DNA of 64,000 nt, taken from contig CANKYI010000001.1 in the NCBI GenBank assembly GCA_947488085.1, positions 496,001-560,000 of the forward strand, in the 5' to 3' direction. Each line of letters begins with the position of its first letter. Position 1 is the stretch's first letter. Position numbers and translations under genes: made by a program. Shown piece after piece: positions 1 to 64,000 of the stretch. Origin of the DNA: an uncultured Erythrobacter sp. (GTDB taxonomy: Bacteria > Pseudomonadota > Alphaproteobacteria > Sphingomonadales > Sphingomonadaceae). Under the pieces are notes generated by a model that did not search any database, was not told the DNA's origin, and was given only the letters and a program-made list of their open reading frames with translations.

Positions 1-2
1 GC

Positions 3-356
3 TCGTCGGCAGAACTCATCTCTACCCATCTCAGCCAACTGCTCAGCGATTCCATCGAGATGTCGAAGGAATGCGCAGAACTGCATCGGCTTGCGACTGA
101 AGGCAATAATCGCGGTCAGGCCAATCTTGAGGGGCTGAAAGCGATCCATGTCGAAGTCCTCAACTCTGCCTCGGACGCGAATGGAGCGAGCCAGTCGACA
201 GGCGAGCAAATCGAGATGTTTGCTGATCTCGTTTCTGGAATGGAACGGCTGCAACAAGACACGGAAGAGGCGATTGCGGGCTCTGCTCGCAATATTGAGA
301 TCACCACAACGCTCGAACAACGTATAGCGGGATTGCCGACACAAAACCGGGTTTAG
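3..356 (+). CDS. C-terminal fragment of an unidentified coiled-coil protein
   Basis: The reading frame is open at the left edge, so only the last 117 residues are present and the true start lies outside the window. An internal ATG at 60 is not needed to explain the frame. The fragment is rich in Glu, Gln, Ala, Ser and Leu, has no aromatic core and no membrane segment, and reads like continuous helix with heptad-like spacing. The composition and the repeated Gln/Glu/Ala pattern recall the cytoplasmic part of methyl-accepting chemotaxis-type receptors, but no diagnostic hairpin motif is visible. I would call it coiled-coil, possibly receptor-like. It is followed by a plus-strand gene about 50 bases later. 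Confidence 0.5.
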   Translation, partial: SSAELISTHLSQLLSDSIEMSKECAELHRLATEGNNRGQANLEGLKAIHVEVLNSASDANGASQSTGEQIEMFADLVSGMERLQQDTEEAIAGSARNIEITTTLEQRIAGLPTQNRV

Positions 357-408
357 AACTGCGTCCGGGAACCAATGCATCGCGTAATTGCTAGTAAGTC
401 ACAGCAAT

Positions 409-1068
409 ATGAAAGCGAGCACAATGACAATCGGTAAATGGATGATCGCGGGTCTGGGCATTGCCGCTGTCGCTGGCACAGTTGGCTATGCGCAGCGCGG
501 TTCAGAAGAACCTGCATATTCGATTGTTCTTGAACAAGACGACTTTGAACTGCGCGAATATGAACCAATGATCGTTGCTGAGGTCACCCATTCTGGGGAT
601 CGCCGCCGCGCCAGCGGGCAGAGCTTTCGCCGTCTTGCCGCTTATATTTTTGCGCAGGACCGCCCTGCTGGTGGTGAGCGGATCGCGATGACCGCGCCCG
701 TGATCCAAAGTAAGATCGATCAGGATCAACCTATTTCGATGACTGCACCTGTCTTTACAAAGGAAACAGATGAAGACGAGTGGCGTATGCGCTTCGTCAT
801 GCCCGCGCGCTTCACGATGGCGACTTTGCCCAAACCCCCACCGGATATCACCATCACACAGCTGCCTGCTAGGCGAGTGGCCTCAGTTCGGTTTAGCGGG
901 GTCGCCCGCAATGCCGATCTTGTGATCATGGAAGCCATGCTGACCGACTGGGTAGAGGCGCAGAACCTCACGCCTGTGGGCGGAGTTGAATATGCGTTCT
1001 ACGACGCGCCGATGGTTCCAGGGCCGCTGCGCCGCAATGAAGTTTTGATCGAAGTCGCCGCCGAGTAG
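409..1068 (+). CDS. SOUL-family haem-binding-like protein, membrane anchored
   Basis: The protein is about 219 residues with an N-terminal hydrophobic segment (roughly residues 8-27) that can be a signal anchor or an uncleaved signal peptide, followed by a SOUL/HBP-type domain. Recognisable SOUL features are the opening that ends in a YEPMIVAEV-like strand, the repeated phrase IAMTAPVI / ISMTAPVF, the segment ending RFVMPARF and the C-terminal RRNEVLIEV. Family members bind haem or tetrapyrroles, but no specific ligand residue can be assigned here, so the physiological role is unknown. The start at 409 is chosen over a TTG at 388; an ATG at 424 is equally possible and keeps the hydrophobic segment. 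No strong ribosome binding site distinguishes them. Confidence 0.8.
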   Translation: MKASTMTIGKWMIAGLGIAAVAGTVGYAQRGSEEPAYSIVLEQDDFELREYEPMIVAEVTHSGDRRRASGQSFRRLAAYIFAQDRPAGGERIAMTAPVIQSKIDQDQPISMTAPVFTKETDEDEWRMRFVMPARFTMATLPKPPPDITITQLPARRVASVRFSGVARNADLVIMEAMLTDWVEAQNLTPVGGVEYAFYDAPMVPGPLRRNEVLIEVAAE

Positions 1069-1121
1069 GGGGCTCGGGGGGCTTTGGGGCGCTACCCGGC
1101 GGCGAACCTCTTTGCGTCAGT

Positions 1122-1361
1122 TCAGGCGTCTTCCAACTGACCTGACTTTGCTGCCGGGACGCTATAATCACGCTCCCATTCCTCAAATTCGCTGCGGCTC
1201 AACAGATAGCGTGAGCGCGCTTCGTGAAAGCTGATTGCGCGGTCATGCACAGCGCGAACCACATCCGCTTTGCGCGAAGCTGACCAATGCACTTTGTGAC
1301 TTTTTGGAAGGCCATAACGCTTGATTGCGTCGGCGATCGAAACATTGCGGGGGTATGCCAT
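1122..1361 (-). CDS. DUF1153 / SciP-like small helix-turn-helix protein
   Basis: This 79-residue protein matches the DUF1153 pattern: a Trp followed by a basic SRKADVV-type helix, then an IS-EA--RY-LS--EF--WE segment that forms the second helix pair. In Caulobacter the family member SciP binds DNA and represses CtrA-dependent promoters. The N-terminal third here (an AYPRNVSIADAIKRYG-type start) differs from SciP, so this is probably a paralog or a distant relative. The start at 1361 is well supported by AAGGAGACG placed just upstream; a longer frame from 1409 has no such site. It is transcribed away from the SOUL gene (convergent) and lies downstream of the prolyl oligopeptidase on the same strand, separated by a stem-loop. 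Confidence 0.75.
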   Translation of the reverse strand: MAYPRNVSIADAIKRYGLPKSHKVHWSASRKADVVRAVHDRAISFHEARSRYLLSRSEFEEWERDYSVPAAKSGQLEDA

Positions 1362-1528
1362 TTTCGTCTCCTTCGTTTCCCTGTCGAAGCGAAGATCACG
1401 CCGGCACACTTACTCAGAGCCTGCCAAAGATGGTTAACACGCGATTGATGACACTCCCCGTGGCACCGCTGCGGTGAACCGAGTTAAAACTGTCGGAGCG
1501 TTTTACACTGACCACTTGGTAGGGCGAG

Positions 1529-1563
1529 AACGGGCGGTGTGCCATCAGACATAACCGCCCGTT
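1529..1563 (-). terminator. Stem-loop after the prolyl oligopeptidase gene
   Basis: A perfect 10-bp inverted repeat (1529-1538 with 1554-1563, stem AACGGGCGGT) encloses a 15-base loop and starts only 8 bases after the peptidase stop codon. On the minus strand no U-run follows the stem, while the plus strand has TTTT after it, so it may act as a 3'-end stabilising hairpin or a weak terminator. Confidence 0.5.
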
Positions 1564-1570
1564 TTCAAAT

Positions 1571-3727
1571 CTATTCGTCCATCAATTGCTGCATCAGATA
1601 GACATATTGCAGCGCCTGAATCTTAGCGCGCTGCTCATTATCGACGCCGCCCGAATGACCGCCAACGGTGTCTTCGAAATAGTAATAGTCGTGACCCTGT
1701 TCCTTGAACCGCGCGGCCCCTTTGCGTGCATGCGCAGGGTGGGTGCGATCATCGGCAGTTGATGCCCATAGGAATGGGGTGGGGTAGTCCACGCCTTCCT
1801 GAATCATCTGATAAGGCGAATATCCATCGATCCATGCACGTTGTTCGGGGATGCGCGGATCGCCATATTCGCCGATCCATGACGCGCCCCGACCGATGAG
1901 GTGAAAACGCAGCATGTCGAACAGCGGGATTTGCACAATGGCCGCGCCAAACAGTTCGGGTCGCTGCGTGATGGCGGTGCCAACCAGCAATCCGCCTTGG
2001 CTGCCCCCTTGGATGCCGAGATGGGAGGGACTGGTGTATCCGCGTGTGGTCAGGTCCTCAGCCACAGCGATAAAATCGTCCCACGTCCGCTGTTTGTTTT
2101 CGCGGATTGCAGTTTGATGCCAGCCGGGACCAAACTCACCCCCGCCGCGCAAATTGGCGAGCACATAGGCGCCCCCACGCTCCAACCACAGCTTACCGGT
2201 GGAGCCCATATATCCCGGCAGGCGCGGGACCTGAAAGCCGCCATAGCCGCTCATTAGGACCGCTGTTGAGCCGTCCATCTCCATGCCTTCAGGCTTGACG
2301 ATGAAATAGGGGATGGCGGTTCCATCCGCGCTGATCGCTTCGTGCTGTTCGACGTCTAAGCCCGTTGCATCAAAACGTGCGGGCGAGGTTTTGAGCACCT
2401 CGGGTGCGTCGTTGCCATCCGCATAATACAATGTGGTCGGCTCAAGGAAGCTGGTGACTGTGTACATGATCTGCTCGCTATCATCCGAGGATGCAGCGAT
2501 GCCGACAGTGGAATTGCCGGGCAGATCGACCTCTTCGTTGACCCATGCGCCATCGGCAAAGTTGAAGCGCAGCACCTTGCCCACGACATTATCAAGCAGG
2601 CCAACATACAATCCGCCCGCCGTGATTGCCCCGCCGCGTTTGGTCTGGCGGTCTTGAGGCGCCCATACCAGCGTCTTGGCCGCGCCATTGGGGTCCGCTT
2701 TCCATTCCTCCAGATCCGCCGCAACAAGGCTGTCTGCGGGGAAAGTCTGGCCGTCCACTTCCCAATCAACATCGGTTGAGAACAAGACATGCCCGTCAAC
2801 AATACCATAGGGGCTGGCCTTTTTGGGCAGGTCTAGGACCAGCCATTCGCCATCCTTTTCAATCCCATATTCGCGCTCGTGGAATGAGAGGCCGCGGTAG
2901 CTGATGCGGGCATGGATCACATCGTCGCTGTCGCGCATCAGATATGCCCCGGCAGAGACGTCGGTGGATGCCCCGCGAAACAATTCTGGCGCATCGGCCA
3001 GATCGGTCCCACGTTTCCAGACGCGGGTGGTAAAGGGGTAGTCGCTGTCGGTCACGGTCCCATTGCCAAAGTCGCGTCCGACCAGCAGTGTGTCCTCGTC
3101 CAGCCAGCTAACGCCGCCTTGGCTTTTCTCAGGCAGTTCAAACCCGCCTTCGATGAATTCACCCGTCGCCATGTCGAATTCGCGCATGATGGTCGCATCC
3201 TCGCCGCCATCGGACAGCGCGATCATGCAGCGGTTCATAGCGGTCGGCAGGCAGGATGAGCCCTTATAAACCCACTCCATCCCATCAGCCGCCGCCAGCG
3301 CATCGATGTCCAGAACCGTCTCCCATTCGGGATCGTCGGTCTTGTAACTTTCCAGCGTGGTGCGCCGAACGAGCCCTTTCGGATTGTCCTTGTCCTGCCA
3401 GAAATTGTACAGGCCATCCGGGCGGAAACTGACAAAGGGAATGCGGTCTTCGCTGTCAAAAATAGCGAGCGCTTCGCCTTTGAGCGTCTCGAACCGGGGG
3501 TCTGCCTCAAGCACGCCCAGAGTGCGCGTGTTCTCCGCATCAACCCATGCCAGCGCTTCGTCGCTGCGTGCTTCTTCAAGCCAGATATAGGGGTCTTGTT
3601 CAGGACCGGGGATCGGAGCCTCAGCAGACTCCTCTGCGTGTCCATCGGCGGTTGCGGTGGTTGCAGCACCAATGGTCATTGCGGCCGCCAATGCGCCGGA
3701 AATTGCGAGTTTTGAGACAAGATTCAA
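1571..3727 (-). CDS. Prolyl oligopeptidase family (S9A) serine peptidase, exported
   Basis: The 718-residue protein has a clear Sec signal peptide (hydrophobic stretch about residues 8-27, ending near ATADG), then a beta-propeller region and a C-terminal alpha/beta-hydrolase domain. The catalytic triad is visible: Ser576 in the GGSQGG elbow, Asp659 in the ADDRTHP segment and His691 in GGHSGG. Length and motif order fit prolyl endopeptidases, which cleave after proline in short peptides; the signal peptide places it in the periplasm. It stands alone downstream of the atp operon terminator, so it has its own promoter somewhere in the 3728-3870 gap. The exact peptide specificity cannot be read from sequence. 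Confidence 0.92.
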   Translation of the reverse strand: MNLVSKLAISGALAAAMTIGAATTATADGHAEESAEAPIPGPEQDPYIWLEEARSDEALAWVDAENTRTLGVLEADPRFETLKGEALAIFDSEDRIPFVSFRPDGLYNFWQDKDNPKGLVRRTTLESYKTDDPEWETVLDIDALAAADGMEWVYKGSSCLPTAMNRCMIALSDGGEDATIMREFDMATGEFIEGGFELPEKSQGGVSWLDEDTLLVGRDFGNGTVTDSDYPFTTRVWKRGTDLADAPELFRGASTDVSAGAYLMRDSDDVIHARISYRGLSFHEREYGIEKDGEWLVLDLPKKASPYGIVDGHVLFSTDVDWEVDGQTFPADSLVAADLEEWKADPNGAAKTLVWAPQDRQTKRGGAITAGGLYVGLLDNVVGKVLRFNFADGAWVNEEVDLPGNSTVGIAASSDDSEQIMYTVTSFLEPTTLYYADGNDAPEVLKTSPARFDATGLDVEQHEAISADGTAIPYFIVKPEGMEMDGSTAVLMSGYGGFQVPRLPGYMGSTGKLWLERGGAYVLANLRGGGEFGPGWHQTAIRENKQRTWDDFIAVAEDLTTRGYTSPSHLGIQGGSQGGLLVGTAITQRPELFGAAIVQIPLFDMLRFHLIGRGASWIGEYGDPRIPEQRAWIDGYSPYQMIQEGVDYPTPFLWASTADDRTHPAHARKGAARFKEQGHDYYYFEDTVGGHSGGVDNEQRAKIQALQYVYLMQQLMDE

Positions 3728-3870
3728 GTATCCTCTCCTTTAACGGGGTCTGAGTGTGATTGTGCCGGGTCCTAGAGTGGATGGGAAGAGCAGAATGACC
3801 GTCATCCAAATATGTGTTTGGAAGATTTCGGCTCAGAATCGAGAGGTGGGTGCGATCACACGCGCGAACG

Positions 3871-3895
3871 AAAAAGGGCGACCCGAAGGCCGCCC
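3871..3895 (-). terminator. Rho-independent terminator of the atp operon
   Basis: On the minus strand an 8-bp GC-rich stem (GGGCGGCC with GGTCGCCC, one G-T pair) closes a TTCG tetraloop and is followed directly by five T residues. It lies 27 bases after the atpC stop codon, the expected place for the end of the operon. Confidence 0.9.
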
Positions 3896-3922
3896 TCTCA
3901 AATATGGTTGATGTAGAGCGCG

Positions 3923-4180
3923 TTACGCTTCCACATGCTCAGCCAGCACGGTCAAACCATTTTCGCCGACCTCGGCAAAACCGCCGCGCACTTCAATAGT
4001 TTCTGGCTCCGCGCCTTCGGTTTTGTACACCTGAACAGCCCCGTCGCGAATGGTAGACATGAAAGGCGCGTGGCCTTCCAGCACACCGAATTCGCCTTCG
4101 GAACCCGGGACTACGACCATATGGACGTCTTCGGAACGGACCTGTTTGGCCGGTGTTACAAGTTCAAAATGAAGGGGCAT
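3923..4180 (-). CDS. atpC: F1Fo ATP synthase subunit epsilon
   Basis: Epsilon forms part of the central stalk and regulates ATP hydrolysis. The 85-residue protein carries the N-terminal beta-sandwich signature ([47 protein letters not shown]). It ends right after the beta-sandwich and lacks the C-terminal helical hairpin found in E. coli epsilon, as is usual for alphaproteobacterial short forms. Its start lies inside the end of the preceding unknown gene (25-base overlap), an unusual position for atpC. A GGAAAATGAG stretch upstream can serve as ribosome binding site. It is the last gene before the terminator. Confidence 0.95.
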
Positions 4181-4698
4181 GGCTCATTTTCCGTTGTTGG
4201 TGTGACGCTACCTACAAAGTCAGCATCGTTATCTCGTCTAAAAAAATATCCGTATCGGATATGCAGTTCTGTTCGCGGCTCCTGTGCTGATCGGTAACAC
4301 AAATCCGCATACATTCGGTGAGCAAAGAAACTGTCCACCAGCGGCCAATCGGCCAAAAACTCATCCTCGTCGATCGCTTCGCGCAGCTCAGCCCAAAACT
4401 CTCTGTCTCCAAAGGCTGAGAACTGGCATTGCGGCGATCCTACAGTGGCTTCGATCTTGAAGAAATTGTGCGTACCAACCTGAAAGTGTCGCTTACTTCC
4501 TTCGTCATCCATGTCGGGAGTTAGGACAACGAGGCCTTTTTCTCCCAAACCAGAGCGCTCAACAAACTCCTGCGCGCTTCCCGTCCAATATTGATCGTCG
4601 TTTACCCATTCAGAACAGGCTCCAACCGCAATATCGAAGAGCGGCTGAGCCTCATTTATTGGCTGCGTTGCCAACAATAAGAGCTCAGCCCCAAACAT
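4156..4698 (-). CDS. Unknown protein inserted between atpD and atpC
   Basis: I do not recognise this 180-residue protein. It is soluble, acidic and rich in Trp, Phe and Asp, with no signal peptide or membrane segment and no repeated motif. The start is supported by AAGG overlapping the atpD stop codon and lying 7 bases before the ATG, so it is likely translated together with atpD; the stop lies 25 bases inside atpC. The base composition looks lower in GC than the flanking atp genes (several A/T runs near 4230-4250), which hints at a later insertion. In most alphaproteobacteria atpC directly follows atpD. A role in ATP synthase assembly or regulation is possible from position only, and it could equally be a passenger gene. 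Confidence 0.7.
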
Positions 4699-4707
4699 CG
4701 ATATGCC

Positions 4708-6171
<1,464 letters not shown>

Positions 6172-6182
6172 TTAGCCTTGCT

Positions 6183-7052
6183 TTAGAGCGCTTCTGCGCC
6201 AGCGATGATTTCAATAAGTTCGGTGGTGATCGCTGCCTGACGGCGGCGGTTGTATTGGATGGTCAGCGCGTTGATCAAATCGCCCGCATTGCGCGTGGCG
6301 TTGTCCATTGCCGTCATCGAAGCGCCATGTTCGGATGCTTCGCGTTCCAGCAGAGCGCCGAAGATTTGCGTTTTAACATAACGTGGCAGCAGTTCTTCAA
6401 GGATTTCCTCTTCGCCCGGCTCATACTCAACAACCGCGCCCGCATCGTCCGCAACCTCAGGGGAGGGGACAGGGATCAGTTGGTTGACAGTAGGGATCTG
6501 AGCCAGTGCCGATTGAAAAGTCGGGTAGACCAGATGGGCAATATCGAATTTGCCATCGTCAAACATCGCAATCAGCTCAGCAGCAATCGCATCGGCCTCT
6601 TCAAAACCGGGGGTCTTAACTGTCGACGTATCAAACCCGCCGCCGATCTGGCTGGCAAAATCACGTTTTAGCGGTGCGCGACCCTTTTTGCCGACCAGGT
6701 AAAACTCAACCGTCTTACCAGCCGCGATCAGCTCATTTGCCTTCACGCGCGCCGCTTTGACGAGGTTGGAGTTCAAGCCACCACACAGGCCTTTATCGGT
6801 GTTCACGACAACCAACAGGTGACGCTGATCCGATCCGGTTCCAGCCAGAAGCTTTGGAGCGCTATCGCCCGACACTTTACCAGCAAGCGAAGCCATCACT
6901 GTGCCAAGACGCTCGGCATAGGGACGACCCGCCTCGGCGGCAGCTTGCGCGCGGCGAAGCTTTGCCGCAGCGACCATCTGTTTGGCCTTGGTGATCTTCT
7001 GGGTGGATTTAACCGACCCGATCCGATCCTTGAGTTCCTTAAGTGATGGCAC
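6183..7052 (-). CDS. atpG: F1Fo ATP synthase subunit gamma
   Basis: Gamma is the rotor shaft linking the Fo ring to the alpha3-beta3 head. The N-terminal [24 protein letters not shown] helix, the internal DKGLCGGLN motif and the C-terminal helix with [11 protein letters not shown] are all diagnostic. The gene begins with GTG at 7052, supported by AAAGG nine bases upstream, and lies 13 bases after atpA. At 289 residues it is of usual length for alphaproteobacteria. Confidence 0.97.
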
Positions 7053-7065
7053 TTTGTGTTACCTT

Positions 7066-8607
<1,542 letters not shown>

Positions 8608-9162
8608 TTAAGCCTTCATGGCCTGGGAGAGCGAGTTGAGACGGGTGCGGATCGAAGCGTCAATGCGCTCTGATCCAATAGTGACGACAAGCCCGCCCAA
8701 AAGGTCGGGATCAACGTCAGCGGTAAGCATAACTGTGCGCCCCTGACGGGCGGTCAGTTTGGTTTTCAGCGTGGCGATCTGATCATCGCTAAGTGGATGT
8801 GCGCTGGTAACAGTCGCGGTCACTTCGCCGCGTTGAGCAGCGGCAATAGCTTTGAATGCGGCGATCATATCTGGCAATTTGGCGAGACGACGATTGCCCG
8901 CGAGCACACCCAGAAAGCTGGTTGTCAATGGCGCAAGCGACAGATGATCCGCAATCGCGGCAACTGCGCTTGCTTGATCTGTCCGCGACAATTGCGGGTT
9001 GGTCGTCGCGGCGCGCAGATCATCGGAAGCGCTCAGCGCCTCACCCAGAGACTCGAGATCCTTTTCGACAGCGGTGACGCTGCCATTTTCGCTGGCTAGC
9101 TCAAATAAAGCCGAGGCATAACGCCCAGCAAGGCTAGCCTGAATACCGGCGGAAATATCCAC
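8608..9162 (-). CDS. atpH: F1Fo ATP synthase subunit delta
   Basis: Delta joins the peripheral stalk to the top of F1. The 184-residue protein has the [12 protein letters not shown] opening and the C-terminal region ending with a [20 protein letters not shown] signature, both typical of delta/OSCP. I place the start at the GTG at 9162 because AAAAGGAC lies eight bases upstream and the product begins as in homologs; a longer frame reaching 9204 would add 14 unlikely residues. It is the first gene of the operon. Confidence 0.95.
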
Positions 9163-9189
9163 GCGCTTTGGTCCTTTTGGAAAGGCATG

Positions 9190-9218
9190 AGAATAATGTT
9201 GCACCTACCGCGGGTCAG
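9190..9218 (-). promoter_or_regulatory. Possible sigma-70-type promoter of the atp operon
   Basis: On the minus strand CTGACC (9218-9213) and TATTCT (9195-9190) are separated by exactly 17 bases and lie just upstream of the atpH ribosome binding site. The match is moderate, and other pairs in the 250-bp divergent region are possible. Confidence 0.35.
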
Positions 9219-9385
9219 ATGCGTGAGGGGCACCATCGCTGTAAGCTGGCGCGCGCCTAGCAATTCGTTTTTGATTCCGCAAGCCAACTGGGTGGAAGAG
9301 TTGGATTTGTCTGCATCCAAGAGCGCTTTTCGATGAAACATGATCACATTTGCACTTGCTTTCCCTAACGGAATGCGCAAAAAGA

Positions 9386-9401
9386 CTTACCGGACGGTAA
9401 G
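9386..9401. promoter_or_regulatory. Palindromic operator candidate upstream of the dioxygenase
   Basis: CTTACCG-GA-CGGTAAG is a perfect 7-bp inverted repeat with a 2-base centre, ending 21 bases before the dioxygenase ATG at 9423. Sites of this form and size are common targets of TetR-family repressors. No TetR gene is next to it, so the regulator would act in trans. Confidence 0.45.
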
Positions 9402-9422
9402 CAAGCAGTGGGATCACGAATC

Positions 9423-10250
9423 ATGCAACTCTCTCCAATGGCTCCAAAATGCGGCGTCGAAGTATCTGGAATCACTCTCGCATCATGCAGCGATGCTGAG
9501 ATGGAGGATGTGAAGCGCGCGATCTATGAGCACGGCGTCGCTGTGTTCCGCGATCAGGAATTCTCGCCCGAAGACCACATCAAGTTCGGTCGTCGGTGGG
9601 GCGGGATCGACGTGAACAACTATTTTCCGTTGCAAGAAGACTTCAACGAAATCGCAGTGGTCAAGAAAGAGCCTGACCAACAAACCAATATTGGCGGCGC
9701 ATGGCACACCGATCACTCCTATGATCAGATCCCGGCCATGGGTTCAGTTTTGGTAGCGCGCGAGCTGCCGCCGAAGGGCGGAGATACAATGTGGGCGCAT
9801 ATGGGTGCTGCTTATGATGCTCTGTCGGATGAGTTGAAAGCACGGATTGCAGGGTTGGAAGCGTTCCACACCGCTGATCACGTTTACAAAGAGGGTGGCC
9901 TTTATGCGCAGACCGACATGGGTGATCATTTGCGCGGACAGAACCTGAAAACAGGTGCGGTGCATCCGGTGGTAATCCGTCACCCACAAACAGGGCGCAA
10001 GCTGCTTTATGTAAATAGCGGCTTCACGATCAATTTTGTCGGTCAAACGCGTGAAGAAAGCATGCCGCTCTTGCAAGAATTGCTCGACGCAGCGCTGACT
10101 GATGACAACCAGTGCCGCCTGCAATGGAGGCCGGGTACAGTCGCGATCTGGGATAACCGTACCAGCTGGCACAATGCGATGAACGATTACGCAGGCCATC
10201 GCCGCGAGATGCATCGCATCACTTTGTCTGGTGAGGCGCTGGCGGCTTAG
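9423..10250 (+). CDS. TauD/TfdA-family Fe(II)/2-oxoglutarate dioxygenase
   Basis: The 275-residue protein has the iron-binding facial triad of the family: His95 and Asp97 in WHTDHSY and distal His250 in SWHNAMNDY. Arg265 sits 15 residues later, as in E. coli TauD where it binds 2-oxoglutarate. Family members hydroxylate taurine, alkylsulfates, phenoxyacetates and other small acids; the substrate cannot be assigned from sequence, and no transporter or sulfonate gene is adjacent. ATG at 9423 is preferred over GTG at 9408 because the protein then begins like its relatives. It is divergent from the atp operon and convergent with the S1 protease gene. A palindrome at 9386-9401 suggests repressor control. 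Confidence 0.88.
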   Translation: MQLSPMAPKCGVEVSGITLASCSDAEMEDVKRAIYEHGVAVFRDQEFSPEDHIKFGRRWGGIDVNNYFPLQEDFNEIAVVKKEPDQQTNIGGAWHTDHSYDQIPAMGSVLVARELPPKGGDTMWAHMGAAYDALSDELKARIAGLEAFHTADHVYKEGGLYAQTDMGDHLRGQNLKTGAVHPVVIRHPQTGRKLLYVNSGFTINFVGQTREESMPLLQELLDAALTDDNQCRLQWRPGTVAIWDNRTSWHNAMNDYAGHRREMHRITLSGEALAA

Positions 10251-10271
10251 TAGTCTCGAGGCAAATCACGC

Positions 10272-11864
10272 CTATTGCTCGCCGCCAATCACGCCCTCGC
10301 GTTTGGTTTCGCAATTGTAGACCAGCCGCTCATTCGGGCGATCGGGTAACAGTGCCAGCAGCGCTGATTGCTGTTCGCCAAGGGTGATTTGCGCATTGCT
10401 AACACCGCATGCGGGTGGATCGTAGGTGCGACGAGCGGCGCGGGCCTCTTCCATATCGGCGCGGCTCAGCAAATATCGGTCCGTTCGGAAAGTTCGCGTT
10501 TCGGGATCATAGACGTTCACGGAAACCGCGGCTTCGGTGTCTGGTACGAACACGCGCGTCCATTCGCCGGTGACCATGCCATATTGCGTTCGCTCATTCA
10601 CGCATCCATCAGCGGCCCAATCGAACTCCACATCATCGGTGCGCGCGCCGGTTATGCGACTGCGTTCTGGCACCAGAGTGCAGATGAGTGTCCCATCTCC
10701 TGCGAGGTCGCTGCCCGGATCGTCGCCAGTACCGCTATTGCCTTCGCCCTCGCCTAGGATCGCTGCGACGCGTTCTTCCAGTTCGCTAAAGCCGGGGCGT
10801 GTTACCCACACCAACACTGTGCCGATCAAAGCTGCTCCCGCAATGCCTGCTGCGAAAATCGCGCGGTTGCTGTTCTCTGGCTTGTCAGCCAGCCCGCTGC
10901 GCAATTGTGCCGCCGCGTAGCCTGCACCAATCCCGACAAGCAGAAGCACCATCGCAATCGCCATCGCGTTCTCGCGGGCATCCATAATCTCGATCTGCGC
11001 CTGAAGACGGGCCTTGTCCCGTGCCTCGCTCAACTCCGCCTCACGCGCCTCCAGCCGCATTTGCGCCTCGTCCCGCTGAGCCTCAAACCGAGCGCGTTCG
11101 GCTGCGTTTAACTCTTCGATAGAACGGCAGGGCAGGGCGTTGACTGCTGGTTCCATCCCGTTTTCGCGCAGGAACGGCAGAAGTTCGCGAAGGGAAACCG
11201 CGAAATAGAACTCCGCATCCGATCCGTCCGAATCCGCGCCGAAGGAATTCACCCCCAATACTCGGCCACAACCGTCCAGCAGCGGTCCACCGGAATTTCC
11301 GCGCGCAATAGGAGCGGTGTGAAGGATCGTATCGAACTGGCGGCTTGGCCGTTCACCGGACAAAAATCCGCGGCTTTTCACTGGGGGTTGGGCACGGAAT
11401 ATGTCGCTGATTTCCAGACCCTGCGCCAGATCGACATTCATCGGGTAACCGACCGCCGATACCTCTCCCATATTGCGGTTGACCCCGCCCGCCAAAGTCA
11501 AAGGCGGCAATCGCAGCGCGCCATCATTGATTTCGAGCAGCGCCAGATCGTTGCTGGGGCTGACCGCGACGGGCGTTGCAAATCCGCCTGCATCTCCTTC
11601 GCTCGGCACAATGCCAATCCGCAATGTGTCATCGAGCAATGCCTCGCGGATGACGTGGGCATTGGTCACGATGCGCGTGGGAGAGACCGCAAAGCCGCTG
11701 CCATGGGTGACAGGGACGACTTCTTCCCCGCTCGAATCGATCAAGACAACGCGCACGACCCCGCGCGCGGCGGCATCGACATCGCCCGCATCGGCGGCTG
11801 CGGGTGAAGGGGCGAGGGCAAGCGCAATGATTGCTGCAAGAAAAGCAGTAAGACGGCAGTACAT
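10272..11864 (-). CDS. Membrane-anchored trypsin-like (S1C) serine protease with extra C-terminal domain
   Basis: The 530-residue protein begins with a signal peptide (about residues 5-25), followed by a trypsin-like domain with the triad His70 (TNAHV), Asp106 (NDLALL) and Ser191 (GNSGGP). From about 245 to 295 there is a highly charged helix of Glu, Arg and Ala that looks like a coiled coil. Two hydrophobic segments follow (about 300-318 and 335-355), then a soluble domain of about 170 residues I do not recognise, with several Cys and Trp. Unlike DegP/DegS no PDZ domain is evident. The layout suggests a periplasmic protease tethered to the inner membrane; the facing of the C-terminal domain depends on whether both segments span. 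Substrate unknown. Confidence 0.85.
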   Translation of the reverse strand: MYCRLTAFLAAIIALALAPSPAAADAGDVDAAARGVVRVVLIDSSGEEVVPVTHGSGFAVSPTRIVTNAHVIREALLDDTLRIGIVPSEGDAGGFATPVAVSPSNDLALLEINDGALRLPPLTLAGGVNRNMGEVSAVGYPMNVDLAQGLEISDIFRAQPPVKSRGFLSGERPSRQFDTILHTAPIARGNSGGPLLDGCGRVLGVNSFGADSDGSDAEFYFAVSLRELLPFLRENGMEPAVNALPCRSIEELNAAERARFEAQRDEAQMRLEAREAELSEARDKARLQAQIEIMDARENAMAIAMVLLLVGIGAGYAAAQLRSGLADKPENSNRAIFAAGIAGAALIGTVLVWVTRPGFSELEERVAAILGEGEGNSGTGDDPGSDLAGDGTLICTLVPERSRITGARTDDVEFDWAADGCVNERTQYGMVTGEWTRVFVPDTEAAVSVNVYDPETRTFRTDRYLLSRADMEEARAARRTYDPPACGVSNAQITLGEQQSALLALLPDRPNERLVYNCETKREGVIGGEQ

Positions 11865-11985
11865 ATCAAACGGCTATAGCGCCTTTTGCGAGCTTGCCCA
11901 CACATCCAAGTGCCATTGAGCGCAAGAATTGGGAGGCGCAGTGCTGCATCCTATGGCAAAACTCTGGCTCAAGTGGAGGACAGTT

Positions 11986-12393
11986 ATGGCCAGATTGATT
12001 GAAACTATCGCAATTTCCAGCAGCGCAGACTTGGTCTGGAAAGCGGTCAGCGATGCTGGCTCGCTCGATCAGATGGTGCCGCAACTGGTCGCAGCGTGCG
12101 ATTACGATGCCGATCACGCGATCCGCACTGTTACCTTTCAAGATGGCTCTTCGCTAATCGAGCCGATCATTGCCAATCACGATACACGCCGCGAGTTGGT
12201 GTGGACCGCTCAAGGTGGGAGCTGGACGCATCACAACGCGACCGTCACTGTCACTGCGGCGCCCGACAATGGCTGCACCGTCCAATGGGTCGCCGATGTT
12301 TTGCCCCATTCGGAGGCAGCCACGGTTGAAGGAATCATGCGCGCAGGACTTGCAGCGATGAAAGAAACGCTGGAGGCGAACGGCGATGCTTGA
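11986..12393 (+). CDS. SRPBCC-family (polyketide cyclase/START-like) protein
   Basis: This 135-residue protein shows the SRPBCC pattern: an N-terminal strand with IETIAISSSADLVWKAVSDA, a middle of alternating strands and a long C-terminal amphipathic helix (GIMRAGLAAMKETLEA). The fold makes a hydrophobic cavity for a small ligand; the ligand is unknown. ATG at 11986 is chosen because GGAGGA lies five bases upstream, whereas a longer frame from 11929 has no such signal. The last eight bases overlap the start of ada, so the two are translated together. Confidence 0.8.
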   Translation: MARLIETIAISSSADLVWKAVSDAGSLDQMVPQLVAACDYDADHAIRTVTFQDGSSLIEPIIANHDTRRELVWTAQGGSWTHHNATVTVTAAPDNGCTVQWVADVLPHSEAATVEGIMRAGLAAMKETLEANGDA

Positions 12394-13438
12394 TCCCGCG
12401 AGCCTTTCCGACGACCAACGCTGGCAGATCGCGCTGGCGAAAGACCGGCGCTATGATGGCGCATTCGTGACCGGCGTGCATTCAACCGGCATCTATTGCC
12501 GCCCATCCTGCCCGGCGCGCGCTCCGCATCGCAAAAATGTGCGGTTCTATGCGAATGGCGATGCGGCAGAGGCGGCTGGACTGCGCGCCTGTAAACGCTG
12601 TTCGCCCAACACCCAAAGCGCAGAGGAAGCCTGCGTGCTTGCCGCAATCGCTGCGATCCGGGAGCAAGGGTCCCAGTCGCTCGACCAACTCAGCGAGCTT
12701 ACCGGATATTCACCCACCCATTTTCAACGGTTGTTTAAGCGCACCGTCGGCCTGTCACCTGCCGCATTCGCACGGGCATTGCGCGAAGAACGGGTGAAAG
12801 ATGCGCTTGCCGATGGGGCAAGCGTCACCGATGCGTTGTATCAAGCGGGCTATTCGGCGCCCTCGCGGTTCTACAATGACACAAAGGACAAACTCGGCAT
12901 GCAAGCAAGTGATTGGCGTGATGGCGGGGCGGGCAGGCAAGTGCATTGGCGTGTGATCGCGACCTCATTGGGTGACATGCTGGTCGCGGCGAGCGATAAA
13001 GGCGTGTGCTGCCTCTCTTTCAATGAGGGTGAGGAGCATTTGCGTGCCCGCTTTCCCAAGGCCGATATCGTCGAAGCGAACGATGACTTCGCCGCTCTGT
13101 TCGACCAAGTTGTCGCTGCGGTTGAAGAACCCTTAAGCGACGCCTCTGCGATCCCGCTCGATGTGAAAGGCACCGCGTTTCAACAACGCTGCTGGCAGGC
13201 ATTGCGCAAAATCCCAGCAGGCGAAACGCGCTCCTATGGCGAGCAAGCGGCAATGCTGGGCAATCCCAAAGCAAGCCGTGCAGTCGGCAGCGCCAATGGA
13301 GCAAACAACATCGCCGTTCTGATCCCATGCCACCGGGTGATCCCTGCCAGTGGCGGGGTGGGCGGCTATGCCTATGGGCCAGAGATCAAAGCGGAATTGT
13401 TGCGGCGCGAGGGCGCTGGAGAGAAGGAATTGTTCTGA
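12386..13438 (+). CDS. ada: Ada: methylphosphotriester/O6-methylguanine-DNA methyltransferase and transcription activator
   Basis: Ada repairs alkylated DNA by transferring methyl groups to its own cysteines and, once methylated at the N-terminal site, activates the adaptive response. All parts are visible in 350 residues: the zinc and methyl-acceptor cysteines Cys38, Cys42, Cys69 and Cys72 (same positions as in E. coli), an AraC-type helix-turn-helix from about 85 to 185 (LSELTGYSPTHFQRLFKR), and the methyltransferase domain with PCHRV holding Cys315. The gene overlaps the SRPBCC gene by 8 bases, and its stop TGA overlaps the ATG of the next gene, so the three probably form one unit. No separate alkA or alkB is present. 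Confidence 0.95.
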   Translation: MLDPASLSDDQRWQIALAKDRRYDGAFVTGVHSTGIYCRPSCPARAPHRKNVRFYANGDAAEAAGLRACKRCSPNTQSAEEACVLAAIAAIREQGSQSLDQLSELTGYSPTHFQRLFKRTVGLSPAAFARALREERVKDALADGASVTDALYQAGYSAPSRFYNDTKDKLGMQASDWRDGGAGRQVHWRVIATSLGDMLVAASDKGVCCLSFNEGEEHLRARFPKADIVEANDDFAALFDQVVAAVEEPLSDASAIPLDVKGTAFQQRCWQALRKIPAGETRSYGEQAAMLGNPKASRAVGSANGANNIAVLIPCHRVIPASGGVGGYAYGPEIKAELLRREGAGEKELF

Positions 13439-14184
13439 TGACACGTACTGAATTTGCCGAACTGCACCGCGCCGGGGCTCCGCTGGTGCTCTACAATATC
13501 TGGGACGCGGGCAGCGCAAAGGCAGTGGCCAAAGCTGGTGCGAAAGTCAGCGCGACGGGCAGCAACGCGCTTGCCGGAGCATTGGGGTATGACGACGGAG
13601 AAAGCTTACCGTTTGCAGAATTGCTGAATGCCGTGAGACAGATCGCGGGCGTCTCCGATCTTCCGCTCACGGTCGATTTTGAGGCGGGTTATGCAGATGG
13701 CTTGAGCGACCTTGCCAGCAATGCCAAAGCGCTGAAAGGCGCAGGAGCAATTGGCTGCAACCTGGAGGATCGATTAATCCACAAAGCTGGATTGCGCGAT
13801 GCCAGCGAACAGGCGGAACGGATCGTAGCAGTCGAAGCGGCGGGCCTATTCGTCAATGCGCGTACCGACACATTTCTTGCCCCACTAATGGCAGGCGAAA
13901 ACCCCAATCGGGAGGAACTGGTCGATGCCGCTATCGCTCGTGGTCATGTCTATGCCGAGGCGGGGGCGGGGAGCTTTTTCATCCCGGCGCTCACCGATTC
14001 AGACATGATCGCGAAGATCTGCGCTGCGGTTCCGATACCGGTCAATGTAATGCGTCGCCCTGGCATGGTCAGTAACGCCGATCTCGCTAAGCTGGGAGTT
14101 GCCCGGATCAGCTATGGTCCGGGACCGTGGAACGACGCAATGGCAGGCGTCGAGGCTGCGGCCAAAGAGGCCTTTGCTCTTTAA
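13438..14184 (+). CDS. Isocitrate lyase / PEP mutase family protein
   Basis: The 248-residue protein has the family's TIM-barrel landmarks: an IWDAGSAKAVAKAGAK opening, the VDFEAGYAD metal-binding strand, NLEDRL, and VNARTDTFL. The short length and the absence of the catalytic cysteine loop of true isocitrate lyase place it among the PEP mutase/oxaloacetate decarboxylase-like members. These act on C-C or C-P bonds of small keto acids; the exact reaction is unknown. It starts at 13438 in an ATGA overlap with ada, and its TAA stop overlaps the stop of the convergent glutathione transferase gene. Confidence 0.85.
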   Translation: MTRTEFAELHRAGAPLVLYNIWDAGSAKAVAKAGAKVSATGSNALAGALGYDDGESLPFAELLNAVRQIAGVSDLPLTVDFEAGYADGLSDLASNAKALKGAGAIGCNLEDRLIHKAGLRDASEQAERIVAVEAAGLFVNARTDTFLAPLMAGENPNREELVDAAIARGHVYAEAGAGSFFIPALTDSDMIAKICAAVPIPVNVMRRPGMVSNADLAKLGVARISYGPGPWNDAMAGVEAAAKEAFAL

Positions 14185-14813
14185 TCCAATTTTGGCGGAA
14201 AGCCCGGCTCTGCTTTCGCAATCGCACGTTGATAGGCATCGCGAGCGCCGATGCGCTGCAAATACGCTTTCAGGTTTGGCATATGATCGATGCTCATATC
14301 GTTGAACGCGCGCGCCGTGGTGAGCGAGAAACCGAGCATGATGTCGGCCGTCGTCATGGCCGATCCGCCAAAGTAGTCGGCCTCGCCCAAGCGGCGTTCA
14401 ATCGCGGCCCATGCATTCGTCACCCGCTTCATCAAAGGCGGCGGCATTTCCGCGCCCACCGCATTCACCGCAATGCTCATCATGCCGTTGGTCATCAACG
14501 TCGCATTGGCAAAGTGGTACCAATAAAGGTGATCGGCAAAGTCGGGGTGATCGGGACCCGGGATAAGGTCAGTGTCGGGCGCATATTTGCCCACAATGTA
14601 GTCCATAATTGCACCGCTTTCGCCCAGCAGGGTGTCGCCGTCTTGGATAAGAGGCGCGATCTCCATCGGGTGCAGCGCCTTTAGCTCTGCTGGCGCAAGC
14701 CGCGTTTCAGGGTCGCGGTCGTAGAGTTTTAGGTCGTAGTCGAGCCCCAGCTCCTCACACAGCCAGACGATGCGTTCGGATTGCGAAATGCGCAGATGGT
14801 GGATGGTCATCAT
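14181..14813 (-). CDS. Glutathione S-transferase family protein
   Basis: The 210-residue protein has an N-terminal thioredoxin-like domain starting with IHHLRISQSERIVWLCEELGL and containing the ALHPMEIAPLIQDGDTLLGE segment, where the cis-proline region and ES-A glutathione contacts are expected, and a C-terminal all-helical domain from about residue 90. The likely catalytic residue is the serine in the RISQSER segment. Such enzymes conjugate or isomerise electrophiles with glutathione; the substrate is unknown. The ATG at 14813 has GGAG nine bases upstream. It overlaps the convergent PEP mutase gene by four bases through shared TTAA stops. Confidence 0.88.
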   Translation of the reverse strand: MMTIHHLRISQSERIVWLCEELGLDYDLKLYDRDPETRLAPAELKALHPMEIAPLIQDGDTLLGESGAIMDYIVGKYAPDTDLIPGPDHPDFADHLYWYHFANATLMTNGMMSIAVNAVGAEMPPPLMKRVTNAWAAIERRLGEADYFGGSAMTTADIMLGFSLTTARAFNDMSIDHMPNLKAYLQRIGARDAYQRAIAKAEPGFPPKLD

Positions 14814-14826
14814 GGGGTTAGGCTCC

Positions 14827-16392
14827 TTAATTTGTCTCTTTCGCCCACCCTTTGCTGGCAGGCGTCAGAGAGTCGAGAAAATTGTCTGCATGATCCAGAT
14901 AATCGCGCTTTTTCTCATCGCCCATCCGGTCCCATGTCGCATAGATGCGGCTGATCCGATGGTTCTTGGAAAGGGTGTCGCGGTGGCGGTCAATAAAATG
15001 CCAATAGAGCGGACCAAATGGGCAAGCGCCTTCGCCCGATTTCTTGGACGGGGAATAGGCGCATTCCCTACAATAATCGGACATTTTGTTGATGTAATTC
15101 CCGCTCGCCGCATAGGGTTTTGTGGCGAGCTTTCCGCCGTCTGCGTAAAGGATCATGCCCGCAACATTGGGCAGTTCCACCCATTCATAGGCATCGGCAT
15201 AAACCGCCAGATACCAGTCCTGCACATCGCGCGGATTGATCCCTGCGATCAGGCAGAAATTGCCGAGCACCATAAGGCGTTGAATATGGTGGGCATGGGC
15301 GTTGTTATGGGTGGAGCGGATGGAGTCCGCGAGGCACCGCAAATCGGTCTCTCCTGTCCAAAAAAACTCGGGCAGGGGCACGTTTGCCTCCATCGCATTC
15401 GCATCGGCAAGGCCGGGCATAAACAGCCAGTAAAACCCGCGCACATATTCGCGCCAGCCGATAATCTGGCGGATGAATCCCTCGACCGAATTGATCGGTG
15501 CATGGCCGTCTTTATAGGCCTTCTCTGCGCGCTGGCACAGGTCAAGCGGGTCCAGCAATCCGCAATTGATGCTGGTGGAGAGCATGGAGTGGTAGAGGTC
15601 GTCTGACCCATGCACCATGGCGTCTTGATAGGGGCCAAATTTCTCGATCCGCTGAGCAAAGAAAGCATCGGCGGCCTTTTGCGCCTCGGCCGAGGTGACG
15701 GGCCAAGCGAATTCTTCGATATTGCCGAAGTGGTCGGAGAAGCGCTCCTCGACCAGTGCGATCACTTCGCTCGTTATCTCGTCCGGCGCGAACTTGGGGA
15801 CGGGCGGGACATTCATATCACCCTTTGGCGGTTCGCGATTATCCTTGTCGTAATTCCAATCGCCCCCTTCCGGCTTGTCGCCGTCCATGAGCAGGCCGGT
15901 CTTGCGGCGCATCTCGCGGTAAAAATGCTCCATGGTCAGGGCCTTGCGACCCTCTGCCCAATCGTTGAATTCACTGTGCGAGCAGATAAAGCGGTCATCG
16001 GGGAGCAGTTCGATGGCGCAGGCAAATTTGTCGGGCCATTCCTCAATTGCTTGCTGGACGCGCCATTCGCTGGCCTCCGTCACATGGATCGCGCGCGGAT
16101 CACGGCGTTCGATGGCGCGCGCAAGCTCGCCGGTGAAGCTGCCTGAATTGCCCTCATCATCCAATTTTACGTATTCGACGTCCCACCCTGCATCGCACAA
16201 TTCTGCGGCGAAATGACGCATTGCGGAGAATATCAACGCGATCTTTTGCTTGTGATGTTTGACATAAGTGGCCTCGTCCCAAACCTCCATCATCAGAATG
16301 ACGGTGTCATCTTTGGATCGCCCTCTGATCGAGGAGATATTGCGGCTGAGTTGATCGCCGAGGATGGGGACTAGGATCGGTTGTGAAGGCAT
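14827..16392 (-). CDS. FeS-BCP type cryptochrome/photolyase (deoxyribodipyrimidine photolyase-related, (6-4) type)
   Basis: This 521-residue flavoprotein belongs to the iron-sulfur bacterial cryptochrome/photolyase group (Agrobacterium PhrB, Rhodobacter CryB). The N-terminal LVPILGDQLS opening, the central HNNAHAHHIQRLMVLGN motif and the four cluster ligands Cys353, Cys441, Cys444 and Cys457 (YCREC and GACPFGP) are visible. The ligand positions match PhrB with a constant shift of three residues, so the [4Fe-4S] site is intact. PhrB repairs (6-4) photoproducts; CryB affects photosynthesis gene expression. Which role applies here cannot be decided from sequence. It is followed 13 bases later by the glutathione transferase gene. 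Confidence 0.93.
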   Translation of the reverse strand: MPSQPILVPILGDQLSRNISSIRGRSKDDTVILMMEVWDEATYVKHHKQKIALIFSAMRHFAAELCDAGWDVEYVKLDDEGNSGSFTGELARAIERRDPRAIHVTEASEWRVQQAIEEWPDKFACAIELLPDDRFICSHSEFNDWAEGRKALTMEHFYREMRRKTGLLMDGDKPEGGDWNYDKDNREPPKGDMNVPPVPKFAPDEITSEVIALVEERFSDHFGNIEEFAWPVTSAEAQKAADAFFAQRIEKFGPYQDAMVHGSDDLYHSMLSTSINCGLLDPLDLCQRAEKAYKDGHAPINSVEGFIRQIIGWREYVRGFYWLFMPGLADANAMEANVPLPEFFWTGETDLRCLADSIRSTHNNAHAHHIQRLMVLGNFCLIAGINPRDVQDWYLAVYADAYEWVELPNVAGMILYADGGKLATKPYAASGNYINKMSDYCRECAYSPSKKSGEGACPFGPLYWHFIDRHRDTLSKNHRISRIYATWDRMGDEKKRDYLDHADNFLDSLTPASKGWAKETN

Positions 16393-16425
16393 AATCGCAC
16401 AATGATCGCGGCGCGAATTGGTGCC

Positions 16426-18594
16426 CTAAACAAAGCTATAGGGGTCAATATCGACACCCACTCGCACACCGGGCGGGAAGCTTTGGCGGCTAACCCAATC
16501 GCGCAACGTGTCCTGCAAATTGGCGCTGCGCCGGGCGTTGACTAGGAAACGATAGCGGTACCTGTTGCGCAGCAAAGCGAGCGGTGCAGGCGCGGGGCCG
16601 AGGATGTAGAGATCGTCTTGATGCGGGCGTGTATCGCCCAGCCGGTTAGCGGCCTCGCGCGCTTCGCGGTCGTCTTCGGATGACAGGATAATCGCGGCCC
16701 ACCGGCCAAATGGCGGGGCACCTGCATCTTTGCGGGCGTCCGTTTCGGCGGCGTAGAATGCATCGCGGTCGCCATTCGCAAGCGCCTCGATCACTGCGGC
16801 GTCTGGGTGGCGGGTTTGCAGCAAAACCTCGCCCGGCTTTGCGCCTCGCCCAGCGCGTCCGGCGACCTGAGCGACTTGCTGATATGTGCGCTCAGCCGCG
16901 CGCAAATCGCCGCCTTCCAAGCCTAGATCCGCATCCACTACGCCGACCAATGTAAGGTCGGGAAAGTGAAATCCCTTAGTCACCAATTGCGTGCCCACGA
17001 TCACGTCAATGGCTTTGGCTTCGGCCTTAGCGATGAATTCTGCCGCGCGTTCGGGCGATCCCAAAGTGTCGCTTGTCGCAACGGCCACGCGGGCTTCAGG
17101 GAACAGCTCGGCAACCTCGTCCGCGATCCGCTCAACACCGGGGCCGCAAGCGACAAGGCAGTCGGCTTCTCCGCAATCAGGGCACTTGTCGGGCGGTTTT
17201 GTTTCCAGCCCGCAATGATGGCAGGCAAGGCGCGCAGACAGCCGATGTTCAACCAGCCATGCGCTGCAATTGGGACATTGGAACCGATGCCCGCAATTGC
17301 GGCACAGCGTTAGCGGAGCATAGCCTCGGCGATTGAGGAACAGCAACGATTGCTCGCCCGCTTCCAAACGCGCTTCCAGCCCCTCAATCAAAGGCGCGGA
17401 CAGCCAGCGCCCATTAGCAGGTTTCTCAATTGTCAGATCGACCAACTTGATCGTGGGCAATTGCGCGCCGCCAAAACGGCTGGGCAGCACCAGCTTTGTG
17501 TATGTCCCGCTATTGGCCATATGCAGACTTTCCAACGCCGGTGTCGCGCTGGCGAGCACCACAGGCAGCGCTTCAAACCGGGCGCGCATGACCGAGACAT
17601 CGCGAGCGTTGTAACGCACGCCTTCATCCTGCTTAAAGCTGATCTCATGCGCCTCATCCACCACGATCAGGCCGAGGTTCGCATAGGGTAGGAACAACGC
17701 AGAGCGCGCGCCCACAATCACTTGAGCGCTACCATTGGCAATCGCCCGCCATGCGCGTCTGCGCTCAGTGGATTTAAGCGAGGAATGCCATTGCACAGGC
17801 GGTGTGCCAAAGCGGCTTTCAAACCGGGTGAGGAAATTTTCGGTCAGCGCGATTTCAGGTAGCAGGACGAGCACTTGGCGACCCATGCGGATCGCTTCGG
17901 CAACGGGTTCGAAATAGGTTTCCGTCTTGCCGGACCCGGTGACCCCATCGAGAAGGAAGGGTTCGAACTTGCGCGCCTCAACCGCGCTGACAAGGGTCTT
18001 GGCGACGCTCATCTGATCAGGCGAAAGCGCGGGTTGATTGTAATCGGGATCAGCAGGGGGATAGGGGCGGTCGATGGCGACGCTCACCGCCTCAATCAAA
18101 CCAGCGCCCACCATTCCGCGCAGCACCCCTTCGGACACTTCGGAAGCCGCGGCGAGTTCGCGGATTGTCCCTTGTTCACCGCTCAATCGCTCTATCGCCT
18201 GTTTTCGCTGAGCCGTCAGTCGACCTTCGGGTTCGCCTTCGGCCAAACGGTATTCGGTCATGGTGGTCGGCCCGCCCAGTGCTCCCCCACTGGCCAGCAC
18301 CATGCGCGCCACACTGGCCAAATGCGCGCAATAATAGTCGGCGGTCCATTCGATCAGACGGCGCAAGGGTTGCGAGAGCGGAGGCACGGCCACCACTTCG
18401 CGCAGAGCACGCAATTTGCTCGCATCTACTGTAGCGCCGGGCAGTCGCCCTTCGTCCCAAACAATCCCTGTGACGGTGCGCGGCCCCAAAGGTGCAATCA
18501 CCACACTGCCTGGCTCGACCTCCATTCCTTCGGCGACCTTGTAATCAAGGGGCCCAAGCGCTGCATTGAGGACAAGAAGGCGGACGCGGTTCAT
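16426..18594 (-). CDS. priA: Primosomal protein N' (replication restart helicase PriA)
   Basis: PriA recognises stalled forks and loads the replisome again. The 722-residue protein has the N-terminal DNA-binding domain, a helicase core with Walker A DGVTGSGKTE near residue 220 and the DEAH box near residue 311, and a zinc-binding insert of paired cysteines (CRNCGHRFQCPNC, CHHCG, CPDCG) around residues 430-495. Length is typical. It reads on the minus strand, 33 bases ahead of the photolyase gene, and is divergent from the DUF4197 gene. A DNA-repair theme with the neighbouring photolyase and ada is noticeable but may be chance. Confidence 0.97.
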   Translation of the reverse strand: MNRVRLLVLNAALGPLDYKVAEGMEVEPGSVVIAPLGPRTVTGIVWDEGRLPGATVDASKLRALREVVAVPPLSQPLRRLIEWTADYYCAHLASVARMVLASGGALGGPTTMTEYRLAEGEPEGRLTAQRKQAIERLSGEQGTIRELAAASEVSEGVLRGMVGAGLIEAVSVAIDRPYPPADPDYNQPALSPDQMSVAKTLVSAVEARKFEPFLLDGVTGSGKTETYFEPVAEAIRMGRQVLVLLPEIALTENFLTRFESRFGTPPVQWHSSLKSTERRRAWRAIANGSAQVIVGARSALFLPYANLGLIVVDEAHEISFKQDEGVRYNARDVSVMRARFEALPVVLASATPALESLHMANSGTYTKLVLPSRFGGAQLPTIKLVDLTIEKPANGRWLSAPLIEGLEARLEAGEQSLLFLNRRGYAPLTLCRNCGHRFQCPNCSAWLVEHRLSARLACHHCGLETKPPDKCPDCGEADCLVACGPGVERIADEVAELFPEARVAVATSDTLGSPERAAEFIAKAEAKAIDVIVGTQLVTKGFHFPDLTLVGVVDADLGLEGGDLRAAERTYQQVAQVAGRAGRGAKPGEVLLQTRHPDAAVIEALANGDRDAFYAAETDARKDAGAPPFGRWAAIILSSEDDREAREAANRLGDTRPHQDDLYILGPAPAPLALLRNRYRYRFLVNARRSANLQDTLRDWVSRQSFPPGVRVGVDIDPYSFV

Positions 18595-18664
18595 CTTCAG
18601 GTGACATAGAGCGCGAAAGGCTGAATAACCACAAGCGGCGAGAGCAAATTGGGAGAAATTTCAC

Positions 18665-19372
18665 ATGACCGGACCAACCAGCGCATCGATTGCAACACTG
18701 TTTGACCGCCGAATGATGTTGCGCGGAGCAGGTGTGGGGGCTTTGGCGCTCGTATTGCCCGCCTGTGCGAGCCTCCCCGGCCTCAGCATGACTGAGGTGA
18801 TCCGGCGTTTGCTGTTACAGGCGAGTGAGAACGCCTTTGCCCGCCTGACCGCGCCGAACGGATATTGGGATCAACAGGTAGGGCAGTTGGGCCTTGCCCA
18901 ATTACTAGGCGGGCGCGGCGATCTTTTAACGCGGGTACTCAGCTCGTCACTGTTCAAAGATCGGTTGGAGGATGCTTTTGCCGATATCGCCATCGCGGGA
19001 TCAAACCGTGCAGCGCCGATTGTGACGGAAGCCGTCGGCGTGATCGGGCTGGCCAATGCGATTGAGCTGGTGCGCGGTGGCCCTAAAGCAGCGACCACGG
19101 CCTTGCGTGGCGAGCTGGGCGGACGATTGATCGAAGAGATGGTGCCGGAGTTGGGTGATGCAATCCGCATCGCATCCGATCCGCTGGTCGCAGAACTGAT
19201 CGATGCTGCAACTGGCACTGATGCGAGCGCGATTATTCAAGGGCTGGCCGGCAATATCGACGATGCGATCTGGAATGAGATCGGCATTGAAGAGGCGGCC
19301 ATCCGCGCCAATCCGGGGTCGACCAATGATCCGCTGTTGATCGGAGTGTTCGGCGCAGGGTCGCGCTCGTAA
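18665..19372 (+). CDS. DUF4197-family lipoprotein
   Basis: The 235-residue protein starts with an arginine-pair signal (FDRRMMLRGAGVGALALVLPAC) ending in a lipobox-like cysteine, so it is probably a lipoprotein and perhaps Tat-exported. The rest is helical and matches the DUF4197 pattern: ASENAFARL followed by NGYW, ALELVRGGPKAAT-type text in the middle, and IRANPGSTNDPLLIGVFG at the end. The function of the family is unknown. GGGAGAA precedes the ATG. It is convergent with the DUF2490 gene, with only three bases between the stops. Confidence 0.82.
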   Translation: MTGPTSASIATLFDRRMMLRGAGVGALALVLPACASLPGLSMTEVIRRLLLQASENAFARLTAPNGYWDQQVGQLGLAQLLGGRGDLLTRVLSSSLFKDRLEDAFADIAIAGSNRAAPIVTEAVGVIGLANAIELVRGGPKAATTALRGELGGRLIEEMVPELGDAIRIASDPLVAELIDAATGTDASAIIQGLAGNIDDAIWNEIGIEEAAIRANPGSTNDPLLIGVFGAGSRS

Positions 19373-19375
19373 GCA

Positions 19376-20059
19376 TTAGAATCGAGCGGAAATTCCGACA
19401 TTGGCGATGTGATCGGACCGGTCCTCCCCATCGCGGAAAACATGTTGATTGAGGTAGCCGGGCGTCACCGAAATTCCATCGGCAATTGGCAAAGACACGC
19501 CTGCAAAATTGCGCCAAACTGCGACGCCGCCTCGGTTGAAACGTGTTTCGTTCACGCCAATAAATGGCTCTGTGTAAAGCACCAGAGACGCGCTTTCACT
19601 GATCGGCGTGCGCAATTGCACTTGGTTGCGATAACGCAGGCCCGTTTCGCCATCCTCTTCGAAAAAGCGTTGCTCAAAACGGTTGCGCGATGTGACGCGC
19701 AGCCCATTGGCATTCTTGAACAAAACGAAGGTTGCCTCTTGATAGATGCGGTGTTCGTTGACTTCGACCGGGCCAATTGGATCGGTCAGGATGTAGGCAT
19801 AGCCTCCACCGACGGTAACGTTTTCGTTGATCCGATATCCAATGAGTGACCGCAGCAGCAATTGGCCCAAACGATCCGCATCATTGGTAAACCGCTCTTG
19901 TGCCTCACCGCGCACGAACCACTCGCCCTCGTCATCCAAATCAATTGCAATCACCTGAGCGGCCCAGATGTTGAAATCATCTTCGGTCGCAGAAGCAGGC
20001 GAGGCGATGAGAGCTGCACAAAATGTAACAAGTGCAGCGAGCAACGGGCGGACAAACAT
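19376..20059 (-). CDS. DUF2490-family outer-membrane beta-barrel protein
   Basis: A signal peptide (about residues 1-24, ending ASATE) is followed by alternating-residue beta strands through to a terminal phenylalanine (ISARF), the usual outer-membrane barrel ending. The text NIWAAQVIAIDL, the Arg/Glu-rich strands RVTSRNRFEQRFFE and GLRYRNQVQLRTPI, and LVLYTEPFIGVNETRFNRGG are characteristic of DUF2490. The function is unknown; relatives are small porin-like barrels. The upstream 200 bases are shared with the divergent transaldolase gene. Confidence 0.82.
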   Translation of the reverse strand: MFVRPLLAALVTFCAALIASPASATEDDFNIWAAQVIAIDLDDEGEWFVRGEAQERFTNDADRLGQLLLRSLIGYRINENVTVGGGYAYILTDPIGPVEVNEHRIYQEATFVLFKNANGLRVTSRNRFEQRFFEEDGETGLRYRNQVQLRTPISESASLVLYTEPFIGVNETRFNRGGVAVWRNFAGVSLPIADGISVTPGYLNQHVFRDGEDRSDHIANVGISARF

Positions 20060-20259
20060 GATTTTTGAGACCTTCTCTCGGAGGGTGATGTGACAGCTTG
20101 AGCTTAACCCGCATGCAGCGCTGCGGTTCCCTACTCAAAAATGCTGGGTCTTGTGCGCCCGCGCGGACTGGCTTCGGCTAAGGGGCTGTGCCATCCCCAT
20201 CTGCAACGAATCGATGGTCCCTGCCGGAGACTGTCGGACTCAAAGGAGAGCCGCGCGCC

Positions 20260-20913
20260 ATGAAATTCTTCGTCGACACCGCAGAGATTGATGACATCAA
20301 AAACCTCGCCAGCACTGGCCTCCTGGATGGGGTTACGACCAATCCGTCACTGATCCACAAATCGGGCCGCGACTTTATGGAAGTGACTAAGGAAATCTGC
20401 GGCATCGTCGATGGTCCGGTCAGCGCAGAAGTCGTCGCGCTGGATCACGAAACCATGATGCGCGAGGCCGAAGTGCTGCGCAAAATTGCGGATAATGTTT
20501 GCATCAAAGTCCCGCTGACGGTCGACGGGTTGAAGACCTGCAAAGCGCTGACCGGCGATGGCACGATGGTCAACGTGACGCTTTGCTTCTCTGCCAATCA
20601 GGCATTGCTTGCGGCGAAAGCGGGTGCGACCTTCATATCGCCATTCGTGGGCCGCCATGATGACAATGGGTTCGACGGGATGGACCTGATCGAAGACATC
20701 CGCCTGATCTACGACAACTATCTGTACGATACCGAAATCCTTGTCGCCAGCATCCGCCACACGACCCATATCCTTGAAAGTGCAAAGATCGGCGCCGATG
20801 TTATCACGGCCCCGCCCAAAGTTATCCTAGGCCTGTTCAAACACGTCCTGACCGACAAGGGGATTGAGGCATTTATGGCCGATTGGGAAAAGACTGGCCA
20901 AAGCATCGTCTAA
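20260..20913 (+). CDS. Transaldolase / fructose-6-phosphate aldolase family protein
   Basis: The 217-residue protein is the short, single-domain transaldolase class. It has [16 protein letters not shown] at the start, GVTTNPSLI, and the Schiff-base Lys83 in CIKVPLT, with [11 protein letters not shown] further on. It links the non-oxidative pentose phosphate pathway to glycolysis (transfer of a dihydroxyacetone unit) or acts as an aldolase on fructose 6-phosphate; the two activities cannot be separated here. ATG at 20260 is chosen because AAAGGAGAG lies nine bases upstream; a longer frame from 20188 would add 24 odd residues. cobT follows after 18 bases. Confidence 0.93.
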
Positions 20914-20931
20914 GGCCCATTTCGCACTGCA

Positions 20932-22779
20932 ATGGCTGAAGAATCTCCTCTCGATACGTTTAAACAGGCGCTGACCGGCGCGGCGCGTGCGATTGCCAAG
21001 GACGCCGAGGTTGAGGTCGCTTGGAGCGCCGATGTGCCTGGCGCTTCGGGCAACCGTTTCCGCGTGCCATTGCCCGCGCGCGATCTGCCCGCGGATCAGG
21101 TGACCGAGGCGCGCGGATTTGCGGATAGCTTTGCGCTAAAATTGCGCCACCACGATGCAGGGCTGCACGCAGTGGGCGCTCCGCCAGAGCCAGTGGCGCG
21201 GGCATGCTATGATGCGATTGAGCAAGTGCGCTATGAGGCGCTCGGCTCGAACCGGTTTGACGGGATCAAAGCGAACCTTGATGCGGCGACCGAATTGCGC
21301 ACCGCCAGCGATGGGATTGTTCGTGCGCAAAACTCATCCGAAGTGCCGCTGCAAACTGCGCTGTCTTTGATGCTGCGAGAACAGCTGACCGGAGAGGCGA
21401 TCCCGGCCAAAGCGGAGGCTGGCGTTGATCTGGTGCGCGACTTTGTCGAAGAGAAGGTCGGCAAGGATTTCAGCGCGCTCGGTGACATTGTCAGCGACCA
21501 AGAGGCGTTTCAGAAGCTCGCACTCGATATGCTGCGCGAACTCGACCTGACCCGGCCCACCGAAAACCCTGACCAGACCGAAAACGACGATTCCGAAGAG
21601 GATGAGGGCGAAGACGACGATCAGGCTGGCGATGAGCAACAAGAAGGCGATGCCGACCCGCAAAGCACCGAAGCCGCTGGCGAAATGGCCGAAGGAGACG
21701 GCGAAGGTGAGGCCGATAGCGAGCTGTCCGCTGACGATGAGATGCAGGACGGCGAACCGGGCGAAGAAGGCGATGCCTCCAACGCACCCGTCCGTCCGAA
21801 CCGTCCGCAAACCGACATCCCCGATGGGTTAGATTACAAGGCGTTCACTGAACGGTTTGACGAAGAAATCGAAGCGCCCGAACTGTGCGATGCCGAGGAA
21901 TTAGAGCGTCTGCGCGCCTATCTCGACAGTCAGCTGACAGGGCTGCAAGGCGTGGTCACACGGCTCGCCAATCGCCTGCAACGCCGATTAATGGCACAGC
22001 AAAACCGCAGTTGGGATTTCGATCAGGAAGAGGGTGTTCTGGATGCCGCGCGCCTGTCCCGCGTTATTGTCTCGCCGGGCACCGCGCTGACTTATAAAGT
22101 CGAACGCGATATCGATTTTAAAGACACGATCGTCACGCTTCTCATCGACAATTCCGGCTCCATGCGGGGTCGCCCGATCAGCATCGCCGCGATCAGTGCC
22201 GACATCCTTGCGCGCACATTGGAGCGTTGCGGTGTCAAAACCGAGATTCTCGGCTTCACCACCCGTGCATGGAAAGGTGGCCAATCGCGCGAGGCATGGC
22301 TGGCCGATGGAAAGCCGCAAGGGCCGGGCCGGCTCAACGATCTACGTCACATCATCTACAAGCAAGCGGACGAGCCATGGCGGCGCGCGCGGCGCAACCT
22401 AGGACTGATGATGCGCGAGGGCCTGCTAAAGGAAAACATCGACGGTGAGGCGCTGCTATGGGCGCATTCCCGCCTGATCCACCGTCCCGAAGAACGCCGC
22501 ATCCTGATGGTAATCAGCGACGGTGCGCCTGTGGATGATAGCACTTTGTCGGTGAACTCCGCCGGATACTTGGAAGCGCATTTGCGCGGCGTGATCGACT
22601 GGATTGAGAAAGTCTCGCCCGTGCAATTGGTCGCTATCGGGATCGGGCACGACGTGACCCGTTATTACAGGCGCGCTGTGACGATCATGGATGTCGAACA
22701 ATTGGGCGGCACGATCATGGAGCAGCTCGCGGAACTGTTCGAGGATGAGAAGGGTGGAGCAGGAGCGCGACGTCGGTGA
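20932..22779 (+). CDS. cobT: Cobaltochelatase CobT subunit
   Basis: CobT and CobS are AAA-type partners that help CobN insert cobalt into hydrogenobyrinic acid a,c-diamide in aerobic B12 synthesis. The 615-residue protein shows the N-terminal CobT domain, a long Asp/Glu-rich stretch (about residues 205-285) and a C-terminal von Willebrand A domain with the metal-site motif DNSGSMRG near residue 405. CobS and CobN are not in this window, so this copy is separated from its partners or works in another chelatase-like role. The stop overlaps the GTG start of a small membrane protein gene by four bases (GTGA). Confidence 0.92.
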
Positions 22780-23120
22780 GATACTGGTCCGCCGCAATTG
22801 CAGCGCTCGTAATCGGGTTTGCATATTGGCTCACCGCAAATAAATGGCTCGAGGTTTCAGAACCTTGGGATTCCGCATTTTTTCTCCCGGTCTATTGCGG
22901 GGCTATTGTACTAAGCCTCGTTCTCGGACTTATCGTTGGTGGCCGAAGTTGGTTGTTGGGAGCGATCATTGTCTGTGCGATGCTTCCGGTAATGCTTTTG
23001 CAATCTGGTAGCGGGCCGCTGTTGGCAATCGGCATCATCTTTCTCGTAGTTCTCGCCGTCCCCGCTGCACTCGCAAGCATGGTCGGCGGCTATCTGCGTG
23101 GTAGAATTTCAAGCGCTTAA
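22776..23120 (+). CDS. Small four-helix membrane protein, unknown
   Basis: The 114-residue protein is almost entirely hydrophobic, with four likely membrane spans (about residues 4-20, 37-55, 60-77 and 82-105), and ends with a short basic tail. I recognise no family motif. The start is GTG at 22776 inside the end of cobT (GTGA overlap), so its translation is coupled to cobT, with a GGAGCAGGAGCG stretch upstream. The coupling suggests a shared transcript, but not necessarily a shared function. Confidence 0.65.
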
Positions 23121-23143
23121 GGTTAACTTGTGGCGGTTCCTGA

Positions 23144-24151
23144 CTACCGCGCGCAGAACGTCAGTCTTGGTCCATCCCAACATGCCCGGTCATTGGCGCT
23201 GCGGCGAACCTTGGTGCGCTGCACCGCTCCATCAGGGTAGTGGACTTCAAGATACCCTGCGCCCGGAGTGACGACGTCAAGGTCGATGCGTGCGACACCT
23301 TCGAAATAGTTTCCGTCCATCGCGAAAGTGGTGAAGTCGCCGTCCTGTCCAGCAACAAAGCGGCATGAGCCGTCATATTCATGCACCGAGTTCCAGAAAT
23401 AGCAGCCAACGATCCGTCCACGTGATGCCGAAGGGGGAGGAGCTTGAGACGGGACCGGCGTTGGTTCAGTCTCAGGCTCAGGTATTTCCTCCTGCGCAGG
23501 TTCGCTCGGCTCGGGTGTCGGGGACTCTATCGCGGGAACCGTAGCGCCTCTATCGCCACTCCCTCCACCCATTTGTCCCATCACAAATGCGCCCACACCA
23601 ACTAGAGCAAGCAAGGCAATGCCAATGCCGACAAATAGCGGCCATTTCAATGGCTCGGCAGCGACGATTGGCTCTGGTGCGTGTGAGGTTTCTGGAGCGG
23701 GCGGTGGTGGGGGCGTGGTTGCCGCCATCGCAATGCTCGCTCCAGGCTCAGCGCCTTTGCGCGCGCCACATAGTTCGGACAGGCTTGCTTTCACCTTGCG
23801 CCAGCCTGTGTGATCATCCTCACCCTGCCAGTCACCGATATCGGCAAACTGGATCTGGTTGAAAGGCAGTGGCGGCATAATGTCGCCCAGTGCGGTCTGG
23901 ATCAGCTTCCTTTGATTGCGCGCCATGTCCGCTTCGGCTCGAACCCATTCGCTTTTCGCAGCGGTTGGGGACCACACGACAACAGCGGCCTTCGCAGAGG
24001 CGACCTTTTCCTCAATCACCTCGCCATAGCTTTTGTGCGGGGGCAGTTCGGCATCCCACCAAACTTCGTACCCCTCGGCCTCAATTTTTTGGGCAAGGCG
24101 TCGGACGGCGGCTTCGTCATGCCGCGAATAGGATAGGAATACATCGACCAT
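23144..24151 (-). CDS. TIR-domain membrane protein
   Basis: The 335-residue protein begins with a TIR domain (about residues 1-130): VDVFLSYSRHDEAAVRRLA, WWDAELPPHKSYGEVIEE and VVVWSPTAAKSEWVRAEADMA. The conserved SEW---E pattern puts a candidate catalytic glutamate at residue 73, the position of the NAD-cleaving Glu in active TIR domains. A single hydrophobic span follows (about 170-191), then a Pro/Glu-rich linker and a Cys-containing C-terminal domain of about 85 residues I do not recognise. TIR would be cytosolic and the tail periplasmic. AAAGGGGGC precedes the ATG at 24151; the frame upstream to 24220 is not needed. Divergent from a nitroreductase gene. Confidence 0.8.
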   Translation of the reverse strand: MVDVFLSYSRHDEAAVRRLAQKIEAEGYEVWWDAELPPHKSYGEVIEEKVASAKAAVVVWSPTAAKSEWVRAEADMARNQRKLIQTALGDIMPPLPFNQIQFADIGDWQGEDDHTGWRKVKASLSELCGARKGAEPGASIAMAATTPPPPPAPETSHAPEPIVAAEPLKWPLFVGIGIALLALVGVGAFVMGQMGGGSGDRGATVPAIESPTPEPSEPAQEEIPEPETEPTPVPSQAPPPSASRGRIVGCYFWNSVHEYDGSCRFVAGQDGDFTTFAMDGNYFEGVARIDLDVVTPGAGYLEVHYPDGAVQRTKVRRSANDRACWDGPRLTFCAR

Positions 24152-24247
24152 CAAAGTGCCCCCTTTGAATTCAGGCTCAATTGATACTGCGCCGCCACGC
24201 GCTTGCAAGCTTGCTCTCACGCGCTGGGCTGGCTAGCACCCGTCGGT

Positions 24248-24910
24248 ATGAACGTAACCGAAGCTGTGACCAGCCGCCGATCTGTCCGCCAATTCCTTGA
24301 TAAGCCAGTAGAGCTTAAAACTTTGCGCAGCGTGTTAGATAAAGCCCGCTGGGCCGCATCTGGCTGCAATTATCAGCCATGGGAAGCCGCCGTGATGACT
24401 GGTGCTCCGCTGGCTGAGTTGCAAGCGAAACTCACCACCACACCGCCTAATAAAGCGGAGTATGATTGGACCGCTCCGGGTGAGGAAGACATGTACAAAC
24501 AGCGTCTTAATGGTGTGTCTAAAGGTATGTTTGGCGCGATGGGCATCGCCCGCGATGATGGTGAGGGTCGGATGAAGGCGATGATGCGCAACGCCACCAG
24601 CTTTGATGCACCCGCTGTCCTGTTCGTTTACTTCCCGCGCCTAATGAAAGAGCCGCAATGGTCGGATACCGGCATGTGGCTGCAAACGGTTGCATTGCTG
24701 CTGCGCGAAGAGGGCCTCGATAGCTGTTTTCAGGAATACATGGCGCTCTATGCCAGCCTGATCCGTGATGCGCTCGGCCTCGATCATGAACGCTATATGC
24801 TGTTTTGCGGTATGGCGATTGGTTATCGTGATCCCGACGCGCCGCTCAACACATTTGAGCGTGAGCGCGTGCCTTTGGATGACCATGTGAGCTTTCACGG
24901 CTGGGAATAG
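24248..24910 (+). CDS. Nitroreductase-family flavoprotein
   Basis: The 220-residue protein has the family's FMN-binding opening MNVTEAVTSRRSVRQFL, the WAASGCNYQPWEA segment, and the C-terminal MAIGYRDPDAPLN followed by ERVPLDDHV. Members reduce nitro, quinone or enone groups with NAD(P)H, usually as dimers; the natural substrate is unknown. I use the ATG at 24248, where the conserved text begins; the frame extends to 24203 without reason. It is divergent from the TIR gene, with fewer than 100 bases between, and no operon partner follows. Confidence 0.9.
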   Translation: MNVTEAVTSRRSVRQFLDKPVELKTLRSVLDKARWAASGCNYQPWEAAVMTGAPLAELQAKLTTTPPNKAEYDWTAPGEEDMYKQRLNGVSKGMFGAMGIARDDGEGRMKAMMRNATSFDAPAVLFVYFPRLMKEPQWSDTGMWLQTVALLLREEGLDSCFQEYMALYASLIRDALGLDHERYMLFCGMAIGYRDPDAPLNTFERERVPLDDHVSFHGWE

Positions 24911-25121
24911 AACAGGTGGCCTGACCCGCCTCTTTCCCCATTAGTCTCCCACAAAGCGATTATCCCAATCGGGGACAGATACAAGATTCTGTCCAATCCA
25001 TACTATTTGCTCGGCCCCTGCAGGTTTAGAACCATATCCGTGCAATGGCGGTGGAAACACCTCCAAAAGGGAGCAAAAGCTCCTGTATGAGGAACATACC
25101 ATTAGGTCAGGGGGGCCGCCT

Positions 25122-28100
25122 GTGGGACGGATAACTTTAGCGATTTCAGCGGCGTTTGCGGTTTCGGCCGTGTGCCTGACATCGGCATCTGCGCAATCCG
25201 GGTCAGTGCTGACCCGAGACAGTTTTCCCATTGGTGATGCCGAAGGGATTCTGTGTCAGGTGCAAGATCGCAGCACCTCCAACCCAGCCAAACGATCGAT
25301 ATTTGACCGCCGCTGGGCTGTTATCTGTCGCGATAATCCGCAGCCCATTGCTGAGGTCTTCGCTTTTCAAAGCTTCGATGCAGCCGCGCGCGATGCCGTG
25401 CGCGAATTGAGACGTTTCCGGGTACAATGCTCTGGTGCAGGGGGCGGGGTAACTGGTCCCGTTGCCGGCTCGCAAAAGCAGAATTGCAACGTAGCTGATA
25501 GCGAGCTTGCATGGAGTCAGATCACTACCAAATCCGGCGATTTAACCTATTATGCCGAAGGGTTCAGCGCTTATGACGATGCGACTGTTCTGGCGCTGCG
25601 CTCGGTGCTCGACAATGCCATCGCAGATGGCACAATTGATGTCGCATCCACATCTGTTTCCGATCCGCTTTCCTTCGCGCGCGTGCAGGCCGAAACGCTC
25701 AAACCTCAGCAAGCGTTGGCGGAGGGGTATCGTCGCAATTTGGCAGGTGAATATGCGGAAGCTGCGGCCTATTTCGAAACGCTGCAACAGCGGCTCGAAG
25801 ATGAAGATGAGGACTCGATCAATCCCGGCGAATTCTTCGTCAATCGTGCTTTGCAAAAGAGCAATCTAGGCGAATTCAGTATCGCCAACCGCTTGTTTGA
25901 GCAGGCCAATACCTTCGGAAGCGATGATCCAATTACCGCGCGCCTGTTGCGCAATTTTGAGGCAATCCATCTACTCAATCAGGGGTTTGATGAAGCAGCG
26001 ATTGAGCGGCTTTCTCAGGCGCTTCCCGATTCAGCATTGGGTGCAGAAACCATCGATGGTGGGCTGTCGATCACGCAGCCAATCTCGGAACGGCTCAACC
26101 GAGAACAAGCCTCCGGCTTTCTGTTTGGAGTGGTTGATGAGTTGAGCCTCACGGTTGAGGAACGCGCCAAAATTATCGACGCGCAGGCGTTGCAAATTCG
26201 TGGCACTGCGCGGCGGTTGAGCGGCGACCTTGACGGCTCACGCGCCGATCTGGTTAGCGCGTATTCGCAGGCTATCGAAGTGCGCGATGGCCGCGTTACT
26301 TCGATTACGCGGCTGCGTAGTCAGGTGCTCGCCGATTTGGCACTGATCGCGGAAAGTCGCGGCAATACCGCTGACGCAGAAAGCTATCTGCGCAACGGGC
26401 TGGCGCTAGTTCAGGCGCAATATCCCGAACGCCGCGCAGTCAGCGCGCTTGAGGCGCGGCTCGCCGCATTCCTTTTGCGTCAAGGGCGTGAAGGCGATGC
26501 GATGGCGCTGTATAACAAGGTCATCGAGCGCGCGGTCGGGAAACGCAATGCGATCACCGGCTTCGCAAATCAGCTAAATCCCTATTACGAGCTGCTCGCT
26601 GGCAAAGTCAGCAGCGACCCCAAAGCGGCGGAAGACTTTTTCCGCGCGGCACAAGTGTTGATCCGTCCCGGCGTTGCCGAAACGCAGGCATTGCTTGCGC
26701 GTCAGCTCAGCGCGAATTCTGACGAGGCGTCGCGTCTGTTCCGCCAGTCAATCGATCTGGGCCGCGATATTGAACGCTCGCGCATCCGCTTCGAAGCGCT
26801 CGGCAATGGCGAACAAAACGCTGCGACACGTCAGCAGATGGAAGAGCTTTCGTCACAAATCGCAGTGCTGGAACGTGCGCAATTGAGCACTCAGGTGCAG
26901 TTGAATGCTTACCCGCAATATCGCGTCGTATCGCCATCCTCGCTCGAACTCAGCGAGTTCCGCGCTGTTTTGCGCCCTGGCGAAGTCTATGCTCGCCTCG
27001 CTGTGATCAGCGACGATGTCTACATGTTCTACACCGACCAAAACACCGCCAAAGCGTATAAAGTCGACATCACGACTGACGATTTAAGCGAGCAGGTCGA
27101 CATTATTCGTGAGACGATTTCGGTGTTTGATGGCGGGCAATATGTGACCTTCCCATTCGACATCGCATCCGCGCGTGGACTTTACAAAACCCTGTTCGAT
27201 CCAATCGCGAGTGAGATTGCGGCGGCGGAACATGTGATCTTTGAACCCGATGGCGCAATGCTGCGTTTGCCGGTTGATCTGTTGGTAGCAGATGATGCCT
27301 CGGTAACATTGTATGAACAACGCGTCGCACAGCCCAATGGCGATGAATACGATTTCACTGGCGTCAATTGGCTGGGCAAAGGCCGCATGGTCAGCACAGC
27401 TGTCTCTGCCGAGGCCTTCGTTCAATCGCGCAAGACTGAGCTGTCGGCGGCGTCAAAGCAATATCTGGGACTGGGTGAAAACAGCCCGATTGGTGCGGCC
27501 TACCCGGCCTCGTACACCGCCGGAGCCAATCCGGGCGATGAGGATTGCTATTGGCCGGTTGGTCAGTGGAATGATCCGATCAGCTCTTCGGAATTGGTCA
27601 CTGCATCATCCCTGATCGGAGCTAACCGTTCGCAGGTTCTGACCGGCGGCGCGTTCACCGATGATGGGATTAAGGCAAAGGCGGATCTCGATGATTTCCG
27701 CGTGCTGCATTTCGCAACGCATGGTCTGGTCACACCGCCCAATCCAAACTGCCCATCAAAGCCCGCTTTGGTCACATCGTTTGGTAATAGCACCGGCTCT
27801 GATGGCTTGCTCAGCTTTGAAGAGATTTTCGAGCTGGATATCGATGCTGATCTGGTGATCCTGTCGGCATGCGACACAGCGGGCGCGGCCAGTGTTGAGG
27901 CAACGCGCGCGGCGGGTCTGTCCAGCGGTGGCGGCAGCGAACTCGAAGGCCTGGTCCGCGCCTTTATCGGAGCGGGCGGGCGCGCGGTCATGGCGAGCCA
28001 TTGGCCTGCGCCTGATGACTTTGATGCGACAGAGCGATTGATGTCGGAGATGTTCCGGCTCGGTGAGAGTCAGATGATCGGCAATGCGCTGGGTCAATCG

Positions 28101-28244
28101 CGCGAAGTTCTGATGAATGACGCACAAACATCGCACCCCTATTACTGGGCAGGCTTTGCGGTGATCGGCGATGCAGCCCGGCCACTGCTTTCGAATACGG
28201 GTCGCGCTGGCATGCAAGCTTCTACTGGATCGGCGGCAGAATAA
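25122..28244 (+). CDS. Exported TPR and CHAT-domain protease-like protein (first gene of the two-partner secretion unit)
   Basis: The 1040-residue protein has a Sec signal peptide (about residues 1-25, ending ASAQS), a middle of helical repeats of TPR type (about 190-560, with a canonical A-GEYAEAAAYFE-type unit), and a C-terminal CHAT caspase-like domain. The peptidase dyad is intact: His867 in HFATHG and Cys917 in LSACDTAG, followed by GLVRAFIGAGGRAVMASHW and a terminal YYWAGFAVIGD. CHAT proteins cut other proteins after activation; the signal peptide means this one acts outside the cytoplasm, most likely in the periplasm. It starts with GTG at 25122 behind AGGGGGG. The stop overlaps the tpsB start by one base (TAATG), tying it to the secretion genes. 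The substrate is not known; TpsA or TpsB is the obvious guess. Confidence 0.9.
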   Translation: MGRITLAISAAFAVSAVCLTSASAQSGSVLTRDSFPIGDAEGILCQVQDRSTSNPAKRSIFDRRWAVICRDNPQPIAEVFAFQSFDAAARDAVRELRRFRVQCSGAGGGVTGPVAGSQKQNCNVADSELAWSQITTKSGDLTYYAEGFSAYDDATVLALRSVLDNAIADGTIDVASTSVSDPLSFARVQAETLKPQQALAEGYRRNLAGEYAEAAAYFETLQQRLEDEDEDSINPGEFFVNRALQKSNLGEFSIANRLFEQANTFGSDDPITARLLRNFEAIHLLNQGFDEAAIERLSQALPDSALGAETIDGGLSITQPISERLNREQASGFLFGVVDELSLTVEERAKIIDAQALQIRGTARRLSGDLDGSRADLVSAYSQAIEVRDGRVTSITRLRSQVLADLALIAESRGNTADAESYLRNGLALVQAQYPERRAVSALEARLAAFLLRQGREGDAMALYNKVIERAVGKRNAITGFANQLNPYYELLAGKVSSDPKAAEDFFRAAQVLIRPGVAETQALLARQLSANSDEASRLFRQSIDLGRDIERSRIRFEALGNGEQNAATRQQMEELSSQIAVLERAQLSTQVQLNAYPQYRVVSPSSLELSEFRAVLRPGEVYARLAVISDDVYMFYTDQNTAKAYKVDITTDDLSEQVDIIRETISVFDGGQYVTFPFDIASARGLYKTLFDPIASEIAAAEHVIFEPDGAMLRLPVDLLVADDASVTLYEQRVAQPNGDEYDFTGVNWLGKGRMVSTAVSAEAFVQSRKTELSAASKQYLGLGENSPIGAAYPASYTAGANPGDEDCYWPVGQWNDPISSSELVTASSLIGANRSQVLTGGAFTDDGIKAKADLDDFRVLHFATHGLVTPPNPNCPSKPALVTSFGNSTGSDGLLSFEEIFELDIDADLVILSACDTAGAASVEATRAAGLSSGGGSELEGLVRAFIGAGGRAVMASHWPAPDDFDATERLMSEMFRLGESQMIGNALGQSREVLMNDAQTSHPYYWAGFAVIGDAARPLLSNTGRAGMQASTGSAAE

Positions 28245-30055
28245 TGGAAAACACGGTCTTCACTCAACACCGCGTTGCGGGTTTTAAACATGCGTGTCTC
28301 TTCGCTGTGGCAGCAGGTCTTGTCGTGCCAAGCGCTGCCCTTGCGCAAGCAACGGGAGCACCGACCCGCGAGGAATTGAACCGCCCGGGGATCGAGTCTG
28401 AGTTGCGCGGGGATCGCAGCGCTGTTTCTGTCGAGGGGGGAATTGAGCGTGCGCCATGCCCGCTTGCAGCGCCGCAATTCCAGGACCTTACGTTCACATT
28501 CACCGCCGCCGAATTTGCCGGATTGAATGGGATTGATGCTGGCCTATTGGATGCAAGCTGGGCCGACTATGTCGGGCAGGAAATTGCTGTTGCCACTATT
28601 TGTGATATTCGCGACCGAGCAGCGACCGCTTTGCGAGCACAAGGGTATCTGGCCGCAGTGCAAGTGCCGGTGCAGACTATCGGTGAGAGCGGTGCAGTAA
28701 AGTTTGATGTGCTGCTGGCGCGCATTCGTTCTGTTCAAGTGCGCGGCGATGCGGGGCCCTCTGCGGGCACTTTACGCGGGGTACTGGGTAAGCTCGAAGA
28801 ACAGAGTGTTTTCAACGCCAAGGATGCAGAGCGCTATCTGTTGTTAGCGCGCGATATTCCGGGCCTTGATGTGCGGCTGACCTTGCAGCCACTACCAGCC
28901 GAACAAGGCGGGCAGCCTGGCGATGTGGTCGGTGTGTTCGATGTCGTCAATCAACCGATCATCGTCGATGCCAACATTCAGAACTTTGGCTCGCGCGCGA
29001 TTGGTCGCGGCGGATTGCTGGTGCGGTTGCGCGCCAATGGGATTACGGGACTGGGTGATGAAACCATGCTCTCGGCCTATTCTGCCACCGATTTTGATGA
29101 GCAAGCGGTTGTTTCGGGCTATCACGAATTCCGAGTTGGCAATGAAGGGCTGACATTGGGCCTCGCTGGCACTTTGGCATTTACTGAGCCCGACATTCCT
29201 GGGCCAAACTTGTTCGAGACTACGACGTTTATCGGCTCCGCTTATGCTCGTTATCCAGTGATCCGCTCGCAGGCGCAAAACCTGACAATCAGTGCAGGGG
29301 GCGATTTCATCGATCAAAATGTCGATTTCAGCGGCCTCGATTTTAGCGAAGACAAATTGCGTGTTGGTTTTGTCCGCGCCGACTATTGGGGCGCGGATGA
29401 AGACAGCATCAATGGCCGCGGCGGATATTCCGGGGTTGAACCTCGGTTATCCTACCAAGCGTCATTGGAGGTGCGTCAAGGTGTCGATGTCTTCGGCGCA
29501 AGTCCCTCTTGCGGTGTTGGCTTTGTCAATTGCCTGACGCCGGGCTTGATCCCTCCCAGCCGCGTTGACGCGGATACGACCGGGTTTCTTGTTCGCGGAT
29601 CGACGTCTGCGACTTATCGCCCGACGCCCTTGTTTGCTTTGGCGGCCCGCACGCGTTTCCAATATTCGCCGGATCGCTTGCTGGGCTATGAGCAATATTC
29701 AGGCGGTAATTTTACCGTCGGGCGCGGATATGATCCGGGCGCGATCATCGGTGACAAGGGCTTTGGCGCTCAGTTCGAGGCGTCTTACGGCTCGCTCGTC
29801 CCGCCCACACCCAACGGATATGCGGTGCAGCCATTTGTGTTTCTCGACGTTGCGCGTGTTTCGCTCAACGATGCAGCGGACAGCACGGATCGCCTGACGT
29901 CATTAGGCGGGGGCGCGCGTGCAACTTTGGGGCGTCAAGCAGCGCTCGACTTTACCTTGGCGGTGCCGCTTGAGCGCACAACCTTCGCGACGAGCAGGGG
30001 GGATGTCCGCGCGCTGATGTCGCTGACCGTGCAAATTGAGCCGTGGTTCAAATGA
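28244..30055 (+). CDS. TpsB-type outer-membrane transporter (ShlB/FhaC/HecB family)
   Basis: TpsB proteins are Omp85-superfamily barrels that recognise one large partner and pass it across the outer membrane. This 603-residue protein has a signal peptide (about 12-35), a POTRA region (about 75-215) that reads IRDRAATALRAQGYLAAVQVPV and VRSIQVRGDAG-like, and a barrel from about 225 onwards. FTVGRGYDPGAIIGDKG corresponds to the conserved (V)RGY hairpin inserted into the pore. The final residues are WFK rather than a strict terminal Phe. It is translated from an ATG sharing one base with the CHAT gene stop and is followed directly by the giant TpsA gene, which identifies the likely cargo. Confidence 0.92.
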   Translation: MENTVFTQHRVAGFKHACLFAVAAGLVVPSAALAQATGAPTREELNRPGIESELRGDRSAVSVEGGIERAPCPLAAPQFQDLTFTFTAAEFAGLNGIDAGLLDASWADYVGQEIAVATICDIRDRAATALRAQGYLAAVQVPVQTIGESGAVKFDVLLARIRSVQVRGDAGPSAGTLRGVLGKLEEQSVFNAKDAERYLLLARDIPGLDVRLTLQPLPAEQGGQPGDVVGVFDVVNQPIIVDANIQNFGSRAIGRGGLLVRLRANGITGLGDETMLSAYSATDFDEQAVVSGYHEFRVGNEGLTLGLAGTLAFTEPDIPGPNLFETTTFIGSAYARYPVIRSQAQNLTISAGGDFIDQNVDFSGLDFSEDKLRVGFVRADYWGADEDSINGRGGYSGVEPRLSYQASLEVRQGVDVFGASPSCGVGFVNCLTPGLIPPSRVDADTTGFLVRGSTSATYRPTPLFALAARTRFQYSPDRLLGYEQYSGGNFTVGRGYDPGAIIGDKGFGAQFEASYGSLVPPTPNGYAVQPFVFLDVARVSLNDAADSTDRLTSLGGGARATLGRQAALDFTLAVPLERTTFATSRGDVRALMSLTVQIEPWFK

Positions 30056-30075
30056 GCCAGCGGGAGAGAGCAGAG

Positions 30076-33000
30076 ATGACCAAACCAAATCCAACAACCC
30101 GCCTTAATTCGCGCCGCAATTGGATGCGTTCTGGCTCCATGATTGCTGCGGCTGCGGCTCTGGCAGCGGGGGCGAGCATGCCTGCCTATGCGCAGGTTCG
30201 CCCGGGTCTTTCGGGGACTGGTTTGGAAATCACGATGCAGGATCGGCTGCAAATGCGCGGCAATGCGCGTTCGGAGATGGGCCGTGATGTGCGGTCTGAG
30301 ATCCCGAGTATTCGGAGGCAGCCGCAGCCTGTTCCCACGCAGACAATTCCAATTCTGTCTAACGCACAGACCAACAATGTAGCAGTGCCGAACGCATCGC
30401 CCGTGATGGTTCAGCGCGCGCCCACTGTGCCGTCTGTTCCTGTCATTCCCAGCGTCCCCGCGCCCGGAGCTCCGATTGCTCCTGCGCCTGGAACACCGCA
30501 GCAGACGCAATCGGTTGCATCGACGATTACGCCGTTTGTGTTGATCCCGCCGCCGGGAGTTGCAGGTATCAATGTCAATGCAAATGCGCGATTTGATGAT
30601 GTGCAGATCGAGTTCAACCCCGGTGTCGCGGTCGACCAAGTCAATGTTCTAGCCAGCTCAGCGATCATCGATTGGACCACATTTGACCCCGGTGCACCAA
30701 ACACCGAAGTCACGTTTCTGGGTGACGGTCGCAATCTCGAATTCACGTCCAGCCTTTCCGATTACACGGTGCTCAATCGCATCCTCACACCCGATTTTGA
30801 CAGCGCAATTCGGATTGATGGCAATGTGACATCGAGGGTCCTCGATGGTGCGGTCACCGGTGGCAATGTCTGGTTTTATAGTGCGGGCGGTATCGTGGTT
30901 GGGTCAACTGCTACGTTCAACATTGGTAGCTTGCTGCTGAGCACAAGCCTGGTCGACGAATCCAGCGTGGCGAGCGGGGGCACCGATCTTAACTTCGTAG
31001 GCTCGCCCGTCGATAGCGCCATTCGCATCGAAAGCGGCGCGTCGATTCAGGCGAACAACAACAATTCCTACGTTGCCTTGGTCGCGCCGCGGATCGAGCA
31101 ACACGGAAGCGTTACCGTCAACGGCTCGGTAGCTTATGTCGCTGCGGAAGAAGCGGAAATGACGATCCGCAATAACCTGTTCGACATCTCAGTGAATGTC
31201 GGCAGCGAAGACGACAACGGCATTGTTCATACAGGAACCACCACGGGCTCATCCTCACTTGGCGTCACCGATGAGCAGGCGATCTATTTCGTTTCGGTTC
31301 CCAAAAATGACGCGATCACCATGCTGGTTAGTGGGAGTGTCGGGTACGCCTCTGCGCAGACTGCCGGCATATCCAATGGTGAGATTATCCTTACGACCGG
31401 CAATCGTGTTGAACGCACGGAAGCCGATGTTTTGGTCCGCAATCCCAATGGCAGTTCATCGCTTGTTGAGGTGTCTTCCAACACAGTCGACAAGACGGTT
31501 GATGGAAACCAAGCGGGCAGCATCGTAATCGAAGATGTTGCCTTCCGCAGTGATGTTACCGCGTTCGCTGAAGAAAGCCTCACTATTCAGGCAGGCGCTA
31601 CAACCGCAAATGATACGATCGAAGCCAGAGGTCTGTCCGGAGACCGGGTCGACCTTGACCTGACTGCGGGGCAGAGAATTGATCTTTCGGTTACGCGGCA
31701 AGGGCGGATCGATATTGGTGGCTCGTTGACGCTGACTGCTGGCGATGGCGATGGGATTGGCGGCGATATTGCGGTTTCGATTGGCCAGACCGCTGGTTCT
31801 GTGTCGGCACTTGATGCCTTGAATATCGACGATAGCCTCACGCTGGATGCGAGCGCGCGCGGGCGCGACGATACCGCCAATTTCCGCAACAATGGTGGCA
31901 ATGGCATTGGCGAAGACGGCGTGGCGGGCGATGTCACTTTTAACGTCATCAATGATGCGTCCGTTTCTATATCAAACGGTTTGGATATTGATACGTCCGC
32001 GAATGGTGGTCTTGGCGAAAATCAAAGCGGTTCGGCAAGCGCTGGTGCGGTTGATATCAACCTTTCAGGTATCTCATTCAGTGTGGGTGGAACCATCGAT
32101 GTTGATGCAGATGCAAACGGTGCGGGAACACTGGCAACGAACGTGTCAGGCGGACGGCAAGGCAGCGATTCGTCGAGCAGCGATGTTACCATCAACCTTA
32201 GCGACGGATCGGCTGATTGGGGTGGGCTTTCTGTTGACATGGGGGCAACGGCAAGCGGTGGCTCGGACAACACAATTGTTCAGTCAAACGATGCGAGTGT
32301 TGGCACCTTCGCGCTTAATGCAACCGGAGGCTTCCACACGATAGGATCTCTGGACGTTTCAGGATTTGCCAGTGCCACAAATTCATTTGATGGCGGACCA
32401 GACCCTATTGACGGTCAGATCAGTCGTGGCAGCGGTACAATCGCCGTGTCAAACTTCGACACAACTCTGGACATTTCTGGCAGCGCATCGCTGTTCTTTG
32501 GAACAAGCGGTAATGTCAGCGCGCCGGTCAGCAATACGATAAGCGTTTCAGTTACGGATACGGGATTTGGCACCGGATCAGGATTGACCATTGGCGGCGG
32601 ATTGTCGCTGGGCACGAACGATTCCGGCGGCAACGCTGGTTCCGTTCAGCAAGGCGGCACCATTTCCGTGTCGGCCGACAATGGCCTGCTTTCGTTAGGC
32701 AGTATCTCATTCTCAGCGAGCGCTTCGGCTGACGAGTTTCTGATCAGTGAAACGTCGGCCACATCGTATGTGGGGGGCGATATATCACTCACCGCAACCA
32801 ACAGCGCGATTTTCAATGTGAACGGCTTTGGCTCGATCTCATCCAGTGGATCAGGAACCTCTGGCGTGACTGGTGAAGAAGCTGGCGGTGGTCAAGGCGG
32901 CACAATCACCCTGCTCGCCGATGATGCTTCGATGAGTTTTGGTGGATCTTTATTCCTCTCCGCCGATGGCTTCGCTTTGTCAGGCAGCAATGATAGCGGT

Positions 33001-36000
33001 GACGCAGCCTCCGGCACTGGCGGTATTGTGCGTATCACTGTTCAGGGGCCGGGCGGCAGTCTGAACTTTCAGGACCTGAACGCAGGCACCGACGGCACTT
33101 TTGCGTTTGACGGTGAGGTCTTCAATTCCTTTTTCGAAGGTAATGGCAGCGCCGGTTTAGGAGGACTGACCGAGTTTAACATTCTTGGCGGCACTTTGAC
33201 CGCAGACGATATTGTTGTCTCGTCAAGCGGTTTTGGCGGTCCGGCTGGTGAGATCGCTGTAGGCGACATCAATCCGGTAAATGGCCTTTCTGATGTGGGC
33301 TCTGGCGGTGATGGCCAAGGCGGCGAGGTTACATTCAACATTGATGGCGGTGATGCGACCGTTACGAATCTCACTGTCGCGTCCGACGGCGTTGGTGGTC
33401 GCGGTGCGAGTGGTAGGATCGAGGATGATACCAATGCCGGCGATGGCGGCGACGGCACAGGCGGAACGGCGACACTCAATGCGATCTCGGGCTCGCTAAC
33501 CGTTACCGACACGTTGAGCGTCGAAGCGCTTGGCAATGAAGATCGATTTGGCGGCGAGGGCGGATTTTCACGCGGAACAATCGGTGGAGATGGCGGCTCA
33601 TCGACCGGCGGCAACGCTGTGTTCAATCTGGATGGAACCGCAACAATCAACGCGGATACAGTCGTGGTTTCAACCGAGGCGTTCGGTGGTGAAGGTGGCA
33701 GTTCTCGCGAATCTTTTAACGGCGACCCTGATCAAGGCGGCGGTGCTGGCGGCGATGGGGTCGGCGGCAACGCTGTGTTCAACGATATTGCGGGCAACCT
33801 TTCTTTCAACTCGCTCACCGTCAATTCCAGCGGTACCGGCGGCGAAGGCGGTAACAGCACCGGAGCATCGACCAGCACAGCTGCTGGCAATGGCGGCGCG
33901 GGCGGCAATGGTACCGGCGGATCGGCGCTAATCACGCTCTCCCAAGATGATGCCGTGTCCAAAGACTACAGCGTTATCTCACAAGGGATTGGCGGTGACG
34001 GCGGCACAGGCAATATGGGCGGCCTTGGCGGCAACGGTACTGCAGGTGTCGCTCAATTGTTGGTCGACAATGTCTCAGTTGTCTTTGGAACATTGGTAAT
34101 TGACGCAACCGCGACAGGTGGCGATGCGAGCTTTAACGATGGCATTGGCATCAATGATGGTTCCGATGGGGGCGATGCGACAGGCGGTGACGCTAGCCTT
34201 GTCGTGAGGGGTGCTGACGGCAGCTTCGTTGCTAACTCGGTCACTTCGATCACCGCTGGCGCAACGGGCGGCAACGCTGCAGGAGCGTCTTCCAGCTCTA
34301 TCGATGCGGTTGCAGGTGGGCTTGGCGGTGCTGGCGGAAGCGGCATGGGCGGTTCTGCAACGATCGCGATCCAAGACAATGCAAGCGTCATTCTTGATGC
34401 CGATACGATTGGCATAAATGCCGATAGCTTTGGCGGTACTGGCGGCGATGGCGGCGGCAATTTCGGCGGCGGCGAAGCTGGCAATGGCGGCAATGGCGGT
34501 GATGGAACCGGCGGCATCGTAGGAATTATTGCGGTCGATGGCGCGGATATCGAAGTTCAGGCTGTCTCGGTCCCATTCGAGCTTTCCAGCTCAGGCACAG
34601 GCGGAGCCGGCGGCTCCGGCGGCGGGGTTAACACGGTCAATGGTGCGGGCGATGGCGGCGTTGGCGGAACAGGCACAGGGGGCTCTCCGACACTCAGTGC
34701 AACTGGCGCGACGATCACGATCCAAGAAGTCACGCTGATCGCACAAGGCTTTGGCGCAAGCGCTGGCGGCGCGGGCTTTAACAGCGGCATTGCTGTGGGC
34801 GACGCGGTCGCAGGCGTCGGCGGCGGGGGCAATGGCGGTACGCCGTTGATCGAGGCAGTCGAAGGCAGCCCCGGTATTATCAATCTTGGCGACACAACGA
34901 TCATCGCCAATGGCACCAGCGGACCAGGCCTGACCAATGGGGCTGGTGCTGGCGGTCAAGTCACAATCCGTGATGTATCGACTGACCCCGATGGCCTGAT
35001 CAGCTTTGGCAACCTCACGATCGATGCAACTGGCGATCCCGGCACCGACGCAGGCCGGATTAGCTTCTCGTCTGACAGCGGACCAATCACCGTTGACGGA
35101 AATCTGATTGCAGCATCTGCTGGCAATATGTCGTTCTCAATGTCTGGCGATGGACAGCTTGTTGTGACCGGATCTGCGGTGCTCACAGCGTCGAATATCA
35201 TCACCGTGCGCCGATTGGATCAAACGTCGACACTGGATGCCATTGATCTCCAAGGCAGCTTTACTTCGGTTGTAAACGGCGGACGATTCATCGCGCTTAA
35301 TGATGGTGATATCAACGCAGGTGGCCCTGTGTCGATCACCGCTGATGAGATCAGTTACGACAGTATTTTCAGCCCGAGCACCGTCACTCTCACCGCAACT
35401 GCTGGTGATATCGTTGGCGCAAGCACGGGCATCATCGTCGCGTCTGCTGTTAATGACGCGATCAATCTGAGCGCCACAGGCAATGTGATTTTCGGAACAT
35501 TGAACAACGTTGATGGCGATCCTGTCACGCGGGATGGTAATATCGATATCGACGCTGGTGGAGATATTATCGGCGTGAGCGCGATCTCTGGTCAAACTAT
35601 CGACTTTGACGCCGGTGGTCTGGTTATGGTCGATAATGTCGACACGTCGGAAATCAATACTGGCACGGTTACGATTGATGCTGGTGAGATTGATCTTGGA
35701 ACACTCAACGCGCGCTTTATCTCGAACCTCACCAGTGACACTGGCGATATTTCGATCGACACAATATCCGGCCTTACTGATGTGGGCCTGGATTCTGCGG
35801 CAGATGTCATCATCGGTACCGCCGAAACAGACTCAATCTCCGTCGATGCGTTGGCCGGCAACATCACCATTGGTTCTCTGACAACGACCGGAGCGGTTGC
35901 GGATATTCGGCTAAATGCAGGCGGAGATGTCAGTTACACTAACATTGATGGTTCGCGCTTGGTCACGATTGATGGCGATACAATCACTGGTGGTGATATT

Positions 36001-39000
36001 ATCGCCGCTGCAGGAGTCACGCTGGAAGCAAGCAGTATAGCAATTGGCGACACCACCTCCACTGGTGGCTTTGTCGCGCTGACGTCAACTGTGGGCGATC
36101 TCTCAGCTGGTGCGGCCACATCTGAAACTTTGGGCGTGATCATCACCTCCGCCGGAGCATTGAATGTCGGTGACCTGACCTCCGATGGTTCCACCAGTGT
36201 TGACGCGGTCGGCGATGCTACCTTGGGTGATGTAAATGCCGGTGGTTCAGGTTCAATTGACGTAGGCGGGAATTTGACCGCAGGCGCATTGTTCGCTGGT
36301 ACGACGAGTCCGGGCCTAGGGATCACCGTCGGCGGCGATGCCGATATTGTGAGCGCGGACGCCAACGGACTGCTCAGTCTCGACATCACTGGCGCATTGA
36401 CCGGCGGCGCCTTTACTGGGGCCAGCGTGACTACGATTAATGCTGCATCCGTCGATATCGATAGCGTGGAGTCGCTTAGTCAGGCAGTTACGATTATTGC
36501 CACTGGTGCGGCAATTGTTGGCGACGCTTCGTCCAGCTTCAACACCACGATCACCGGCACATCGGTCAATCTTGACACCGGCAATATCGGAAGGTCGCTT
36601 GTACTGAATGCCACCGATGGCAGCATTACAGGCAATGGTGCGATCACCGTTGTCGGCACTATCAACCTCGATGCAACACAAGATATCACGTTCGGCGCAC
36701 TGACGGGCGGAGCAGCGTTTAACGCTGATGCTGGCGGCAACATTACGTCGACGGGAACCAACATTACAGGCACAGCCGTTACACTGAATGCGGGCGGCGA
36801 CGTTACTGCCAACAATGTGGTCGCTACCCTCAACAACGCAGCGAACAACATTACCATCGATGCAGGCGGCGCAGTGAATCTCGCCACTGCGACGGCCGCG
36901 AACAATATTCTGATCACGGCCGATACAGTGGACATCGGCACCACGGACGCACGTGGTACTTTCACAGATATTGATGCGACCGGCGCGGTTTCGATCGACA
37001 ATGCGATTAGCGCAGGCAACACAAACATTGTGGGCGCAACGGTCGCACTGGTCGACAGTGACGTCGGTGGCACCCTCAACGCGAATGCAACGAATGGTGA
37101 TGTCGACGTAACAGGTGCCCTCGCAGCGAACGCCGTTATCAACCTTGATGCCTCAGAAAATGTTACTGTTTCACCGGGAGCATCGCTGACTGCAGGCGGC
37201 TCCATCCTCATAGACGCAATTGGCAATGCGACCTTTACAGGGGCAGATATCACCGGTGCTGCGATCACGATGGATGTCGGCGGTGATCTGGTCGGCGACA
37301 CACTGGAAGCTTTCCTGAACAACGCGGCAAACAATGTTGATCTGACAGTTGGCGGAGCGCTGAACGTCGACAACATTTCGGCTGCTAACAACGTACTGAT
37401 CACGGCCGATACGGTTGATATTGGCGCTGTAGATGCGCGCGCAACCTTCGTATCCATCAGTGCGGCAGGTGCGGTCTCCGTTGGTAGCGCAATGAGCTTT
37501 GGCGATACGACGATCGTCGGGACAAGCGTTACTTTGGGTAGCGGCGATGCGGGTAGCGCAATCAACCTCACTGCGACTGATGGTGATGTCGATGTAACAG
37601 GCGATCTTGTTGCGAATGCGGTCATCAACCTCGATGCATCAGAAAATGTGATTGTTTCACCGGGCGCATCGCTGACGGCAGGCGGCGCAATCGTCACAAA
37701 TGCACTAAACGATGTGATCTTTACCGGGGCGGATCTCACAGGTGCCGCGATTACGATGGATGTCGGCGGTGATCTGGTCGGCGATTCACTAGAAGCATTC
37801 TTGAATAACGCGGCCAACAATGTTGATTTGGACGTTGGCGGAACGCTGAATGTCGAGAGCATATCGGCTGCAAATAACGTCCTCATCACTGCTGGTTCAG
37901 TAGATATTGGCACCGCAGATGCAGGCGGGACCTTCATCTCCATCGACGCAATTGGCGCGGTATCGGTCGGCAATGCAATGAGCACCGGTGATACGACGAT
38001 CAATGGCGCATCTGTCAATCTTGATGCAGGCGATGTTGGAAGCAATCTCAACGTAACGTCAGACACGGGCGACATCACTGGGCTCGGTACGATCTTGGTC
38101 AGCGGCGTCGCCAATCTCAATTCGGCTGCCAACATGGCAATTGGCAGTATTGAAGCGAACACCGCTTCGTTGATCGCTGCGGGCGATCTGCGCTTTAACG
38201 GGGTGACGTCGCCCAACGCCATCACCTTATCAGCGGTCAACGGCACCATCGGCGCCACGACACCGGGCTTGGGTGATATTGATAGCGGCGGAGCTGTCGA
38301 TCTGACGGCTCAGGCCATTGATCTGGGCGATGTCGACAGCGACACCTCGATCAACGCTTTTGCATCGGTGGGCGATGCCAGCTTTGGCGATCTGACCGCT
38401 GGCACCTTCATAAGCATCGACGCACAGCTCAATCCAATTGTGCGCAGCGTAACGAGCGGCGGTAACGTCGACCTGACCGGCGCGTCGATCTCCCTTGATG
38501 GAGGCGATGTGGGCGGCAATTTGACGCTGGATGCACGCTCGGGCGATATCAACCTTGCCTTTGACGGCACTGATCAATTGTTGGTTGGCGGTTCGGCGGT
38601 CTTCACTGCGCCCGGCGATATGAACGTCACGCACACAAACAACACAGCGGGTACGACCTCCGTTGATATTGGTTCATCGACCCGAGTGGATATTGGCGGA
38701 TCGTTCACCTCAGAAGCGGGCTCAATCATCGACTCCACTGGTGAGCTGTTGATCTTCGCTGGCGGCGATATCGTCGCGAATGACCTGCGGACTGAGCCGG
38801 GCATGTTGTTGAGATCAAGCGGCGATGTCGTGTTGAACAACGCCACCGCAACTGGCCCACAAGGTGTCAGCAATTTCCGCGGGATCATAGTCGAGGCTGG
38901 CTTTGAGGATTTCGGTAGTATCTCCGGATTCAATCCGGGTTCCAATGCGATCATCACCGGCGATGTCACTTCCTATGCCGATATTCGGGTTACCGCTGGT

Positions 39001-42000
39001 AGCAACGTCATCTTTGAGACCGGATCAAACACTGCGGCGGACAATGCGCTGATCGTAAATTCCGGTGATGACATCATTGTCGAAACTGGCGCTCTGCTTT
39101 CGGCTGCGAACAATCCGACCGACTTGATCAACGCGGCCAACCCGTTTGACAGCGGCCCCAATTTGACGCTGAATGCTGGTGGTGAAGACAACCTGTTGTC
39201 GCTCGGCGGAAGCCCGATTGCCTCATTGGTGATTGATGGCGCTCTGGACGCTAATGATGGGGCGATTGTGTTGACCGGCAATGCGATTGAGGGGCTGGAT
39301 AGCACCTTGATCGCAGGCTCAATCAGCGCTGATATCGTCGATGCGCCTCCGGGCGATATGGGTCTGAGTGATGATGACGGCCTGTTGTCGAAACCGTGCG
39401 TTGAAGGGATCATCTGCCTTGGCGATATGACCGCGACGAACCGGATCGAGATTGGTCAGAATTCCAATAACGACGTGATCCAACTGTTTGTTCGGCAGGC
39501 AGTCATCAATGCAACCGATATCCTGATCACTACGCGCAATGACATCGTGATGGGCACAAATGGGATCGACACGATTTTGAACGCCACGGGCACGTTCAGC
39601 GCGACCAGTAACACCGGCAATGTTGTGCTGCTTGATGCGTCGATTTCGGCGAATCAGATCCTCCTGAGCGCTGCGAACAGCGTGGTTGGTACAGGCGTTC
39701 TGACCAGCGCCAATGATATCGGCATTGATGTCGGATCATCGATCAGCGTTGGCGGGATCATCACTGGCGGCGAGTTGACCACCGTCGCAGAAGTCGGCGG
39801 CCCAATCGAAGGGTTCTACACCGTCCCCGGCGACTTCACCGCAGGTATTTTCAGCCAAGGCTCGACCAGCATTGATTTGAACACAGGTGGTTCAATCGAC
39901 ATCGGCCAGGCGGACTCTCCTGACAGCATTTTCCTTGCAGCAGATGGAGATGCTTTCCTTGGCTTCGCTAGTGTTCCTGGCGAAATTCAAATCGATGCGG
40001 GCAGCGTCGGATTTGATGATCTGGACGCTGGCGGCTCAATCTTCCTGAGCGCCAATGGTGGTTCCATCACCTCTTCGCAATTCTCTTCGGCTGTTGCGGG
40101 CGGTGATATCGATTTGTTCGCAGATGGTGATATCGATGTCGGCGATTTGAACGCTGGCAACTCAGTCAATGCTGATGGTGCTTCTGTCGCCGTGGGATCG
40201 GTTTTCGGATCCAGTATCACATTGACCAGCGCATCGGACATCCTGTTTGATCTACTCGATTCTGGCAGCGCCATAATGCTTGATGCGTCGAATGGCGTTA
40301 TTGCCGCCAACTTTGGTGAAGGCGACATTGTCAGCGCCGGCGGTGTCACTCTTGATGCCGAAGAAATCGCTATTGGCGATGTAAGCGCTAATGGCGCAGT
40401 CAACGCAGCGGCGACCGCTGGCACGGCCAGCTTTGGCAATGTGTCTACGACTGCCCTCGGTTCTGCAATCAATCTGTCAGCCGCAGGTGTCAGCAGTAAT
40501 GTCCAAGCAGGCACACTAACCACCAATAGCGGCGATATCCTGATCAGTGCGGCGCAAGACATCGCGCTGACCGGAGGGGCGACTTCTGCTGGTACGCCAA
40601 CAGCGGGCAGCATCGGCTTGCTCGCAGGCGGCGATGTCAGTGCAACTGGCGCGCTTTCGGCGGGCGAAGATGTGGCCATTCGCGCTCTTGGCAATGCAGC
40701 CTTGGGCACCGTGACCGCAGGCGATGATGTGACTGTCGATGCCGATGGCTCGATCAGTCTGGATAGCGCGACCGCGAATGCTGGCGGGATCGACCTGTTC
40801 TCGATTGTCTTTGATGAAGCGAATGCAGGTCAAGCCGGTACGATACTGTTTGCAAGCGAGGCAAACGCTGGCTCGAACATTGCTCTCACCAGTGGGACAG
40901 ATGTGACAGCAACCGGTACGCTCAATGCGGACAATGCGATCACGGTGACTGCGACGGGCACACCCAACATCAACAATGCGATCAGCGGCGGCGATACGTC
41001 GATCACCGGTTCCTCGGTCACGTTCAACAGCGGCATGGTCGGCGGCGATCTCACGCTCAACGCGACGACAGGCGATATTGACGGCAATGGTGCGGTCAGC
41101 GTTGCAGGCGCAATTGATTTTGATGCGAGCGGCAATGTCGGTTTTGGCGCTCTCGACGCACAAGGCGGTAGCTTTACCGTCGATGCGGGCGGTGACATCG
41201 CCTTTATCAGCGCGACCAGCACTGACTTCATCACCTTGAATGCAGGCGGCGCCGTGCAGGGCGGCGACCTGAACGCGACCAACGCCTTGAGTGTGGATGC
41301 TGACTTCATTGCCCTTGGTGATGTGATTGCGGATCAGATCAGCCTGACCAGTGCGACCGATATCCTTTTCAACCTGATCCAATCGCCCAATGCGATTTCG
41401 CTGTCAGCGGTGAATGGCTTGATCGGTCAGAACACGGGCTCCGGAGACATTGAGACCGATGATGATGTGACGCTGCTGGCGGAATTCATCAATGTGGGTC
41501 AGATTGACGCAGGCGGCGATGTGACCGCCACGGCGACCGGCACGCCGGACGCAGGTGGAATGGGTGGCAATACTGGCCCTGTCATTATCGGCGGCGGCGC
41601 TGGACTTGATGTCGCGCTCACAACCGCGAATATCACTTCTGGCGGTGCGGTTGATCTGACCGCTGTGAATGGTCCGGTAAGCACTGGCGATGTCGATGCA
41701 GCGAGCAATTTGTCGATCGAAGGCGCAGGGATCACCACAGGTGACTTGATCGCGCGCGCTGTCTTTGACGCAGGCGTGATGCAGCTCACATCGACTGGCG
41801 ATCTGTCGATTGGCACAGCCAGCTCGGTCGGGCGCTTCACTGCGACTGCAGATGGTGATGTGGACTATGTGAGCATCACCAACACTCGCAACACCGCGAG
41901 CATTGTGGCGGACGGTTCAATCTCTGGCGGCGCAATCGCAGTCACGCAACAAAGCACGGGCGGCACTTCAGGCAGCAATCTTATTTCACTGACAGCTGGT

Positions 42001-44346
42001 GGTGATATCACTTTGAGTGGGGACACAAGTGCGCAAAGCGGTGTCTCTTTGATCGCAGGCGGCGCGATTACTGCGCAAAACATCACCGCAACAACTGCAG
42101 GCGGCGATGTGATCGCACGTGGCGGCGGCGCGGTAAACGTCGGTGATGTCAGTGGTGGATCAAGCAACACGACACAAGTTGAAGGCACATCAGTTAACAC
42201 CGGCTCTGTGACCGGCGGCGGCATCACGCTTAGGGCGACGGACGGCTCGGTTGTGGCAGGCGGCACTGTCACGGGCGCAGAAGCAACCCGCCTGTTCGCC
42301 ACGCAGGACATTGATGCAGGCGATGTGGAAGGCGGTAATACGCTTACCCTGAGCGCGGACGGCAATGTTAGCTTCGCCGATATTGCAGCGGTGATCGGTG
42401 ATCTGACCGTCACAGCTGGTGGCAATATCACTGGCAATTCAGCGAACCGTCAGAGCACTATTGTTGGCGGCATCGGCCTGAGGCTGGACGCGGACGGCGA
42501 TGTTGATGTGGCGACGATCACTTCTGCGACCAGCGCCAATGTCTCAGGTGTCGCGATCAACTTCGATACGGCAAACACGCAAACGTCATTCAGCGCGGTG
42601 GGTGATACAATTGACTTTGGCACTGTCGGAGCGGGCACTGATGCTACGTTGATCGCTGATAATGGCGACCTAACCGGCTCCGTCGAAGCCGGTGGCACGG
42701 CCGATATCACAGCCGGCAACGGCTCGATTGAAATGGCGAACTTGACCGCAATGGATGCCGATTTGTTGGCCAGCGGTGCGATTGAGATTGGCGATGCTGA
42801 CGTTATCGCTTTGCTCGATGCCGAAGGCGCATCAATCGATATCGCATCAAGCGGCGGTTTGGTCGTCGATGTGACTGCAACCGATGGAGCGGTTTCGGTA
42901 GTGACCGACGGCGATCTAGATGTTTTGTCAGCTTCTGCGACCGAGAACGTCACGCTTGCGAGCATGAATGGTGCTGCCGCTATTACGCAGGCGTCTGGCG
43001 ACGACATCACAATCACTGCCGAACAGAACGTGGCGATTACCGACGACGTTGATGCAGTGGGCGCTCTCAATATTGACGCGGGCGGTCTGGCGCGGATCGA
43101 GGGCTCCGCAGTGGGTGAGACAATCAGGATTGCCGCTGCGAATGTTGATATTCTGACAGATGGCCAATTGGGTGATGCAACACGCACAAGCACGATTGAA
43201 TTCGAAACATTCCGCGATGTGGTCGTCGGCGGAACAGGTACGGACAATGAAGGCGGGCTTGGAGCGTTCTTCGAAGTCGACAACACCGAATTTCAACAAA
43301 TCCATTCTGGCGGCGATATTCAATTTATCGCGCGCAGCGATGGCAGCTCGCTTGACGGATTGATTACGGTCAACACGCTGGATGTTACTGCGGGCGATGG
43401 CTCGTCTGCGACAGAGCAGAATATTGGTCAGGCAGGTGCGTTGATCCTTCAATCCGAAGGCGACATTGAAATCAGAGGCGATGCCACGATCAATGGTGCC
43501 ACGTTTGATACCGGTTTTGTCGCAGATGCACTCAATTTGGTGCGGCTCGACACAGCGAATGGCGGTATATTCCTGCTTGATGCGAACGAAGGGCTTGCCG
43601 GTACAATCGAGATTTTTGCGACTGACTTTATCGCGGCAACCGACACGGCCTTTAACGACATTCAAGGGCTGAGCGTGGCGGATGTCGATCTGCGGTTGGA
43701 GAATAGTGACGGGGTGGATCGCCCCAATGGCGTGATCCGCGCAGATTCGCTGATCATCGAGACTATCGCCAGCCAGGTGTTCATTCAAAACACCGTGCCC
43801 GGGATCGATTTCGATCAACGCCGCGGCTTTAACGTGAACGCCATTACTATCAGCACCGCGGGCAGCACCGCTCAGCCGATTGTAATCAACGGCACCGTCG
43901 CTGGCGTCACCGGAATTGATGCGATTGCGCTGGTCGATCTCGGCAGCGTGTTCGCGGCTGCATCGACGATCAATGGTTGCTTGATTGCAAACCCGGCATC
44001 GTGCGCGCCGGTGACTGTCCCTCCAGGACCAACGCCAACACCAACACCAACACCAACGGACCCAGGCTCAGGTGAAATTGGCACTGGCGGTTCAGAGGTT
44101 GAAATTCGCGACCTTATTGAGGAGGAGGTGGACGATGAAGGGGGCTTGGTCGCCGGATTGGTCGAAGGCAATCTCATCACGATCAATCCTGACAATGAGT
44201 TCAACGATGATCCGTTGATTGATGATCCGGTGACGGGCGCAGGTAATGAAGACCTGTGGATCAGCGATGAGGAAGAGGAAGAGGAAGAGGAAGAGGAAGA
44301 GGAAGAGGAAGAGGAAGAGGAAGAAGACGAAGACGAAGAGGAATAA
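30076..44346 (+). CDS. Giant TpsA-type secreted beta-helix protein (filamentous haemagglutinin-like)
   Basis: About 4756 residues, likely the cargo of the upstream TpsB. After a long signal peptide (ending PAYAQ) and a Pro-rich stretch comes a TPS-like secretion domain (about residues 150-370), where the usual NPNGI motif is replaced by YSAGGIVVG. The rest is short Gly/Asn/Asp/Ala/Thr-rich beta repeats, a GG-G-rich block (about 930-1630) and three copies of a 160-residue unit (about 2197-2679). Cysteines are rare; I see pairs at 3108/3114 and 4635/4643. A Pro-Thr repeat leads to an unusual all-acidic tail of 26 residues. ATG at 30076 has GGGAGAG upstream; an ATG at 30052 overlaps the tpsB stop and is the alternative. 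Probably a surface adhesin or fibre. No toxin domain is visible. Confidence 0.85.
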   Translation: MTKPNPTTRLNSRRNWMRSGSMIAAAAALAAGASMPAYAQVRPGLSGTGLEITMQDRLQMRGNARSEMGRDVRSEIPSIRRQPQPVPTQTIPILSNAQTNNVAVPNASPVMVQRAPTVPSVPVIPSVPAPGAPIAPAPGTPQQTQSVASTITPFVLIPPPGVAGINVNANARFDDVQIEFNPGVAVDQVNVLASSAIIDWTTFDPGAPNTEVTFLGDGRNLEFTSSLSDYTVLNRILTPDFDSAIRIDGNVTSRVLDGAVTGGNVWFYSAGGIVVGSTATFNIGSLLLSTSLVDESSVASGGTDLNFVGSPVDSAIRIESGASIQANNNNSYVALVAPRIEQHGSVTVNGSVAYVAAEEAEMTIRNNLFDISVNVGSEDDNGIVHTGTTTGSSSLGVTDEQAIYFVSVPKNDAITMLVSGSVGYASAQTAGISNGEIILTTGNRVERTEADVLVRNPNGSSSLVEVSSNTVDKTVDGNQAGSIVIEDVAFRSDVTAFAEESLTIQAGATTANDTIEARGLSGDRVDLDLTAGQRIDLSVTRQGRIDIGGSLTLTAGDGDGIGGDIAVSIGQTAGSVSALDALNIDDSLTLDASARGRDDTANFRNNGGNGIGEDGVAGDVTFNVINDASVSISNGLDIDTSANGGLGENQSGSASAGAVDINLSGISFSVGGTIDVDADANGAGTLATNVSGGRQGSDSSSSDVTINLSDGSADWGGLSVDMGATASGGSDNTIVQSNDASVGTFALNATGGFHTIGSLDVSGFASATNSFDGGPDPIDGQISRGSGTIAVSNFDTTLDISGSASLFFGTSGNVSAPVSNTISVSVTDTGFGTGSGLTIGGGLSLGTNDSGGNAGSVQQGGTISVSADNGLLSLGSISFSASASADEFLISETSATSYVGGDISLTATNSAIFNVNGFGSISSSGSGTSGVTGEEAGGGQGGTITLLADDASMSFGGSLFLSADGFALSGSNDSGDAASGTGGIVRITVQGPGGSLNFQDLNAGTDGTFAFDGEVFNSFFEGNGSAGLGGLTEFNILGGTLTADDIVVSSSGFGGPAGEIAVGDINPVNGLSDVGSGGDGQGGEVTFNIDGGDATVTNLTVASDGVGGRGASGRIEDDTNAGDGGDGTGGTATLNAISGSLTVTDTLSVEALGNEDRFGGEGGFSRGTIGGDGGSSTGGNAVFNLDGTATINADTVVVSTEAFGGEGGSSRESFNGDPDQGGGAGGDGVGGNAVFNDIAGNLSFNSLTVNSSGTGGEGGNSTGASTSTAAGNGGAGGNGTGGSALITLSQDDAVSKDYSVISQGIGGDGGTGNMGGLGGNGTAGVAQLLVDNVSVVFGTLVIDATATGGDASFNDGIGINDGSDGGDATGGDASLVVRGADGSFVANSVTSITAGATGGNAAGASSSSIDAVAGGLGGAGGSGMGGSATIAIQDNASVILDADTIGINADSFGGTGGDGGGNFGGGEAGNGGNGGDGTGGIVGIIAVDGADIEVQAVSVPFELSSSGTGGAGGSGGGVNTVNGAGDGGVGGTGTGGSPTLSATGATITIQEVTLIAQGFGASAGGAGFNSGIAVGDAVAGVGGGGNGGTPLIEAVEGSPGIINLGDTTIIANGTSGPGLTNGAGAGGQVTIRDVSTDPDGLISFGNLTIDATGDPGTDAGRISFSSDSGPITVDGNLIAASAGNMSFSMSGDGQLVVTGSAVLTASNIITVRRLDQTSTLDAIDLQGSFTSVVNGGRFIALNDGDINAGGPVSITADEISYDSIFSPSTVTLTATAGDIVGASTGIIVASAVNDAINLSATGNVIFGTLNNVDGDPVTRDGNIDIDAGGDIIGVSAISGQTIDFDAGGLVMVDNVDTSEINTGTVTIDAGEIDLGTLNARFISNLTSDTGDISIDTISGLTDVGLDSAADVIIGTAETDSISVDALAGNITIGSLTTTGAVADIRLNAGGDVSYTNIDGSRLVTIDGDTITGGDIIAAAGVTLEASSIAIGDTTSTGGFVALTSTVGDLSAGAATSETLGVIITSAGALNVGDLTSDGSTSVDAVGDATLGDVNAGGSGSIDVGGNLTAGALFAGTTSPGLGITVGGDADIVSADANGLLSLDITGALTGGAFTGASVTTINAASVDIDSVESLSQAVTIIATGAAIVGDASSSFNTTITGTSVNLDTGNIGRSLVLNATDGSITGNGAITVVGTINLDATQDITFGALTGGAAFNADAGGNITSTGTNITGTAVTLNAGGDVTANNVVATLNNAANNITIDAGGAVNLATATAANNILITADTVDIGTTDARGTFTDIDATGAVSIDNAISAGNTNIVGATVALVDSDVGGTLNANATNGDVDVTGALAANAVINLDASENVTVSPGASLTAGGSILIDAIGNATFTGADITGAAITMDVGGDLVGDTLEAFLNNAANNVDLTVGGALNVDNISAANNVLITADTVDIGAVDARATFVSISAAGAVSVGSAMSFGDTTIVGTSVTLGSGDAGSAINLTATDGDVDVTGDLVANAVINLDASENVIVSPGASLTAGGAIVTNALNDVIFTGADLTGAAITMDVGGDLVGDSLEAFLNNAANNVDLDVGGTLNVESISAANNVLITAGSVDIGTADAGGTFISIDAIGAVSVGNAMSTGDTTINGASVNLDAGDVGSNLNVTSDTGDITGLGTILVSGVANLNSAANMAIGSIEANTASLIAAGDLRFNGVTSPNAITLSAVNGTIGATTPGLGDIDSGGAVDLTAQAIDLGDVDSDTSINAFASVGDASFGDLTAGTFISIDAQLNPIVRSVTSGGNVDLTGASISLDGGDVGGNLTLDARSGDINLAFDGTDQLLVGGSAVFTAPGDMNVTHTNNTAGTTSVDIGSSTRVDIGGSFTSEAGSIIDSTGELLIFAGGDIVANDLRTEPGMLLRSSGDVVLNNATATGPQGVSNFRGIIVEAGFEDFGSISGFNPGSNAIITGDVTSYADIRVTAGSNVIFETGSNTAADNALIVNSGDDIIVETGALLSAANNPTDLINAANPFDSGPNLTLNAGGEDNLLSLGGSPIASLVIDGALDANDGAIVLTGNAIEGLDSTLIAGSISADIVDAPPGDMGLSDDDGLLSKPCVEGIICLGDMTATNRIEIGQNSNNDVIQLFVRQAVINATDILITTRNDIVMGTNGIDTILNATGTFSATSNTGNVVLLDASISANQILLSAANSVVGTGVLTSANDIGIDVGSSISVGGIITGGELTTVAEVGGPIEGFYTVPGDFTAGIFSQGSTSIDLNTGGSIDIGQADSPDSIFLAADGDAFLGFASVPGEIQIDAGSVGFDDLDAGGSIFLSANGGSITSSQFSSAVAGGDIDLFADGDIDVGDLNAGNSVNADGASVAVGSVFGSSITLTSASDILFDLLDSGSAIMLDASNGVIAANFGEGDIVSAGGVTLDAEEIAIGDVSANGAVNAAATAGTASFGNVSTTALGSAINLSAAGVSSNVQAGTLTTNSGDILISAAQDIALTGGATSAGTPTAGSIGLLAGGDVSATGALSAGEDVAIRALGNAALGTVTAGDDVTVDADGSISLDSATANAGGIDLFSIVFDEANAGQAGTILFASEANAGSNIALTSGTDVTATGTLNADNAITVTATGTPNINNAISGGDTSITGSSVTFNSGMVGGDLTLNATTGDIDGNGAVSVAGAIDFDASGNVGFGALDAQGGSFTVDAGGDIAFISATSTDFITLNAGGAVQGGDLNATNALSVDADFIALGDVIADQISLTSATDILFNLIQSPNAISLSAVNGLIGQNTGSGDIETDDDVTLLAEFINVGQIDAGGDVTATATGTPDAGGMGGNTGPVIIGGGAGLDVALTTANITSGGAVDLTAVNGPVSTGDVDAASNLSIEGAGITTGDLIARAVFDAGVMQLTSTGDLSIGTASSVGRFTATADGDVDYVSITNTRNTASIVADGSISGGAIAVTQQSTGGTSGSNLISLTAGGDITLSGDTSAQSGVSLIAGGAITAQNITATTAGGDVIARGGGAVNVGDVSGGSSNTTQVEGTSVNTGSVTGGGITLRATDGSVVAGGTVTGAEATRLFATQDIDAGDVEGGNTLTLSADGNVSFADIAAVIGDLTVTAGGNITGNSANRQSTIVGGIGLRLDADGDVDVATITSATSANVSGVAINFDTANTQTSFSAVGDTIDFGTVGAGTDATLIADNGDLTGSVEAGGTADITAGNGSIEMANLTAMDADLLASGAIEIGDADVIALLDAEGASIDIASSGGLVVDVTATDGAVSVVTDGDLDVLSASATENVTLASMNGAAAITQASGDDITITAEQNVAITDDVDAVGALNIDAGGLARIEGSAVGETIRIAAANVDILTDGQLGDATRTSTIEFETFRDVVVGGTGTDNEGGLGAFFEVDNTEFQQIHSGGDIQFIARSDGSSLDGLITVNTLDVTAGDGSSATEQNIGQAGALILQSEGDIEIRGDATINGATFDTGFVADALNLVRLDTANGGIFLLDANEGLAGTIEIFATDFIAATDTAFNDIQGLSVADVDLRLENSDGVDRPNGVIRADSLIIETIASQVFIQNTVPGIDFDQRRGFNVNAITISTAGSTAQPIVINGTVAGVTGIDAIALVDLGSVFAAASTINGCLIANPASCAPVTVPPGPTPTPTPTPTDPGSGEIGTGGSEVEIRDLIEEEVDDEGGLVAGLVEGNLITINPDNEFNDDPLIDDPVTGAGNEDLWISDEEEEEEEEEEEEEEEEEEEDEDEEE
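36664..38112 (+). repeat. Three tandem copies of a 477-486 bp unit inside tpsA
   Basis: Copies begin at 36664, 37141 and 37627, each starting near the same AACCT/C-GATGC text and keeping the reading frame (159 and 162 codons). Copies two and three are the closest: they share LDASENV-VSPGASLTAGG, GAAITMDVGGDLVGD-LEAFLNNAANNVDL and SAANNVLITA. A degenerate fourth start lies near 38113. This looks like recent internal duplication of a beta-helix segment. Confidence 0.75.
44029..44058 (+). repeat. Five CCAACN hexamers coding for a Pro-Thr linker
   Basis: CCAACG and CCAACA alternate in five in-frame copies, coding for a Pro-Thr repeat just after the C-terminal cysteine pair of TpsA. Such linkers are common between a secreted repeat region and a terminal anchor or tail. 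In-frame slippage would change its length without breaking the frame. Confidence 0.8.
44269..44322 (+). repeat. Nine tandem GAGGAA hexamers coding for a poly-glutamate tail
   Basis: Nine perfect GAGGAA units lie near the 3' end of tpsA, followed by GAA/GAC codons and the stop, giving 26 acidic residues in a row at the C-terminus. Perfect hexamer arrays are prone to slipped-strand length change, and here any change stays in frame. Confidence 0.9.
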
Positions 44347-44433
44347 GCGGTCGACTTTGCGGCGGCGTGTTAAGGCACGTGGCTGCAACGCCCCCTTGAC
44401 CGGGGCGACTGCTCATGCGCATGCCTGCGCCCC

Positions 44434-45897
44434 ATGAATGACGCTTCAAACACCTCTGCACCGCTTAAGCTATTCAACTCGCTCACTCGTGAGATCGAAC
44501 CATTCCAGCCCGTCCATGCTGGCGAAGCCCGCGTCTATAGCTGCGGTCCAACAGTCTATAATTACCAGCATATCGGCAATATGCGCGCCTATGTTTTTGC
44601 CGATACGCTTGGCCGGACGTTGCAGCATAAGGGGCTGAAGCTCACCCATGTGATCAACATCACCGATGTCGGCCATCTCACTTCGGATGCGGATGAGGGT
44701 GAGGACAAGATGGAGAAAATGGCCGCGCGCGAGGGCAAGTCCGCTTGGGACATTGCGCGGTTCTATCAAGAGGATTTTGAACGCGATCTCGGCCGTTTGA
44801 ACGTCCAGAAAAAGCAGCATCCGCGTGCTACCGAATATGTTGAAGAGATGATCGCATGGGGCGAGAAAATGGCGGCCGACCACTGCTATGAGCTGGAAAG
44901 CGGCCTCTATTTCGACGTGGCGAGCGTTGAGGATTACGGACGCCTTGCTCGCGCTGTGACCGAAGACGGGGAGGGGCGCATTGATACCGTTGAAGGCAAG
45001 CGCAATGCGGCTGACTTCGCAATTTGGCGAAAGACCCCGGCAGGCGAAACGCGGCAGATGGAGTGGGACAGTCCATGGGGCAAGGGCGCTCCCGGCTGGC
45101 ACTTGGAATGCTCTGTGATGGGTGAGAAGCTGCTTGGCTTCCCGTTTGACATTCACACGGGCGGCATCGACCACCGCGAAATTCACCACCCCAATGAGAT
45201 CGCGCAGAACCAAGCATTTTGTGGTTGTGGCGGATTGAGCGAAGCGCAAAATTCCGGCGCGCGCATGTGGATGCACAACAACTTCTTGGTCGAACGCTCA
45301 GGCAAGATGTCCAAGTCCTCAGGCGAGTTCCTGCGGCTGCAATTGCTGATCGACAAAGGCTACCACCCGCTCGCCTATCGCTTAATGTGCTTGCAAGCGC
45401 ATTACCGATCCGAGCTAGAGTTTTCGTGGGAGGGGCTGGAGGCCGCTCTCACGCGCCTGAAACGGATGGTGATGGGAGCGGAGCGCTTGAAGGACGCTGA
45501 AAGCCAGCCGGTTGCCGAGCATCCCAAGTTTGCTGGCCCACTCGCCAAATTCGATGAGGCAATCAGCGATGATCTGGGAACGCCTGTTGCTCTAACGGCT
45601 CTTGAAGATGCACTCGCGACCAAGAAAGTCGATGCCGGTATCAAGCGCGCTGTGATTGAGCATATGGATGCGGTGCTGGGGCTTGGCCTGTTCGACCTGA
45701 CGCGTGAGGCGCTACGCATCCGGCCTAAGACCGCTGAAATCACCGAAGCCGAAATCGAGGACGCTCTCGCCGCACGCAAGGCCGCACGCGCTCAAAAGGA
45801 CTTCGCCGCATCGGACGCAATCCGCGATGAGCTGGCAGCCAAAGGCGTTGATGTGATGGATGGCGACCCGCTGGGATGGGATTGGAAACTGACATGA
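44434..45897 (+). CDS. cysS: Cysteinyl-tRNA synthetase
   Basis: Charges tRNA-Cys with cysteine. The 487-residue class I synthetase has the HIGH-type box in YNYQHIGNMRAYVF, the zinc-binding Cys/His residues near GWHLECSVM and HTGGIDHREIHHPNE, and the KMSKS loop in SGKMSKSSGEF. Length fits the family. It starts 88 bases after tpsA with no clear ribosome binding site, so the ATG at 44434 is chosen by homology. Its stop TGA overlaps the ATG of the hydroxyacid dehydrogenase gene. Confidence 0.97.
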   Translation: MNDASNTSAPLKLFNSLTREIEPFQPVHAGEARVYSCGPTVYNYQHIGNMRAYVFADTLGRTLQHKGLKLTHVINITDVGHLTSDADEGEDKMEKMAAREGKSAWDIARFYQEDFERDLGRLNVQKKQHPRATEYVEEMIAWGEKMAADHCYELESGLYFDVASVEDYGRLARAVTEDGEGRIDTVEGKRNAADFAIWRKTPAGETRQMEWDSPWGKGAPGWHLECSVMGEKLLGFPFDIHTGGIDHREIHHPNEIAQNQAFCGCGGLSEAQNSGARMWMHNNFLVERSGKMSKSSGEFLRLQLLIDKGYHPLAYRLMCLQAHYRSELEFSWEGLEAALTRLKRMVMGAERLKDAESQPVAEHPKFAGPLAKFDEAISDDLGTPVALTALEDALATKKVDAGIKRAVIEHMDAVLGLGLFDLTREALRIRPKTAEITEAEIEDALAARKAARAQKDFAASDAIRDELAAKGVDVMDGDPLGWDWKLT

Positions 45898-46844
45898 CTT
45901 CGCCCAAGACAAGTCTGGCCATATCTGGCCTGATCCGCCCTCTGCTTGAACCTCAGCTTCCCGCCGACCTCGATGTCCGCTGGTTTATGACCCATGAGGA
46001 AGCCGTCGAGGCCGTTAAGGGCGCAGAGATTGGTTGGTTCGATATGAACGATAAGGATGCGATGGCGCAGACATTGCACGCCGCAACCGATCTTAAATGG
46101 CTCAACTCGATTTATGCGGGCCTCGATTTTCTGCCGATGGATGTCCTGATTGAGCGAGATATTACGGTAACCAATGGCGCCGGGATCAACGCGATCACCA
46201 TCGCTGAATATGTGGTCATGGGAATGCTCAACATTGCCAAGGGATACCGCGATGTGATGCGCGCAGCGGAGCGCCGCGAATGGCTGTTCGATTCGCCTGG
46301 AAAGCGGGAATTGGCTGGATCTAAGGCGCTTCTCTTGGGCTTTGGCGCGATCGGAGCCTTGATCAAACCTCGCCTCGAAGCGTTTGATGTTGATGTCACT
46401 GTCGTGCGCCGAACAGCAGGCGAGGGCGTGCTTACTCCCGATCAATGGCGCGATCAGTTGGGAGACTTCGATTGGGTGATCCTTGCGGTGCCAGCGACGC
46501 CGGAGACCGAAGGCATGATCGGTGCTGATGAGCTTTCCGCGATGAAGTCCGACGCTGTTTTGGTGAACATTGCACGCGGCAGTGTGGTCGATCAGGAGGC
46601 TCTCGTTTCGGCATTGGAGGCCAAGACTATTGGCGGCGCGTTCTTAGATGTGACCACGCCGGAGCCTTTACCCGAAGACCATCCGCTATGGGCGCTCGAC
46701 AATGCGCATATCTCGATGCACTTGTCGGGCCGTGCGCAAGACAAGATGTTTATCCGGAGTGCCGCGCGCTTTCTTGAAAACCTCGAAAAGTATCGTGCAG
46801 GCCAGCCGGTTGGTCCCGTGTTTGACCCGCGTCTGGGCTATTAA
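45894..46844 (+). CDS. D-isomer-specific 2-hydroxyacid dehydrogenase family protein
   Basis: The 316-residue NAD(P)-dependent oxidoreductase has the Rossmann glycine motif LGFGAIG around residue 150, catalytic Arg in NIARGSVVD, Glu in TTPEPLPEDHPLW and a His in ISMHLSG. The segment around the catalytic His is diverged from the usual TPH text. Members interconvert 2-hydroxy and 2-keto acids (glycerate, formate, phosphoglycerate and others); the substrate is not known. The ATG at 45894 overlaps the cysS stop (ATGA), so translation is coupled. Confidence 0.88.
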   Translation: MTSPKTSLAISGLIRPLLEPQLPADLDVRWFMTHEEAVEAVKGAEIGWFDMNDKDAMAQTLHAATDLKWLNSIYAGLDFLPMDVLIERDITVTNGAGINAITIAEYVVMGMLNIAKGYRDVMRAAERREWLFDSPGKRELAGSKALLLGFGAIGALIKPRLEAFDVDVTVVRRTAGEGVLTPDQWRDQLGDFDWVILAVPATPETEGMIGADELSAMKSDAVLVNIARGSVVDQEALVSALEAKTIGGAFLDVTTPEPLPEDHPLWALDNAHISMHLSGRAQDKMFIRSAARFLENLEKYRAGQPVGPVFDPRLGY

Positions 46845-47015
46845 GCCAGAAACGAGACACATTTTGTGCGCCTTCGCGCTTGGATTCTGGCGGATTCCTG
46901 CAATACATGCATCATAGGCTCGGTCATCACGGCCCGGCTAACGTAACCTGCCGCGCTTTGCTGCGCAGGTGACTGGGCGCTGCAATCGCCTGCGTGCATA
47001 TTGGGGGGAATACAC

Positions 47016-48674
47016 ATGACAGATACCAAAAAAGCCTCGGACGTTTTTATCGAGTGCCTTGAGGCTGAGGGCTGCGAATATATCTTTGGCGTGCCGGGAG
47101 AAGAAAACCTCGATTTTCTCGACTCGCTGGGGCGCTCCAAAAAGATCAAGCTGATCCTGACCCGCCACGAACAAGGCGCAGGCTTTATGGCCGCAACCTA
47201 TGGCCGTCACACCGGCAAAACTGGCGTATGCGTCGCGACGCTTGGGCCGGGCGCGACGAACTTTGTGACATCAGCTGCCTACGCGCAATTGGGCGGAATG
47301 CCGGTTCTGATGATCACCGGTCAAAAGCCGATCAAGAAGTCGAAGCAAGGCCGTTTCCAGATCGTTGATATCGTCTCTCTGATGGAGCCGGTGACGAAGT
47401 ATTCGGTTCAAATCGCGGCGGGTGACAACATCCCCAGCCGCGTGCGCGAAGCCTATCGTCTGGCCGAAGAAGAAAAGCCGGGCGCGACTTTGATCGAGCT
47501 GCCAGAAGATATCGCGGAAGAACCAACAGAGGATTACAAGCCGCTTCCCAAGAGCATTGCACGGCGTCCATCTGCCGAAGCCAAAGCGGTTCGCGCCGCT
47601 GTAAAAGCGGTTGAAGCGGCCAAGAATCCGGTGCTCGTCATCGGCGCCGGTGCGAACCGCAAGCTGTGTGGTCGGATGCTGGAACAGTTTGTTGAAAAGA
47701 CCGGCATTCCGTTCCTGACCACACAAATGGGCAAGGGTGTGATTGATGAGCGCCATCCCAAATTTCTGGGCTGTGCGGCTTTGTCGGCGGGTGACTTTGT
47801 ACACCGCGCGGTCGAGGATGCTGACTGCATCATCAATGTCGGTCACGATGTGATCGAAAAACCGCCTTTCTTTATGAAAGACAATGGCGTCACGGTCGTT
47901 CACGTATCGACCAAGACCGCAGAGGTTGATCCTGTCTACTTCCCACAGATCGAAGTGATCGGTGATATTGCCAATGCGATCTGGCAGATGAAGGACGACA
48001 TCACACCGAACCGCAGCTGGAATTTTGACAAGGCAATTGCCTATCATCAGGCCGAGCTGGACCACACTGGTGGTTTGGCGGACGACACCCGCTTCCCGAT
48101 CTTCCCGCCGCATCTGGTGAAGCAGGTTCGCGATTCGATGCCGCATGACGGGATCATCTGCCTCGACAATGGCGTCTACAAAATCTGGTTTGCGCGCGGA
48201 TACACGGCGTATCTGCCCAACACCGTTTTGCTCGACAATGCGCTTGCGACAATGGGCGCTGGCCTGCCGTCGGCAATGATGAGCGCGATGCTCTATCCTG
48301 ATCGCAAGGTTATGGCGATTTGCGGCGATGGCGGGTTCATGATGAACTCTCAGGAGCTTGAGACAGCCGTGCGTTTGGGGCTGAACCTGACTGTGCTGAT
48401 CCTGCGCGATGATGCCTATGGTATGATCCGGTGGAAGCAGGCGAATATGGGCTTTGATGATTTTGGCCTGACTTATGGCAACCCTGACTTCGTCAAATAT
48501 GTCGAAAGCTATGGCGGCCATGGTCACCGGGTGGAATCGTCCGCGCATCTGACTGAAGTGCTGGCGCATTGCCGCGATACGCCGGGCGTGCATCTGATTG
48601 ATTGTCCGGTCGATTACACCGAAAACGATCAGATCCTGAATATCGACATTAAAAAGCTGTCCGCTGAACTCTGA
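47016..48674 (+). CDS. Thiamine-diphosphate enzyme, acetolactate-synthase large-subunit-like
   Basis: The 552-residue protein has the three domains of the TPP-dependent decarboxylase family: the Pyr domain (FGVPGEENLDFLDSL, with the catalytic Glu in TRHEQGAGFMA), a central FAD/dehydrogenase-like domain, and the PP domain with GDGGFMMNSQELETAVRLGLN, the TPP-Mg site. It looks like a catabolic acetolactate synthase (AlsS type). No regulatory subunit gene (ilvH) is beside it, which argues against a role in branched-chain amino-acid synthesis. GGGGGGAA lies just upstream of the ATG. The aldehyde dehydrogenase gene follows after 21 bases, so the two are probably one operon. Confidence 0.88.
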   Translation: MTDTKKASDVFIECLEAEGCEYIFGVPGEENLDFLDSLGRSKKIKLILTRHEQGAGFMAATYGRHTGKTGVCVATLGPGATNFVTSAAYAQLGGMPVLMITGQKPIKKSKQGRFQIVDIVSLMEPVTKYSVQIAAGDNIPSRVREAYRLAEEEKPGATLIELPEDIAEEPTEDYKPLPKSIARRPSAEAKAVRAAVKAVEAAKNPVLVIGAGANRKLCGRMLEQFVEKTGIPFLTTQMGKGVIDERHPKFLGCAALSAGDFVHRAVEDADCIINVGHDVIEKPPFFMKDNGVTVVHVSTKTAEVDPVYFPQIEVIGDIANAIWQMKDDITPNRSWNFDKAIAYHQAELDHTGGLADDTRFPIFPPHLVKQVRDSMPHDGIICLDNGVYKIWFARGYTAYLPNTVLLDNALATMGAGLPSAMMSAMLYPDRKVMAICGDGGFMMNSQELETAVRLGLNLTVLILRDDAYGMIRWKQANMGFDDFGLTYGNPDFVKYVESYGGHGHRVESSAHLTEVLAHCRDTPGVHLIDCPVDYTENDQILNIDIKKLSAEL

Positions 48675-48695
48675 TCGATAGATAGGAACTGACAC

Positions 48696-50072
48696 ATGCA
48701 TGAAGTCGTCAATCCGTTCGACCGGTCGGTGATTGGCAGTGTGCCAACAGCCGATTGGGAAACCGTCGATGGGTATCTCGCAAAGGCTGAGGCGCTGCAT
48801 CGGGACCGTTCTGGCTGGATGAAGCCGCATGAGCGGGCTGCGATCCTGCACCGCGCGATGGAGATCATGAAGGAGCGCCGCGACCATCTGGCGTTTCAGG
48901 TCGCCAATGAAGGGGGCAAACCGCTGATTGACGCACGTGTCGAAGTTGACCGCGCGATCAACGGGATGGAGCTGTGCATCCACGAAATTGGTGCGCTCAA
49001 AGGGACCGAAATCCCGATGGGTCTAACGGCAGCGGGTGACGGGCGGATTGCATGGACCACACGCGAACCGATTGGCGTTGTGGTGGCGGTTTCTGCATTC
49101 AACCACCCGCTCAATCTGATCGTGCACCAGGTCGCACCGGCAGTCGCCACCGGGTGTCCGGTGATCGTCAAACCAGCAAGCGATACGCCGCTCTCGTGCT
49201 TTGAGTTCATCGACATTCTGCATGAGGCTGGCCTGCCGAAAGGTTGGGCACGCGCTGTTCAAACTCCGCGCGATGCGTCGGAGAAACTGGTGAGCGACCC
49301 GCGCGTCGCTTTCTTCAGTTTTATCGGGTCGGCGGGCGTTGGCTGGTCGCTGCGATCCAAGCTTGCACCGGGCACACGCTGTGCCTTGGAGCATGGCGGG
49401 GTCGCTCCCGTGATCGTCGATGCGAGCGCTGACTTGGACGCGACCATCCCCAGCCTTGCTAAGGGTGGCTTCTATCATTCTGGTCAGGTTTGCGTCTCTG
49501 TTCAGCGCGTGTTTGCGCATAGGTCCATCGTGGACGAAGTTGCGAACCGTCTGGCTGATGCTGCCAAAGCCTTGAAGGTCGGCAATGCAATCGAAGAAGA
49601 CGTTGAATGCGGCCCGCTGATCCGGCCCAAAGAGTGCGACCGCGTGGCCGAATGGGTTGATGAGGCGCGCGATGCTGGCGCGCAAGTGTTGTGCGGGGGT
49701 GAGAAGCTGTCTGAGACGACCTATGCGCCAACCGTGCTACTCAATCCGCCCGCCGACGTGACGATCTCGCAAAATGAGGTGTTTGGCCCCGTCGTCTGCG
49801 TCTACTCCTATGATGATGTTGACGATGCGATTGCTCAGGCAAACTCGCTCGATGTGGCGTTTCAGGCCGCAGTTTACACCAATGATCTGGCTGGGGCGAT
49901 GCACACCTATCGCAATATTGATGCCTCTGCCGTGATGGTGAACGATCACTCCGCATTCCGCACCGATTGGATGCCGTTTGCAGGGCTTCGGACATCGGGG
50001 CACGGTGTCGGCGGTATTCCCTATACTTGCCATGAAATGACCATCGAAAAGATGATCGTTATCAAGGCTTAG
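48696..50072 (+). CDS. NAD(P)-dependent aldehyde dehydrogenase
   Basis: The 458-residue protein has the family's active site: Asn136 in AFNHPLN, Glu232 in LEHGGVAP and the nucleophile Cys266 in GQVCVSVQR, with the SFIGSAGVG coenzyme loop near 210. It oxidises an aldehyde to the acid (or acyl-CoA). The gene follows the TPP enzyme by 21 bases, and a pathway in which the TPP enzyme releases an aldehyde that this enzyme oxidises is a reasonable idea, but the substrate is not shown. A terminator-like hairpin follows the stop. Confidence 0.92.
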   Translation: MHEVVNPFDRSVIGSVPTADWETVDGYLAKAEALHRDRSGWMKPHERAAILHRAMEIMKERRDHLAFQVANEGGKPLIDARVEVDRAINGMELCIHEIGALKGTEIPMGLTAAGDGRIAWTTREPIGVVVAVSAFNHPLNLIVHQVAPAVATGCPVIVKPASDTPLSCFEFIDILHEAGLPKGWARAVQTPRDASEKLVSDPRVAFFSFIGSAGVGWSLRSKLAPGTRCALEHGGVAPVIVDASADLDATIPSLAKGGFYHSGQVCVSVQRVFAHRSIVDEVANRLADAAKALKVGNAIEEDVECGPLIRPKECDRVAEWVDEARDAGAQVLCGGEKLSETTYAPTVLLNPPADVTISQNEVFGPVVCVYSYDDVDDAIAQANSLDVAFQAAVYTNDLAGAMHTYRNIDASAVMVNDHSAFRTDWMPFAGLRTSGHGVGGIPYTCHEMTIEKMIVIKA

Positions 50073-50078
50073 GGGCTG

Positions 50079-50102
50079 TGGGGCGAGTGTGATCTCGCCC
50101 CA
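50079..50102 (+). terminator. Hairpin terminator after the aldehyde dehydrogenase gene
   Basis: A perfect 9-bp stem (TGGGGCGAG with CTCGCCCCA) with a 6-base loop starts 6 bases after the stop codon. It is followed by GTTTCCC, a weak U-tract. Confidence 0.65.
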
Positions 50103-50122
50103 GTTTCCCTGCCGGCTCGCTG

Positions 50123-50548
50123 TCAGTTGTCTTCAAGCAGCAAGAGCACCACGGTCACCACCATCCGTTCATCGGCGCCAAAGCGGTGGTCAACTTCCTT
50201 GATGGTCGCATCGGCCACCAGCTGTCCGGGGATGGTGAATTCGTGCTCGGGAAGGTCGGCAATGAAATCCTCGCCCGCTGCGACTTCCTCGCTTCCGTTA
50301 AAATCCAGCATCAGCTCATGCCTGGTGCCGGCAAAGGTGATGGAGGACCAATTGGTCTCTTCGTGGGTGAGCAGGTCCGCGCGTCCCTCTGTCAGAACCA
50401 ATACCGCTTCTCGCACGCGATCCGAGACCGTTCGGCGCGGGCGGTAGCGACGCGGGACTTTGCGAGCGGGCGGGGCAACATCAGCGGATTTAGTTTCAAA
50501 ACCAGCGATTTCGCAAGGTGCGGCGGATTGAGTCAGATCAAGCAGCAT
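50123..50548 (-). CDS. Conserved hypothetical protein, second of a pair
   Basis: The 141-residue protein has a variable, basic N-terminal part (RRYRPRRTVSDRVREAVL) and a C-terminal domain that looks well conserved in kind: RADLLTHEETNWSSITFAGTRHELMLDF, IADLPEHEFTIPGQLVADATIKEVDHR and a tail ending VVTVVLLLLEDN. I have no function for it. The start at 50548 is preferred because AAAGGG lies upstream and because it overlaps the 90-residue gene by 11 bases, so the two are co-translated. A longer frame reaching 50995 covers the whole neighbouring gene and is not credible. Confidence 0.7.
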   Translation of the reverse strand: MLLDLTQSAAPCEIAGFETKSADVAPPARKVPRRYRPRRTVSDRVREAVLVLTEGRADLLTHEETNWSSITFAGTRHELMLDFNGSEEVAAGEDFIADLPEHEFTIPGQLVADATIKEVDHRFGADERMVVTVVLLLLEDN

Positions 50549-50810
50549 AGGAAAAACCCTTTGTCTCGAATGAGGCGTGGGCCATGTGGGCGGCAAGAGC
50601 GGCTTGTCCGGCAACGGCAGCCTGAAGGTCCAGCGTCTGTTCCTCGTATTCCGCCATCCAGCGCAGAGTGCGCGCTTCGGTCTTTGCGCGCGGCATACGA
50701 CCCATCCGTAGGTCCAGGACGAAGCGAGGGTCATGCGCGGCGAGACGGCCAAATTTGGTGGCGGGCATATCATGACGGGCCAGGAATTTTTCGACTTTGC
50801 GTAACAGCAT
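50538..50810 (-). CDS. Small helical DNA-binding-like protein
   Basis: The 90-residue protein begins MLLRKVEKFLARHDMPATKFGRLAAHDPRFVLDLRMGR, where a helix-turn-helix-like pattern (F-GR-A--DPRFV-DLR-GR) is followed by an Arg/Lys-rich stretch. This looks like a diverged Cro/CI-type repressor without the usual residues. It overlaps the next gene by 11 bases and is divergent from the S24 regulator gene, sharing a 124-bp region. Possible regulator or regulator partner; target unknown. Confidence 0.65.
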   Translation of the reverse strand: MLLRKVEKFLARHDMPATKFGRLAAHDPRFVLDLRMGRMPRAKTEARTLRWMAEYEEQTLDLQAAVAGQAALAAHMAHASFETKGFSYAA

Positions 50811-50851
50811 GGGAGCTCCCCTTTGAGTGGTTGCGACCGGGAGAATCGATG

Positions 50852-50880
50852 TTGAGTGATTCGCTCGATGTTCATTAAAT
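50852..50880 (+). promoter_or_regulatory. Possible promoter of the S24 regulator gene
   Basis: TTGAGT (50852-50857) and TTAAAT (50875-50880) are separated by 17 bases. Transcription would start near 50887, immediately before the inverted repeat at 50892. The -10 element matches the consensus at four of six places. Confidence 0.4.
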
Positions 50881-50891
50881 GTTCCATCCCA

Positions 50892-50911
50892 TTTCCTACT
50901 TGTCTAGGAAA
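50892..50911. promoter_or_regulatory. Inverted-repeat operator candidate before the S24 regulator gene
   Basis: TTTCCTA (50892-50898) and TAGGAAA (50905-50911) form a perfect 7-bp inverted repeat with a 6-base centre. A further half-site TAGGAA occurs at 50923-50928. The position between promoter and start codon fits autorepression by the regulator coded just downstream. Confidence 0.55.
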
Positions 50912-50934
50912 AATCTTTCGTATAGGAAGGAAAA

Positions 50935-51621
50935 ATGAATTCCGGTGCAGGAGAATACGAAATGGATGCCCGCAAAAGGCTGCTCGACCTATCAAAGGAA
51001 AAAGGCGCTAGCCTTGCTAGCTTGTCCGAATTGCTTGGGCGCAATGCGAGCTATCTCCAGCAATTCATTAAGAAAGGTTCGCCCAAGAAGCTGGAGGAAG
51101 GGGATCGCAAGATGCTCGCTCGCTTCTTTGGTGTGCCACAAGAGGAACTTGGTGGGCCCGTTGGAGGCGCGCTTGAGGAAAATTCCTACGCCGCCGCAGG
51201 AAGTTCCGCCGATGGGCCCGATTGGGTCGATGTCGCGCGGCTCAATATCGGCGCATCAGCCGGTTCCGGTACCTTACCGATGGGAGAGGAGGCGTTCGAC
51301 GCATTCCGCTTTTCGCGCCGATGGTTGGCCGAACAAGGGCTGGCCGGCGCGCAGCTATCGGCGATCACCGTGGAGGGCGATTCGATGGAGCCGCTGCTCA
51401 ACAATGGCGATGAAATCCTGATTGACCGCCGCGCGCAGCCGTTCCGCGATGGAGTGCATGTGGTGCGGTTGGGCGATACTCTGATGGTGAAACGCGTCGC
51501 GCAGGCCGGGGCAGGGCGCTTCTCTCTGCTTAGCCAGAACCTCGCCTATCCCCCCGTCGATGTGAGCGCGGACGAGATGCAGCTGATTGGCCGGGTTGTC
51601 TGGAAGGGGGGGCGGATATGA
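50935..51621 (+). CDS. S24-family LexA/CI-like transcriptional regulator
   Basis: The 228-residue protein has an N-terminal helix-turn-helix domain (SLASLSELLGRNASYLQQFIKKGSPKKL-type) and a C-terminal S24 domain with Ser150 in VEGDSMEPLL and Lys186 in LMVKRV, the serine-lysine dyad of LexA and CI. An Ala-Gly pair at 109-110 could be the self-cleavage site, but this is uncertain. Two starts compete: ATG 50935 behind AGGAAGG and ATG 50962 behind AGGAG; the second removes nine residues before the conserved text. It probably senses DNA damage or another stress and controls its own gene through the repeat at 50892. The stop overlaps the next start (ATGA). Confidence 0.85.
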   Translation: MNSGAGEYEMDARKRLLDLSKEKGASLASLSELLGRNASYLQQFIKKGSPKKLEEGDRKMLARFFGVPQEELGGPVGGALEENSYAAAGSSADGPDWVDVARLNIGASAGSGTLPMGEEAFDAFRFSRRWLAEQGLAGAQLSAITVEGDSMEPLLNNGDEILIDRRAQPFRDGVHVVRLGDTLMVKRVAQAGAGRFSLLSQNLAYPPVDVSADEMQLIGRVVWKGGRI

Positions 51622-51950
51622 AGATGTTCGACGCTTTGCTTTGGCTGAGCGCGATTGTCATGAGCCTGATTGGAATTCCGATCGCGATGGACCTTGTAGC
51701 GGCGGTGGGGGCAGAGTCATGCAAGGTCGCGGTTCAGCCAGATTGCTATCCTTGGGGAGCGGAAGGGCCAGCTTCCGATTCCTGGCGTTATGGCTCAAAG
51801 GAAGTTTTTCTCTTGAGCGGTGCGGCTTTTGTTATCTGCGCATCGGGAGCCTTGCTCACGCTGATCGGCACGCGAACGATGCGCACAAACCTCAACCGTC
51901 TCTTCGTCGTCTTGGGGATCATACTGGCGCTCGGTCTTCGGTGGATTTGA
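51618..51950 (+). CDS. Small membrane protein, unknown
   Basis: The 110-residue protein has three likely membrane spans (about residues 8-27, 65-86 and 93-108), with a short loop holding two cysteines (about residues 35-43) between the first and second. I recognise no family. The ATG overlaps the S24 regulator stop by four bases, so it is coupled to it. Either it is part of a regulated unit or it merely shares the transcript. Confidence 0.65.
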   Translation: MKMFDALLWLSAIVMSLIGIPIAMDLVAAVGAESCKVAVQPDCYPWGAEGPASDSWRYGSKEVFLLSGAAFVICASGALLTLIGTRTMRTNLNRLFVVLGIILALGLRWI

Positions 51951-51993
51951 AGTGAGCTTGCAATGAAATGCCGATCACTCCATTTGATAGGTC

Positions 51994-52653
51994 ATGACCA
52001 AAACACCCCCCATGAAGGCCGCCATCCTGCCGGTGACACCGCTTCAACAGAACTGCTCGCTGATCTGGTGCACAAAGACCATGAAGGCGGCGCTCACTGA
52101 TCCGGGTGGCGATCTAGACAAGCTTAAAGAGGGCGTCGCTAAAGCTGGCGTGACGCTTGAGAAAATCCTCATCACCCACGGCCATCTTGACCATTGCGGT
52201 CAGGCAGGGATGCTGGCGGAGGAACTGGGTATTCCGATTGAGGGGCCGCATAAAGACGACCTTTTCTGGATTGAAAAGCTCGACGATGACGGCGCACGTT
52301 ATGGAATGGAGGCGCGCAGCTTTACGCCTGATCGCTGGCTGGAGCAGGGCGATACGGTTACCGTGGGGGAGCTGACGCTGGATGTGATTCATTGCCCCGG
52401 TCACACGCCCGGCCATGTCGTGTTTGTCCATGGCCCAAGCAAGTTTGCCATTGTCGGCGATGTGCTTTTCCAAGGATCAATCGGGCGCACCGATTTCCCT
52501 CGTGGCAATCATCAGGATCTGATCGACAGCATCACTCAGCGCCTATGGCCGCTGGGCGAAGATATCACCTTTATCCCCGGCCACGGCCCGACCAGCACTT
52601 TTGGTCAAGAGCGCAAAACCAACGCCTTCGTCAGCGATTATGCGCTGAGTTAA
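51994..52653 (+). CDS. MBL-fold metallo-hydrolase (glyoxalase II-like, YcbL type)
   Basis: The 219-residue protein carries the metallo-beta-lactamase metal motifs: THGHLDHCG around residue 60, the HCPGHTPGH segment around residue 133, Asp in VGDVLFQGSIGRTD and the terminal PGHGP. Binuclear zinc or iron is expected. It belongs to the small single-domain glyoxalase II-like group, which hydrolyses thioesters such as S-lactoylglutathione. The longer helical domain of true glyoxalase II is missing, so the substrate is uncertain. The stop TAA is shared in a TTAA overlap with the convergent MAPEG gene. Confidence 0.88.
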   Translation: MTKTPPMKAAILPVTPLQQNCSLIWCTKTMKAALTDPGGDLDKLKEGVAKAGVTLEKILITHGHLDHCGQAGMLAEELGIPIEGPHKDDLFWIEKLDDDGARYGMEARSFTPDRWLEQGDTVTVGELTLDVIHCPGHTPGHVVFVHGPSKFAIVGDVLFQGSIGRTDFPRGNHQDLIDSITQRLWPLGEDITFIPGHGPTSTFGQERKTNAFVSDYALS

Positions 52654-53048
52654 AACAATCCGCTGGTGATCAGCACGGCGACAATCGCGAGGCCCAGCAG
52701 CGTCACCATAGTCACAAGCGTGCCGATCATCCGGCCCGGATTGGCATCGCCGCTATCCATGCCAAAACTGTGCGCGACCCGTGCGAGCAGATAGATACCG
52801 GCGACATAGACGAGCCACCACGACCCTTTGCCGCTCATTTCAATCACGCCGAGCAGGATCAGCACAAATGGCGCAGTTTCGATAAAGTTGGAATGCGCGC
52901 GCATCCGGCGGATCACCGAGTCATTGCCGCCATCGCCGATGCTGACCTTCTCGCGTTGGCGGACCTGACCGACCCGCATCATCAGCCAGATATTGATAAT
53001 TGCAGCCGCCGCTGCCGCGCTGAGCGTCACTGGAAGAATAAGCGTCAT
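52650..53048 (-). CDS. MAPEG-family membrane protein
   Basis: The 132-residue protein has four hydrophobic spans and the MAPEG signature R--AHSNFIETAPFVLILLG. Family members conjugate or isomerise lipophilic compounds with glutathione in membranes, but many bacterial ones have no assigned substrate. ATG at 53048 is preferred over the longer frame from 53099 because a GGGGAA site lies upstream. The convergent overlap of four bases with the MBL gene at TTAA means both stops use the same bases. Confidence 0.85.
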   Translation of the reverse strand: MTLILPVTLSAAAAAAIINIWLMMRVGQVRQREKVSIGDGGNDSVIRRMRAHSNFIETAPFVLILLGVIEMSGKGSWWLVYVAGIYLLARVAHSFGMDSGDANPGRMIGTLVTMVTLLGLAIVAVLITSGLF

Positions 53049-53285
53049 CGAAAAGTTCCCCGTCTTGATCTTGTTGCAAGTCAGATGCCCGGTGCTCACG
53101 CCGCTTGCAAGCTTCGATTTTTCCGTTATAGCGCGCGGCTTCCCGCCAGAACCGGCTTGGACGCTTTGCGCACTTGTATTGCTTGTGCGCGTCGCACCCT
53201 TGCCCTAAAGGCGGTCTTCGAAACATTTGGCGTGGGGATTGTACCTCGCGCAGACGCAAGATTTATTTGAGGAACTGGTGCCGCC

Positions 53286-53468
53286 ATGGCTGTCCCAAAG
53301 AGAAAAGTATCCCCACATCGCCGCGGCAATCGCCGCGCACACGATTCGCTTAAAGTCGAAGCATTCCAAGAATGCTCCAATTGTGGTGAGCTGAAACGCC
53401 CACACAATCTGTGTTCGGCTTGTGGTTATTATAACGGCCGCGAAGTGATCGTTCCTAAGGGCATTTGA
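53286..53468 (+). CDS. rpmF: 50S ribosomal protein L32
   Basis: The 60-residue basic protein has the L32 text [20 protein letters not shown] and a zinc-like cysteine pair series (CSNCGE and CSACGYY). It is a structural part of the large ribosomal subunit. It begins the conserved run rpmF-plsX-fabH-ihfA-merR, in which a ribosomal protein is transcribed with lipid synthesis genes in many bacteria. The start lies 12 bases after GAGGAAC. plsX follows after 29 bases. Confidence 0.97.
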
Positions 53469-53497
53469 GCTCTTAGTTTGATAAAAGGACCTGGCGC

Positions 53498-54580
53498 ATG
53501 ACACATCCGCGTATCGCTCTTGATGCGATGGGCGGCGATGAAGGCGTGCGCACCATGGTCGAAGGCGCAGCAATCGCTCGCCGTAAACATGAGAGCTTTC
53601 AGTTCCTATTGGTGGGTGATGAGAAGCGGATTGAAGCCGCTTTGGATAACCACCCGGGAATGCGTCAAGCTTCCGAAATCCTCCATTGCGACGATGTGAT
53701 CAGCGGCGATGAACAGCCGAGCAAAGCGATCCGCCGCGCCAAGACCACCAGCATGGGCCTTGCGGTTGGTGCGGTGAAAGATGGGCGCGCAGGCGCTGCA
53801 GTTTCGGCTGGCAACACTGGCGCGTTGATGGCGATGAGCAAGATCGCTCTGCGCACCATGCCCGGCATTGATCGACCAGCGCTTGCCGCATTGATGCCCA
53901 CGCTAGAGGCGCATGATGTAGTGATGCTGGATCTTGGCGCGAACACCGAAGCGGATGCGCGCAATCTGGTCCAATATGCGGTGATGGGTGCGGCCTATGC
54001 GCGGATCGTCAATGGTTTTGACCGGCCCAAAGTGCGCTTGCTCAATATCGGCACCGAAGAGATCAAAGGCACCGATGCTTTGCGCGATGCTGCGGCACGA
54101 TTGTCTGGTGCGAGCGCTCTGGCGCTGGAATTTGACGGCTTTGTTGAATCCGACAAGATCAATCGCGGCGAAACCCATGTAGTTGTGACTGATGGCTTCT
54201 CCGGTAATATCGCGTTGAAGGCGATTGAGGGATCGGCGCGGTTTGTGACCGATTTGCTCAAACAGGCTTTTACCAGCTCGCTGCGTTCCAAGATCGGCTT
54301 TCTGGTTTCGCGTCCTGCGACGGAATTGCTGCGCCATCACCTTGACCCCAACAACCACAATGGGGCGGTGTTCCTTGGGTTGAACGGCGTGGTGGTCAAA
54401 AGCCATGGCAGCGCGACTGCCAAGGGCGTGGCTCAGGCAGTGACAGTTGCGGCGCGCTTGCTTGAGAACAATCTGACGCAGCGGATCACACAGGATCTGG
54501 CTGAACTGGGTGAGGATGCGCTGAAATCGAACGGTGCAGGTGCTGCGAATTCTGCCTCGCAAAAGGGTGCGACAGCGTGA
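53498..54580 (+). CDS. plsX: Phosphate acyltransferase PlsX
   Basis: PlsX makes acyl-phosphate from acyl-ACP, the donor for the first step of phospholipid synthesis by PlsY. The 360-residue protein begins [12 protein letters not shown] and has the SAGNTGALM motif and the KSHGSA segment of the family. AAAGGACC lies upstream of the ATG. Its stop overlaps the fabH start (GTGA), giving translational coupling in the classical lipid-gene order. Confidence 0.97.
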
Positions 54581-55554
54581 CCGGATCGCACTTGTTGGGC
54601 TCAGGGTCGGCACTCCCATCACGGGTGGTCACCAATGCCGAACTTGCCGCGCAAATCGACACTTCGGATGAATGGATTGTAGAGCGCACCGGCATCCGTC
54701 AGCGCTATATCGCTAGCGACGGAGAAACCACCGCCAGCTTGGCCATCGCAGCATCGCGCAAGGCACTGGATGATGCCGGAATTGCAGCGTCGGATATCGA
54801 TTTGATTGTGCTTGCCACTGCGACACCGGATAACACATTCCCGGCCACTGCGACCAAGGTTCAGAATGCTCTGGGCTGCAATGGCTGTGTGGCATTTGAT
54901 GTTGCGGCGGTGTGTTCAGGCTTTCTTTATGCGCTGACCACAGCCGATTCGCTGTTGAAAACCGGCACAGGCACGCGCGCTTTGGTGATTGGCGCAGAAA
55001 CTTTTAGTCGCATTCTCGACTGGGAAGACCGCACCACTTGCGTCCTATTTGGCGATGGTGCGGGCGCAGTTGTACTGGAGGCTCCACGCGAAGATGATCG
55101 GGTTGGAGCGGATGCGCCCGGCGTGCTGGCTAGCCGCCTGCATGCAGACGGCGCGAACCATGATTTACTGTATGTTGATGGCGGACCATCCACCACACAA
55201 ACGGTCGGTCATTTGCGCATGAAGGGCCGTGAGGTGTTCCGTCACGCGGTTGTGAACCTGTCCAACGTCTTGAATGAAGTGATTGAAGACGCTGGTATTT
55301 CGGCCAGTGATATAGATTGGGTCGTACCTCATCAGGCGAACGCACGCATCCTCGACGCGACGGCTAAGAAGCTTGGTATCGCGCCTGAAAAAGTGATCGT
55401 GACGGTCGATCAACACGCCAACACTTCGGCTGCATCGGTGCCACTCGCTTATGATGTGGCACGGCGTGACGGGCGCATCAAATCGGGTGATCTGGTGATG
55501 TTTGAGGCGATGGGTGGCGGCTTCACATGGGGCGCCAGCCTCGTCCGGATCTAG
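54577..55554 (+). CDS. fabH: 3-oxoacyl-ACP synthase III (KAS III)
   Basis: FabH starts fatty acid synthesis by joining acetyl-CoA (or another acyl-CoA) to malonyl-ACP. The 325-residue protein has the full triad: Cys113 in AAVCSGF, His252 in PHQANAR and Asn282 in HANTSAAS. The GTG start overlaps the plsX stop by four bases. Length and motifs are normal. Confidence 0.97.
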
Positions 55555-55680
55555 CTTGCTCATGCGCCCGGTGTCATCACACGCAATGGTGCAATTTGTG
55601 CTCAGACGATTGCGAATTTTACAAAATATCCATACAGTCCACGTCAGACAAAGGGTCGCACAGCATAAGGAGTTACGCGT

Positions 55681-55980
55681 ATGATGCGTTCAGTGGGAAC
55701 ACTTACTCGCGCCGATTTAGCTGAGACTATCAATCGCAAGATGGGTTTTAGCAGAGCGGAATCGCTCGACCTGGTCGAAGCAATTCTCGACAAGATGACA
55801 GACGCGCTCGACAAGGGTGAAAACGTCAAGATTTCGGGCTTTGGCAGCTTCGTGCTGCGCGACAAGAATGAACGGGTTGGCCGCAATCCAAAAACCGGGG
55901 TCGAGGTTCCGATCACGCCGCGCCGGGTTATGACATTCCGCGCCAGCCAACTGCTCAAAGAGCGCATCGCCAAGGGTTGA
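55681..55980 (+). CDS. ihfA: Integration host factor subunit alpha
   Basis: IHF binds and sharply bends DNA, acting in replication, recombination and transcription. The 99-residue protein has the HU/IHF fold with the alpha-type text [28 protein letters not shown] and [21 protein letters not shown] sits a few bases before the start. A gap of 126 bases after fabH may carry its own promoter. The merR-type gene follows after 13 bases. Confidence 0.97.
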
Positions 55981-55993
55981 ATAGAACAAACCG

Positions 55994-56425
55994 ATGGTTG
56001 AATTTAACGATGGCAAGGACCGTAGCGCCTTTCGCACCATTGGCGAGGTGAGCGAAGCGCTCGATATAAAGCCGCATGTCCTGCGCTATTGGGAGCAGCA
56101 ATTTTCGCTGCTCAAGCCGCTGAAACGCAGTGGCGGGCGGCGGCTCTATCGTCCAACCGACATCGAAATGGTTGAGGCGATCAACCAGCTGGTCAATGAA
56201 GAGGGCTATACGCTCAAGGGAGCGGAGGCCGTTTTGCGGTCGAGTGGCTCGGGAGCAGATCGGCGGTCAGAGGATCGCCGTGTCGGTGATCGGCGCGCGG
56301 ATGGCGATGGCGATGCGCCCGCGCAACAAGGTGCACCGGTGGTTCAGGCTGCTTTTGCACCTGCAGAAAGTGTCGCCAAATTGAAGACCATTCGCACCCG
56401 GTTGGCCCGCGCTATTGAAGCGTAA
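55994..56425 (+). CDS. MerR-family transcriptional regulator
   Basis: The 143-residue protein has an N-terminal MerR winged helix (TIGEVSEALDIKPHVLRYWEQQF followed by GGRRLYRPTDIEMV) and a charged tail rich in Arg and Asp. No metal-binding cysteine pattern is present, so it probably does not sense metals. It sits next to ihfA as is usual in alphaproteobacteria, where its targets are unknown. It is convergent with smc with 21 bases between. Confidence 0.9.
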   Translation: MVEFNDGKDRSAFRTIGEVSEALDIKPHVLRYWEQQFSLLKPLKRSGGRRLYRPTDIEMVEAINQLVNEEGYTLKGAEAVLRSSGSGADRRSEDRRVGDRRADGDGDAPAQQGAPVVQAAFAPAESVAKLKTIRTRLARAIEA

Positions 56426-56446
56426 GTAGGCGACGCGTAAGCGGGT

Positions 56447-59400
56447 TTATTCCGCCGCAATCAGCGCCGCTTCACCCAAATCCACACTGACGAGGCGCGA
56501 GACGCCTTTTTCAGCCATAGTCACACCGAACAATCGGTGCATCCGGCTCATCGTGACAGCGTTATGCGTGACGATAAGATAGCGCGTCTTGGTCGTGCGA
56601 ACCATGGAATCGAGTAAGTCGCAGAAGCGCTCCACATTGGCATCATCCAGCGGCGCATCGACCTCATCGAGCACACAAATCGGCGCGGGATTGGTCAGGA
56701 ACAGCGCAAAAATTAGGGCGGTTGCGGTCAGCGCTTGCTCTCCACCTGAAAGCAATGAGAGCGATTGCAGGCGTTTGCCCGGAGGTTGAGCGTAAATCTC
56801 TAGACCCGCTTCCAATGGATCGTCGCTATCGACCAGTGCGAGGTGCGCCTGACCCCCTTGAAACAATCGTGTGAACAAGACGCGGAAATGTCCGTCGACC
56901 TCTTCAAATGCGGTACGCAAACGTTCGCGGCCCTCGCGGTTGAGATTGCCGATGGAGCCGCGCAACCGGCCCACCGCTTCGGTCAATTCCGCCTGTTCAC
57001 TGGCGCTGCTGCCGTGCTCTTCTTCGATCCGCGCGAGTTCTTCGGCGGCGACCAGATTGACCGGTCCGATGCGTTCGCGGCTGGCGGTTAGGCGGTCCAT
57101 TTCCTCCGATTCCTCGGTGGCGGGCTTGATGTCGTCCTCAGCAAAATCGAACCGCTCGGCCAGCAGTGGGGGAGGGCATTGAAACCGTTCACCAGAAATG
57201 CGCGCCATCTCGCTGCGGCGGGTTTCTTGGTTCTCGGCACGCGCGACCAATCCGGCACGACCCTCGCGCGCTGTGGCCAGCGCCTCTTGGCAGGCCGCCA
57301 GCCTATGGTCAGCAACACCGCAAACATCCCGGCACGCATCCATCGCAGCCTGCGCCGCTTCCAGCTCCTGCGTCAGTCGCGAGCGCACCGCATCGCCCTG
57401 TTCAATCTCGGCGATCAAAGCGGCTGGTTTTGCTGCGATAACCGCACGCTCTTCCTCAATTTCCTCCAGCCTGCGACCGGCCTCTGCGACCCGCGCGGCA
57501 GCCTCACCAGACCGCGCTTTCCAGCCCGAATGGTCGGATTGTTGCGCGGCGAATCTCTCTCGCGAAACGGCCAGCGCCTGATCATGCGCGGCGAGTTGGG
57601 CCAAGGCAGCCTGAACCGAAGTTTTGGCCGCCTCATGCTTGGCTTGTGCTGCATCCAACGCGGCGCGTCCGGCATCGGGTGCAGGCAGAGTGGCGCGCGC
57701 GTCTTGCGCAGTAGTCAGGTCGCCTTTGGCTCCATCCAACTGTTCGTCGAGATCGCTGGAAGATGCGGCGAGCTCTTCCAGCCGGGTAGCGATCCGTTCC
57801 TTGGCAGCTTCTGCTTGGTCGAGGGCGCGTAGAGCAGCGCGCTCACCATCTATTGCGCCAGCGATACCGCGTTCTTGTGCGACCAGAGCGGTTTGCAAAG
57901 CGGATAGTTCTTCGCGTGCGGATGTTTCATCTTGAGCTGCATTGTCAGCCGCACTGCGCAAGTCAGGCAACTGCGTCTTGAGTTCGCTAAGCCGGTTTGC
58001 CGCTTCCAATTGCGCGGCTTCTGCTGATCCTTCGCCGCGCGCAACAAAGCCGTCCCACCGGCGCAAATGGCCACCTTTTGTGACCAGCCATTCCCCGGGG
58101 CCAAGCGCGCGACCATCATCGGCATCGACGCAATGGACCAGAGCCAGCCGGGCACGCAATTCCTCGGGGCAATCGCTGACATGGGTTAGCAAGCTGTCGG
58201 ACAATGGCGCAGGCGCGTTGCTGCCCGTCCAATAACGCCCGTCGCTATCAGCAACCGGCGCGCCCAAGGGTGACTTTGCATCGCGGCCCAGAACAGCGGC
58301 GATGGCGCGTTCATACCCTTTGGCAACGCGCACTTTGTCGAGTGCAGCGGGCAATCCCTCGCGACTTTTTGCGCGTTTCTCTCTCGCATCCCGGTCGCGG
58401 GTGAGGGCGGTGTATTCGCGTTCAATCCCTGCCAGTTCGGCTTTGGCTGCGCTCAGGGTTGTGGCGGCTTCATCGCGGGCGGTTTGCAATTCGCCTTTGC
58501 GCAGGCGGTCTGCTTCCAGTTTGGTTCGCAAAACCGCAACTTCGCTTGCCGCTGCATCCGCTGCCTCGCGCGCCGCGATCACATCGGCCTCGCTGTCACC
58601 AGCCTCTGCCAACTCGGCCCGTGCCGCTGCGATCCGCTCGCCTTCGCGTGTAAGTCGAGCAAGGCGTGTTTCGGCTTGTTCAATGGCTGCCTCTGCGACG
58701 CGCCATTCGGCCTCTACCCCCGCATGGTCGGCGGTTGCTTTGGCCAATGCGAGTTCGGCGGTTCGGCTGGCGCGTTCGGTTTGTTCGGCGGCGTTCACGA
58801 GAGCGGGGCGCTGCGCATCGGCATCGGCGACGCCTTTGCGTGAGGCCTCCAATTCCCGTTCCAATTTCGCCAAGGCATCGGCGGCATCATTGGTCAACCG
58901 GTCGGCGGCAATGCGATCTTCTTCAAGCCGATTGCGTTGACGCTCCAGATCCGCAAGGCGCGTTTCGGCGGCCTCCAGTTTCTGTGACAAGGCCGCCATG
59001 CGGTGCCCATGCGCGCTCGCATCATCGCGGCGATCGGCCAGTTCCTCGCGCGCATCCGACATCCGCTCAGCAGCCTCGGCCTGTTCTTTCTGCGCCGTGT
59101 CAGCGGCCAATTTCGCTTCGGCGACGCGAGCCTCTGCACCCTCTGCTGCTTCGCGCGCTTCCTTTGCAGCGGCCGCCGCATCTCGCCAACGCGCGAAAAC
59201 CAAACGCGCCTCTGCATGTTGAATTTGCTCGGTCAGCTTGGTGTAGCGTTCGGCCTGTTTTGCCTGCCGCCGCAGCGAGTTCATCTGCGAATCCAGACCC
59301 GCCATCAGGTCTTCGAGCCGCTCCAGGTTCTTCTCGGTAGAGCGCAGTTTGCTCTCGGCATCCTTGCGCCGCACATGCAGCCCGGCAATCCCGGCAGCTT

Positions 59401-59869
59401 CTTCCAGCATCATGCGGCGTTCGGCGGGCTTTGCGGCGATCACTTGCGCGATCTTGCCTTGGCTCACCAAAGCGGGCGAATGCGCGCCCGTCGCGGCATC
59501 GGCAAACGTCAGCGAGACGTCTTTCGCCCGAACATCGCGGCCATTGACGCGGTAGGCACTGCCTGCACCGCGCTCAATCCGGCGGGTGACCACCAGTTCC
59601 TCGTCCTCATCATCGCTGGCGTGCAGGACGACCTCGGCAAAGGCGCGGGCAGGGCGGGTGTCTGTGCCCGCAAAGATGACATCCTCCATCCCGCCAGAGC
59701 GCATGGACTTGGGCGAGTTTTCACCCATCACCCAGCGTATCGCTTCGAGCAGGTTGGATTTGCCGCACCCATTGGGCCCCACAACCCCTGTGAGGCCGGG
59801 TTCAATGCGCAGTTCAGCCGGCTCTACAAAGCTCTTAAATCCAGAGAGTTTGAGGCGGCTGATTTGCAT
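56447..59869 (-). CDS. smc: Chromosome segregation protein SMC
   Basis: SMC with ScpAB compacts and segregates the chromosome. The 1140-residue protein has Walker A GPNGCGKSN at residues 31-38, a first coiled coil (about 170-490), the hinge in the middle, a second coiled coil, and the C-terminal LSGGEQALTA signature and CVLDEVDAPLDD Walker B. The heads and hinge appear complete and the length is normal. It follows the DsbA-like gene by 18 bases on the minus strand. Confidence 0.97.
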   Translation of the reverse strand: MQISRLKLSGFKSFVEPAELRIEPGLTGVVGPNGCGKSNLLEAIRWVMGENSPKSMRSGGMEDVIFAGTDTRPARAFAEVVLHASDDEDEELVVTRRIERGAGSAYRVNGRDVRAKDVSLTFADAATGAHSPALVSQGKIAQVIAAKPAERRMMLEEAAGIAGLHVRRKDAESKLRSTEKNLERLEDLMAGLDSQMNSLRRQAKQAERYTKLTEQIQHAEARLVFARWRDAAAAAKEAREAAEGAEARVAEAKLAADTAQKEQAEAAERMSDAREELADRRDDASAHGHRMAALSQKLEAAETRLADLERQRNRLEEDRIAADRLTNDAADALAKLERELEASRKGVADADAQRPALVNAAEQTERASRTAELALAKATADHAGVEAEWRVAEAAIEQAETRLARLTREGERIAAARAELAEAGDSEADVIAAREAADAAASEVAVLRTKLEADRLRKGELQTARDEAATTLSAAKAELAGIEREYTALTRDRDAREKRAKSREGLPAALDKVRVAKGYERAIAAVLGRDAKSPLGAPVADSDGRYWTGSNAPAPLSDSLLTHVSDCPEELRARLALVHCVDADDGRALGPGEWLVTKGGHLRRWDGFVARGEGSAEAAQLEAANRLSELKTQLPDLRSAADNAAQDETSAREELSALQTALVAQERGIAGAIDGERAALRALDQAEAAKERIATRLEELAASSSDLDEQLDGAKGDLTTAQDARATLPAPDAGRAALDAAQAKHEAAKTSVQAALAQLAAHDQALAVSRERFAAQQSDHSGWKARSGEAAARVAEAGRRLEEIEEERAVIAAKPAALIAEIEQGDAVRSRLTQELEAAQAAMDACRDVCGVADHRLAACQEALATAREGRAGLVARAENQETRRSEMARISGERFQCPPPLLAERFDFAEDDIKPATEESEEMDRLTASRERIGPVNLVAAEELARIEEEHGSSASEQAELTEAVGRLRGSIGNLNREGRERLRTAFEEVDGHFRVLFTRLFQGGQAHLALVDSDDPLEAGLEIYAQPPGKRLQSLSLLSGGEQALTATALIFALFLTNPAPICVLDEVDAPLDDANVERFCDLLDSMVRTTKTRYLIVTHNAVTMSRMHRLFGVTMAEKGVSRLVSVDLGEAALIAAE

Positions 59870-59887
59870 GGGCGGTAGTGTTTGGCC

Positions 59888-60634
59888 TTATTCTTGACGG
59901 GCGCCGGCGCGTTGCAGCCGCGCTTCGATGTCCGACCAACTGCGAATGTCGAGCTTGTTACCGTTTAGGATAAAGGTCGGGGTCGAGGTGATCCCCAGCT
60001 CATCGGCTTGGGTCGATGAATTGGTGGCGATGGCTTCAACCTTCGCCGTATCGGCGAGGCAGGCGCGCTGTTGATCAGCGGAAAGCCCGCGTGCAGCGAA
60101 GAAATCGATCAAACCTGCGGCTTGGGCGATTTGGATAAAGCGCTGTTCTGTCGGCGCCTCTCCTGCGGCCTGATATGCGGCGCCGTTCTGGTTTACCGCT
60201 GCAAAGGTTTGTTCAAGGTTCTGCCAAGCCTGATCAGAGAGCACTTGCATGTTTTCCTTGGCCCCGCAGCGCACCAAAGTTGCGATGGTGAGGTCAATCG
60301 GATCGCGCACCAGATTGCGTTGTTCAAAGCTGACGACGCCAGTTGCGATATACTCTTTCAACGGGTCTTTGCCGGTTGCGGAGAATTGCGCGCAAGCACC
60401 GCAAGTGTGCGATGCATATTCGACCAGCTTCAATGGCGCGTCCGGATTGCCGAGAACATAGCCATCGTCTTCGCTGACCGTGACCGTTTCGCCCCAATTG
60501 GTCCCGTCGGGCGCGGGGATCGCAGCAATCAGTTCGCCATTTTCCGTATCGCCTTCTTCGCCGCCACATGCGGCCAGAGCGAGCGCCAACGGAGCAGCGA
60601 GCGAGAATTTGAGCAAGGTGCGGGTCGATTTCAT
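59888..60634 (-). CDS. DsbA-family thioredoxin-fold lipoprotein (CGAC)
   Basis: The 248-residue protein has a lipoprotein signal with the lipid-attachment Cys23 (ALAAC), then a thioredoxin-type domain with the CGAC redox motif at 78-81 and a DsbA-like helical insert. A cis-proline segment STPTFILNG occurs near residue 218. It likely oxidises or isomerises thiols in the periplasm, tethered to a membrane. The start at 60634 is chosen because AAAGGA lies nine bases upstream; the ATG at 60640 lies too close to that site. It sits between a second DsbA-like gene and smc. Confidence 0.88.
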   Translation of the reverse strand: MKSTRTLLKFSLAAPLALALAACGGEEGDTENGELIAAIPAPDGTNWGETVTVSEDDGYVLGNPDAPLKLVEYASHTCGACAQFSATGKDPLKEYIATGVVSFEQRNLVRDPIDLTIATLVRCGAKENMQVLSDQAWQNLEQTFAAVNQNGAAYQAAGEAPTEQRFIQIAQAAGLIDFFAARGLSADQQRACLADTAKVEAIATNSSTQADELGITSTPTFILNGNKLDIRSWSDIEARLQRAGARQE

Positions 60635-60760
60635 GTCCATTGGTCCTTTGGTCCAGACTATAATGATGCGCTGCTTCTAAGAAAGCGGGTTGCCCATGCG
60701 CTTGTGCAAAAATGTGTCAAATATGTGAAAAACTCAGGTGAAACTCGATCAGCGACTGAT

Positions 60761-61510
60761 TCACTGTGCCCGATCGGGACGGAATCGCTCTACAATGACA
60801 GGATAAAGTGCGTCCCAAGTGTGCACATTCGGCAGCAACTCGCCATCGAGGGCAAAGCTGGGTGTGTCGGGCATCGCAAATTCTTCTGCGTCCGCATTAC
60901 CGTTTTCGATCAACCTCTGCGCAGCCCGGTTATCGCCAAGGCAGCGATTGATCTCCACCCGTGAGACACCGCGCGCGATCAACATATCGTCAAAGTCCAG
61001 CGCCTGTGCTGCATTCATCCGCGCCGTTCGCCCGCCGCGTTCCCAAATTGCGCGTTGACTGGCAGATGCGGATTGCACCTTGGGCAGCCATGTGCCCTGC
61101 CGCATCAGGAACGTCCTGTGACGGTCCTTAAAGCCTGACGGCTCCCCGCATTGCACCAGTAGAGATATGGTAAGGTCGAGGGCGTTTCGGATCACCGGGC
61201 GCACTTCAACAGTCATATGCCCCGGCGCTAGCACTGCGAGGTCCAGCGCACCTTCGCCTTGGCGTGCGAACATCGCGCAATCCGTGCAGGTGTAGCTGAT
61301 AAATTCGATCAAGGCTGCATCGGCTTCAGGATTACCGATAATGTGGCCGCGCTCTGTCCGCGATACCTCGGCGTGCCAAGCCTTGCCTGAGCTACCTTCA
61401 AATGCGCTGCGCGGGTCGGACAATTGGTTTTCCGATCCGCGATCTTGCGCAGAAGCGGGGAGGCAGAGCGCGGATGCTGCGACAAATGCCCCCAAAATCG
61501 CGGTCTTCAC
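60761..61510 (-). CDS. DsbA-family thioredoxin-fold protein (CTDC)
   Basis: The 249-residue protein has a Sec signal peptide (ending PASAQ) and a thioredoxin fold with CTDC at residues 75-78, plus a PDTPSFALDG cis-proline loop. It is a paralog of the next gene downstream, with the same domain order but without the lipid-anchor signal. Periplasmic thiol oxidoreductase activity is likely. The start overlaps the dciA stop by four bases (ATGA), so the three minus-strand genes upstream of smc look like one unit. Confidence 0.87.
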   Translation of the reverse strand: MKTAILGAFVAASALCLPASAQDRGSENQLSDPRSAFEGSSGKAWHAEVSRTERGHIIGNPEADAALIEFISYTCTDCAMFARQGEGALDLAVLAPGHMTVEVRPVIRNALDLTISLLVQCGEPSGFKDRHRTFLMRQGTWLPKVQSASASQRAIWERGGRTARMNAAQALDFDDMLIARGVSRVEINRCLGDNRAAQRLIENGNADAEEFAMPDTPSFALDGELLPNVHTWDALYPVIVERFRPDRAQ

Positions 61511-62076
61511 GTCTCGTCCTTATCCTCTTTGTCGCTCATACTGCGCGCCAGTGATTCCAGCACTGTGCGCAGTTCCGGATCGCCAATATCGCGCAGGCTG
61601 TCTCCCAATTCCATTGGGATCGGCTTGATCGAAGGCGGCGGCTTCGGACGCTCTTCAGCAGTTGGCGGCTTAACCGGGCCTTGCCGAATTTTCGCGCGTG
61701 CGACGGCGTTGTAGCCAAAGAAGCGGTTCACCCGCTCGATAATCTCAGGGATCACCTGCTGGATTAAAGGCGCATGAGCAGGTGCGACGACCAATTGCAG
61801 GATCCCTTCGGATTTCTCGCCGGGCGGGAAACGGATCGCCTCTGGTGAACAGATGCGGGCATGGGTGGGGCCGACAATCTCGGGCCACCGAGTGACAACC
61901 GAGCTTTGCACAAAGCCAAAGCGGCGAAACGCTGTGCGCCCGATATGCGGCATCAGGTCGCCGACCGCCTTTGCCGTGCCGCCACGGGGACGCGTGTAAG
62001 GCTTTGCGGTTTTCCTGCGCGCTTTGGGTTTTCCCGGAGTGTTTGAGCTGTCGCTTCCCATCTTGGGCGCAGCCAT
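61507..62076 (-). CDS. DciA/DUF721-family protein
   Basis: DciA is thought to help load the replicative helicase DnaB in bacteria that lack DnaC. The 189-residue protein has the basic N-terminal tail, then VGDLMPHIGRTAFRRFGFVQSSVVTRWPEIVG, the core text of DUF721, and a KH-like domain ending GYNAVARAKIRQGPVK. It is coupled by an ATGA overlap to a DsbA-like gene and is divergent from mutY with only 14 bases between the starts. The long acidic C-terminal tail is not typical. Confidence 0.8.
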   Translation of the reverse strand: MAAPKMGSDSSNTPGKPKARRKTAKPYTRPRGGTAKAVGDLMPHIGRTAFRRFGFVQSSVVTRWPEIVGPTHARICSPEAIRFPPGEKSEGILQLVVAPAHAPLIQQVIPEIIERVNRFFGYNAVARAKIRQGPVKPPTAEERPKPPPSIKPIPMELGDSLRDIGDPELRTVLESLARSMSDKEDKDET

Positions 62077-62090
62077 GCCATAGGCCCGGT

Positions 62091-63128
62091 GTGACCGCTA
62101 GCTTATCTGACATTGTGCTCCACTGGTATGATGCGCATGCCCGCGCGCTGCCGTGGCGCAATCCGCCCGGCGACCCGCGCCCCAGCGATGATGCGTGGCC
62201 CTATCGTGTGTGGTTGTCCGAGGTGATGCTGCAACAGACCACCGTTGCTGCGGTGAAGCCGTACTTTGCGAAGTTCGTGGCGACGTGGCCGACTGTCTTT
62301 GACCTTGCGAAGGCGAGCGAGGATGACGTCATGGCGGCGTGGGCGGGGCTGGGATATTATTCGCGGGCGCGCAATTTGGTTAAGTGTGCAGCAGAGGTCG
62401 CGGCGCGCGGGGGCTTTCCGGAAACTGAGGATGAGCTGCGCGAATTGCCGGGGTTGGGCGCGTATACAGCGGCCTCGATTGCGGCGATTGCCTTTGGTCA
62501 GCGGGCCGTGGTGGTCGATGCGAATGTGGAGCGAGTGGTGTCGCGCCTGTTCGCGATTGAGAAGCCTTTGCCCGGTGCGCGCAAGGCGATCCGCGCGGCG
62601 GCTGAGACGATCACACCAGACGTACGCGCAGGCGATTTTGCGCAAGGGATGATGGATCTCGGCTCGCAAATCTGCACCAGCAAAGCGCCGCGTTGTCTGC
62701 TATGTCCGTTGAGCGATTTATGCATTGCTCGCAAGGGTGGAGAACCGGAACGCCTGCCAATCAAACCGCCGAAAAAAGCTAAGCCCGAACGCACCGGGAC
62801 GGCTTACTGGATAGAGCGTGATGGTCAGGTCTGGCTCACCACACGGCCCGGGACAGGGATGCTGGGGGGAATGCGCGCGCTGCCCGATGATGGTTGGAGC
62901 GCACAAGATGATGGTTCTAGTGAGCCGCCGATAGAGGGTAAAATCGAGGAGCTAGGCGCAGTCCGCCACACCTTCACTCACGCGCATCTCACACTCAGAA
63001 TCGTGCGGCTAACGCCAACAGAATACCCCGTCGGCAAAGGTGACTGGTGGGGTGTTGATCGGATTGAGGATGCGGGCCTGCCGACTTTGTTCGCAAAGGC
63101 TGCGCGGCTGGCGCTTGCTCAGGAATAG
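62091..63128 (+). CDS. mutY: A/G-specific adenine glycosylase MutY
   Basis: MutY removes adenine paired with 8-oxoguanine. The 345-residue protein has catalytic Glu44 in SEVMLQQT and Asp143 in VVDANVERV, the helix-hairpin-helix LPGLGAYTA, and the [4Fe-4S] ligands Cys195, Cys202, Cys205 and Cys211 (spacing 6-2-5). A NUDIX-like C-terminal domain follows. The start is the GTG at 62091, because the family text begins there; a longer frame from 61971 would overlap dciA. The very short intergenic region means the mutY and dciA promoters overlap each other's coding starts. Confidence 0.94.
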   Translation: MTASLSDIVLHWYDAHARALPWRNPPGDPRPSDDAWPYRVWLSEVMLQQTTVAAVKPYFAKFVATWPTVFDLAKASEDDVMAAWAGLGYYSRARNLVKCAAEVAARGGFPETEDELRELPGLGAYTAASIAAIAFGQRAVVVDANVERVVSRLFAIEKPLPGARKAIRAAAETITPDVRAGDFAQGMMDLGSQICTSKAPRCLLCPLSDLCIARKGGEPERLPIKPPKKAKPERTGTAYWIERDGQVWLTTRPGTGMLGGMRALPDDGWSAQDDGSSEPPIEGKIEELGAVRHTFTHAHLTLRIVRLTPTEYPVGKGDWWGVDRIEDAGLPTLFAKAARLALAQE

Positions 63129-63152
63129 GCGCTCAAAGACAAGTGCTGAGCA

Positions 63153-63374
63153 TCAAACGAGCCCACCACCCAAGCTCAGGCGCACAACCGCGATCAGACC
63201 GACGATAAGGCAGAAATTGCGCCCGCCATTGCTGGATGACAACGCGCCGAACGCGATGCCGATCACGATAAGAGGCAATGCGACCCAATTCGCCCACCCC
63301 AAAAGCGGGATTTGCGCAGGGATGACGATGATCAGGCTGACGATGCCAAATAGATAAGCAAATAGATTTCCCAT
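63153..63374 (-). CDS. Small hydrophobic membrane protein, unknown
   Basis: The 73-residue protein has two or three hydrophobic spans (about 5-22, 30-45 and 53-68) and no recognisable domain. No strong ribosome binding site precedes the ATG at 63374. It is convergent with mutY and divergent from the serine hydrolase gene. Function unknown. Confidence 0.5.
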   Translation of the reverse strand: MGNLFAYLFGIVSLIIVIPAQIPLLGWANWVALPLIVIGIAFGALSSSNGGRNFCLIVGLIAVVRLSLGGGLV

Positions 63375-63504
63375 GTGTGTTATATGGGTACTACACCTGC
63401 TGATTTCAAGACTCTCAAAACAAGTCTCTTTTGACCACGCAATTGACGGTTCATCCTGACTCCCTCAAACAGGTGTCAAATAACCCTCTGAGAGAGAACC
63501 CCTG

Positions 63505-64000
63505 ATGGCATACCGCAACTTTGAAACCCTCGATGTCTCGCGCCGCTCCCTGTTTCGCGGCGGAGCATATATGGCCGGCGCCGCTGCACTGGCGGGCATG
63601 CCGTTTGGGCGGCACTTGCTGGCGCACAATATTGACGAAGCGTGGCCCAATGTTGCCGCGATGGCTCAAAAATACGTCTCCGACGGTAAGGTTGCCAACC
63701 TGCTGCTGACCTTTGGCACGGGGCAAGAGGATCACGCGCACACCGTCGGCGGCGGCACCCTTGCAAAGGGTTCCAATGCGATGGTCGACGAAAACACGCT
63801 CTACCGCATTTACTCCATGACAAAGCCGATCACCGGCATGGCGATCATGATGCTGATTGATGATGGGCTGCTGGGCCTCGATCAACCGCTTTATGATGTG
63901 CTGCCGGCCTACCGCGATATGCAGGTGCTGGTTGATCCAGAAGGGCCGCTGGAAGACACCGTCCCTGCTGATCGCCCGATTACCATGCGCCAACTGCTGA
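63505..64000 (+). CDS. Beta-lactamase-family serine hydrolase, truncated by the window edge
   Basis: The first 165 codons are in the window and the frame stays open to the right edge. A twin-arginine signal (SRRSLFRGGAYMAGAAALAG) suggests Tat export. The class C-like active-site motif SMTK follows at about residue 104 (YRIYSMTKPITG), then MMLIDDGLLGLDQPLYDVLPA, the usual neighbourhood of esterase EstB/penicillin-binding-like hydrolases. GAGAGAGAAC lies upstream of the ATG. Whether it is an esterase, a D-aminopeptidase or a beta-lactamase cannot be told without the rest. Confidence 0.85.
   Translation, partial: MAYRNFETLDVSRRSLFRGGAYMAGAAALAGMPFGRHLLAHNIDEAWPNVAAMAQKYVSDGKVANLLLTFGTGQEDHAHTVGGGTLAKGSNAMVDENTLYRIYSMTKPITGMAIMMLIDDGLLGLDQPLYDVLPAYRDMQVLVDPEGPLEDTVPADRPITMRQLL

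Follow-up and report, generated by a model that had tools for sequence, protein, structure and literature searches.

Among described systems, the closest to the locus analysed here are the type Vb, or two-partner, secretion systems FhaB/FhaC, HMW1 and HxuA. In HMW1, a disulphide-bonded C-terminal anchor locks the C-terminus of TpsA in the TpsB pore with its end in the periplasm, and the same kind of anchor is expected in HxuA, according to a 2017 review (PMC5422565). The same review describes how CdrA of Pseudomonas aeruginosa has a periplasmic tail that is cut by LapG under second-messenger control, and how SphB1 of Bordetella, an autotransporter of the subtilisin type, has its gene apart from the fhaB-fhaC locus (PMC5422565). 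It holds that genes for TpsA-maturing proteases do not lie with the TPS genes (PMC5422565).

The locus described here lies in a window of 64 kb from the genome of a marine, Erythrobacter-like bacterium (the whole stretch of DNA analysed, G000:C1:496001-560000 in genome coordinates). Like FhaB/FhaC, HMW1 and HxuA, it encodes a ShlB-type TpsB and a TpsA with a signal-like start and a TPS domain, and it has a C-terminal Cys pair of the kind described for HMW1 and expected for HxuA (PMC5422565). Unlike all three, it has a protease gene in the unit and a conserved signature in the TpsA tail, and about 150 residues separate the signal peptide from the TPS domain in the window TpsA. With CdrA-LapG it would have in common a TpsA with a periplasmic tail and a periplasmic protease; the protease is, however, a CHAT protein and not LapG, its gene lies within the unit, and the neighbour is a class III cyclase, whereas CdrA is under c-di-GMP control. 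With SphB1-FhaB it would share the maturation and release of a giant TpsA, but here the candidate protease gene sits inside the unit.

TPR-CHAT proteases are known from cytoplasmic systems, Craspase among others. The protein found here resembles them in its TPR region and in a CHAT domain with a His-Cys dyad, and differs in its signal-like start, in six conserved Cys residues outside the active site and in its tie to an outer-membrane pore. Our literature search, which left most subscription journals outside its coverage, found nothing linking the CHAT domain to two-partner secretion, CHASE2 or hemagglutinin.

Results

The CHAT-tpsB-tpsA locus

All three open reading frames are where an earlier note on this DNA had placed them (Table 1), and its claim that the CHAT gene and tpsB share one base is borne out by the sequence TAATG. 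The start of tpsA, which it had put at or 20 bases after the tpsB stop, has three candidates: GTG 30043, ATG 30052, which forms an ATGA overlap with the tpsB stop, and ATG 30076, which lies 20 bases past that stop. Either ATG is more likely than the GTG. Because the genes overlap, CHAT, tpsB and tpsA are probably co-transcribed. A terminator scan returned 11 sites against a mean of 18.5 in shuffled sequence and, with fewer sites than the shuffled mean, therefore says little. Upstream of the unit lie a TIR-domain gene on the opposite strand and a nitroreductase gene, and tpsA is followed by a cysteinyl-tRNA synthetase gene. The TIR-domain protein (23144-24220, minus strand, slightly upstream of the unit) matches PF13676 with an E-value of 3.7e-21 and has weak PADLOC matches to Thoeris ThsB and other TIR models; an ORF that resembles its gene by eye is present in the nearest named relative (L003), which is 96% identical over CHAT.

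Table 1. Features of the CHAT-tpsB-tpsA locus, in window coordinates
Feature	Position	Strand	Remarks
CHAT-domain protease gene	25122..28244	+	1040 aa; TPR region and CHAT domain
Putative Sec-type signal peptide of CHAT	25122..25193	+	Residues 1-24; ASA-Q site by eye
CHAT catalytic domain	27168..28172	+	Residues 683-1017
Catalytic His867 codon	27720..27722	+	HFATHG; 82/82 aligned proteins
Catalytic Cys917 codon	27870..27872	+	LSACDT; 82/82 aligned proteins
tpsB, ShlB/FhaC-type outer-membrane transporter	28244..30055	+	603 aa; PF03865 match
tpsA, giant secreted protein (presumed from sequence)	30043..44346	+	4767 aa counted from GTG 30043
TPS secretion domain of TpsA	30655..31281	+	PF05860; conserved in 73 aligned TpsA N-termini
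Cys pair, presumed anchor loop	43978..44004	+	CLIANPASC; Cys 122 and 114 residues from end
Signature, presumed site read by CHAT	44221..44259	+	DDPVTGAGNEDLW; profile hit G000:C1:540173-540259
Glu-rich TpsA tail	44269..44343	+	6-base tandem repeat GAGGAA, 12 copies

A probably exported candidate protease with an intact dyad

The first gene encodes a protein with a clear CHAT domain (Pfam PF12770, E 1.8e-48) and a TPR region that scores under the cut-off of TPR_12 (E 0.00018). The TPR stretch of a family profile finds the TPRs of kinesin light chain as its best match in the PDB (E 8e-8), where the profile retrieves at E<=1 only TPR or similar repeat proteins (30 sequences) and no CHAT protein. 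Nothing places the protein in the LapG family: Pfam reports CHAT and weak TPR only, and the one NCBIfam match, to XerD with an E-value of 0.08, is meaningless.

CHAT proteins belong to the caspase-like clan. The earlier note had named Cys917 as the catalytic residue, and this is confirmed; it is invariant, together with His867, throughout an alignment of 82 CHATs (the window copy, a second copy from the same genome and 80 relatives). With its dyad intact the protein is a candidate protease, and the invariance of the dyad means that catalysis probably matters. Cys45, Cys69, Cys103 and Cys122 of the N-terminal domain are kept in 81/82 of these proteins, the exception being a partial one, and Cys809 and Cys877 in all 82; six conserved Cys residues outside the active site fit an oxidising compartment. 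To the eye, the protein and its aligned relatives begin with Sec-like signal peptides, so the CHAT protease looks exported, as had been claimed. It is no oddity of this locus in that respect, since such starts, again judged by eye, are common across the order. Three distant CHAT relatives (L173, L088 and L240) appear instead to have a lipobox-like start. At E 0.001, neither the window CHAT, the second CHAT nor TpsB matches any PADLOC model, and a reading as a known anti-phage defence system was dropped.

TpsB and TpsA

The other two proteins have the hallmarks of type Vb secretion: a ShlB-type TpsB (PF03865, E 2e-14; POTRA_2 at E 0.0014, under its cut-off) and a TpsA with a TPS domain near its N-terminus. 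Whole TpsA matched nothing in Pfam or NCBIfam; the TPS domain emerged from a sub-segment (residues 171-470) as a PF05860 match with an E-value of 2.1e-7, its 31.5 bits being slightly below the curated cut-off of 33.5. The spacing between signal peptide and TPS domain is shorter in several relatives than in the window protein.

Further along tpsA, a 300-nt stretch occurs in two copies (36865-37650, 486 nt apart, 65% identical), a duplication that reads as repeat growth of the passenger, and the GAGGAA array at the end of the gene may vary in length through slippage. The CHAT-linked TpsA of genome G086 (L169, L170) occupies an open frame of 7555 aa. Over the last 248 residues of the window TpsA only Glu-rich low-complexity models matched, and no toxin domain. 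Contact-dependent inhibition (CdiBAI) finds no support, as there is no C-terminal toxin match and the next gene encodes the cysteinyl-tRNA synthetase rather than an immunity protein.

Conservation of the unit and its five-gene form

We kept 80 of the 117 relatives found. TpsB follows CHAT on the same strand in 77 of them, and the other three are uninformative, their contigs ending 107, 441 and 1893 bases past CHAT. Such conservation puts the CHAT-TPS arrangement far beyond chance. The earlier note's expectation of a conserved trio holds for the linkage and fails for the number of genes: TpsB comes directly after CHAT in only 13/77, while in 64/77, mostly five genes and no trio, it lies 2.6-3.7 kb after CHAT. 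In every one of these 64 the gap holds homologues of a CHASE2-cyclase and of a small exported protein, and TpsA comes next in 63, the last locus being cut by a contig end. TpsA also follows in the 13 direct loci, where no CHASE2-cyclase homologue was found within the fetched stretch. Both genes are likewise missing between CHAT and tpsB of the window trio. About 115 kb away, the window genome carries a second unit, arranged as tpsB-tpsA-CHAT-CHASE2-cyclase-small protein. The CHASE2-cyclase domains were identified in two such cyclases, and that of the second unit matches Pycsar cyclases in PADLOC over its catalytic domain. The small exported protein was suspected from its look to be a FecR homologue, an idea dropped as it has no Pfam, NCBIfam or PDB match.

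Because most units carry a CHASE2-cyclase and a small protein, signalling needs to be weighed as a role alongside maturation. The TpsA tail would then act as a ligand from which CHAT learns if TpsA is still anchored or has been lost, active CHAT would cut the small protein or the CHASE2-cyclase, and the cyclase would make the message. The presence of both homologues in all five-gene loci speaks for this, as do two loci (L244, L245) at which CHAT, small protein and CHASE2 stay with TPS even though the CHAT is distant (about 145-150 bits), and a Niveispirillum plasmid on which a CHASE2-like gene, recognised by eye, follows TpsA-CHAT. At the 13 direct loci and the window locus, however, CHAT persists without the two genes between it and tpsB; what is missing could come from a second unit elsewhere in the genome. 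We consider this role unlikely and favour the reading that CHAT cuts the TpsA tail.

Other CHASE2 genes lie near TPS genes of the window genome. Divergent from the second TPS unit is a gene for a CHASE2-SpoIIE phosphatase (L085, G000:C1:386000-399000; 3829-8918, minus strand), adjoined by ORFs that look anti-anti-sigma-like, metallo-hydrolase-like and kinase-like by eye, a possible partner-switching set. The third ShlB gene of the genome (G000:C1:171146, minus strand) is divergent to a CHASE2 gene at 174750 (plus strand), and similar divergent pairs occur in G105, G004, G071, G080 and G108 among others.

CHAT and ShlB genes across the order

Among 147 genomes of the order that are >=95% complete, CHAT is present in 56 (92 matches) and ShlB in 71 (108 matches, excluding two second pieces of the same genes). 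ShlB lies within 30 kb on the same strand of 47/92 CHAT matches, in 38 genomes and three layouts, where rough arithmetic would put proximity by chance at a few percent. Seen from the transporter, 47/108 ShlB matches are CHAT-linked and 61/108 have no CHAT nearby. We read 19 CHAT loci at which ShlB was absent, remote, weak or oddly placed, 15 of them from the 45 CHATs without ShlB nearby. Five reach more than 200 bits with the window CHAT or the second CHAT, and each of these adjoins TpsA or TpsB; the other 14 stay below 150 bits, and none has TpsA or TpsB within the fetched stretch. The latter look like a separate family, in which several members have starts that resemble signal peptides by eye. 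Five TPS-linked CHATs are exceptions to the split by score: those of G098 and G048, at 145-150 bits, and three of 764-821 aa (one of G128, two of G054) that do not match the window CHAT.

CHAT might also act on TpsB, or serve as a TPR export chaperone, with the signature bound by TpsB. Its gene overlaps tpsB by 1 or 4 bases in 10/13 direct loci, and at one locus (L208, L246) TpsB and CHAT stand together with no TpsA nearby. Yet TpsB without CHAT nearby is common, as the counts above show, the 11 complete TpsA at CHAT-free loci lack the signature described below, and the invariant dyad points to catalysis. Such a role is quite improbable beside that of a protease acting on the TpsA tail.

A signature at the end of CHAT-linked TpsA

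The C-terminal parts of CHAT-linked TpsA proteins share one build: first a Cys pair, then a linker that varies, and lastly the signature PV[TAS]GxG[ND]xxL. Examples are DDPVTGAGNEDLW in the window, EPVAGSGNPALM and DDPVASGGDIALY, with 6-33 residues after the 7-residue core; the flanking columns are far less conserved. We compared 45 complete-ended TpsA, all of them linked to CHATs that reach about 200 bits or more (the lowest, L192, has 216 bits in one comparison and 196 in another). Left out were L101, which runs into a contig end, L102, which has a distant CHAT and lacks the signature, L205-L208, the Caballeronia locus, which also lacks it, and L066, which is the L099 locus again. A Cys pair of the form N-x-C-x(4-8)-C, with its first Cys 70-244 residues from the C-terminus, occurs in 44/45; the TpsA of L114 has the signature and lacks the pair. 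A wide regular expression for the signature also captures 44/45, missing only L036, in which EPVTASGNDDLW has one extra residue, and a stricter one captures 39/45. The wide expression was widened with the data in view; an initial version had captured 2/4 new linked loci, and a later fixed one captures 14/18 linked loci that were first read at the stage when it was fixed or afterwards.

As a comparison we used 11 unlinked TpsA with a complete end, which came from 36 unlinked regions as those found by the TPS-domain model with a stop (three more extended past the end of the stretch, and 22 regions were without a hit). The Cys pair is present in one of the 11 (L151) and the wide expression in none; nor does it occur in any of 7529 other ORF tails from the fetched loci, many of which are not real genes.

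A 29-residue profile was built from 36 tails, and a search of the six frames of the 147 genomes with it returned 39 hits at E<=1e-3, spread over 35 genomes, and 12 others at E>0.02. The 39 pair one to one with CHAT genes, each lying on the same strand as a different one and at most 20 kb from it, and they sit in open frames of 1907-7555 residues. The 91 genomes without CHAT have no hit at E<=1e-3. Since 35 of the 39 belong to the tails from which the profile was built and the other four (G131, G074, G086 and G141) had previously been read, the test speaks for absence elsewhere and not for new positives. Counted by protease, 39 of the 48 TPS-linked CHATs identified in the order (the 47 above and that of G113) have a hit, three have a related tail (G020, G113 and one of G114) and six have neither: those of G098, where TpsA is cut by a contig end, and G048, one of G141, with no TpsA found, one of G128 and two of G054.

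A profile of the TPS domain places 41 loci above 200 bits and the next-best domains below 92 bits. The signature is present in 39 of the 41; the two without it are both additional TpsA genes of G126, of which one stops immediately behind a Cys pair and the other has no pair. This would suit a mere inherited mark of one TpsA clade, unrelated to CHAT. But the wide expression also fits two TpsA whose TPS domains score weakly, those of G020 (43 bits) and G113 (88 bits), as well as that of the second G114 locus, with no TPS hit at E<=1e-10, and the TpsA of Sphingomonas parapaucimobilis (L087), and a locus in another order of the class (L239, below) has a tail that is related by eye. In addition, the unlinked TpsA lack the signature, and the profile found no TpsA in the 147 genomes that keeps it after loss of CHAT. 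A bare clade mark is therefore a poor bet, though TpsA clade, CHAT and signature largely coincide, and common descent explains part of the link. With that reservation, the case made in the earlier note for CHAT as a third component is strengthened by a tail signature whose profile finds, in the 147 genomes, only TpsA adjoining CHAT, and we keep to a link between signature and protease.

What CHAT would do at the signature is less apparent from the tails. No scissile bond stands out in the TpsA tail, and a conserved cut site upstream of the signature was rejected, the loose pattern found in 21/44 tails searched being too weak. A short C-terminal signature with a cognate enzyme encoded next door is the pattern of C-terminal sorting systems, and a sortase-like CHAT could attach the end of TpsA to an acceptor at the surface or in the periplasm. 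In the rows printed, however, no hydrophobic segment with a basic end follows the signature, and the Cys loop would already supply an anchor, which makes ligation improbable beside cleavage.

Discussion

Taken together, the data suggest two-partner secretion with a dedicated third partner: a periplasmic CHAT protease that cuts the tail of TpsA and thereby matures or releases it, a counterpart of LapG for CdrA with its gene in the operon, a reading to which we give an even chance. TpsA would be exported and threaded through TpsB until the C-terminal Cys pair, closed into a disulphide loop, halts at the pore and leaves the last ~60-240 residues hanging in the periplasm. From the Cys pair and the descriptions of HMW1 and CdrA, the signature should lie in the same compartment as CHAT, so that a periplasmic position of the tail is suggested by analogy. 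There, the exported, Cys-rich TPR-CHAT protease would dock on or near PV[TAS]GxG[ND]xxL and cut the tail, which would mature TpsA or free it from the surface. Where the unit has five genes, the inner-membrane CHASE2-cyclase and the small exported protein may control the protease or report its state to the inside. The model predicts the same phenotype whether CHAT loses Cys917 or TpsA loses its signature.

A bolder proposal, which we hold a little less firmly, is that a periplasmic caspase-like CHAT encoded in the operon recognises a C-terminal address on its own TpsA, that the transmembrane CHASE2-cyclase of the five-gene units converts the condition of the adhesin into a cyclic-nucleotide signal, and that CHAT subfamilies pair with distinct tails (PVTGxGN..L in sphingomonads, EW[SK]RVR[ST][RQ]P in Caballeronia and G438, G492 and G495) in a widespread, undescribed form of type Vb secretion. 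If true, this would give the cell a route to sense or shed a giant surface fibre, and caspase-like CHAT proteases a role outside the cytoplasm. What makes the system worth pursuing is a candidate protease built into a TPS unit across an order of common environmental bacteria, together with its catalytic cysteine and a candidate recognition site of about 13 residues.

How far does the arrangement reach beyond the order? In a phylum survey, 87/396 genomes have CHAT at E<=1e-15, and at least nine of the 75 CHAT genomes outside the order have a CHAT match near a ShlB match (G438, G492, G495, G179, G197, G168, G177 and G334, with G182 divergent). On a plasmid of Caballeronia sp. M1242, CHAT, ShlB and a hemagglutinin follow one another in this order inside a type VI secretion cluster (L093), and in Sphingomonas parapaucimobilis a hemagglutinin-CHAT pair lies near type VI genes. 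The plasmid CHAT loci of Pseudosulfitobacter, Azospirillum and Bradyrhizobium have no TPS gene annotated in the stretch viewed. Three cyanobacterial CHAT loci (L090, L091 and L094), all from plasmids, were set aside for the same reason within the stretch shown.

Though TPS-linked, Niveispirillum, Caballeronia and all nine extra-order genomes except one lack the signature. The exception is G334 (L239), from another order of the class, in which the genes run TpsB-TpsA-CHAT and TpsA ends in DPVVTGTGSEEIW; this tail fails the regular expressions and its relation to the signature is judged by eye. The tail of G177 is at most faintly alike, and G179, G197, G168 and G182 have no such tail among the ORFs printed. 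In Caballeronia, G438, G492 and G495, the CHAT-linked TpsA have another ending, EW[SK]RVR[ST][RQ]P, and a Cys pair sits at their extreme C-terminus. Different conserved tails beside different CHATs make it seem that other CHAT subfamilies are paired with other TpsA ends.

An apparent TpsA-CHAT fusion in an open frame of 2442 aa (L240) was resolved by third-position GC into two genes in different frames. The three loci with CHATs of 764-821 aa (L229, L230 and L231) form a second type of trio, in the order CHAT-TpsA-TpsB; their TpsA have Cys among the last residues, with GPYGL or GPLAL shortly before.
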